Shown here: piece by piece, positions 1 through 64,000 of the stretch
Numbering within the stretch: the stretch's first letter is position 1
Layout of the letters: each line of letters begins with the position of its first letter
Assembly: GCA_032207245.1 (NCBI GenBank)
Contig: CM063504.1
Coordinates: 19,890,407-19,954,406, forward strand
DNA length: 64,000 bases
DNA from: Pardosa pseudoannulata
Taxonomy: Eukaryota > Arthropoda > Arachnida > Araneae > Lycosidae
Direction: 5' to 3'
Program-made: the position numbers and the translations under genes
Notes under the pieces: generated by a model
The model's input: only the letters and a program-made list of their open reading frames with translations
Told to the model about the DNA's origin: nothing
Databases searched by the model: none

Positions 1-515
1 CTCAAGCATTAATTTTGAAATATTTCAGCAATCTTGTGTTAAAATTGTTAGCATTAAAGATGACAGTCAGTCAGTACATAACTTTCTCATTTGCTGCTAT
101 TTCTACACATTTGCATAGCTATAGGAGTGACTACTTTTTGGTTTCTTATGCAATGTTATAGCAATATTCATGCAAGAATTGTAAACAGGAATGTTCCTAC
201 ATTGAGCCAAAGGAAGGCCAACATTTGAATTATTCAGTTGGTCAACAAGACATTTTGTCAACTGTCACCATTTTATTTCTTTGTTTCAATATACCTTCAG
301 CCAACAGACCAACTACTAAGCTGTAGCCAACATACATCTGATGTTTATTAGATGCTACCTTTATGTTCTGTTATTGGACATGATGTCCAATGAAGGCAAA
401 AGAGCATGCTATCTTTATCAAGACCTAGCCATTGTATTAATTTGTCCTGCCTAAAACTTCCTAAGGTTAACCCAAATCATGCAAAATTTTATGCCATATA
501 CAGCCATTTTGGGAA

Positions 516-570
516 GCATAGCATAGCATAGCATAGCATAGCATAGCATAGCATAGCATAGCATAGCATA
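516..570. repeat. (GCATA)11 microsatellite
   Basis: Eleven perfect tandem copies of GCATA, followed by CATA repeats. It lies beyond the 3' end of the gene; nothing else was recognised in 1-1130. Confidence 0.97.
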
Positions 571-1130
571 CTTACATACATACATACATATACACACAAA
601 GAATTTTATATGTATACATTATATTGACTTAACAATTTTTTTCCCTCAGTCCTAAAATAGTTTGCCCATCACTATATTATATTTTGATGACATTTCTCAT
701 GATTGACTGTGATAATACTACCTAATATGAATTTACACTTTTTTATTTATGCATTTTGTGATGAAAATGTGCCATTTTTATTTTTATACTTATAAATTTT
801 GTGTATTTGACATGTGGCTGTCTTATATTCCTTGCATGGATATAGTGTTTATTCAGAATCTAGTCTAATTTTGTAATTTGTTTGTCTTCATTAAAAACTT
901 TATTATTGTATAACAATAAATACATAAAAAAGATTAGTCAACTTTATTTAATTTATTAGAAGTAATATCCACATGAGTAAATTAACTGTATTTGTCTTTA
1001 ATTTAAAAATATTACCTCATAAAACTAAAATTTTCCTCACTGGAATAATTTCTTTTATTAAAAAAGTCTCAATAATAATTCTATCAATACTTTAATCAAA
1101 ATATAGCATGGTTCTGCTTCATAATTTTTA

Positions 1131-1147
1131 TTTTATTTATTTATTTC
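1131..1147 (-). terminator. Candidate poly(A) signals for the gene
   Basis: Overlapping TTTATT repeats on the plus strand read AATAAA several times on the minus strand, about 250 nt after the stop codon at 1395. AT-rich DNA makes chance hits common. Confidence 0.4.
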
Positions 1148-1394
1148 TTAATAATAAGCACTTTTGAATTAGATGGAATCCTGAAACTTTACTATGATGT
1201 GGCTGTATCTCAACATTTGAAAAATGTTTTCTTCTAAAAATAAAATAAAAAAAGATATGAAAATAAATATTTTTAATACTTTATATATGTACATTTAACT
1301 TTTAGTTAAAATTTCTGAGAAAAAGATTTGAAGTTTGTCAGTAATAAATTTCTTTGTTGCTGTTTCATTAAGAAAAATCTTGGGTTTACTATTT

Positions 1395-1464
1395 TTACAA
1401 TTTAGTTTCTTTCATTCCTTTGTTGCTGCTGACAGAATCATACAAGTGTTCAGATTCATCTTCC
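1395..1464 (-). CDS. Exon 12: terminal exon with stop codon
   Basis: 70 coding nt after acceptor TTCTCTTTCAG; phase 2 in. It encodes 22 residues and TAA (1395-1397). E-H-L-Y-D-S-V contains a YxxV motif of the type read by clathrin adaptors or, if phosphorylated, SH2 domains. The 3' UTR probably runs to the AATAAA cluster at about 1131-1147 (minus strand). Confidence 0.76.
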
Positions 1465-2492
1465 CTGAAAGAGAAGTAAAAATATATTTCACTAGATAAC
1501 ATAAGTAGCATTGAAATAGTAGAAAGCAATTAAAAAAATTTTTTTTGTTCATGCTATAAGGCAGGGGTACACAGATTGCAACCTGCCTTGGTATGTATCA
1601 TTTTGATAAGTCAGTTTTAGAAAAGAAATGGTGAACCTATGCCATTAGGTGGCACATGTTAAGTATTTTTATGGCATGCATTCGGTACATATTAAATTAT
1701 TTTTATCAACTTACATTCACTGAAAATAACATTTATAAAATTATCTCCAAGACTAGTCACTATCAATGCAGTTCAGAGACAGGTATGAGCATAAATGTCA
1801 TAATGACATTTAGTAAGACAGAAGGCTGAGGTAGTGCTCCCCTCCACCATGGATGTTTCTGTTGGGAACACTGACGTTTTCTTAGGGAAGTACATGAGTG
1901 GGACAAATTATAAAGAGAAAAACAAAATTAAATTGTAAATTATGATATGGTTTGAGTTTGGGTTTCTCATATTTTATTATGAAGATGATATGCAATGAAA
2001 TTCATGTTTTAGGATATGAGAGAATGAGAGCATCGATATTGTCTCTTTACTGATTTAGATGATTTGATTTTCTAAACATAAGTCTAAAAGAGTGACAAGA
2101 TAAAAGTCCTCTATAACAAAAACTTAATTTTTAAGTAAATGTCACTTAAAATCTATATTTTAGAGCAGTGATTCTCACATTATGATAAGAGGACAAAAAT
2201 AATTTTAAAAACTAAACATTTTAATGTAGAGTATAGGGGTTTAAAGATAATTTTTAAAAGAAATATAACAAGTGACACACTGGATATCTGAAAATAATGA
2301 ACCTTAGTTTACTGGCACACTAATTAAAAAAGGTTTACTATCCCTGGTCTAGAAACAAGTGACCCAAATGTCTGGATTCGCTGACAGTTTAAAAAAAAAA
2401 TTTCATGAACACACTAACAGAGAACATAATAACTAAATTTTCAGCATAGATACAGTAGTAGACTTACAACTGTCAAAACCTACAAAATAAAA

Positions 2493-2591
<99 letters not shown>

Positions 2592-2598
2592 TATATAC

Positions 2599-2684
<86 letters not shown>

Positions 2685-5600
2685 ATAAACATTTATTTAA
2701 TTAAAATAAAATAGTTAAAATGATTTGAAAGGTAACACCTTAAGACTAATAATCAATATAGATGTAATATATAAATGTAATATATATTTAAGGATGTAAT
2801 AATATTTTAAAAAAAGCTATTAATCTGCTATATTTGGTTTAAAAAAACATGTTTTTAATTTGTGTACCAATAAAAAAAAGCTAACAAAAATGACACTATA
2901 GACTTAGTTTGGGTTTTCTGACAGGAATCTGCAGTTCTGGAACTAGTCAAACAGTTAATATAAAATTTGTCTACATAGAAGTAAATAAAATCTTGCCTGT
3001 GAGTCATTTATAACACTTTTATTCTCTTTCATTCAATGTATATCCTCACTCCACTCCTCTACAATGCAGATAGCTTCCCCCCCCCCCCCCCCCGATCAGA
3101 GATCAAAGGTAGTCTGCACTGTCTAGTTCATCCTTAGTATGCCTTTGCCTAGAAGTGAGGTAGCTAAGTCACAGTCAAGAATTGGAAGATGGTATGGTTG
3201 TATGCAAAGGAATTAATTTTGATGTATGCTTGATTAAAAATATATTATTAGAAACTAACCTAGACTAGAGAGGGTATGGGGTATTTTAAAACTAGTTTGG
3301 TTAGTTTGAAAATAGAAATTTTTAATTTTTGTAATTGAATGAAAAAAATTTGGTTACTGCCCATATTTCTCCAGTTGTCTGAGGTGCAAACCATTTACTA
3401 AAATTAAGAAATCATCTTCAAAAAGGAAGGTGTTTAGTATTTTCTGAGTTAAATTTTTTAAAGATATTTTATGTAATTATTAGCCACAGAGTTAGGCTCA
3501 GGCAAAATCCCTGGGGAGGATAACCAGAGTTTATATTTTGAAAACTGTTCTTCTGGTTGATAAATATTTCATACTCTAGTAGTAAGATTTAAAAAATTTT
3601 ACTGTTAAATAGGGACTAGATAAGTGGAGGAGTGTATCAGAATTTCCTAACCTACTCTATTGTTTGTTTGTTTTTTTATATCAAGTGATATGCCTGTAGT
3701 GAGATGTCCTTTTGTTAAATTATTGTTGGTTGTTTGGAGTAGCCAATTTATTTCTGTTTCAGGTGAATTGGCTGCTCTGAAGACATATTGATTGGGACTT
3801 AAAAAATGAAAGGTTATGAGATGTTAGGTGGAACATTAGTCATTTATTTTTTCTAGGAGTTAATCTAAAGATGGAATCAGTGTTCAAGGTCAAGGTAATT
3901 GGGTTAACGGAGTACCTAGCGAAGTGGAAAGTCTTCACTTTAACCTCCGAACGTGAAGTGATCAAAACATAAATTTAGGCCTCTAGGCAAAAAGTAATCC
4001 AAACAAGAATTTAAAACGCTCCAGCTCACAAGAGAGCGAGGAGGTGAGTACGTTCTCATAAAAAATTATGAGTAACCAACGCGTTGTCTAATTAAAGATG
4101 GAATCAGTGTTATTAGATAAATTTGCTTGTTTTGGATCTTTTTTTTTAAGTAAATTGTCTTATTTTAAAAGATTTGGGAAAATGTCCTAGTTTGCAGCAC
4201 AGAGAAGCCATTTCATGAAAAAAGGTCTTGTATTTGTTTTAATATATTGACATCTTTATTGTCGTGACCATGAGCGACTTTGAAAGAAAAGAAAATATTT
4301 TTGTATTCATTAAATGTTAATAGAACATATTTGGAATGCGGCATTCTAAAATTATCTAGTTTTAATAGAGGCTTAAGATTTTAGAATAAGTTATTTGTGA
4401 GCTTGATTTTGGAGTGGAAGGTAATGATTACAATAAATTAATTCAATGAATATACTAATTCCCAATCTACTAAGATTTATGTAGCCTAAATACTTTACCG
4501 AAGGAAATATTGAATGGAAAACCAAATTTATTTCTTGTGTTCTCGCAAAATTCATGTTATGCTGAGTTCCTTGTTATTGGAAGCTCTATTTTTGACTGCA
4601 ACCATATAACTGATATTGACGCTACCGGTCCCCGCACATGGTAGAACTTAAAAGCTCTACAACAAAAGAACAAAAATATATCGACGAATTCACCAGTAGT
4701 TGATACAACGCTTTTTAAGTCCATTAAAAAGATAAATATTGTATTATTTGCAAAAAATAATTTTGAATTTTTACTGTTTTATCAATTCCTCGTACTGAGT
4801 AAAAGATATATTTTAATCGTGAATTTAGGTTTATTACGAAACATTTATGAAACAAACAAACAAAAAAATAAATAAATAAATAAATCACTATAGCAGATAT
4901 TAACGCAAGTCTCTTCCAGATGCAAATGCAACATATGTTTTATTTAGCATGGTTTGAAATCTTGACGCTTTTTTACCGACAGGTAAGATATAAATTTATT
5001 TTTCAATTTTAGTGTCTCTTTAAAACCAAAGCATTTTTCGCAAACTATTTTTTGCCACCATACATTTTATTATTACTATTTTTGGGCTATTTTTATAATT
5101 TCGTGCATGATTTTGCTGCTATGTTTCATACATAGAATAGGGATATTAATGAGAAAAAAAAGGAGTACTTACTCTGATTTTGAAATACTACAATTTGTAC
5201 TGCTAGCATTCTCATTTATCGAAATTAAGGATTGTATATTAGGCCTCCTTTTACCTCTTCTGTTAGCAAGGACCTGGAGCAGTTTGTCAGATTCTTGGGA
5301 AGTTGAAGGAATAGCATTCATTTCCACTTCATTTACTAAAACAATAAGTTATAATGACAATATTTTCACCCATATCAGGAAAATTGAGTAACGAAAATGC
5401 AAAACGGGATTGAGTATGACCTGAAATAAGGAAAAATGTCACCAAATTTAGCTTCCTATCGATGATTTGGTTTGGACCACCGCGATATACTAGTTTGCTA
5501 CGCGAGAGCTAATGAGACCGGGGCGTATTGCTTAAAGCCAATTCAGAACGGCTTCGAACAATCAAGTCACCAATGCGATTCGAACCCGTGACCACCGAAG

Positions 5601-8600
5601 AGCAGTACCTTACCATTCGGCCATCTTCCTATCATTGAATTAAATGTAATGTAAAAGAGAAAGAATTAAAAAAAAATACATATTTGTATGGTGCTTGCCC
5701 CTCGCAGTGATGTTCAGTAAATTGTGTATATATAATAAGACGGACTACGACGGGCAATTAGTCATGACCAGAACAAGATACTGTTTTAGTAAAGGCCGTT
5801 ATTAGCAGAATGTTGGGTGGACGGGTTCTCACTTCATTATAGGGACGAGATAAACTGAGGTAGCTAAGTAAAAATGTGTGTAAAAATCTATCTCCGATAG
5901 CGTGCATCTTTTTTTAGGAATTTCCTAAATTGGCCGCTGGGGGACCATAAAGTTTTAATTCGTTAGACTCCTACCCTGAGGGCGTGAACTGTAGCCCCAG
6001 TAGTCAGTTTAGATTACGGGATAAAAAGGGGAAAGCAAAGAGACTGTTTTTTTTCTCCCCTCTTGACTTTAGTTTTAAAACCCCCTGAGAATTTTCTCGA
6101 GCTTTAATGAGGTCTTTCGGCTATAAATTTACGTCGTTTGTTTTTTTTCTTTATTTTTTATACATTTTATAACTGTTTTTTTTTACCCCTTTCTATTTTT
6201 AAACTTTTTCAAATAAGTCATTCCTTTTTTTTTTTTTTTTTTTTTTATTCTTTCTAAATTTTTATTTTCTTATTTTACTTTTTGAGTTTACAAATTTTTT
6301 TCTCTGTTTTTAGCTACTAAATTTTCATTTTCTTTTTTTTTTTTTTTAGGGTATTATACCTAAATAGCCCAAGCCTTCTTCGAGTATCCATATTTGAGTC
6401 TCCTTTAAACGTTGTCATCGAATACCTAAAACCACGAAACAAACTCCCTTTAGGAACGTTTGCATCGTATACATACAAAACTTTCTACGATACACTTTAT
6501 GTAAAATATTATGAATTTTAGAAAACTCGTTCTATTTAATAATGCTTTATAGTATACTTAAATAGAAAACACAAAGTTATTCTCTGTGATAATACCATAT
6601 TTAAATTAAATCTAAATATAGTCTTTAGTTATTATTACTATGAATAGAAAAAATAAAGTTCTTATTCGAATTTTTAATCTGACTTTTATACCAAAACATA
6701 TACTGTATTGAATTATATATATTTTTATATTTATATATAGTATCGTGTATAATTACTTGTAGAAATATATTTTTATACAGTTCTTTATTTATAATCGTCT
6801 TTCATCTGAAATGAATATATATATATTATGAAAATACCATATTTATATAATATTATATATATAATTATATAAAAAAGACAGTTAAGTTATAATTTAGTAT
6901 CTGTTTTACTATTAATCGTTTTCTAAAAAATCAAAATAATTTCAAAATATATATATATAGATATAATATATATATAAAAAAAACCAAATTGACATAATAA
7001 TAAAATCATAAGTTCATTAGAAGACGTTAGAAATATGAGAGAAGCAGATATAGGTGGTGATCAGTCTCAAATAGTGTCAATCTTTAAAATGAAAATTACA
7101 GAACAGGAGAAAAAACTAATATAAGAATACGATATGATACTGTAAAACTTAAAGAAAACAAGAGAAGAAAAAATTTTTATTCTCGTACTGAAGAATAGAT
7201 TTAAACATCTTCAAGATGAGGAAAAATTAGATAATGGAATTGATCTAAAGTTGAAAATCTATGGAAGGTTTTCAGGGATACGTACAAAGATGCCGCAAAC
7301 GAGACACTAGGAAGGAGGAAAGCAAAACCTAACAAAGAATGGATAACAGGAAGAGCACTGGCAAAGACTGATGAGAGAAGAAAAATATTTTAAACACTAA
7401 ATCAATGCGATTGCGAGACATCTACATAGGTCAATACTCAGATTTAAATAAACTATGAAGAAAAGTGCAAGGGAAGAGAAGAGGAAGTTTTATGAAGAAA
7501 TAGCCCAAGAGGCACAATCTGCAACTGAAAAAGGGGGAAGTTAGTAAATTGTACCAAAATGTCAGGTGTATTAAACGTGCAAATAGACCAACTTATACGA
7601 TATCGGACAAAAATAACAAAATCTTGACTAAAGAGAATGATGTTAAGAACCGTTTGAAAGAACATTTTGAACAAACTTTATTTGTTGATTATGATCTAGG
7701 TCAGGGCTGTCCAACTACGAAGAGCCCACGGGCCAGAATTCTGGTCACTGATCACCTGGCGGGCCGTAGTTTGAAAAAGTTGAACAATAACCTCTTAACT
7801 CTTATACAATAACATTTAATAGTTGTATTATTAATTATAAAACAATTTGCTGACATTTTAATGGGAAAACTGAGGCCAATCAGCCTTCTTTACCAGGGCA
7901 GGAATGTCAACAGCGAATTTTATCGTTGCTACCGAAGAAGGTCAACAATGAACTGTCGGAAAGAGAGCTCCTGTAACGATTCTTGATAAAGTTAATCGCC
8001 GAAAAAGCACTTTCGCATAAATATGTGCTCCCGAATATGGAAGTTATTTTCAGTCCTAAGTCACGCAGATTTGGAAACCGTTCAGTTGGAAGCAACGTGA
8101 AGAACTCGGGCCACCTTTCGGTTCTTGTTGGAAAAAAACGGGTCAGCCTGGAGATCACAGAGCTGTAATTGTAGGTTGGCCGGTTGCTCTTCAATTCTTG
8201 CTGTGACTGGGTTACTAAACAGAGCCTCGTCAATCTTGATGCTCTCAAAATCTGAAAATCTCTTGTTGAATTCATCAATAATAGTCTTCAACTTAGGGCA
8301 AAATTAAAAAAAATCCAGCACATCCTCACGACGAGCAGCTGGCGAAGTGAGATAAGTTATTTTTTTCCCAAAGTTTCATAGAAAATTTTCAGCTTGTTTC
8401 TAAACCCATTGATGTGTGCCATTAGATCAGACACCAGTTGACCTCTTCCTTGTAGTTTTAAGTTTACATCGTTGAGGTGGCCAGTAATATCAGTTAGAAA
8501 TGCCAGGTGACGTGAAATATCCATGCTTAAAAGTTCTTGTTCAAGGTTTTCTGATGGAGAAAACTGGTGAAGGAAAAAAGGTATTTCTTTTCTCAACTCG

Positions 8601-10403
8601 AAAAATCTCTTGAGGCAGTTTCCGGAACTAAGCCACCTAACTTGATTGTACATAACCAGGTCTCCGTATTCTGCTTCAATTTCCTCCTAAAAGTTACGGA
8701 ACTGCCGATGCATAAGAGCCCTGTTGCCGTCTTTGATCATGTTGATGATTTTAAAAACTTTTTTGAGGGTTTTAGTTTGCTTCACATATTTCCTGCATTA
8801 AGCATGCTAGTGAATGATGCAATGAAGTGAAGGGCATTTCATTCCATTTTCTCTCAAACATCCAATCAATTCTATCTTTGCTCCTACCATTTCCTTTGCA
8901 CCGTCTGTAGCTAGGACGGAACACTTTTTAAAACCTCCGACACTTTTGACCGCTTACATCACTGCTTCAAATATGTCCCTACCCTTTGTTGTGGAGTGAA
9001 GAGAACACATTGTAAGGGGCTCCTCTTTGATTTCATAGTCTTCTTTAGCAGTGCGAATGAAAATCAAGAGTTGACTAATGTTTGACTGGTCTGTACTCTC
9101 GTCGATACACAAGGAGGAATAGCAGCATTTTTCAGTTTCTGTTGTATTTGGTCACCCATTCCGGCAAATCTTCGTTGGAGGGTGTGATGAGAAGCTGGAA
9201 CTGAATCAAAATGCTTAGCTATTTTGCTATCACCAAATACTTTTGCCATTTCTACAGCACAATCTTAACAACGCCGCCGTCAGTTTAAGGTTTTTTCGCT
9301 TTAGCAAGCTCAGGTGAAATTGCATACGAAGCATGCAAAACATTGTACTGATCAGATTTTACTTGAGTAAACAACCCAGTTTGTTTTTGCCGTTTTAATT
9401 TCAGTTCTCAAACTATCAGATCTTGCTTCCTTGATATTTACTCTGGCTCCCTTCTTGAAGACTCGCGTAATGCCTATTGACATTGTAGTCTTTGCACACA
9501 GCCACAACTTACATACAAATCAAGCACTGGAGTTTGTCCTTTCTATTCGGGATGAAATACTGGGTTTCCCAGCGGTCTTGGAACCTTCGATTCCCATTGT
9601 CTATTTTCCGTTTCTTACTAATCGTTGGAAGGTGAAATATTCACAATCAACAATAAAATTAGTTTTCACACGTTCCCGCAAAAATATAGCTACAGTATAA
9701 GAGAAGTTTACTTCACATCCAAACTCTGCAAGTTTATCTGAGAATTGACGAACGCAAGCTCTCAATTTCTTTTTCGAAATCAACAAAGGCCGCAGCGGCA
9801 GTGAAGGTGGTCTTTATTTTTAACCAATTGCTGGCAGGTTTTGCTTATCTGAAATGTTACTCTCTTCCCCCTCTGTCTCCCCAGCCTTTTCTCCTCCTGT
9901 GGTATTGCCAGCGCGAGGCAATACTATTTCTAGTGATTTGAACACCAGCGTGCAGGGTAGGACTGCTCGACTTTGACTTGTCGATGTCCTGTACCTTTTT
10001 CTCCCATTACAATGAAAGGAGTGAAAGAGAGATCAAGACGGAAATTCGGGGACCTCGGCTTGACCAAGAATGGTAGTCGTGAATGCTTCTTGATACCATA
10101 AAATTTCGAAAAAAGAAATATGCTGAATAAGTTGGCGGGCCGCCAGTTGGACAGCCCTGATCTAGGTGATCAGCAAGCAGTTCTTGCCCAAAGTCGCATC
10201 AAATGAGACCTATGAATTGAATATTTGCACAGAAAAACTTTCCTTGGCGGAAGTAAAAGTGTTCTGAGAACAATTAAATTTAAGAAGTAGTCTGCTGGTA
10301 GTGATTGCATAGCATCAGAAATGCTTAAAGTGGACATGGAGCTTACTGCAAATGCACTGAAGAAGCTGTTTGATGCAATATGGGAAGAAGAGAAATTTCA
10401 TTC

Positions 10404-10463
<60 letters not shown>

Positions 10464-10724
10464 TTTATTTTTAATGCAGCGAGACCATGGTTAAGGATTA
10501 CATCAACCCTCTAAGTAACCTCTCAAATTTTTCAATTCAATTCTATTCTATTATCAAGTCGGTTGAAAGTCTATAGCCTTGTTTAATAAGCATACCACAC
10601 ACACACTCAAGTAAAAATGGTATATAATATTTTTCCTAAACACTATTCTAAAGGAATAAAATAATTTTAATTTATTTTATGCACATTTCTTATGACTCAA
10701 TTTTTAAATGTTTTCACCCGTCAT

Positions 10725-10772
<48 letters not shown>

Positions 10773-12008
10773 GTAAAACGCGTTTGTTTTATTTTGCAAC
10801 AAAAAATATTCTGATATTTTGAACAGGCCAATATTAAATATTTGTATATGTTGAGAGGCGATATTTTGTACAGGTTACATTTTGGATCACGGATATTTTA
10901 GAAAAGCGATATTTTGGACTAGCGGCATCAATTTGTACTACGATATTTTGATGGATACCACTTCTTTTATTTACGTAGAATTTACAAGCAAGAGTTTTAT
11001 CAAGAATTACCATTTTCTACTACTACTTGTTCCTCCTCTTCTGGTGAACCTGAGACTAATGTCTGACGTCTTCCATAACCATCTTCTAAGCATACTTTAG
11101 GTATCGTCGTTTCATATGTATTCTCCTCTACTGGAAGTGCATCGATTTCTAAATCGAAAGTCTTATTTTCTTTTTCTGGAGTACATCTATGGACATAAGA
11201 AGGTTCAATATGTAAATTATATGCTTTTAATAATAATAGAACCATTGGTTCAAGAATTAAAATATCTATTACACTTATTTGGTCAAATATTAGATTTTAA
11301 AATATTGTAAGTTTTTCGTAAAGCACTTGACATTACTAAATACTGTACACGTTTAAAAATATTTTTGCATACTAAAAGGTTTTTAAAAGAGTATTTTGAA
11401 TAGTGTTACTTAATTTTAAAAAATTAAAATTATTCTCTATAAATAGAAGTGTAATTCAATGTTAATGAGCACAATATGTAACTCATCTATTGTTTTTCAG
11501 AAAATGTGTGGGATTTGGTATCTTAAAAGTTTCAAACCATATCGCTAGTAAAATAATGGCATTATATTGCATTTCGATTTTGTAAAATGAATCTTTTAAA
11601 CAAATTTTAGTTTACGAAAGTAGCATAATTTTGTCTACAGAATATTATCAATGTAGGCGATATTTCTTTCATGGGTGCACTAGAACGAATTGAAAGCAAG
11701 GTTAAGTTCAACTTCAGGCTGTTTTTTAAAACCAAGGGGACAGTAAATGTAGAAAATATGTCGGGCACTTCGGTGGAGGACAGCCCTGTACTTGCGGTCT
11801 GCCAACCACCGTCGGGTCAAGCGTGGAGGGCTTCAAGGCCAAATGGGCCAGGACTTGTGCATGAATGTAAGAGTATTTTGAAAAAAAATTGTTTGTGTAA
11901 ACATAGGAAACATCGAGTACACATGCTCGTAGAATGCCGAACACTTTTATTTATACATAACATTGGGTAGCATTGGTAGGTAGCATTGCTACCCCTGCCA
12001 ACGGGTGA

Positions 12009-12046
<38 letters not shown>

Positions 12047-15000
12047 ATGATACTAGTAGAAAGGGTAGATGATTTCGTTCATCCTGATGTTATAGTTCAT
12101 TGTTTTCGACGTCATCAATCTAAAAATCTTCCTCCGTGTCCAAGAGATGATACAGTTTCACTAGGGAGGCGTGTACAGTAGTTTTATATTTTCCCCCACG
12201 TCTACGTCCTTGACCTGCATGTACTACGGAGATCACTTACCTGATAAATGTCAGGTAATAATACAGGACTCCCAGTAATTTTGCTTTTGAATTATTGTAT
12301 GGTTATATTCCTGAAATCCCGAATGATTTTCCAATAGACTTATTACCAGAGGAAGGTAAATATTCCGACCCGAAAATTCTCCAAGATGAAGCAAAACAAC
12401 ATATTTGTAAATCGCAAGTCAAAACAAAGAAATATGATCAACGTCATTGTTAGGGGTGTACGCAAGGAGGCATGGGGTTTAACCTCCTCCCTCCCCTTAA
12501 GCTCAGACAAAATGGCAAAAATAAAAATTTTAGTAGACATGCGGGCTATTATTTTTTAGAATTGGCACACTCCAAAGTTGAAGGTATACAGAACCTCGGT
12601 ATAACGATCCCCTGTGAGACCAACATCATATGGTCGTTGTAACGAATTGAAAAAATAATTTTAAAAAAATTGAGAAAAGAAATGATGCAACAGTACATAC
12701 CTAGAGAACACTTCTATTTATTTGTATTTCTATTACTGAATTTTTGAAAAAAAAAGCCTTTGATTGGCGCCTGTTTCAAGTTCATTAGGGAATTTTTCAT
12801 TATAACTGATTCCATATCCGTTAGATTTTGAAGAATATCTTCAGGATTAAATTGTCCTTCAAAATATTGACGCAAGGCATTGATTGCATTGAAGGCTTCT
12901 TTTTCATTCACTTTTTCAAAAGTTTGGACGATTTCTTCTCCGTCGTCGGAATAGCAGATTTCTTCATTTCCGGTAATACGGGTAATAAAATCGTCCTCAT
13001 TCAAATTTTCTTCGCAGCACTGTAAAGTTTCGCCTACCTCAACAAACTCATCAAAAGATAATTGAAGATCCGGAAATTTGAAACTGAGGAGCTGGGTCAT
13101 TTCGTTAGTGTCTGGAGTTCCATCTACCTAGGATATCTATGTCTTACGTAACGAAAGAGTCTTTTAAGCAAACACAAAGAGAGGAGTACAGGTTTCTTGA
13201 AGTTGCACCACAGTGCAATAATTTTAAAATAGTCCACTTGCTCATGAGTTCTGCGGTCTAAAATTGGCGGTCGCTCTAACGAAAAATAATACGCTTGGGG
13301 TCGTTGTAATGATTCAAAATTAACATTATTACTATGGTAAAGTAATTGGGACTTTTTAAGATGGTCGTTCTAACGAAGGGGTCGTTTAACGAAGGGGTTC
13401 TACTGTATTAGCATCAAAACACAGTAACATAACTGACAGTTCTTAAAACTTCGAATCGAAACGGACCGATAGTAAGAATATTCCAAGTTTGCATATAAAA
13501 TATTAGTTCACTTATCTTAAATCGTTATTTCTTGCTTTTTTTTCATTTTTTTTATTGCTATCGTTGCCAACGGTTGACCCCCCCCCAAAAAAAAAAAAAA
13601 AAAAAACGTACTAGTAGAAATGGTAGATGATTACATTTGTATTCTCTATACAGTGTTTGTTTTTGATGATTATGGAGTTTTAGTGATAAAACTAATCAAA
13701 ACGAAAATAAATATACCGGTGATAGGTTAACCAAAGTAAACCAATTTTGTTTTGAAAATTTAGCAAAACGGATTAACGTTTCTGGTTAATTAATTCCAAG
13801 AAATTTAAATTAATTTTAGGAAAATCTTAATAAGTAGGGTATTTTCTAACAAATGTATATATGCATATATATTAAATAATAATTTATCAGTTCTAAAAAG
13901 CAAATTAAAAGCAATTTTATTTTGTAAAAGAAAATTTGAACTTGGTTTACTCGTTGCGGACTACTGTGTTAAAGACCAAATTTTTCTTTTTTTAAGCAAG
14001 TGATAGTTTTTGTTTGCCTATTACTTACTTTTGGCTGAATATATTATTTTTCCAAGCCCATATCAGCAGTCCTAAAGATGCAAATGAGACATAAATGAGA
14101 ATAGTCCACATTCCTACAGATGACATATGGTTCTTCAGAGATTCACAGAGTTCTACCTAACAAAACATGAAGTAGGAGTATTGAAAAGTTAGCGAAATCA
14201 AAAATCTGTGATAAATTATTAAGACAAAGAAATTAAAATTAATACATAGAACAATTCAATATTTCGCTTTCCGTCTGTTTTCTGTGTTTTCCAATATTTC
14301 TGTACACAAACACACATAAATATGTACATGTAATCTTTGAAAAAATTATTTTAATAGGCATATTTACTATGTGCAGGAGATATTTAACAATTTTAAATGA
14401 AAGTTGTCATATTTATTAGGTAGATTGATATGAATTAGTCCATTTGTAGTAATATATTACCAAAGTATTGCAAATTGTACGTAAGGATAATGAATTGAAA
14501 AGGTAAAATAAAAGGTAATTTTGAAAATTTAAGTATTACAATTGTTATTTCGTAACGCTATTATACACTGTCTACAAATAAGTATTTAGACACCTGTGAT
14601 AGAAAAGGAAAACTAACTTTATTCAAAATCAATAGTTGGTAGAGCCTCCACGAGAGGCAATTACAGCGTGAACCCTCTGGGGCATACTTTCCACAAGTCT
14701 TTGTATTGCAGCTAGTGGTATTGTCTTCCATTCGGCTTGGAGTAGACAAACAAAGTTCCTTCCCCGATTTTGGACGGATAGTGCACCCCTTAATTCGGAT
14801 ATTCAACTCGTCCCAGAGGTTCTCGATAGGGGTCAGGTCTGGGCTCTGGGCAGGCTTGATGAACTCCATTGGCACCATACCAAGTCTTGTTTAACATCAA
14901 AACATGACAACTGGCATTGTTGTCCTGATAGAAACAGGGGTTTAAACGTAGGAAGCACATTGTCATCCAAAATAGTGCAGTAGGCATCAGCGTTGAGCTT

Positions 15001-17178
15001 ACCATGAATGGGGACCAAGTGTCCCAGTCCATACCAGGAGAACATCCCGAGACCATAATTCCACTTCCGCCGAACTTAACTGTAGGCACAATGCATTGTG
15101 GCAGGAGACGTTCTCCAGGCAGACGCCAGACCCAGACCCTGCCATCCGAACGGTAAAGGGTGAAGCTTGATTCGTCGCACCAAAGAACCCGTTTCCACTG
15201 ATCTACGGTCCAATTTCGATGTGCTTTGCACCACATTAACAGAGCACCGCCGTTGGACTTTGTGATCAAAGGCTTATGGGCAGCAGCACGATCATGGAAA
15301 CCAAGCAGATGTGCTTCCTTACGGATGGTATTCATTGAAACAATATTCCCGGATGCCTGTTGAAACTCCTCGCGGATGAGGGCCATCGGTTGGGTGCGGT
15401 TCTTCCGAATTTCTCTGGACAGCACTCGTCGGTCTCTATCTCCCAGTTTCGTTGGTCTGCCGACTCGGGGCACATTCCGACAATCACCGCTCACCTTCCA
15501 CTTCTTAATCACTTAGGCCACTGTCGATTTGGGGTACTTCAGATCTCTAGATATGTCCTTTAAGGATCGGCCACATTTGTTATACCCGATAATTATACCT
15601 TTTTCGAAATCAGAGAGCTCTGAACTGCGCGGCATCTTGAATGCGACTAATGCCGATGCTGTTTCCTACACGATGTATACCAGCTGAGGCTGTGACGTGC
15701 CTGAGGACCGCAGATATCGTCATTTGCATAGGTGTCCAAATACTTATTGGTAGACAGTGTAGTGTCTAATTAAAGCCCATATAACCTCTGCTTTTGACTT
15801 TTTAATAACCAACACTTTGGCTGTTTGTTTAAAAGACTAACAATCAAGACAGTTATGTTAAGTTTTTCGCTGCTTGAGATCACTACCTACTATTTTAAAA
15901 ACACAAACACACTATCGCGATGAGGAAAATAAAACTTAATGTAACAACTTGTTTGAATGATAATTAAGTCTCTCTTTCTCATTTTTCCCATTGTGGCATG
16001 GATGTTCGTAGACTTTCAGAATCTGCTTTAAGCAGAAAGTTCTGGTCTCATTAGCCCTCGAGTTGCAAAAAAGTAGACGATAGAGCTCCAAACCAAACCA
16101 AATCTCTCTCTCATTTATTCAAAGTTAGAATCAACCATTTTTGGATACTTGGCCGAATAATCTTTTTCCCCTTGATAGACGAAGAAAATAATTCAAGGGA
16201 TAATTGAAACGTTAACTGACCATCTTTTGATATGGTTTTCATAAGCTGTTTTATTAGGCATAATTTTATATCTAGAGATATAGAAATATAAAATTATATT
16301 TAGATGTTTCACAGCTATAAAAGGCTCTCTTCAGGCTTTAGAGTTTCTTGTAGGTTGCATGTGCCCTTTCCACTCAAGTTGTGACTGTGGTAGTTGCGAA
16401 AATGTCTGTAACTCGTGCTGGTTTCTGACGTAAGCTCTCTGTTAAAATACGGTATTGATTTTGCAAAAACTTATCTTAACACAATACTTAAAAACTGTAA
16501 AATAATGGTGAGTTTTAAAGCTACTTTTTTATTGTCTTTGATCAAGGGAAAAAAGCTTCACGCTAAAAACCACTATTGTATGAGAAACTGTTTCAAGACG
16601 TTATTTCATCATTGGCATGTGTAATTAATAACTTTTAAAATAGTATTCTACATCAAAATTTTACCATTTATATATAAATATATTACTAATGACTTAGTAA
16701 ATTTTCAAGCAGAATGATTTTAAGCAAAAATTTGATTTGAAAGTGTAATTTTGTCTTAAATTTTAATGCGAAATAGAATACAGTTCTCCATACCAGCTTT
16801 ATAATGCAAAATATAGGATGAGTGAGAAAAATTAAGACTCACTTTGTATCCTAATGTCTTATTGAGATCTTCTTGTGTAAAAATAGTCATCAAATTTTGC
16901 AGCTCTTGATATTTGAATAATTTTTCGTCGCACCGAAGTAAGGCAAGCATAGATAAAGCACCTGAGGTTGTAAATTCTCTGCGATATCCAAAAAGTTTAA
17001 CAGAGGTTTTGCTATAAAAGGAAAAAAAAAAGTATCAGTGAAAAAATAGGATAGAAGTTTTTTTAAATGTCGAATCAAATTAAATAGTGAGCTTTATTTA
17101 AAGATGGGAGGTTTGTTATATATATATATATACACACACACATATATATATATACATATACATATACATATATATGTG

Positions 17179-17218
<40 letters not shown>

Positions 17219-17260
17219 TATATATATGTGTGTATATATATGTGTATATATGTGTATATA

Positions 17261-17331
<71 letters not shown>

Positions 17332-20300
17332 AGAGAAAGACAACGGCCAGATGACTTTACATATATTTATTAAGGAAAAACATTTACAAGGGACAAAGTT
17401 AAACATATTAAAGCACAAAAATATATTAAACCCTCAAAAAAATGATTATATAAATGTAAAAATTACAAAATTTAAAAAATACACCTGAAAGTACAGCATT
17501 AGCAAAATGTTAGCATATTAATAAAACGATAATGAAAGGATGATATAATGAAATGATAATGGGAATTAAGTGTACAGGTGATAAACATGCAAACTATACG
17601 AAAATTCTGGAACATGTGAGAATGTAAAAAGAAATAGAAGTAACAGTCTGTAATGTAGAGAAAAAAATGTATGTATAGTTTTACAACAAACAGTCACCCA
17701 TGTGGCCATAGTTTAAGGTATTTCACACAAGTGCTCGTTTTGTTTGGGGCCTTCGAAATTGCTACATTTTACTACGTTGAAGGTATCGTTTGGCTTTACT
17801 TTGGTAATTTTATATGGACCAAAAAAAATTGTTGCAGAGTTTTTATCCATGTCCATGTTGTGTTCTTTTGATAGCAACTAAGTCATTGATACTACAATTG
17901 CGTGGTGATTTTCATCGAAGGTTACGATTGTTTATTTTCGAAAAGCACAATTCAAAAAGAATGTGTTCTTTTCTGACAAATATCTTTTATAGTTAGTGTA
18001 AGGGGGGGGGTGTTGCAGTGATTCACCTCAGCTGTGCTTTGGCGCGGCTCTGGGGATGAGCAACATGGTGTTGTACTACGGTTCCTCACCTAGGACAGCT
18101 ATCAGCCTCCTCGTGGCGCCCCCTGGTAACTAGGAGTGTCCCTCCTAGACCAATGATAACCGTCTGACATCCTCAAGGGGTATACCTCCTTTAGGTATAC
18201 TCGGGTTTCCCGAACCCGGGGTTTCCTGAGTGATCCTTCTCTTCCGACTTCCCTGGTAGTCCCGAACTTACTGTTGTAGTATTGTTCCTTACTGGGGTCG
18301 TCTACATTAATTTCGAGCCCTGACGGAGCCTCTTGTAGGTCAGCAGCACCCTGTGGTGTTGTGGTTACGTTGCGGCGACTATGTTATCAGTTTTCCGTAT
18401 GGCTTCACGCCGGGTCGGGGTACGAATACAAGTTATAGTTAATGTGAGACCAATTTTACAGGCTAGAAATTAGTGGTTCTATAATCCTCTCGAAGTTTCT
18501 TTGGTATATGAGGATTTTGCACACATTTTCATTCGCGAAATTGGGTTTTCTCGCCAAACATGTAGGTGTCTCTACCAACACACTGCATTGGAGTGCTCCA
18601 AACTGTAAAAGTCAGATTCTCTCAGAAAGTTTCACAAAGTATAGACATCATTAACAAACTGTCACAGGCACATCAGATTTCTTGTATGTGTTTAAAAAAA
18701 CAACTAAAAACTGATTTGAAACAAATTTTACATACTTTAATTATTTACTTTAAAAGGAATCTTGTAAAATACCCATTGCCTAATGTTTCATACATACATC
18801 TAAAAACACGACGGGAATAAGAAACTCATAATTTCCCTCTTTTTAAAGCATTCTTTAAAAGCAAAGAAAGGAGATCGATATAGTCAATATTATCGTTTAC
18901 AGTGCACAATGAAGAGTCTACTTTCCTCTTTTTATAGGATAGAAAAAAAAATTGTGGATCAAATCTTATGAACTGTTAATCTGAGGATTGACGTCATTGA
19001 AGGGAGAAAATGGAGAAAAAATGTATGATTTTAAGTTTATCCTCCCTACCTCTAGAGTTAAGTTTAACGAGCTAAATTAAAATTGGGCTTGATCTAATAT
19101 CGTTCATTTTTTCAAATATTTATGTATTAAATTACTTTAACTAAAACTGTATTGTTAGTATTTTTTAAATGATAAGAAGAAGGAAAATGATTTTATAACA
19201 ATTTAGTGTCAACGAGAATATTAACCGTTTCGTGGGCCATTTATTTCTCACTCCACGTTTCCAAACTTTCAAAACAGAACTGCTAATTTTATTCAATTGA
19301 TCGAACAATAGATGACAGCGAAAAACCGAAGCGGGAATTAGTCTTCTCGTCATTCTAGTAGCAAGACCAATATATTAGAACTAGCATATAGCCCGTCATA
19401 TGACGTGATGAGTAAAATTTTTAATTTTCCAGAATTGTAAAGTACCCTATGAGGCAGGTAAAAAAAATGGTTTGTTTTTTGGCTGAGAATTATTTTGCAA
19501 CAAAATATTACCTTAAGAAAATTATTTACGTAATATCTAAGTTTAGTAATAAAACGTATGGAAATAATGCAGAAGATATTTAAATAATCTAAAATAAATG
19601 ATTAAATGAGATGGTTAAAGGAATGACGTCATAATGCTAGAAAAAAATTGTTATTTTTAGCTATTTATTATGTGATAAATTGATACATTTAATCGCCTGC
19701 TCTTAAAATGGGGCTTGATATAATAATGGTAATACGTGAATTTAATAAAATAAAAATAATAAAAATTTGAAAAATGGTAAAAATTTATTTTAAAAATAAT
19801 AAAACTTTAAAAATAATAAAACAACTTTAGGAATAAGAATTCAAAAGAAAAAGCAGAAATTATTAAATTAATTAGACATTTAGAAAAATTCGGCTACGTC
19901 GGGGGCAGAACCATCAACCCGAGAAGTACGACGATCAAATGGGCAGACACTCTACCCCATGTGCCAGCTTACACGTGGTGAAGGAAATGGTTAGAATATA
20001 TAAGGGTCAAGTAAAAACAGTCCAGAAATTTAAATATTGCGCTTCGCCCTCGCCATCCTATCAATAATGAATTTAGTATAGAATAAGAGGGAGAATAAGG
20101 CTTGAAATAATAGCATTAAACGCTCGAAAAGGGGGGGGGGAATGAGGTGGATTTCGAACTCGCTTTGAATTATGTTAACCCTAACTCATAAAAAATCCAA
20201 TATGGATGTCTGTATACATTCCAGGTACAACTGCTTCATAAATTTGCGGACAGACAACTTAGGCTATTATTATACAGGGGGATGGGTTTTGCGAATCCCA

Positions 20301-23087
20301 CAGGTGTGTTTTGTAAGATCGTGTAGGTGGGAAGTAATCTTCCCACGGCCCACGAAAGGGTTAAGCAGGAAAAAAATGCCTTTATAAACGCTCATATATT
20401 TACTGACATCAATGATCAAGGCAGTATTTAAACACCTTTTTTATGTAATAAACAGCTAAAATATATTAAATTTAAAAAAAAAAAGAGCCTTTTCTATTTT
20501 AGTATCAACAGGAATGTTTAGTAAAATAAATAATAATAACAATAAGTCGTATTTTGAAAATTTTAGAAAAAAGAAATTAATTTCATAACAATTTAGTATC
20601 AACAGACATGTTAAGTAAGTAATAAATATAGATGTAAAATATATGTTTAGTGTTTTTTAAAAACACATATTTACTTCCATAATTACCTAATGCAATGTTT
20701 AATCCCCTCTTTTTTAGCGAAAAAATATTTTATATATTTTAAATTTAAAGAAAAAAAGTAATTTCATAATAATTAAATGTCAATCAAGATACAGAAAAAA
20801 ATTAAACACTCATACGTCTTCAATACTTTTTGTCCTCAATAACAATAATATTTTTTTAAGATATTTCTATCTATGAATCTAAAGCCTTAATATTTGTTAA
20901 AATCTAAAGCAGGGGTGATTCTGGTCCGAAATTTCCAAATTTTCCAACAATTTGTGTAAGTTTGTTCCTAAAATTATAAAACACCAATTTTTTCCCCGGA
21001 AAAATTTGTTTCTAAAAATTAAAAAAAAAAGTGTTTTAAAACCATCTTTCGCTTAAAAAATTATATTTGTGGGATATTTATTCCCACGGTGGAAAAGATG
21101 CACAAAAGCTTAACTAAAATGAACTTATTTAATTAAACTATTTACAAATTATATACAATGGTGGTGTCTAGGGACAATTAAAATAAAACTGGACATCAGT
21201 GCCCATCTTGGCGATCAAAATCGGTCAGCGAGAAGTGCCATCTGCACTCGTTGCCGTCTAACTAATGTCATTCATCCGTCTATATCGGCGTTCCACTGGG
21301 GAGAGTTGTTGCCAAACTGTAAAAGGAAAACTTCGCTTGCTCGGAGTAAATTCACCTCGCTGAGCATTGCCAAGGGTACCATGTCTGCATATATATATAT
21401 ATATATAAATGAATTTTGAAGATATAACTAGAAAGTTTTATATCGTTTCTCACCATTTTTTCTTTTTTGGCGCGTCCACAAATCTTTTTCTACCGAAGAG
21501 CAGTAATAATATATCATGTGATTTTCTTTTTTAGTATGTTAAAATTTAAATTTATGTATTCAGATTATGAAATTGAATTTCTGTTTTCTAGATAACCAAC
21601 ACATTGTGTTGGTTATCTAGAAAATTATTAGTATTTGCTTGTATTGTTTTATATAGAACACACTTATATTTGCAACTCTATAATAAGATGATATAGATTA
21701 GAACGTATTACTATTTGGTAAACGATAAATCACAATACAGTCGAACTTCGATGACTCGAATTCCCAGGGGACCCCCAAAAATATTCGACCTATCCGAAGT
21801 TCGAGTTATCAAAGTTACCTCCCATTCCTGTCAACTGGCACTTAAGATGCGTCGACATGGTTTAAATGCTTTGATATGTGCTATAATACTATAGTACGCA
21901 TTTCAATTTTTTTAATAGCCCATGTAAACAACAAGAGAAGAATAAGTTCAAAAGTTTTATTAAAATTCAAGAAATTTGGCCTCATTACATATTAATTAGT
22001 ATACATACCATGTAAATCTCATTTGAAAAAAGCAATTATTTTTAAGGTTGTTGGCATTTGCAAAGTCATCTAATTTTTGAACACAGTTAAATAGGTGTTG
22101 TCTATACCTTCGGTGGTCTCCAGGTATTGTTGTAACATGTGAATAGCGTAAGATGTGCTTTCTCGAAGGTCACGAGTGGACTATCATTCGAAGTTTTGAA
22201 CAGAATTATGTTTTTTACCGGGGAAAACTATCACAAAAATTTCGACTTAGAAGATATTCACTTCGAGTTATCGAGACAGTTTTTTAAAGGAAACTATAGA
22301 AATGATTCGGGATTTGATTAAAACTTCGAGTTAGAGGATTATTCGACTTATAGAAAGTCGAGTTATCGAAGTTCGACTGTATTAAAATTCAGTTATTATC
22401 CAGCTGCAGTTTTGGTATCCAGAAATTAACATTTATAAAGTTTTTATTTTAAATTAGTAGCATATACTTTTTCAGAAAAATGTGTAGGATGTTCAGAAAA
22501 TGTTTTCTTATTTAGGTTCACCCATGATCTGAAGGTAATTTTTTTGCCTATTTTTACTTTATTTATCTTGCGTTTCTACTAGTACTTACAGTATACTTTA
22601 TATATGAGCATTTGTTTTTTCCTCAAGACAGCAAACATCTGCTTCCGGAAAGATTAAATTGGCAGCACAGCGCAAAGAAAAATGAAATTAACATTTCCTT
22701 CTGCCTACTCGTGACTCATAGAAGTTAATTTTACTTGGCTTTGAGCTTGGTTTATAGCGCCGAGGGAAAAAAAAAAGGTTGAAAAGGTATTTTGAGTTCA
22801 GTGACTTGCCAAGATGGGCGAGTACCGGGCCCGAACTGCGTTTTAAAATTGATAGTTCGGACCATAACCAATCATTTAACCCTTTAGCGGACAGTGGTTT
22901 CGTAGCAAAACCACCTATTAAACATCTTTTTTTTTTTAAGTTTACTTTTTGGATTACTTTACTTTATCTTTTTATAATTACTTACGGCTCCAATCTCATA
23001 CATCTGTGATATATGGAAGCCAATGATGTAGAATCAAGAGCTTTTGCAATTAAAAAAATTTTTTTTGGAGACATGGATGAGTTTTCG

Positions 23088-23153
<66 letters not shown>

Positions 23154-26100
23154 GTATGTATATATATATTTATATATACATATTATACACTTTATACATA
23201 TTATATTTTTGATATTTTAAATATATAACAGATGATAGTTATACTTTAACTTATTTATTTCCTTTTCTATTGAAATATATGTATTTAAACTTTCTGTACT
23301 TGAGAAGTCAGACTCAATGTATCTTACTTATGACCTCAAATAAAAGTATCTGTACAAACAACACTTTTAAGTTGTTAAGCTATTTATTTATTATGCCAGT
23401 TTAAGGATTATCATTTATTGTTCTTTCAGTATAGTTAAACTTTTAAAAAGGCAATGTTCAAGCTGTACAATGGTAGAGGTTAGTCAGTTAAACCACTTCT
23501 CAAACCCTAATTTGGTATCCTCTAAGGCAAACCCTTCTAAGGAATGTAAAGAAAATTTATATATTTTACATATACAAGGCTTATAGATAACATTTTTAAA
23601 AAATTACATTAAATTCCCATGAATTTATTTTGGTGACCTTTAAAGGGTTAACCGTTTACAGGCCAAATTCAGATACAGATATCTTTTAAATTATTTGTTT
23701 GCGTATATTTCCTTCTAATGCTTTAATTAAGGTATGTTAGTCATTTAATTGAGGAAAAAATTTTTCTTTTACGATTTTCATGATGTTCCCAATTGGGAAC
23801 ATTGGTCACTTCTGACTATACGCTGGATTAAGAAATTGAGTTGAATGATGTATATATTAAATATTAAATAATAAGAAAAATAATTAGAATGAATTTAAAA
23901 TTTATTTTTAAATTCAGATATCAATAAAGTTTAAAAATTTTCTTAAACAAATATCAAAAACATGAGTTTATACCTTTATGCCATGATATATTGGAAAGTA
24001 ATGGAGATGCAATTTTTTCTTGCTCTCATTGCAAGCTAATCTTGCATTTAATGTGCACTGTGCACATCTACCTTGTGTTGTTTGTACAAGAAAATTCCCA
24101 TCACTTTTTCTCTGTGATATAGGGCAGTGAAATTTGGGTCCAGGTTGAAGCCTAACTTTCCTGGGCGCAATTCTTAGAAGAGCGGTTGTAACTTGTAGTA
24201 CGCGGACTAAATACATTTAACACCTTTCAAAATAAAATTTGAGAAGCGAACTGTTTATTGAATTGAAATGCCCTTTCATAAAATTAGGGAATTCACCTTC
24301 ATTTCCTACCAAAGGGGAATCCCCTTTCAAGAAATGCTTTCCGTAGAGGAAATTATTTCGTCGCAGTATAGCGGCAACAGTCCATTTTTCCCATTTGGGA
24401 ACATCAATAACTTATAAATTATTCCAGGTACGTTTCTGATTATTAATGTCGAATTTCGTATTTTTTTAATAAATTACAGTTGTTTTAATTATACTAATCG
24501 GATTTTAGAAGCATTAGATGTTTTTTTTACATTTATGGGAAATTTTAATTTGTGCTCTGTAGAAAATGATGAGAAAGGTCATTTTTATGACTTTTTATGC
24601 ATTTTTCTATTAATCATAGAATTGTAGCTTCCATTTTAAAAAATCGAATAGGCTTTTTACTACATTTGCTAATTTTTTTGTATCAATATTGATGAAATTT
24701 AATTTTAAATAATTTTATTGATATTATGTTCCCTATTGGGAACAATGGACTGTAAAAGGTTAACCACAAATCCAAGCAAAAAAATTCAAAGATTATTAAA
24801 TCGAAAGTCCAAGACTTTTGAAATTCCCAAATTTGACTATAATATGGCGTATCTTTAAAATATTAATACTTTTAAAATATAAAAGTCTTCCAAACATAAT
24901 AGAAAATTGAAATATTCCTTGAAATATTCTAGAAACTAGAATTTTCAACTTGAAAATTCTCTGTAGGCTATAAAAGTATTTTTTAATACGTGATTTTCCC
25001 AAACGTATTATATTATTGTTGCCACCGGAGAAATTTAAGATTTTATTAAGGGTTGGATGAAAAAACTTATTAACTTTGAGAAATTTGGAAGCAAGATCCA
25101 AGAAAGCAAGTATCTGAAATTATAAAGAATGTCCTGTGGTAGTAAGAGCGTAATAAAAACTCTTAATATTTGGAAGCAAAGTTTTATCATATTTTATATT
25201 TTGTTTAAGATTTTCTATTAAGAAAATAATGAGATTAGCATAGGGTAATTCTCTTTTTTTTTACAACTTAACTCACTTTAAAGTAAGGAATTCATTAAAA
25301 TACAATACTTACGTGCAATGAAACTTTTGTTGTTTTGTGTTGCTATTAACGCTCTCGGCAAAGGCCTCCCGAAATGTTGGAAATACCTCATTCATGTTGT
25401 AATTTTTTTCTATAATCTACAAATACATAAGCTTCAATAAGTATAGAATAACGAAACAACTGGGAAAAGGAAAGAATAAGTTGATTACTTTAAGAATTCT
25501 TGTATTCTTTTTTTGTTTGTTTGTTTTTGGTATTTTTGACAAGCAGCAATTAAAAGTCCATGTTTTGCAATTTTTATGACAATTTTAATATAATTTTATA
25601 TTTACTACAGTTCTTTAATGATATGAAAGAAACGAGATATAGTAAAAGTTTTAGTGAAATATTGAAGTAGATGGGTTGTTTATTATTATATTGTGATTCA
25701 GACATAAACGGTGTGGGCTCTTTGTAATACATCAGGGATCGGCAAATTACTGCCCGAAGTCTGCTTTCATAGTGGCCAAAACAAGTATATTATTATTTAC
25801 TCTTGTGCTCTCTCTTTTAAAGCATTCACCACGACCAAGCAGCAGAAATTTGTAGACCACTTTACTATGGGATCACCATATAGTCGGCCAAAATTACGTT
25901 GGAGTTCATATCTGTATTTGGGGATACTTATACACTGTCTACTAATAAGTATTTGGACACCTATGCAAATGACTTCTGATCTGCGATCCTGAGGTATTAT
26001 TAATATCTGCGGTCCTGAGGTACGTCACGGCCTCCGCCGGTATACATCTTGTAGGAAACAGCATTGGCATTAGTCGAATGCAAGATGTCGCTCAGTCAAG

Positions 26101-28092
26101 AGCTCTCTGATTTCGAGAAAGGTATAATTATCGGGTATCACAAATATGGCCGATCCTTAAGGGACATATCTAGAGATCTGAAGTACCCAAAATCGACAGT
26201 GGCCTCTGTGATTAAGAAGTGGAAGGTGAGCGGTAATTGTCGGAATGTGCCCTGAGTAGACAGACCAACGAAACTGGGAGATAGAGACCGACGAGTGCTG
26301 TCCAGAGAAATTCGGAAGAACCGCACCCAACCGATGGCCCTCATCCGCCAGGAGTTTCAACAGGCATCCGGAGTATTGTTTCAATGAACACCATCCGTCA
26401 GGAAGCACATCTGCTTGGTTTTCATGGTCGTGCTGCTGCCCATAAGCCTTTGATCACAAAGTCCAACCGCGCTGCTTGGTTAATGTAGTGCAAAGCACAT
26501 CGAAATTGGACCGTAGATCAGTGGAAACGGGTTCTTTGGAGCGACGAATCAAGGTTCACCCTTTACCGTTCGGATGGCAGGGTCTGGGTGTGGCGTCTGC
26601 CTGGAGAACATCTCTTGCCAGAATGCATTGTGACAACAGTCAAGTTCGGCGAAGGTGGAATTATGGTCTGGGGATGTTTCTCCTGGTTTGTACTAGGACC
26701 CTTGGCACCCATTCATGGTAAGCTTAACGCCGATGCCTACTGCACTATTTTGGATAACAATGTGATTCCTACGTTATGTAGTTTTACGGGTTGGACCCCC
26801 TGTTAATTTCAGGATGACAATGCCAGTTGTCATGTTTCGAGGTTAACCAAGGCTTGGTATGGTGCCAATGGAGTTCATCGAATGGACTGTCCTGCCCAGA
26901 GCCCAGACCTGAACCCTATCGAGAACCTCTGGGACGAGTTGGATCGCCTAATTAATGGGTGCACTACCCGTCCAAAATCGGTGAAGGAACTTGTATGTCT
27001 ACTCCAAGCCGAGTGGAAAAAAATACCTTTAGCTATAACGCAAACACTTGTGATAAGTATGCCCCGGAGGATTCATGCTGTAATTGCCTCTCGTGGAGGC
27101 TCTATCAACTATTGATTTTGAATAAAGTTAGTTTTTCTTTTCTATCACAGGTGTCAAAATACTTATTGGTAGACAGTGTATGAAAAGACATTAAATAAAA
27201 TGAAATAAGTAAAATTCTAGCACTGGCCATCATTAAGTGATAGATGTTTACAAACTACATTAATAATTCGAATTACTAACTTAGAAGTCCATTATGGTAA
27301 AACATTGTCTCAGAAGAAACAACATTATTATTCGTTTTATTTAGTAAAATTTTCGGGTTTTCTATATGTCCATTAGAAAGATTTTTGTTTCTAAGTATCA
27401 CCGATAATGTCTCTAAATATTATGCATGTCAAAATATCACCTACTAATTAAAAGAAAAAACTCTTCTGAGTTAGTGTTGTATATAGAAGTATCGAGTAGT
27501 AAATTTCTAAAAAGACCAGCTAAATTATAGGCTATGGCGGTAAATTTTCGAAGACGGTTACGAAAACGAGTATCAACTGTGCCAAATTTCTTCTCAGTGT
27601 ACTCGGTTCTGAACGGTTTACTGCAGTTTTTTTCCCATTTAAATTTTTTTTATTTATTTTAAGGTATAATAAGAAATTATTTTCATCAGAAAAACATTTC
27701 ATAAAAGAATTCTTTCTATGTATAATTTATAGCTGGTTTTATTTGGCGCTCTACGGTCTACTATTTTGCATTATGAGAATAAATTAGACCTGGACATACT
27801 AATTAAAGCCGATTTTGAAAGGCTATGAATGTTTATGACAGCAGTGGGTCTCGACACCGCGAACTCCAATACCAGAGAGGAGCGCTTTGTCTTTTCGGCC
27901 ATTGTTTATCAGGCTGAAGGTCCGATAGGGTTTTTTATTTACATTGTTCTGCGTGATTATCAATCTAGGCTTATATCAGAGTTAAAATTTTATTGTTTAT
28001 TCTTTGTTTTCTTTCTTTTCCTACTATATAAATAAATCTTAAAAGTCCAGATGGGAAAGAAAAACTTTATATTATTGATTACACACACACAC

Positions 28093-28159
<67 letters not shown>

Positions 28160-28410
28160 GCCGTAATACACTGTTAAGGCGAATAGAAAACAGCTTTTCT
28201 TGATAATAATAAGTTTTTATTAAATCATCGTTCTTAAGGAAAGCAACTTGCGCAATTTTCATTGTTCGTGGCGGAGCTAAACGTGGAATAGGTGTTGACA
28301 GCTCCATGTCCACGCTCTCACTGATCTTATCTGCTTGCAAGCTCATTAAATTGTTTCAAAATGCTTCCGCCTTACCGGATTAATTTCCAACTACCCCTTT
28401 TTTAGACATG

Positions 28411-28454
<44 letters not shown>

Positions 28455-31400
28455 TTCGTGTGGGATTCTAATGTACCCATTTATGACTTTCGTATTCCTT
28501 ATTTTATTACCTATTTTTAGCTTTGTAAAAAATATAGCAAATATGGCAATTTGGTTCGTTCGGATTATAGGCTGCACATTTGTGAATTCCCCTTAGGGTG
28601 TACCTATTGAAAATATATCTATTCGAGTTAGTAAGCATGGCCGATCAAATTTAATTATTTTATGACCTAACTCTATCCTAAAAAAGTATAGTGACACCTG
28701 TACTACATGTAAAACTGTGAATTACGTATGTACGAGATCTCATTTTTTGCTTCAGCAAATAAGTATAAATATTTACTTTTGACTATTTTTATCGAATTTT
28801 TAAACGTGCTTACTGGAATAGAATAATGGAAAAAATGCTATAGCATGAACTGTAACCTTTGAGCTGCTTCTGTTTTGTTGCATGCGAGTCGTGTTGTGTT
28901 TAATAGCAATGTAGGAACAATAAGATTTGTTTTAAGCTATTATAACATTTTGTGGTATAATAATAATATAATTGTTTTTGACGTAATTAGTTATAACAAG
29001 TCCTTAACTGCAAACTAATTTTAGTTAGACTGTTACAATATTTTTTTTACAATTCAGAATATACTTGAATAGATTAATTCCAAAGAACAAAAGTTCGCAA
29101 AAAGATTCGATTTATAGCCTAGAAATAACAGCCAAAGACGCTAATTTAGTAATAACTTCCATTCTATCAACTGCAATGGTCTGTGGAATCTATTCGATCT
29201 CGCTGCTAAATATGAATTGACCCTGACTAAAAGGCGAGTGTCATTTATAAGTTTTGAGGAAGCTGAATTACATCCTAGAAAATACTTGTTCTACAGCTTT
29301 CTTGAAATCTTTTTGGCATATAAGAGTTTTGTCCTTAAATGAAGGATTACTCGCCAGACATGTTGGTTTCATTGCCGGAATAATTCATTGCGTTGACCTC
29401 CAGAAACAATTAAAATTTTCTTTACAAATACACAATTTGTAGCAATATTTTTTTTTTAATTCATTATGTTATTTCCTGCTGATGTGTGGCATCATCAGTA
29501 ATCAGTAGTCTGACTCACTGTCACTCTTACCACCATCTTTAACTCCGTGGCGATGTTATTGTAATTGGCTTATTAAGTTATTAAATGTTAACTCATCTAA
29601 TTGGAGTTATCTGATTTCAATATTGCCGAATTTTACTAGTGTGTTAAGGGAATCCTGACAGCCCAGAACATCGAATAAGAGAAAAAATAAATTATTTTTC
29701 ATGGTAAACATTTAAAGGACATAGTACATTTCGAGACTTAAAATCTTTATTATAACTGTCATTTTTTGACTTATCTTAAATATAATGTTCTGCTCCTTTG
29801 AGAATGAATTTCTTATAATTTTTTAATAACGTTCTAGCTTTGAAAACTTTCTTTAGTTTTGACAATTAAAATACTATTTAGAATTTTTTTCTAAACATAA
29901 AAAATAAACACCAAATGGAATCCATTTTCTCTTAAGATAAATTTTGAAATACGTTTTGTTACGAAACTTGTAAATAAGCCTATTTTGGCTTGCTGGTGAG
30001 GCATTTAGCAACTGTATATATAGTTCCAAAATTTAGTGACCTGGCGACATATTTGACGTACGCAGATACTAGTAGAGCCTTCAAAGCTCGAAAATTTCGT
30101 CACCTCTTGGCATTCTGTTAGCAGACTTAAGAGTTGAAAACGCGTTGCTTTGCCTCGTCATGCTGTTGTGAATTAACACTCGCTGTATATTAGTGTTTTA
30201 TTGTGTGTGTTGTGCATTGAGTGTAATTGTACCAGATCGTACTAGATTATTCTTCGCTTTCTATTCTGAACTAGATTGTTCTGGAATATTCTTTGTGAAA
30301 CCTTAAAGATATCTGACATTTTAATTAAAAAACACTAAAAATTAATCAGATATTGAAAACTGAAATTATTTTTACCATTCTATAAAGTAAAAAAAATGTT
30401 GTTCTTATTAATATAGATGAGGCTCCCAGAATACAAAAATATAGTTACCTTCTATTTAATACAAAATTTAATTTCTAATTTACAAATTTTAGGAGTAATT
30501 TTACGATTAAATGGATTTTTAGTTGTTAATTTCGTATGCATATTTCATGTTTTGTACAAAATGTATTACCTCTATAAAAAAAAACTAGAGAATCTTTAAA
30601 AAGTTAGAACCTCATTAAAGATTTAAGAAATATTTCATTCTATATAAAGTAGAACTTTTTATTTTATAACTCACTAAGAAAAGGTTTTTCTAGTAAAGTC
30701 TTTTCAGCTCGAAATGTACCATTCCAGCTAACATGAAAGCGTTGAATGTTCGTTGGCAACAAGTTGGTAGTTGATCTTTTGGTTGGGTGTGCGTGAAACA
30801 GGAAAACAAAATTGTGGTGTCAAGTAAGCAAAAAATCATGTTGAAAAACTGAAGTAATCAAATGTTGGCCTTTCTTTGGTTCAACGTAGACATATTCTGG
30901 TGATGACTCTTGCGTAAATATCGGTATACCATGGCTAAGAAGCACAAAAGTTATTTTCTCGCTACAGATCCGCGCATGTGCAGAATCAGAGGCACATGAG
31001 GAAGTTTTATGTTAACCGCCATCTTTAGTGCAAACGCTGATTGCTGCAATAGTTTAAGAGTTAATGTTTGGGTGGAATTGCAATGGCGTCATTTCTTGCG
31101 TTCACAGCAACCTGTACAACTGCATCCCACTTTTCTCCCAGTTTGGAGAAAAAAATTAAATCCTTTACTATGGTAACTATAATTATAGTTCTTACGTATA
31201 CTTGTGGCTGATTATTGAAATTCGTCACATCTGAGTTACTTTAGTAGAAATTGCATTTTTATCCTCCAAACTCGGAGAAAAGTGGGATGTAATTGTATAG
31301 TTTACTATAAACGAATATTCGTAGTTATTGGCATTAAGAAGGCTCATCCAAACAGTATGTAGGCATGCAGGTAGCCATCATTGGCCCACACTAACATTAT

Positions 31401-34400
31401 GTTGGCATATTGTTAGAAACAACCAATAGCAAACTGTTAGCCTTCAGATGGCAAAAGTACCATACGTGGGTTGGTCCATCATGAAGTTGCTAGCCTGGAT
31501 GTCTATTCAGTAATGACATCCATAAAAACTACATTCCTTTTCATTACCTTATAGTTAAACTTTATTAATTTCCTTCCATATATTATTCAATACAAGGAAT
31601 CGAATAAAAACTTACCACAAAGAGTTTTCTATTAAATGGTGACGTATAAATACACTTTAAAATTTTTATCTGTTATAAAACCATACTTTACTATAAACAA
31701 AAATGTATAAAAATTTAAAATAAATTAAACTTTATATCATAATGCTGAATATAAAATTTTAATTTGAATTTAAAAGATTAAATTCTTTTAAAAAAAAGGT
31801 TAATTTTCTTACAGAAAGTATGAGAAAAGCATAATATAAATTACATTCAATGAATGAAATATTATCCTATAAATATTCATACACAATTTCCTGCCTCAGT
31901 TTTTACGTGTGTACCTAATTACTAAACACATTTTAAGAAAAACAAAACTATAATTTCTTGTTTGTTTTTCCTTTTCTTAATTAACAGGAAGTTTAACTTT
32001 CGACCTTTGCTTCATATCGTTTTTTCGCAAAATCCGCAGAAATCTACTTTTTAAATTAAAGTTGAAAATCAATGTTTAAAAAATACAGAACGTACCAAAC
32101 TGCTAGAATAAATGCTGAATTTTATTTAATTACAGAAAAGGCATTTATAAAAGAAACACGAATCGACTTCTTGGGTAGAGGTGGGTGGGTAATTCAATTT
32201 GGGCTTAGTTCTTTTCTCTTTTTTAAATACCCCGGCCCCAAATTATCTTTGAGGTCACAATGACTACTTGAACATCGATGTTGTTAAAAGTATAGCTTTG
32301 TGCTTATGAATACTATATCTTTTATCCGTTATCTGTAAAGTAAACTTTTTCAGGATCTTCAGAAAAAGGCGAAAAAATATTAACGGCAGATTGATAGGGT
32401 AGACGCTAACAATGTACGTTAGTGTGTTAGCTGATGAAGAAGCATTTTGTATGCTTGTGTGGTTGCGTCTGAAGGACAATGACCATAAGATAAAACAAAT
32501 ACCTCTTTATTTGCTTCTGTGTAGTTGTGAAAGCAAATTAGAATTGCATTCAATGTATCCTCAGGCTTTATCGGAACTGGTATTTCAGCATCTGGGGAAA
32601 GTAAAAGATAGTCCTTAATTTATGCGCAGCTTTTGAAAATAATGTAAATTTCATAAATGTTTCTTACGCTATTTCGAATTTTTTTACATTTTTAAACCCT
32701 TGTCACATATCAACATGTTCCTGTTAAAAAAGCAGCAGATTCAATTTAGGATTTATTCTCCCACTGAAGAAAACAGAAATTTCTTGTGTGATAGCGAAAC
32801 ATTTTCAACCGATTAGAGGCAAATTTACCTGAGCTGAAAAAATTCGGTTGAAAATGTTTTGTTGTAAAAAAAGAAATCTTCCCAATCATCATCAATAAAA
32901 GGAATCATTAACTACAGGTTGATGTTTGATAAATCCTTTGGAGAATAACAAATTTTCATTTATTTAAAAACTATTCCACACGTTTAACAATGCCAACGTT
33001 TTTTATGTTAAAATTTAGAATTTAATACACACAGAAAGGCATTTAAATTCAAACTTAAAAAACAGAGCTAAAGAAAGAAATTGAAAATGTCTAAAAAGTT
33101 TATACAGAATCCTCAACGTTCTTTGTAACCTGTATAATACCAAATGTTTCATTTATTAATAAATTATTTTATACAATTTAACAATGTAAAAGTTTCTTAT
33201 ATGAAACATTTAGAACTAAAAATAAATATAAAGAAAGAAATTAAAATTAAAAAAAAATTGAAAATGTCTAAATAAGTTTAATTTTAATCCTAACCAGTCT
33301 TTGCTACTTGCATAATAAATATTTAATTTATTTAAAAATTATTGTAAATTAATTAAATAATGTAATGTTAATTTATTTAAAAATTATTGTAAAGTTCTTA
33401 TGCCAAGAACTTAGAATTAAATAGATACGAAAAGTTATTTAAAATAAAGTGTAAAAACAAATCTAAAGAAATAAATTGAAAGAAAAAGAATTACAAATGT
33501 CTAAATATATTTATAGAGAATTCCCAGCATACCTTAACGCTTGCACTCCTGGTTACAAACACACACTCACAAAAGAAAAAAAAAATCTGATCTAAATACT
33601 ACATGAATTGATTGTACGCCTATTAAATTATACTCCTATTTTGCTGCATCTCATTTAAACTTTTATTTAAAAGTGAGATACGATTCTCCATTTTTTTTAA
33701 TAAAGTGAACAGTTGCACAATTGCTAAAATATTACATTTTAATAACATAAAAAAGTATAGAATATTAAACCAATTATGAGTAGAATTTCATTCAACAATG
33801 AGCAGTATATATTAATTCAACAACGAATAGAAATTAAGTACTGCCATCTGGTGACAGATGATAGAATTTAAATTATTTGTTATATTGAGATTTTAATTAA
33901 ATAGAGTGCAGATTGCTCAGTAAAATAATGAATGTGCACACCTAGATGCTTCAAAAGTCCTAAATACAAAAATTTAATCATTTCATACAAAATTTAATTC
34001 ATATAATTTTTTAAATAAGGAAGATATGTACGTACGTAAGTACAGTTTCCTGGTCAAAATGTATAGTTAAAATTTCTTTGTACATGTGTGCAGATGTAAC
34101 GCTTAAAGTAGTCCAAGTGATCTCAGGTATGGTCATAAGGACGTATTAATAAGGCAAGTTTAGAATGAGGGGTCTGGACAATCCCCAAAATATTTTCAAT
34201 GTATGCATCATTACAAGATATTTTGAAACTTATCAAAATTTGTATTGAAGAGTTTTCGGCTTTAATTGACCTAGAAAAAGGATAGCGGAAGCTTACGTAA
34301 GACTAAAGATCTTTATTAGAAACACAATGTTGAAGTTATGATGAAGACAGATGAACACGTTGAATATCTACAAAAGAAAATGATGATCGTTACAGGAATA

Positions 34401-37400
34401 GCTTCCTAATCGTTTGGAGAGAAAAAAGGGGGGAGGACACTCTTAGCCGTTCGCCTCGAACCTCTCGGCCGATGAGTAGTAGTTCACAGGAGACTGGATC
34501 GGTCAAAAAATTCTCCCTGGGCCATGAACTCCGGTCTTTTGATATCGTCATCTGACCACAAATGTCCATCTCAGCGGATCGGACATATGGTTGATGACGT
34601 GGTGAGGAAACCGCTTGTAGAACTCTAGTCGGACAGGTGCGTCATCTGATCGCAAATGTCCATCTCAGCTGATCGGACAGCTGGTTGATGACGTGTTGAG
34701 AAAACCGCTTGTAGAACTCTAGCCTGCCAGGTGCAAGCCCTGTTCCAAGAGAGGTTTGCAGTAATCGGGAGAAATCTCGCAGATCATTAATCGATGTCTC
34801 TGGACAAACCTTTGGAGAACAAGGTAGGAAAGTATTGCTGCTTCCCTTACAATGTAGATGATTTCTGTCGTGTGAGACTCTTTCTTCGGGATGCCATTGA
34901 AACTAACACTGGAAACACTTCGCCATCATCTTAATGAATTTCTCAGGCAGAATGATTGAGAGGGACCTCGGTGTTAACAATTCTCTATTCAGCATCCTAT
35001 TATGAGCGAAACAACGTCCTTTTACTAGGCAAGAGTGGTAAAACCCTGCCCCGGCCTTTCACTAGGTAAAGATGAGCTCAGTTCAAATGTTCACAAAAGG
35101 CACGTTCGTTATTTCCACTTTATGAAGGTTTTTCTCACGGTCGTAGATAAATCTATATCTGGAAATTTAGTGTAACGAGAATTCGTTACAGTATACATTA
35201 CTAGTTTCCATTGTAAACACTGAAAGATCGTTTTCAACCATGAAAAGAGTAAAAACATTTCTTCGCAGTAGAACTGGTCACAAAGAGGTTGTCAAATTTA
35301 GCATTACTTTCGGTGCATATAGGCATGACTATAAATGCAGATGAAGACTCGACAAGCTGGCCTTATAAGCCAGAAAAATTAATCGATTTCTATAAAACTA
35401 TAGTTCATAAAGTACTGTCTAATCCAGGGATGGACAAACTTTTTTGGCCGCTAGCCAAAACTCGAAAATAAGTTTGGCTGGCCAAGATAAATTTTTTCCA
35501 AAATTTTAAAAACAATATACAACGGTTTAAATACGTTAATGAGATGAATCAAATTGCGATTTCATTTTTAAAAGTTTCTTATACTGAGGTTTGAAGTGAG
35601 ATGTACTGATTTTAAGGAACGATATTAAATGCTCATCTGTCAGTCTACTTCTGAAATTATTCTTTCTAAGGTTCAAAGTTGAAAAACACTTGTTCACATA
35701 TAAGAAGCAAATATACCGCTGATCTTCTGGGCGCGAGATGATATTGGTATTGGTTTTGGAGTGCTACGGTCTATTTTTTGCAACACGAGGGCTAATGAGA
35801 CCGGGACCTACTGCTTAAAGCCGGTTCCGAACGGCTACGAACAACCATGCCATAGTGTGATTCGAACCCAACAACTCTGGTTCCGACGGCCAGCACCCTA
35901 GCCATTCGGCCATCGTTCGGCGAGCGAGATAATAAATTTGGGATATAATATTTAAGCAAAGTATAAAAGGAGATGGATATATATAATGTATAAATATATA
36001 TTTCTTTTAATTTCCCTCGGACAGGCAACTAAAAATTCTGTCCGCGGGCCGGATAAAACCTTCCGGCTGGCCAAAGTTGGCTCATCCCTGGTCTAATCCA
36101 ATGCTGTTTTCAATTTTTATACCAGGTATGCCATTTTGTAAAAGAAAATTGAAAGGCTATGTCATAATTCCTTCCTCAATATTTTTTATTATCCTAGCTA
36201 TCCATAAAATTACTTTAGTTTAAATTAGTCTGTAAAATAATGGAACGTAAGTTAAATATACTCCAGAATTTGTCTGGCAGATTTAAAACTGGTTAAAAGC
36301 TTAGAGCGTAGAAGAAAAGATAGACTGTTGTTGCAAATACATTTTTCATGATACAAGGAAATGGCGTTCATCGTTGCTGATTCATTTTATGACTTATTTA
36401 TGCATACATACAAAACTATAGATGTCTCTAGCTCAAAATAAATAAATAAATAAAAGTTCTGGATTTGTCCCTGCATGGTCAAAATGATTTTTTCAATTGA
36501 AATCTAAACACCAAATGTTTTCTTGATTTCAGTATTTCTTTTATTTCGTACAAGGAAGAAAAAAATTACTTTTGGTAAAAAACATTTATTTTGATACCTT
36601 TATCTTATATTTAATATCTGGAAACAATTACGATGATGACATTAATGAAAAAAGTGTAAGAGATTCTTCCCTAATGCAACATGCTCGCTTGTTTGTGTCT
36701 TCAAATGTATCCAGTTTCAGTATGTTAAGGAAATAACGAACAGATTAAGGAAAACATACACTACTCGAATCCAAATTACGGCGCATGATTACACGGAAAA
36801 ATGTTCCTTTTAGTTTTATGTCCTCTGGACCGTAAACACCATTATTTTATGAAATATTCTGTTGATGCGATCATTTTCCTTGAAAATACATTACTCATTC
36901 AAACTTTAATTATTTTGAGAAAAGCTTTTGGCTAGACGTGAACATATTTTTCCTTGTATTCAAATTATACGAATAAGAAAGATCCATGTTTTAGAGGACA
37001 CATTCTTATTGATTTCTAACAGTTTCAAATCGAAATAAGTTTGTGTCTCTGCATATTAGTCAAAGCAATGCTGTGAATCACCTTTTTTTTTAATGATCTT
37101 CCGAATGAGCACCGGCGTATTTGTAATTAAACTGTAGATATGCAGTCTCTTAGGCATTTTTCTAGATAAAGTAATGCCAAAAAATGAACGGAATAAAATT
37201 TAAAGAAATAAGATTTTAAACTGCATCAAATTATTTCCGATTCAATTTTTTTCCTTCTGCTTAAGTGCGCTTAATTTTGCTTAACTTTAAAAAGGTGATA
37301 GTGTAATATAGTCAAATGAGAATATTATGAGAATTTGTTTTACAAAAACTATGAAATTAAAAAAAAATCCTTTCAGTTTAGCAATTTTGTTATTTGTGCT

Positions 37401-40400
37401 TAAACTAAAAAAAAAAAAAAAAAAAAACTATTTAAATTACTCTAAAATGTTGCATTTACGAGGCGCGTCCAGAAAGTAAGTTTCCCTATTTAAATGAAAA
37501 AAAGGACTCACACTTTCACGGACATATTTATTGGCAACAAGTACAGCAATATTTCACGTATTTTTAAACATAGCCACCAGCAGAATTGAGACACTTGTCG
37601 TGTTGTGGGATCAACTTTTGCATACCTCTGTCGTAGAACTCTGCCGCCTGAGAATGGAACCAGTCTTCCTCTCCCAGAACACCATGCACCTCCATTTTCA
37701 TACCGACAGCATCTGTTTGAATTTGGTCCTGACCGAAGATCCACTATGATGCCAATGCATTGAGTGCTGCTTAGTTTCCGGGGTAAAGGGCGAAATCCAA
37801 GTCTCATTGCCCGTGACGATCCTATCGAGGAACTCATCCGTCATCGTAATACCGTAGCAGAAATCTCAGTGTTGCTCCTAAGCGTTGAATTTTGTGTTCG
37901 GGTGTCAGTTTCGGCTCATAGACCTGACAGCGTTGACGATGAATTAGCGCAATGCTTTGTGTATTCAAGATCACCGACCGAACATTGCAGGCGGCGGGAG
38001 AAGGAATTGAGAATTTTCATTTCAGACCACTGCTACCCCGCTATTGGCATGAATCGGGACTTGTCCAGCTGGCATATGATTAATAGGTCATAGATCTGTT
38101 ACGCACGCGCAACTGATCCGGCTAATTACGTTTACTTTAAAGGGGAAAACATCGGGAAAATTACTTTCTGGATGAGCCTCGTAAAATATGTAGTTTTAAC
38201 TTTAGAGACAAGTTGTTACGAAAACTTTTCCCTTTATTAAAATGTTTAAGGGGGTGTAGTACCTTTCGAGACTTAAAATCTTCATTATAACAGCTTCTTT
38301 CTGATTCATCACAACAGTAATGTAGCCAGAATTTTTTTCGAAGTCTTAATTCATAGTACAGTGAAATTTTACCAAAATATAACTGCACACACAAAATGAA
38401 TACATACATACATACGTCTGTTACATATATCCATGCTTACATAAATACGTCATAAAACTGACCAGCGTGATGTGCTTAATTTCATTGTATCTTGAAAAAT
38501 ATATTTGCAACCACACTATTTCTTCTATTTTACGCTCCAAGTTCTTACCAAGTTTAAAAATTTCTGGTAGATATTGGACCATATTTAATTTACGATCCGG
38601 TATTTACCAGAGGAATTTAAATTAAAATAATTTTATAAATAACTAGAAAAGTTTAAAAAAAGTTAAGTAAGGAATTATGCTATATTCTTTTATTTTTCTT
38701 TTAGAAAATATTATACCTTGTAGGACAGCAAAATTTAGTAACAATATGGCATAATCAGATTTTCTATGATTTATCATTTTATAATAGAAACTTGATTCTT
38801 TTAGCTTTTAATGCCAATATGAAGACTCCTAGAACAGGAGGCTTCAAATCAGCTGGTCGGTTGGAACAACCGACTACAATAGCGCGGCGACAGAGTGTCT
38901 GGGATAGTGACAGTTCAGTTCAATAAGTGTTACGCCCTGATCGGTTGCCGGTAATGACCCCCAGAGGATTGCCTGGAGAAGCCGCTATCGGGACAGCCAA
39001 GGAATGGGGGTTCAGCTAAAAAAAACTAATTGTAACTGGAGCTGGAGTTCTCAAGTAACTGGGATCTTAACTGACCAAAAAATGGTTGGCGGGACCGTAA
39101 CTGACCCCCAGATATAAAAAGACTAGAATTTTTCGACTCGGCTTTTTCGACATTTTTTTATGTAGGTGCTTTGACCTCGTGGAGGCTTTCGCGTCTTTTG
39201 ACCGGAGTCAGCTTTCTAGTGATCATGTTTGGGAGATTCGTTCACTCATATAGGGAGCAGCAGAGTCTCTGATACCGAACGGGATATAAATTGGGTTTGC
39301 ATTGCACCCTGGAAAAGCTTCTCCAGTTGTACGAGATTATTTAATCTCTTTTCTTTCGACTGTGATCGTCGTGGGGATGTTACACAAGCAACCATCCTTT
39401 GCATTTCGACATGTTTTGGAAGATTAGAATCTCCTTGTATATAGCCGTATTTACTCAAGAATAAAGTGATTTCCAATTTTATCTTGACTGTGATCTTTCT
39501 TCACGCTACCTTTTCACTCAAGAATATTGAAGTCGTCAGACCAACTTGTTTGAAACTTCATCTGCATTTTTAATCCTTCACCGAAAGTAATGCTAAGTTT
39601 GCCAAACAGTTCTGCCTCGAAGAAACGTTTTTATTCATTTCGTAAAATGAAATTAATCACTTGAAAGCAATCTTTCAACACGTGCAGTAGAAACTTTTTA
39701 TGTATATAAATATTAATAAGTTTAAAAAAATTTGCAATGCATACATTGAAAATATTTAGAACAGGGTCAGACCCCGTCTCCCACACGGACCTTCCTATAA
39801 ATACACCTATGTATCGTAAAACAAAAAGTTTTGTTCCTTTTTTACATTTTTTAGTAAGTTCTAGCTTCGAAAAAATTATTTAGTTAAAGTAGTATATTAT
39901 TAAAAAAGATAAAGATTTTTTAAAAAACACAGAAAATGTACCTCATATGAAAACGAATGAAATTCCTTTAACTGCAATATGTTTGGTATCGATCGCTATA
40001 GTCTACATTTTTGAAACACGAAGGCTAATGAGACCGGGACCTATTGCTTAAAACCAATTCCAAACGGCTACGATCGACCATGCCATAGTGGGATTCTAAC
40101 CCATGAACTCCGGTACTGAAGATCAGTGCCCTAAACATTCGGCTATCGTTCGGCCATTTAACTCTAATATAACTTTTGATATATGCATGTCAAAAACTAA
40201 ACTATCTGTTGGGAATTCGCTTTGGCGATCGCCAATGTGGCGCGGGGCCGCCAAGAGCTTTCCGAGCATTCCCACAATCCCTCTCTTTATTGTAATGTAC
40301 AGTCCACTAACGATGTTTTTCGACGGAACAAATAAAAACGGCATTGCAAACAATCGTGTCGTTATTGCTTAAATCCAGCGCACTTACACTATCTTTCATC

Positions 40401-41267
40401 AATTGGAGTAAAATATCAATTTTATTCTACAGGCCTTAAAACTTCAACGATATCTGTAAAAAATTAAAAATATTATGCACATTAAAAATTGATTCTTTAA
40501 AAAAATTAGCCTTCATCATACCGTAAAAATATCTTGCTCGTATTAATGAACTATCCTTAACAGAAACAAAAAAGATAAGTAGCTTCTAATTAGCTTATTT
40601 GATATAAAAAACTAGTTTCCAATTTACAAATTTCAAAAATAATTTCGGAATTGGAATTCTAATTTTTTCACTTTATATACATGTTTTATGCTTCTTTTAA
40701 ATATATTAACAAAACTAAATAATTTGTGTAAAGATAGAACCAATTATCAACAATCTAGGAAGCATTTTATTCTACACAGATCATAACTTTTTATTTTATA
40801 TTGAATAAAAAATAGGTTATTATAATGAAAACTTTTCGGGTTGAAAGGTACTATTATCCCCTTAAAATATTAAGTATTTATCATAAAAGGAAAAAAGAGA
40901 TTAAAAAAATTGTTAAAATAAATTATCAATGCTTGTTAGTTTAAGTCTATGAATCAAGATGATTTATATTATAGTAGATACTTATGTATAAATCATTTAA
41001 GGAGGACAAGGGACGTTGAATTTTAACTTTTAAAATTTTCAATTTTTGACATACTTTTTTCACAATGAAAATACACTCGAGTCAAAACATTATGACCACC
41101 CCTACATTTTGCAATGAACTCATCTGGATGACGTGGAAGACACGTGATCGGGTGGAAGTGGTATTTAACTGCTGCTGGAGAGTCTTGTATCACCTCTCCC
41201 CTTCATTCTTCCTTTCCGCTATTATGTTAAACTTTCTCCTTTTATTTTGATTTAATTAATTTGTATA

Positions 41268-41304
<37 letters not shown>

Positions 41305-44300
41305 TAAAACAAATAAAAAATAAAAATAAAAATAAAATATGAAAAACCCCAAAAAAATTATTAAAATTTTATAAAATTGATGTTTGCATCTGCATAAAAA
41401 CTCTCTATCCCTATTTAAACTTCTTACTCTCTATTAAAAACTTTTTACTTTACCACTTTACTATTTTAATTGAAGTCTAGGGCCAAATTGTTATTCCTTT
41501 TATGTAATTTTTATTTTAATTATTGTGTGATACAGCTTTGAGCTAAGGAGCCCCGATCAAACTACTACACTGAAGAATCACTCTTTCACTTAAGCTGCTG
41601 ATCTAAGCGATTTTGATACAGGGCAGATTGTAATGGCTCGGAACAAGTATTTCCGAAACTGCACGACTCCTGGGTTGTTCGCGATCTACAGTTGTTAGTA
41701 CTTATGCAAAGTGGATGAATGACGGTGAAACTAGCAGTAGACGACATGGTGTTGGGAGTCCACACGATATCAAAGAAAAAGTTCGTCGGAGGCTGTCTCG
41801 CATGGTGAAAGAAAACCAGAGCCAGACAATGGTTCAGCTGACAACCCAATACAATGCAGGGCCAAGTAGAATAGTATCGGAGTACACTGTTCAGAGGACA
41901 CTGTTGGATATGGGGCTACGCAGCAAACGTCCCACTCGTGTACCTGTGTTGACCAAGCGTCATCGCCAGCTGCGCCTACGCTGGGCCCAGGAACATCGCG
42001 ACTGGCCCGTGGATCAGTGGGAGAGAGTTTCCTGGTCAGATGAATTCTTGTTTGTCATTCATCACGCCGATGGCCGTGACAGGATACGCCGTCTTCCAGG
42101 CGAACAGTTGTTCCCTCAATGTACAGTAGGTCATACACAGGCCGGTGGTGGCGGTATTATGCTTTGAAGGGGCTTTCTCTTGGGCGTCTCTGGGACCCGT
42201 GGTAGAGTAAACCCTGAATGCTACAGGGTATCTGAACATCATTGCGGACCAGTTGCACCCTTACATGGCCTCTGTTTTACCAGCTGGAAATGGTACTCTT
42301 ACATCTGGTACAATCTGTCTCCGGCCATCTACCAAGGACATGTGGCATCCATGCCAAGGCGGGTTGAAGCTGTGTTGCGCGTCAAAGGTGGGCCAACTCG
42401 TTATTGACAGGTGGTCATAATGTTTTGGATCTTGAGTGCATATAATGCTGCTATATGAAACACATAAAACACAAATTTATATACTGGAAAAGAATTTTTG
42501 ATTAAAATAGCAGACTATTTGATAAAAATTGAGTCGTCCAACAAAATATTTCGAATTCACAGCATACTAACTAATTGTTTTATTTTTTCCATTGTATCTT
42601 TAGAATTTATACAGAAACTGGGTTTTGATTTTACACTTACATGAAATGCTATCTTTGAGAGACAGTTATTTTAATTATACAATGTTGTAGTCAGTTTTCG
42701 CAATTTTGCGGTATTAAATCCTTTGTAACTCGAGATAATACTTTGCGATTATCAAAAGCATACACAGTTTAAGTACAAACACATTAATAGAGAATTTTCA
42801 AAATTTTGAATAAAAAATGCATAAAAATAACATACCTGGAACATTTCAAATTTATTAATTCGATACATAAAATTTAGAACTATGAAATATTACTTTTAAA
42901 AGTTTAAAATAAGAATGTATAGCAAAAAAAAGCAGATTTCAGCGCAATGAAAGAATCGTGTTATTCGAAAAATGTTAATAATAAAGAATATGCCTAACTT
43001 GATTTTCTTTCAGAACAAAATCTCATTTCATATTTGCGGTCAGAATATGTCATTTTATGTATCTTGTCCCCCTACAATACAAATGTGTCTAAAATTTTTT
43101 AACACGCCATCATTAATAATTAGCATATAGCCAGTGATATGACGGGATCAGTAAAATTTTTAATTTTCCAGAATTGTAAAGAACCCTATGAGGCAAGTAA
43201 TTTATTTTATTTATTTATTTATTTTTTGCTGATAATTACCTTTCAACAAAAATAATCGATTAAAATTATCACATATGTACTTAATCTATTATTTAAGTCA
43301 AATAAAAAAGAAAATTATTTACGTTATGTCGAAGTTTAGTGATAAAACGTATGAAAATAATGCAGAAAATATTTAAATAATTTAAAATAAGAAAGGATTT
43401 AATGATATGGTTAAAGGAATGACGTCATAATGCTAGATGCAAAATGCAAAATGTAATTTTTACCTTTTTATTATGTGATAAATTGATACATTTAATCGCT
43501 TGCAATTACAATGGGGCTTGATATAATGGCATTAAACGCTCAAAAAGGGGACGGGGTGGATTTCGAACGTTTTAAAGAGGACAGTATTTTTCGGTACGAG
43601 TGATACGAAGCTTATTCATACCAATTTACTTCAGAATCGGATCTATAGTTTAGGAAAAGATAAACTTTACTCGCTTTGAATTTTGCAAACCCTAACTCAT
43701 CAAAAATCCAATATGGATGTTCTATCCATTCCAGGTCCAACAGCTTCATTACTTCGAGGACAGACGGGCAGATAACTTAGACTATTATTACATTACGAGA
43801 AGAAAGTTTAAAGATACACAACATGAAATGTTTATGTGGCCAGAGACATTCGGAAAGCAATACGTGAATTCAATAAAATAAAAATCATAAAAATTATAAA
43901 AAGTTGAAAAAAATAGTAAAAATTTATTTTAAAAATAATAAAACAACTTTAGGAATAAGAATTTAAAAGAAAAAGCAGAAAATATCAAATTTATTAGACA
44001 TTAAAAAAAATTGGCTGCGTCGGGGATAGAACCATTAACCCGAGAAGTAAGACGATCAAGTGGGTGGACATTCTACTAAACGTACAAAGCCTGCACGTTG
44101 TGAGCAACTAATTAAAGTATGTGAAGTCAGGTAGTCAAGTAGAAACAATCAGAAATTTAAATATTACTCTCCGCTTTTGCCATCCTATCAAGAATGAATT
44201 TCGTATAGAATAAGAGGAAGGATAAGGCTTGAAATAATAGCATTAAACGCTCGAAAAGGGGGGATGGGGTAGATTTCGAACTCTCTTTCAATTTTGCTAA

Positions 44301-47300
44301 TCCTAACTCATGAAAAATCCAATATGGATGCCTATGTCCATTCCAGGTATAACCGCTTCATAAATTCGCTTGACAGACAATTTAGGCTATTATTATATAG
44401 GGGATTCCAATACGTCGTTTGAAGTAGAGTTTTTATTTATAGGATGACCCCTTATAAAAATCATGCTACGCCCTACTGAGAGATCTTTCGATATGTATTT
44501 ATAAAAAAAAAAGATAGTATCGATCGCAGGTTATTACAGCCCCGGATAGAATATTCACAACATCTTCTCTTTTGCTTTGGAATATTTCCTGATATCGTCA
44601 TACTCATTGTGAGAACTTTTTTTAATGTGTGTGAAACACAATTTGTCTGAGGAACTTCAAAGCCATTGTATATATGTTTAATTTATAGAGAGTAGAAAGA
44701 ATTGTAGTTTGCGTTATGTCTCTCTTGAAGGTGGCGGCCTAACATACGCTGTGTCCTTAGTCCATTAAACTTTTGTTTTTAAAAATGCTGAACCACCGTC
44801 ATTTGATTTAGATAGCCATTTTTCTACATGGTGTATCGGCCGGGAATAGGTTGAACTTTGGAAAACTTCTGTGTTTGCAAGGAAACAATGGACTAAGTTA
44901 GTGTGGAGTCAACTGAATAGTGTTTCGATTTGGGTTAAGAATGGAAAGTTCAAATTATCAAGGTATAATGGAATTTCAAATTAAGGTAGGGAAATCTTAA
45001 ATTAATTAGTGATTTCAGTAGTAAATTAAATATTTATTATTGCTGTCTTGGGTGTATTTAAAATTAACTAAAATGGAAAATAGATTGAAACGTAAATTCT
45101 CTACATTGAGATCGTCTATTACAAAGTTGATTAAAGCTATTGAAGATAAATTAAAATGTAAAGTTGAGGAAAATTTGATAAAAGAATTACGGGAATCGTA
45201 TGACTTATTAAACGGGAAGAAAAATAATCTGAGAACGCTTGATGAAGAAGTTCAAGAGTTAATTGATGTTAACTTAATTGAAGATTATTGCTTAAGTGAA
45301 GAATATAATGATAAATGAATAATTGCTTCCGAGGCCAGAGGGCGCTGATGTCCGCACCGAGGTAGAAAGAATTGTAGTTTGTGTTATGTCTGTCTTGAAG
45401 ATCGGAGGACTAACAATACGCTGTGCTGAACCACCGTCATTTGATCTAGATAGCCATTTTTCTACAGAGGGAATAGCCTGAAATTCGAATGCCTTTGAGA
45501 TATAATGTTTGAAGGCTCAAATATGATGCTTAAAATCTTACTTACTTATACGTTTCCAAATGATTTTGAAAGCGTCAGACGTATTGTGAAATGACCTGCA
45601 AACGAATTCTATATATGCACTAGCATTTCCTATAAAGAACAATGAAGATTCTGTAATTGAAGACATAAATCGAGGAGGGTAATCACCTGGTGAACCTGAA
45701 AAATAAAGATTATTTTCTTAACTTTTATTGACAACAAATAAATACTCTCATGTCCATAAATTAAGGATAATGAAGTTCAGGCAATGAAAGAGACAAAAGC
45801 AAAACAAATTTGACTTATTTGTAAAGTCAATTTATTAAACAAAAGGTAAAGAGCAAAAAAGATACTATATGTTTGACATTTTTAATAAAAATTGCGATTT
45901 TTACTCCCTGGAGCAAATTTCAAAAAAAGAACCTATTTACAGAAAACAGTATAACATAGTTAGTATGATGGTTAATACGGAGTATGTCTCCCGGACGATG
46001 CAATACAAGCGTTACAACGCCTACGCATGTTGAGTATCAGATTATCAATCTGATCTTGGGGAAAATTACACCACTCATCAAGCAATGTCCTCCGAAGTTC
46101 CGATAGACAGTTGGGAGGGGGTTGACGGGCTGCAATTCGTCGGCCAAGCATGTCCCACACATGCTCTATTGGATTCAAGTCCGGTGAGTATGCTGGCCAA
46201 TCCATACGGGTGATATCCTCCGATTGAAGGCATTCGTCTACAATGTTTCCACAGTGAGGTCGGGCGTTGTCATCCATATACAGAAATTCAGGACCCATGG
46301 CGCCCCGAAACAAACGTACATGTTGTTCCAGAATGACATCCCGATAGATGTGGCCTGTCATCGTTACACTCTGAACATGCAGGTCAGTTCTGGAACCAAG
46401 AATAATTCCTCCCCAAACGAGCCATCCTGCACCACCGTAACGGTGTCGTTCAATGGTGTTCTCTTGGTTGTAACGGATACCTGGCGCTCTCCATATGAAA
46501 GCGGCGAGAATCAGAATGTAAACTGAACCTGGACTCATCGGAAAACATCACACAAGACCACTGTTGCGGTGTCCACAATGCATGCTCTCTAGCCCAGCAT
46601 AATCGCAGGCGACAGTGAGTGGCGGTAAGGGGAACACATCTGACAGGCCTACGAGCATATAGACCAATGTTCCCTAAGCGTCTGTACACGGTCTGCCTTG
46701 AAACTGTCGTACCGGTAGCTGAAAAGAGCTGACGAGACAGGTCTGATGCTGTGCTCCGTCTGTTTCTTTTGGCAGTAACTGCCAAATACCGGTCATCATT
46801 CGGCGTAGTAACTCGGGGGCGACCTGTGCTGTAACATCTACTCACATTACCATCATGTTTGAATCGTTGCCAAAGCCTGGAGATGACACTCTGGGCGATT
46901 CCAAGTTCCTCGGATACTTCCAGCTGGGTACGTCCACATTCCAGTCGTCCGATAATTCTACCACATAAAAAATCATCCAAATGCTACCTTTGTGCCATAA
47001 CTATGCGGTTATTGCACTGAAAGGCTTTTAAAGCGCTTGTGAACAATTATTTTTCTTTGCTACCATTCCTTATATACCCCTTTCATACACTCTCGTCATT
47101 GTGACGTACTATCCGTGCCATCTGGTGGTTTCCTGCAATTTGCATATTCTTCTTCAAGATGTGTGTGATAATTCTACAGGTGGAATTTTTATTTTAGAGC
47201 TCAATTTCTGTGTGATTCTGAATTATCCTTAATTTATGGACATGAGTGTACTTTTACTCCGATAGGAATAAGCCTAATATCTTCTTCTGTCAAAAGGAAT

Positions 47301-50300
47301 GGGTAAATGTAAATAAAGGAAGATATACATTTGATATATTTAGGAAAGTAAATTTAAAATTACTGTAATAAAGAGATTTTAAATAATGACAGACATCGGT
47401 TAGCTAAAAGATTATTATAATTAAAATCTACTGAACCAGAAAAACAAATTGCTAAGTACAAAACAAGTAAACATAAAACAATTAGCAAGCCAAAATAATG
47501 AAGATTCTACATCTCTGATGGCTGGAGGCTGACTTTTGCCTTTAGCTACTACAGGACTATCCTTCTATTTGTTAAATTACTATGCAAAATTAATATTTTA
47601 TTTTACTTTATAACTGGTCAGAGTAGTTTATTAGTGTACTTAAATAAAATCATTAAATTAAACACTATAAATTGTGAGTGTGGTCAATAGAGAGATTTTC
47701 TACATATATTTTTCTACAAACTTCAATATTTTAATAGAATAGATAAGAATAAAATTTAAAAATAGCTGAAGGAAATTTATAATATCCCCTATATAATAAT
47801 AGCCTAAGTTATCTGTACGTCTGTCCTCGATTTTATGAAGCGGTTGGACCTGGAATGGATAAAGGCATCCATAGTTAGCAAAATTCAAAGAAAGTAATGT
47901 TTATCTTCTCCTAAACTATAGATCCGATTCTAAAATAAATTGGTATAAATATGCTTCATATCACAGCGAAAAATTCTGCCTTCTTTAAAACATTCGAAAT
48001 CCCCTCCTTCCCCTCTTTTCGAGCTTTTAAGTCCATTATTTCAACTCCTATTTTCCCCGGTTAAGAGCAGGCGATTAAATTTATCAGTTTATTCCATAAT
48101 AAATAGGTAAAAATAACATTTTTCTAGCATTATGACGCCATTCCTTTAACCATCTCATTGAATCATTTCTTATTTTAAATTATTTAAATATCGTCTGCTT
48201 TATTTTCATTTTTTTTATCACTGAACTTAGATGTAACGTAAATAATTTTCTTTTATAATTGGCTTAAATAATAGATTAGGTACATATGTGACAACTTTAA
48301 ATTGAATCATCGATTACTTTTGTTGCAAGATAATTCTCAGCCAAACAACAAATAATTTTTTTACCTGCCACATAAGGTACTTTACAATTCTGGAAAATTA
48401 AAAATTTTACTGATCCCGTCATATGAGGGGCTATATGCTAGTTCTGAATAAATAATATTAGTTTCTTAAATTTAAATTTTACACATTTTTAAAAACGTTT
48501 ACTATGTACTAATTTATTTTGATTATATTAAATAGTAAAATAATATACAATAACGTTTGTTATTGTTTGTATTAAAGTTATTATGTTCCTATTAAAAAGA
48601 ATGTAAGACTGAAATGTTAAGCTTGTCTTATTGACTGGGAGGCTATGTAAATGGCTGTTGCCACATGGAAGAAATTTTTCAAGAGAAAAATAAAGACGGG
48701 GTTGTTGGTGGTAGATGAGCAGACTTCCTAATTCACATTTGGCCTTAAGGCTGCCATAAACCTATGTTGGCGTGAGTGTTGGTTCATTCATCGATTAATG
48801 CATTCCTTCTTCTCTCTTCGTTTGTTCCAGATTATAAATATCATTCAATACAGTGTGATGCATATAGGGTGCAAAATTAAGTACTTGACTGTTCTTTTTT
48901 TCTCCTCAATCGTTGGTAGTAAACATATACATCTATTTCCAAAAATGTTTCAAATAAGATAAGCATTTATCTATGGTACTTTTAAGCTTAAAAGTTTAAT
49001 TTTGCGGAAATTAGTAATCGAAATTTTTATACGTTCTTCTGTTTCTATTTAGTAAATATTGAAATTCGTCTTAAGAACCGTAACACAAAATTTTCCAATA
49101 CTCTGTAACAAAATGATAGTATCGAAATATTTAAGTAAAAACTTTTGATCTTTTTCTTCATTCAAGGATTAGTTAACAGATTAATTACAGGAATTTAAGG
49201 TTTAAACCAGTTTGCAGCTTTCCTTTTACGGCAAAGGGGAACGGTATGAGATAAAAAGGTTATTTATTAACCTTTTACAGGCCGAATTCAGATCCAGATA
49301 TATTTTAAATTATTTTTTTACATATCTTGCCTTCTAATGTCTCAGTTAAGATATGTTAGTCATTTAATTGTGGAAAAAAATTTCTTTCACGATTTTCATG
49401 ACGTTCCCAATTGGGAACATTGCCCACTTTTGACTATACACTGGATTCACAAATTGAGTAGAATGATGTATATATTAAATACTAAATAATAAGAACAATA
49501 ATTAGAATGACTTTAAAATTATTTTTTAAATTTAAGTACATATATCAATAAAGTTTAAAACTTATAAATTTAAATGAAAATAACATTTTCTTAAATATCA
49601 AAAACAAGAGTTTATACCTTTATGACATGATATATTGGAAATCAATGGAGATGCAATTTTTTCTTGCACTCATTGTAAGCTAATCTTGCATTTAATTTGC
49701 ACTGTGCACATCTACCTTATGTTGTTTGTACAAGAAAATGACCATCACTTTTTCTCTGTGATATATTGTTCTCGGTGAACTTTGGATTCAGGCTGAAGCC
49801 TAACTTTCTTTGGTGCAATTCTTAGCAGAGCAGTTATAACTTGTTCACAGACAAAATACATTTAACACCTTTCAAAATAATATCTGAGAAGCGAACGCAC
49901 TAGACTGCTTATAGAATTGAAATGCCCTTTCACAAAATTAGGGAATTCCCCTTCATTTCCTACCAAAGGGAAATTTTCTTTCAAGAAATGCTCTCCGTAG
50001 AGGAAATTATTTCGTCGCAGTATAGCGGCAACAGTCCATTGTTCCCGAATGGGAACATCAATAATTAATTAATTATTCCAGGTACGTTTCTGATTATAAA
50101 TGTCGAATTTCATACTTTTAAAAATTAATTAAAGTTGTTTTAAGGATACCAATCGGATTTTAGAAACATTAGATGTTTTTTTTTACATTTATGTGACTTT
50201 TTAATTTGTGCTCTATAGAAAATGATAAAAAGGGTCATTTTTATTATTTTTTATAAATTTTTCTATTAATCATAGAAATATAGCTTCAATTTTAAAATAT

Positions 50301-53300
50301 CGGGTAGACCTTTTACTACATTGGCTATTTTTTGTATCAATATTCATGAAATTTAATTTTAAATAATTTTAATAATATCATGTTCCTTATTGGGAACAAT
50401 GGACTGTAAAAGGTTAATGCCAGTTTGGGAGGCAATTGTTTTTATAGCATTCACCACTAACAAGCCGCAAATATTTGTTGGCCATTTTATTATGGGAGAC
50501 TATATAAGGGACCAACATTACTGCCTAAGTACAACATAAGCAAACAAAGTGGATACTCGTAATTTAGAAGCAGGGGCCAAGCAGAAGATCCCAGTCTCGT
50601 TGTGTCAACTTCAGAGGTACCGTTTGGGAATTGGAAGGACACTGCGACCAAGAACCTGTTTTATGTATCCAAGCTGCCATTAATGAACAGCTCGGATCTT
50701 TGGCCGGCTTGAAACTGAACTCGAAACCCTCCGGTTATGGGTCTAAGGAATTTTCACCCACGAAAACATGTGTGCTTTGATGACATCGGCAGAATCGCCC
50801 CATTTGACCCCTTCCACACGGCATTTCTTAGGAGAAGTAAGAAGCCGGCCGGCAAGGGGAGGGGGGACTGATAAGGATGTTTCGGTGTCGTTGGATGTTT
50901 TTTGCAGGGCCTCGGAGAAGGAGGATGCGCCCTTTCGGTACGGCTCAAGTTTCCAGGCATCCCCCCCCTCCCGAAGAAGGGAGAGATCTGAAGAGGGCAG
51001 TTGGAGTTCAGCGCGGGGAGTCGAGATAGAGCCGTCGGACGAGAAACATCTCTTTGTGCTGATGTGAGGAAAAGACGACGCTCGGTTCTAAAAATCTGTC
51101 TAAGACTGGCTCTGAGACTCACTATGATATTAGATTTTCTTTAATTTTGTTTTTAAAATGTTGTAAATAAATGTGTGTTGTCCATCTAATCCTGATGTGC
51201 CTTAATTTGGGTTATGCATCCCAACGACAGTACACGAACATACCTGCCCCAGTAAAGTAGGCGGGCAGGTTCCACGCTAACATAGCGCACCTAGAAAGAG
51301 GGTGCATTACAATGGGTTCGATGCCTTTTGCGATTGTGTTACCAGGACTACTTTACAGAGCTCATTTTACTGGAAACTACCATATTACTATTAATTTTAC
51401 TATGGAACCCTTTCCCGTTTATAATCAGGGAATCTTCCTTATTTTGCCATAGAAGGAATGTTGCCGCATAATTTCAGCCTTGAGTTACTGTAATTAATCT
51501 ATTGAAAGATCCCTGAATGAAAAAGGAAAAAAATCTTGAAATTTTGTATTTAAATATCTCGGCTAATTTTGTAACAAAGAAGTGGAACATTTTGTGTTAC
51601 GGTTGCCAAGGCTAGTTTTAGTTTATCATGAATATAAGTCTAGGAAACGGGGAAACGTATAAATAATTATATTTAGAAAAATCGAATTTTTTAATTTAAA
51701 AATATCATAAAATACTTATTTATTTGAAACATTTTTTTTATTGGAATGATCAACGATTGCGGACAAAAATAACCGATTAAGTACTTTTCTATGCACTCTG
51801 AACAATATATAAGATAAACTGATTTCATTCTAACTTAATCTTTATTATGATTATGAAACTCTTAAAAAAATCCGATTAAACTATTGATATGATTAGTAAA
51901 GCAAGGGAAAGGTTAAACTATTTTTGGTAAAAAACTTTTTCTGTTAGCAAATGTATTGCTAACAGAATAAACTGCAATAAATATTATTAACTATATATCC
52001 ACTATCATAAAAAGTGGGAATAAAGAATGTTATTTTCACTTATTAATCATATGTTCCGTGTGGGTTAGATTGGGTCGGGATATCAATATGCATTGATCAT
52101 CATAGCAGGTGGACTAGACCAGGTCGGTGTGATAATACACTTACTCACAGATCATCAATAGCTACCACTCAATTAAATGAAACAAAAACTCTGTACCTAT
52201 GAATAACCTCTTTAACCCCTTCCGGTAAAATGACGAGTCTAGCTTATCATTAGTTTTTCATTCCATATCGCACAATGACGAGCTACACTTTAAAGTTACT
52301 GTTAAATATGATAATTAATTTAGTTTAAAATTTCTAGTGTACTGAATTTGGCAACACTTTTATCACTTGTGAAAATCACAAGTGACTATTGCATATTGTT
52401 TACTTGGTACAAGTCATTGCCAAATTAATGAGTCAGATTAAAAGAAAACCTACTAAGAAATGCCGTGTGTGTTACAAGAATCAAATTAAAAGTGAGACTA
52501 CTTGGCGGTGTAAACAATTAAGAATTCCTTTGCACTTTGTTTTGAAAAGTACCACTAGCTTGAAGACTTTAATCTGTATACCTTATTAATGTTTTGCTTT
52601 GATATTTTCTTAGTTTTACTGTTTCTGATATTATTTAACACTATGTAAAAAGTGGATTTTAATTAAGAATATGTAAGAATTGTAAAATGAAACAAGTTTT
52701 TTAAATAAAAATTAAATGGTTATTTCATGCACAGTTTTTCATTATTAAATCATACCTGAAGGGGTTAATACTTACGGAGGCATAGTGCAACTGATACAGC
52801 AATTCATATCAGTAGTAATGGCACCCCATACAAAATGTGCTTTTGTTTAATTAATTTTTTATACATGCTACGGATAATACATTATATAAATGAATGATTC
52901 AGGTAGTCAGGTAGACAATGATTCAGGTATGTTTTATTTCTGACGTATTTGCGTGTAACAACATGCAAATACGTCAGAAGTAAAACATAAAAAGTCTTTG
53001 CTTTTTGGCCCGGAATTTGTATGTTCCCACTGCTGGCATGGATGCTTTAAGCAGTATGTCCCGTCTCGTTGACCTTCGTGTGGCAAAACAATAATAGACT
53101 GTAACGCTGCAGCCTACCAACCCACTTCGCGCTTAAAAGAGCCTCAATTCAGAGAGAGAGTGATAATTTCCTTTTCTCACGGACAAAAGCATCAACTTCC
53201 AATTCTTTTCTTATTTCGTTGTAGTTCTCACGAGAGTTTGGTGACTCATGATGGATTTCAGACCTCGTGGTCACTTATTTTTTACGTTTCGACTGTCCAC

Positions 53301-56300
53301 GAGTGCTAAGTTAAGCTAATATATCCTGAGAATGGCGCGATTCCGTTCCATTCTGTGACAAAATATAGCGTCGTTCCTTCGGCAACCTTTGTGGTATACG
53401 TGCGTGTGGATTTACCCTTTTTAGTTCGGAGATATTTTAATAAAATGGAGTTTTAAAGGACTTTTGGCTGCATCTGTGTTTTGTGCATGACTCTAATGAC
53501 TGCTTAAGGTATCCGTCTACGTTGAAAACGTCATTTTTTGGGCAAAAATCATAATTTTTTTAAAATTTCTCTATTGTAAAATTTCAACTTTTAGGCTTCT
53601 AAATCTGTTTTTGTTTTGTCTCTACGGCATTTTAAAGAAAAGTTACAGCTGTTTAAACATCAGTGACAGCGGTCAAAACAAAACGGAAATAGCGACTTCG
53701 GAACCAGAAGTTGTGAATTTAAAGCCTTTTAAAGAGCAGTTTTTGGACAAAACTTTTTAAATTTTCATGAAGATTATTTTAAACATTTTTCTAGTATTTT
53801 TAATAATTAGCAACTTGGCAATTAGAAAGTTTTGAAGCAAGAAGGTGTGGGGAATTTTAAACATGTATTTTAATTTTTTAATAGTTAAAGTTGCTTTCAT
53901 AAACTTCAAATGTCTTTTTTCTCAGAACGATATTTTTAATAAAATGTTGAAACTTGAAATGGGATTTCTCTAAAAGTTCTTAAAATATTTTGTTGAAAAT
54001 TATTATGAATGCTTTTGATAGTATTTACTAGTGAATGATCTAAAAGCTTTAAATTTGGATAATTTCTAATGATTTTGCAATCATAGTTAGATATAAAGGT
54101 AATGAAAATTCGTTAAAAATTCAATTTGTATGATTTTGAAAGACCAACATTTATTACCAAATGTAAATTAATTAAAGATTTTAGGTGATTCACTAGTCCA
54201 GTGTATAAGAAATCTGTTGCATCAAAAAAACATTGAAATAATTTAATTTATTAAAAAATTAGACTTTTTGAAAAAACCCGATATTTTTACTAAATTGTCT
54301 TCATTTATTAGAAATTTTATAAAAAACTTCTCCAGAAATAAATTTTTAAGTGCAATTCTCTATGATAATATAAAAATTAAATCTAAAAATGTAAAAACAT
54401 GAACTAGTTTCTATGTTTAAAGAAAAAAGTTCTCCTAACATAGACGGATATCAGTGAATAAATGTCCGAGTTAAGCCCTAGCTAATGAAATAAGGGGTAG
54501 TTTTCACTTCCAAATTACGAACTTAAATTTTACGCACGTCATACATGTAAAGCTATTTACGTATAAATTTTTCACACACACATATGTGTTATGCCATAAA
54601 ATCAACCACGGACACTGCCGCGGCCAACTACATCGAAGATCTACCGAAGTTATTAACCTTAAATTGTTGCAATCTTAAAAAATTTAACGCCTTCCCATTG
54701 GGCTACTTTTTGGAAACTTTTCATATAAATTACAGTATTTTAATCATGTAAAGCTATTTTATTAACATATGCGCTTTAATCTTTTGTGGGTCAATTAATT
54801 TTCTTCTGAAGTTCTTCCGGGTTTTTTTAGTTTTAATTATGAATAAAACAATAGGGAAATAACATGGAAAAATCAATTTAATGGCAATTACAATGGAAAG
54901 CAGATTGTAATGGCTCAAAGGCTCGGAACAAGTATTTCCGAAACTGCATGATTCGTGGGTTTTACGCGATCTACAGTTTTTAATACTTATGCAAAGTGGA
55001 TGAATGACGGTGAAACCAGCAGTAGACGACATGGTGATGGACGTCCACACACTGTCAAAGAAAAAGGTCGTGAGAAACTGTGTCTCATGGTGAAGCAAAT
55101 CCGCAGCCAGACAGTAGCTCAGCTGACAACCCAATACAATGCAGGGCCAAGTAGTCAGTGGTGTCAGTATTATGCTTTGGGAGACGTTCTCTTGGGCGTC
55201 TCTGGGACCCGTGGTTGTGGTAGAGCAGGCCATGAATGCTACAGGGTATCTGAACATCATTGCGGACCAGTTGCACCCTTACATGGCCTCTGTTTTTCCA
55301 GCTGGAAATGGAATGTTCCAACAGGACAACGCCCCTTGTCACAAGGCTAAAATTGATTTGGAGTGGTTCCAGGAACATGATGCTGAATTCCAGTTAATGT
55401 CTGGCCGCCTAACTCACCGGATATTAATCCGATAGAACACATTTGGAATGTCATGGGACGGCAGTTCAGAGTTCAAAGACCACCAATTCGGAATATCTCG
55501 GATTTGCGTAACCGTTGCTTAAACATCTGGTACAACCTGTCTCCGGTCATCTACCAAGGACTTGTGGCATCCATGCCAAGGGGGGTTGAAGCTGTGTTGC
55601 CCGCCAAAGGTGAGCCAACTCGTTATTGACAGGTGGTCATAATGGTTTGGCTCTTGAGTGTAGTTTGTATGGGTAAAATTACAGTATGAAGCGAATGGAA
55701 AAAGAATGTAAGTGGTTGCTGTTCAAAGAAAGAAAGCATACCGGATGTTTGCTTTTCATAAATATTAACAAATATTTCATAAAAATTCGTTAAAATGCCT
55801 AATAAATGGTGTTATACTAATCATAGACGTTGAATATTTACTTTAACATACATACCTGCTCCAATCAGGATATATTCGCCTTTTTCTGTGTCAATTCTGA
55901 GATCTTGGATTTTTATTTCGATCCCTTTCCAGTTTTTGGTGGGATGTTTCGGCAGTTTATACAAGCTAACACTATTGGGTACATAGTTCCCTAAAATTTC
56001 TCCCGATTCACTGGAGGGATTTTCCACTTCCGGCTTTTCTTTAGCTATACAACAATCAAAATTATACATATTAATAATTACTATAATATATACTAATTGA
56101 AATAGCTGACATATACTAATTGTATGTATTTCTCCAAAATTATTTGATTTTTTATTTAACAGTATTATGTTAAACAATAGACTTTTATTGTCTCTGAATT
56201 TTATCAGTAAATTCTTCATGATTCGATAATTAAATCTACGAGCAACTGCCTATTTCTCAGTTATATGGTATACTGGGTGAGTCTAAATTGTTTTTACTAA

Positions 56301-59300
56301 ATACATGGTTGAAAGTACCCATCCAGACAAGCAATAATTATCATGGGACACAGAGTCACATTCCATTCAGTTAGGAAGAAGAGAATGAAATTAGAATTCT
56401 AACCTGAACTTACAACAATGTTGAGAAAGCTAATAACTAATACCAAAATGTGTGCACTCTGATTAATTGTTCAGAGAAAAACTCATAACAACTATTCAAA
56501 GCAGTAGACATGATTGTTATTGCACAATTCACACCCGAAAATGAAATACTTGTGCCTGTTCTCGGAGATTTCTACGTCTCCGGCAACTATAATTCTCGAT
56601 ACGAGATCTCCAGCTGAGTTCATAGACGTCTCGTACACTAAAGATTTCATTTTCCACCAGAAGTTAAACCACAGGTCCACTACGTTTCATTTATAGTGAA
56701 GAGTATGTGGCAATAAAGAAATGTCGGACCGAGCTGGGACTCCATCGTGTATATCTTATACCTTATGTTTATCAGCTTGCAACTAACTCGGAAGCACTTG
56801 TTCAAAGAAGAAACTGTATGTTGCTCTGGTTAAACGATGTGCCAAAATATAAGGGCCTACCATGTAATCTCCGAGAGTACCTGCCCAGATGTTTACTGAA
56901 AATGTCTGCTACTGTTTGCCAGAAGTAGAACTGTGGGAATTGATGTCACACGAAACATGCTGATTCCAAAGTAAAAATTTTGATTGAAAATGAATTTTCT
57001 GCCAAATGTTGCTTCCTCACTAATTACTCGTTTCGACTTGACTATTTTCTGTCTTTTAGAACAGAATGTAAACCTTTCTTCCTTGGCAATTATTACTCAT
57101 CTGGATTTGGTACTACTTTCTCTCTTATTTTGTAAAATCAATTTCGACTCATCCTGTATACTTTAAAATATGGTTTTAAACAAAAGAAAATGTTTTCTTG
57201 CTATGAAGTTGTTCTTCATATTCTTATATATTTATTCTTTTATTCAATAATACAAAAACACTAAGTAGGGTTACAGAATTATATTAGTATACTTGATAAT
57301 GATTTTCATTATTTATTGCAAGGAAGAAGACAAACTTATTTTAAATGTCATCAAGTACTTGTCGAAAAGCAATGATGCAGTTTCATTGATGAATCATTCT
57401 CTAACAAGATAAAGTGGCAAAGAAAAAAAACAAATGTGCGCGTGTGTCTGTCGTTACAGAAGATATACCTATTAAATATTCAATAATTATACTTTTGAAA
57501 AACTTAATTTAATTTCTTGTTAACCTTGTGTGCTTCACTATCGAGTCTGACTCGACACTCTCTTTCTTTTGTAGCAAGTACAATCAAGTACGTCAAGTAG
57601 GACGCGATACGGTTTTTAAATTTAAGAACTAATGTTCACACTTGTATTGCTACGTAAACAATAAAGTAATATATTATTGTATTGTTTACGTAGCAATATA
57701 AGTGTGAACATTATTTTTTACGTAGAAATACAAGTATGAAAATTAATTCCTAAATTTTAAAACCGTATTGCATCATACTTGACGTACTTGATTGTACTTG
57801 CGTCAAAAGAAAGAGGGTGTCGACATATAGGAGTCAGACTCAATAGAAGCGCAAAAGGTTAAGATTAATTTGGAACAGACTGTTGAGAAGTAGGAAATTT
57901 AATTTGGAACGATAAGGGTTCAAGTATGGTTACAAATTGCGGATTTGTTAAGGCGTAACTACTCCAAAAAGTTCTCTCTTATATTTTTGTCAGTGAAGTG
58001 CACTGGTCTACAAAGAAGCTAGCACACTTGATGAGTTTGTCCGATTTTACGACAAACTGGTGTGCATATATGCTAAATAATCTTCGAGAAGGCCCCAAAA
58101 CGTATAAAACCGTTCCGACTTTCAGCCGGAGTCAGTACGATTAGAACTGCTTGATGGAGCAAGCAGATATTTCTACGATCGATAACTAAAAGGTTATTGT
58201 TTATATAGATTAATCTAGAGGCTGATATTTAATGGGATATTGGCTGGATATTTTTTTAACATACACCAGTTCCATTTCCATAAATATGAGTATTTATGAA
58301 TAGTGAAATCATTCCTGTTAAGGTGTAGTTAAAGTTTAGAATATTTAATTTGAATGCATTATTTTCCAAGGCTATATTACTTACTGTAAGTCCATTCTTT
58401 GAAAGAAAATTTCACCTCGTAAGATGACCAGTTTGATACAAGAGAAATACAAATACGAGCTTTGGATGTTCTAGTCAGATAATTTTCAATTCGTGGATTC
58501 GATTCATTTATAAGTAATTTTCTCGTTTCTAGCCTGCTGTATTGCTTCGTTTCAGTATTGAATTCATAAATATCTAACTGCAGTGCTTCTACTGATGATG
58601 TGCTTTCTGTGTTAAACTCGATGACTTGCTGGTAATGGGTTGATATATTCACTTCAATGACACTGGTTTTGTTCGGAAAGTTGAAATAGATACAGGTTTC
58701 CTGAAATTAAATTTCCGATTAAAAACTCCGATTAGGTTAAAATAATTTTAATTTAATTTACGGTTGAGTTAAAATAAAGTAGATTTTATGTAAAACACAG
58801 CTTTGTAAAACCTCATTAGACTACGCTCTTAAAAATTAAGACAAAATAGGTGAATAAGTATATAAGTATTCTTTCACTTTGAACCCTTGAACAATATTAA
58901 CGAGCACTATACTTTACACAATCGTGAAAACGTTTTTAGAAGGTAGAGTTCACAAAAACTACGAAGAATTACAATTTTTGGAGGTTAGCTTTGGTTTAGA
59001 GCGCTATGATCAACTGTTTTGGTATAGGTGGACATAGACTTAGACTTAGATGACCCACACCCACATCCAACTGAAGAAGTTTATGGATGCAAAAGCCTAA
59101 GTGGGTGGGGAGAACCTTTCGACATTATTCATTTTAATGTTATACACTGAATTATTAACTTAAAACACTTTTTTTTTATCACTATTACTATCTATGTATA
59201 GCAGGTGGTAACTATTAAGGTGATTTGTGAAGGAATGGCTTGATTCAAGAACTCCACGGGAGGCTTATGACAATGGACGCGAACTGACAAGTTATTGGAC

Positions 59301-62015: not shown

Positions 62016-62505
62016 CTATTCATAGAAACAAAGAAATGGAAATATTATTTTGGTAAGAATTTTTTATCTAAAACTCATTATTTCATTTAAAATTGTTTTT
62101 TATCCTTTCCGATTTTCTCCGGATTTTTAGGCATTAATATTTTAGTGGAATGTTCCACACTGTAAAGTAAACAAAACGTGGAAAAAATTCCCGCTCTTTG
62201 AAATCTTTTAAATAAAATGTAGAAAAGTAATAACTTCCATTTCGAAATATCCTCCGTGAAACTGAGTTAGAATGAACCCGCTCCTAAGTTCTTGGTCTCT
62301 TGAAAAGAAAAGGTCTCTTAAAAGAAACGTCTATCTTGAGATGTCAACGCATGAACTAGTTTAATTTGCTTGAGAACAGCGACCAACTTTTTGATACAAG
62401 AGGGTTAAATAACTGTCTAAATTTCAAAATACTTCAAATACACATGCGAACAAGGGTATTTTGACCCAGGACCTTTATAAATGCCCTCGTTTAGCAAAAT
62501 AGTAA
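62016..62505. other. Intron, no recognised feature
   Basis: AT-rich sequence upstream (gene strand) of the first visible exon; no additional exon recognised here. Confidence 0.4.
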
Positions 62506-62670
62506 AGGCCGAACGATGGCCGAATGGTCCGCTGTTCTTCAGTACTATAGTCCCTGTGTACAAATATACTGCTGGCATATATGTTCACAGACATTTGGAA
62601 TCAGCTTTAAACGAAAATAATAAACTGGTCTTAGTCCCAGTGTAGCAAAAAAGTTAGTTCTCCAAACCAA
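62506..62670 (+). mobile_element. tRNA-derived SINE, copy 8
   Basis: GGCCGAACGATGGCCGAATG (intact A box), decayed B box, AATCAGCTTTAAAC and the end GTTCTCCAAACCAAAATA. Confidence 0.8.
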
Positions 62671-62933
62671 AATAAAAATGTTATGGTCATACTTAAAGCA
62701 CCTTGATACGTTAAACTAGGCTATCAGAAGTTTGAAACTTTAACTGCTCATTTTATACATAGCCATGTTCATGAATGACGGCTGGGACACGTAAAATAGG
62801 TTCGAAATCGCAAAGTTCCTCCAAGTACGAAAGGTACCTCAGGAGGTAGTAGACGGAGCCTGAGGGTGTTCTGCTTAGTGCCTACATCTAAATTACGAGG
62901 ACCCAGCATTGACAATGTTACTTGCGTCCGTAG
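62671..62933 (-). mobile_element. Retroelement-like sequence next to the LTR
   Basis: 62775-62905 (minus) matches 50570-50690 (plus). If the LTR call is right this is internal leader sequence. No domain recognised. Confidence 0.35.
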
Positions 62934-63567
62934 TGTAACGTCACGGGATTTTCGGTTAGCGTGTGGGTGTGGAAGTGGTTATGACACGACGTACAGCTTA
63001 GAAACAATAATAACGTTTATTCTTGATTAAAATGGAATATGTACAAATTTTCCGAATGGAAATCACAGATCTCAGGCGGGCTGGTACGGACCTAAAAGTC
63101 CCAGGTTCAAAGCGAACCTAAAAAAAAACAATCTGCGGATAGGTGCCGACAGATACCGTTGTACAGGGGTACAACTGGGTCTCCTTGAGTCCCACAAAAA
63201 GCTGGAGAAAAGACTCTCCCCAAAAATACCAACCGCCGAAAATTGAACCTCTGTCCGTTCTCTTTTTTCTGGGGACTCCCCGGCGAAAAATTCGCGACAC
63301 CTGACGTCACCTTTCGCCTCTTCCCATTGGCTTTTTTTCCGCGTAGGCGTCTTGGTAGCCTCTGATTGGCTTCTTCGGGGGCACCTTACTGTCTGAAATT
63401 TCGTTGTCCCGTCTGTCCTTTGAATTCCCCTCAGATATTTCAAGGCGTGGTTGGAGCGACAATCCTTTGTAGTGTAGTGTCAAAAACTCAGACAGAGTGT
63501 CGTCCTGCCTGGGCTTTAACGAAACCCCTTTGTAAAGCAAATGGGATGTAGCGCCATCACAGTAACG
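62934..63567 (-). mobile_element. LTR of a Gypsy-like element
   Basis: Left end TGTAACGTCACGGGATTTTC; inverted right end CGTTACTGTGATGGCGC (expected TG mutated to CG). AATAAA on the minus strand at 63016-63021. GC-rich relative to surroundings, with CCAAT boxes (GCCAATGGGA, GCCAATCAGA on the minus strand) in the U3-like part. The matching second LTR is not in the window. Confidence 0.6.
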
Positions 63568-64000
63568 TTATATACTGTTCTGGCAATAATATAATTATTT
63601 TTATATAATTGTAATAATGTATTCTAACATCAAAGTGTTTTCCATATCAAAATTGTTCAGATACAAAAGTTTACGCATTTTTCTACAAAGCAGTTTAATA
63701 GTATTAGGAGAGAAAAACAAAGAAAAAGCTGCATATTTATCATTAAATAATAGTATTTATATCTGTAATGCTCACATATAACTCTCATCTAACAGATGTG
63801 GAAATGGGGTTTCATGTTTCATATAATAGCAAAATATATAATTAATTATATTTTTTTAGTATTTTGAATTGTTTGTCGGGAATAGTGGAGTACAATGAAA
63901 CAAAATTTACTAGATTTTTCCCATCCACAGTTTTGTATGCACAAAAATGTAATTAATGTATGCTTTTAATCTTGCATTTCCCCCATCTAAATAAAATTTT
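63568..64000. other. Intron, no recognised feature
   Basis: AT-rich to the window edge; no upstream exon seen. Confidence 0.4.

What the first reader, a model, noticed from the sequence alone, without database searches (positions are those of the whole stretch)
1395..62015. A 12-exon receptor-like gene hidden under transposons across the whole window
No single long ORF exists, but 12 short minus-strand exons with good splice sites join in one frame (1640 nt, 545 residues plus stop). Phase agrees at 11 of 11 junctions, and the two least obvious exons were found because the neighbours required their phases. The product has a Cys-rich EGF-like segment, a CUB-like module, eight sequons all outside, one membrane helix and an acidic tail. 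I do not recognise it as a named family.
Basis: partly seen in the sequence, partly recalled or inferred. Interest (0 to 1): 0.88.

Follow-up and report, generated by a model that had tools for sequence, protein, structure and literature searches.

The report
Transposon-stretched gene, likely membrane receptor
Eleven short stretches spread over 61 kb of a 2.4-billion-base genome join without a stop codon and likely form the last part of one gene, predicted to make a cell-surface protein anchored by a single membrane helix, for which no relative was found in the collections searched; long introns full of transposons are ordinary in genomes of this size.

Summary
I rebuilt 11 minus-strand exons (61939-62015 to 1395-1464; 1631 nt, 542 residues plus stop), not 12 (1640 nt, 545 residues). 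A chain search given none of these coordinates recovers most of them, though the set varies with its weights. Its score beats all 1000 shuffles but only modestly beats plus-strand and reversed controls, and on splice sites alone it does not stand out. Codon structure is better evidence: G excess at codon position 1 is 0.115, against means of 0.009-0.035 in four nulls. In the 2.4-Gb genome each exon matches once, and no processed copy of exons 2-10 was found. The 5' end lies outside the window. No family is recognised; profiles for CUB, p24-type GOLD and SEA fit no better than many shuffles. The 105-residue exon 2 folds in silico, from a single sequence, as a beta-sandwich nearest to GOLD and jelly-roll domains. 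Likely reading: the 3' part of a single-copy gene for a type I membrane glycoprotein, function inferred. Transposon-filled introns are ordinary.

The parts
61939..62015 (-). exon 1 of the chain (5' incomplete): CCTECNCNVTESGECSLQYRGDCSE, Cys-rich; an acceptor at 62003 scores better and keeps the same frame
   Evidence: donor rank 21 of 3154, acceptor rank 617 of 3307; one genome match
58385..58700 (-). exon 2, 105 residues, predicted 8-strand beta-sandwich, GOLD/jelly-roll-like fold
   Evidence: one genome match
55856..56044 (-). exon 3, first half of the by-eye CUB-like region
   Evidence: donor rank 8 of 3154
45546..45695 (-). exon 4, second half of the by-eye CUB-like region
   Evidence: acceptor rank 5 of 3307
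32503..32591 (-). exon 5
   Evidence: acceptor rank 8 of 3307 but weaker donor, rank 193 of 3154; not in the chain at weight 1.0
25313..25416 (-). exon 6
   Evidence: donor rank 14 of 3154; low coding score, 1.2 bits; not in the chain at weight 1.0
16843..17011 (-). exon 7, before the membrane helix
   Evidence: acceptor rank 17, donor rank 26
14029..14156 (-). exon 8, carries the single predicted transmembrane helix (MWTILIYVSFASLGLLIWAWKN)
11011..11186 (-). exon 9, start of the acidic predicted cytoplasmic tail
   Evidence: coding score 24.1 bits in frame against 0.1 and 1.3 in the others
5173..5335 (-). exon 10, tail, with the motif ESDKLL ([DE]xxxL[LI])
   Evidence: acceptor rank 513 of 3307; not in the chain at weight 0.25
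1395..1464 (-). exon 11, last exon: tail end with YDSV, then TAA at 1395-1397
   Evidence: acceptor rank 3 of 3307

Best explanation
The minus strand likely carries the 3' part of one multi-exon gene whose eleven exons, from 61939-62015 down to 1395-1464, join without a stop into 542 codons and a final TAA and are predicted to encode a type I single-pass membrane glycoprotein. Shown: the open joined frame, the splice-site sequences, the codon-position signature, and one match per exon in the genome. Predicted: a Cys-rich piece, a beta-sandwich domain like GOLD and jelly-roll folds, a second beta region (by eye), a membrane-proximal region, one helix and an acidic tail of 141 residues. Inferred: it sits at the cell surface with the glycosylated part outside, binds a ligand or partner through the beta domains, and is taken up by endocytosis through tail motifs (YDSV and ESDKLL). 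Transposon insertions and other repeats would have stretched the introns to 2-13 kb without touching the exons. The remaining 5' exons would lie outside the window.
For: A chain search on the masked strand, at weight 0.5, recovers 8 of the 10 exons it could find exactly (the last has no donor) and the other 2 with another acceptor, along with 6 extra exons. Its score is above all 1000 shuffles, and above the plus strand and both reversed controls, whenever coding score is counted. The chosen frame scores best of three in 9 of 11 exons; exon 6 ties and exon 1 has a better alternative. Codon-position-1 G excess 0.115 against null means of 0.009-0.035; in the minus chain chosen on splice sites alone it is still 0.076, against 0.001, 0.048 and 0.022 in the three controls. 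The minus strand has 45 candidate exons of 120 nt or more, against 20, 25 and 7 in the controls. None of the 1631 exon bases lies in internal repeats, which cover 21.7% of the window. Each exon has one genome match, and no processed copy of exons 2-10 was found. Sequons outside are 9 against 4.8 expected, sd 1.9.
Against: On splice sites alone the chain is not special: 27.0 against 25.0-30.2 in controls, and 34 of 1000 shuffles reach it. A plain candidate list is about as long on the plus strand (91) as on the minus (101). The recovered set changes with the weights: at weight 1.0 the chain drops exons 5 and 6, at 0.25 it drops exon 10. Coding bits per codon are matched by 12 of 5000 plus-strand resamples, and resampling does not allow for my having picked the exons. 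I chose the masked stretches; several have no Pfam support. No homologue in three protein searches, three contig scans, Pfam, NCBIfam or PDB, though these collections may hold few animal proteins. The exon-2 model rests on one sequence, and a control open frame from an intron got a higher pLDDT (80.0 against 69.6) with lower pTM (0.41 against 0.60). Both tail motifs occur together in 2222 of 20000 shuffles. The chance that 11 exons all miss the repeats is about 7% by my arithmetic (0.783 to the 11th power), and I avoided transposons when choosing them. No transcript was available.
Confidence: 0.7

Rival explanations
1. A mostly real gene, but with a wrong model: one or more of the weaker exons (25313-25416, 32503-32591, 5173-5335) are false, or an exon is missing, so part of the joined protein is not made.
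For: Exon 6 has a coding score of 1.2 bits and exon 5 a weaker donor; the chain search drops exons 5 and 6 or exon 10 at some weights and adds others such as 31616-31669 or 45358-45461; 38 other 12-exon chains of 1640 nt were found in a limited search.
Against: All borders fit in phase with no leftover, and 9 of 10 donors rank within the best 132 of 3154.
Confidence: 0.35
2. A chance chain: short open stretches between AG and GT sites in AT-rich DNA that happen to fit in phase, with no gene.
For: Chains of 12 to 17 phase-consistent exons arise on the plus strand and on reversed sequence; splice-only scores do not set the chain apart.
Against: The codon-position-1 G excess is above every resample of four nulls and above all nine control chains; 0 of 1000 shuffles reach the chain score with coding counted. 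In 400 shuffles the best chains were shorter (mean 239 codons), and none with 500 or more codons had an excess of 0.10.
Confidence: 0.13
3. The C-terminal part of an attractin/MEGF8-type protein: EGF-like module, then a beta domain (GBD), then a membrane helix.
For: Same order of a Cys-rich piece followed by a beta-sandwich; by-eye likeness of the exon-2 end to attractin (recalled).
Against: Exons 1-2 have no match to GBD_ATRN, while my recalled attractin stretch scores 4.9e-39; BLASTP aligns only 6 residues; a second beta region and about 135 more residues stand before the helix; the juxtamembrane motif of that family (recalled) is absent.
Confidence: 0.04
4. A decaying or unexpressed gene (pseudogene) whose exons still happen to be open.
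For: No transcript evidence here.
Against: No stop or frameshift in 542 codons over 11 exons, and splice borders present; recent decay cannot be excluded.
Confidence: 0.05

Closest known systems
p24/TMED proteins and other GOLD-domain proteins (SEC14-like)
CUB-domain receptors (neuropilin, cubilin, NETO)
   Same: By eye, the strand pattern of residues 132-243 (spanning the exon 3-4 junction).
   Different: No Pfam CUB match; 0.9 bits to a CUB profile, 186 of 3000 shuffles as good; only one Cys in the region.
Attractin/MEGF8
   Same: EGF-like piece, then a beta domain, then a single helix near the C-terminus (recalled architecture).
   Different: No GBD_ATRN match for exons 1-2.
SID1 transmembrane family (SIDT1/2) outer domains
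   Different: 2-7% identity, and one helix here against many in SIDT (recalled).

Membership tests
Type I single-pass membrane glycoprotein | one transmembrane helix | tested here: met
   Kyte-Doolittle: the 12 best windows all start at residues 374-385
Type I single-pass membrane glycoprotein | N-terminal signal peptide | tested here: inconclusive
   first exons lie outside the window; a scan of the fetched upstream stretch gave one candidate, and part of that stretch reads N
Type I single-pass membrane glycoprotein | N-glycosylation sites on the outer side | tested here: met
   9 sequons in 379 outer residues, 4.8 expected; 3 also in the tail, 2.1 expected; use of the sites not tested
CUB domain (PF00431) | sequence profile match | tested here: inconclusive
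   no Pfam CUB match; 0.9 bits, 186 of 3000 shuffles as good
EGF-like domain | six-Cys module matched by a profile | tested here: inconclusive
   7 Cys in the first 28 residues, no Pfam EGF match; the module would begin upstream of the window
GOLD domain (p24/EMP24) | beta-sandwich fold | tested here: inconclusive
   model pLDDT 69.6, pTM 0.60 from one sequence; GOLD among the best matches but tied with other jelly rolls
GOLD domain (p24/EMP24) | sequence profile match | tested here: inconclusive
   no Pfam EMP24 match; 0.4 bits, 530 of 3000 shuffles as good, profile of 4 sequences
Attractin/MEGF8 | GBD_ATRN profile (PF24972) before the helix | tested here: not met
   no match for exons 1-2 at E<=10 while a recalled attractin stretch scores 4.9e-39; HMMER filters may drop distant relatives
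SEA domain | sequence profile match before the helix | tested here: inconclusive
   -0.4 bits, 1310 of 3000 shuffles as good, profile of 5 sequences

The most novel reading that the evidence does not exclude
An undescribed family of single-pass receptors, combining an EGF-like piece, a GOLD-like beta-sandwich, a second CUB-like beta module and a membrane-proximal module above an endocytic tail, kept as a single-copy gene spread over more than 60 kb of transposons.
Probability: 0.25. Interest if true: 0.45.

Novelty: new member of a known kind. Interest (0 to 1): 0.25.

Why it matters
If the model is right, a membrane-protein gene with no match in Pfam sits in a single-copy locus that annotation could miss among transposons, and its exons give exact primers for a test by RNA. 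It would add one unassigned single-pass receptor to the animal repertoire. Large introns full of transposons are ordinary, so the locus structure itself is no surprise.

Tried and rejected
Homology: protein collection searched with a 374-residue chain (1523 candidates), the 542-residue chain (7994 scored) and exon 2 alone (3 candidates): none at E<=10. IMG/VR scanned twice and GTDB contigs once: no relative. PDB by sequence: chance-level matches, best E 0.83. Pfam and NCBIfam: only matches below the curated cut-offs, such as CycT2-like_C at 12.8-15.6 bits against 27. Profiles for CUB, p24 GOLD and SEA built from 8, 4 and 5 PDB stretches: no better than many shuffles. Attractin: no match. SIDT only by fold. 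A weak genome match on another contig (C14, E 1.74) is noise. No processed copy of exons 2-10. A search of the own genome for Pfam CUB did not complete. 5' exons: 100 kb upstream was fetched; no convincing exon was found in the readable part. Neighbour identities by PDB and Pfam were not confirmed. Rfam: 0 matches. Papers: four searches, listings and starts of abstracts only; none concerned this gene.

Full report
What was claimed. I rebuilt the chain from the sequence.

Rebuilding. Ranking open stretches between AG and GT sites gave a chain of 11 exons: 61939-62015, 58385-58700, 55856-56044, 45546-45695, 32503-32591, 25313-25416, 16843-17011, 14029-14156, 11011-11186, 5173-5335, 1395-1464. 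It joins into 1631 nt, i.e. two leading bases, 542 codons and TAA at 1395-1397.

Is it more than chance? Phase agreement is not evidence by itself: the same chain search builds 12 to 17 phase-consistent exons on the plus strand and on reversed sequence. A plain candidate list is about as long on the plus strand (91) as on the minus (101). After masking eleven stretches that I took for transposon-derived (not all with Pfam support), the best minus chain scores 56.2, against mean 20.8, sd 7.7 and maximum 46.0 in 1000 dinucleotide shuffles; but the plus strand gives 44.2 and the two reversed controls 46.6 and 48.2, so shuffles flatter the result. With splice sites alone the minus strand is unremarkable (27.0 against 25.0-30.2; 34 of 1000 shuffles as high). 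At weight 0.5 the chain holds 8 of my exons exactly, 2 with another acceptor and 6 that I do not use; at weight 1.0 it drops exons 5 and 6, and at 0.25 it drops exon 10. Coding signal separates the chain better. It has G at 0.264, 0.148 and 0.149 of codon positions 1, 2 and 3. The position-1 excess of 0.115 was reached in 0 of 5000 resamples from each of four null pools (nearest 0.112, plus strand), although 12 of 5000 plus-strand resamples reach its coding bits per codon. In the minus chain picked on splice sites only the excess is 0.076, against 0.001, 0.048 and 0.022 in the controls. The chosen frame scores best in 9 of 11 exons.

Surroundings. Tc1/mariner-type transposases lie at 14793-15512, 41634-42164, 45975-46547 and 46453-46983, and a hAT end at 7913-8287. 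Internal repeats (40 nt or more, E<=1e-6) cover 13913 of 64000 bases; no exon base is among them. Introns are 2.3 to 13 kb. The window is C8:19890407-19954406 of a genome of 2,415,360,735 bases. In it each exon matches once, and the only other match is noise; the spliced DNA of exons 2-10 finds no processed copy. Downstream, on the other strand, and about 100 kb upstream, on the same strand, stand exon-like stretches that remind me of fukutin and of a family-31 glucosidase end (recalled; not confirmed). If that is right, the missing 5' exons lie within those 100 kb, part of which reads N.

How it likely works (inferred). One helix after 379 residues with 9 sequons and before a 141-residue acidic tail suggests a type I surface protein. 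The tail has YDSV and ESDKLL, which resemble endocytic sorting signals (motifs recalled); both occur together in 2222 of 20000 shuffles. I therefore propose a ligand-binding receptor or adhesion protein that is internalised, with low confidence in the last step.

Verdict. A real gene is likely (0.7 for the reading as stated; lowered from 0.72 on checking, because the chain search depends on its weights and one null pool comes close), its model is good but not exact, its family is unknown, and nothing in the locus structure is surprising.

Noticed in passing
14563-15761 (-) and 25931-27181 (+): Two copies of one Tc1/mariner-type element in opposite orientation, 88% identical over 1253 aligned positions; the minus copy matches HTH_Tnp_Tc3_2.
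   Followed up: partly
23648-24763 and 49267-50417: A 1.1-kb element repeated at 86% identity; I did not look for a transposase in it.
   Followed up: no
57520-57862: Foldback element: 116-nt arms, 88% complementary, 40 nt apart, between exons 2 and 3.
   Followed up: no
7910-9264 (-): hAT-like transposase remains; 7913-8287 matches Dimer_Tnp_hAT, E 1.8e-4.
   Followed up: partly
1-360 and 1640-2000: Two repeats with copies on many contigs of the genome (50 matches listed, all but the window itself 73-79% identical), on either side of the last exon.
   Followed up: no
L031:2-985 and L031:2217-2480: Downstream of the window: an integrase (rve) open frame, and an exon-like stretch that reminds me of the fukutin C-terminus (recalled, no match).
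   Followed up: partly
L018:9718-9885: About 100 kb upstream, same strand: an exon-like stretch with a very strong donor (7.7 bits), followed by what looks like a short last exon, which reminds me of a family-31 glucosidase end (recalled, not confirmed).
   Followed up: partly
34546-34734: A 94-bp unit repeated twice, 89% matches.
   Followed up: no
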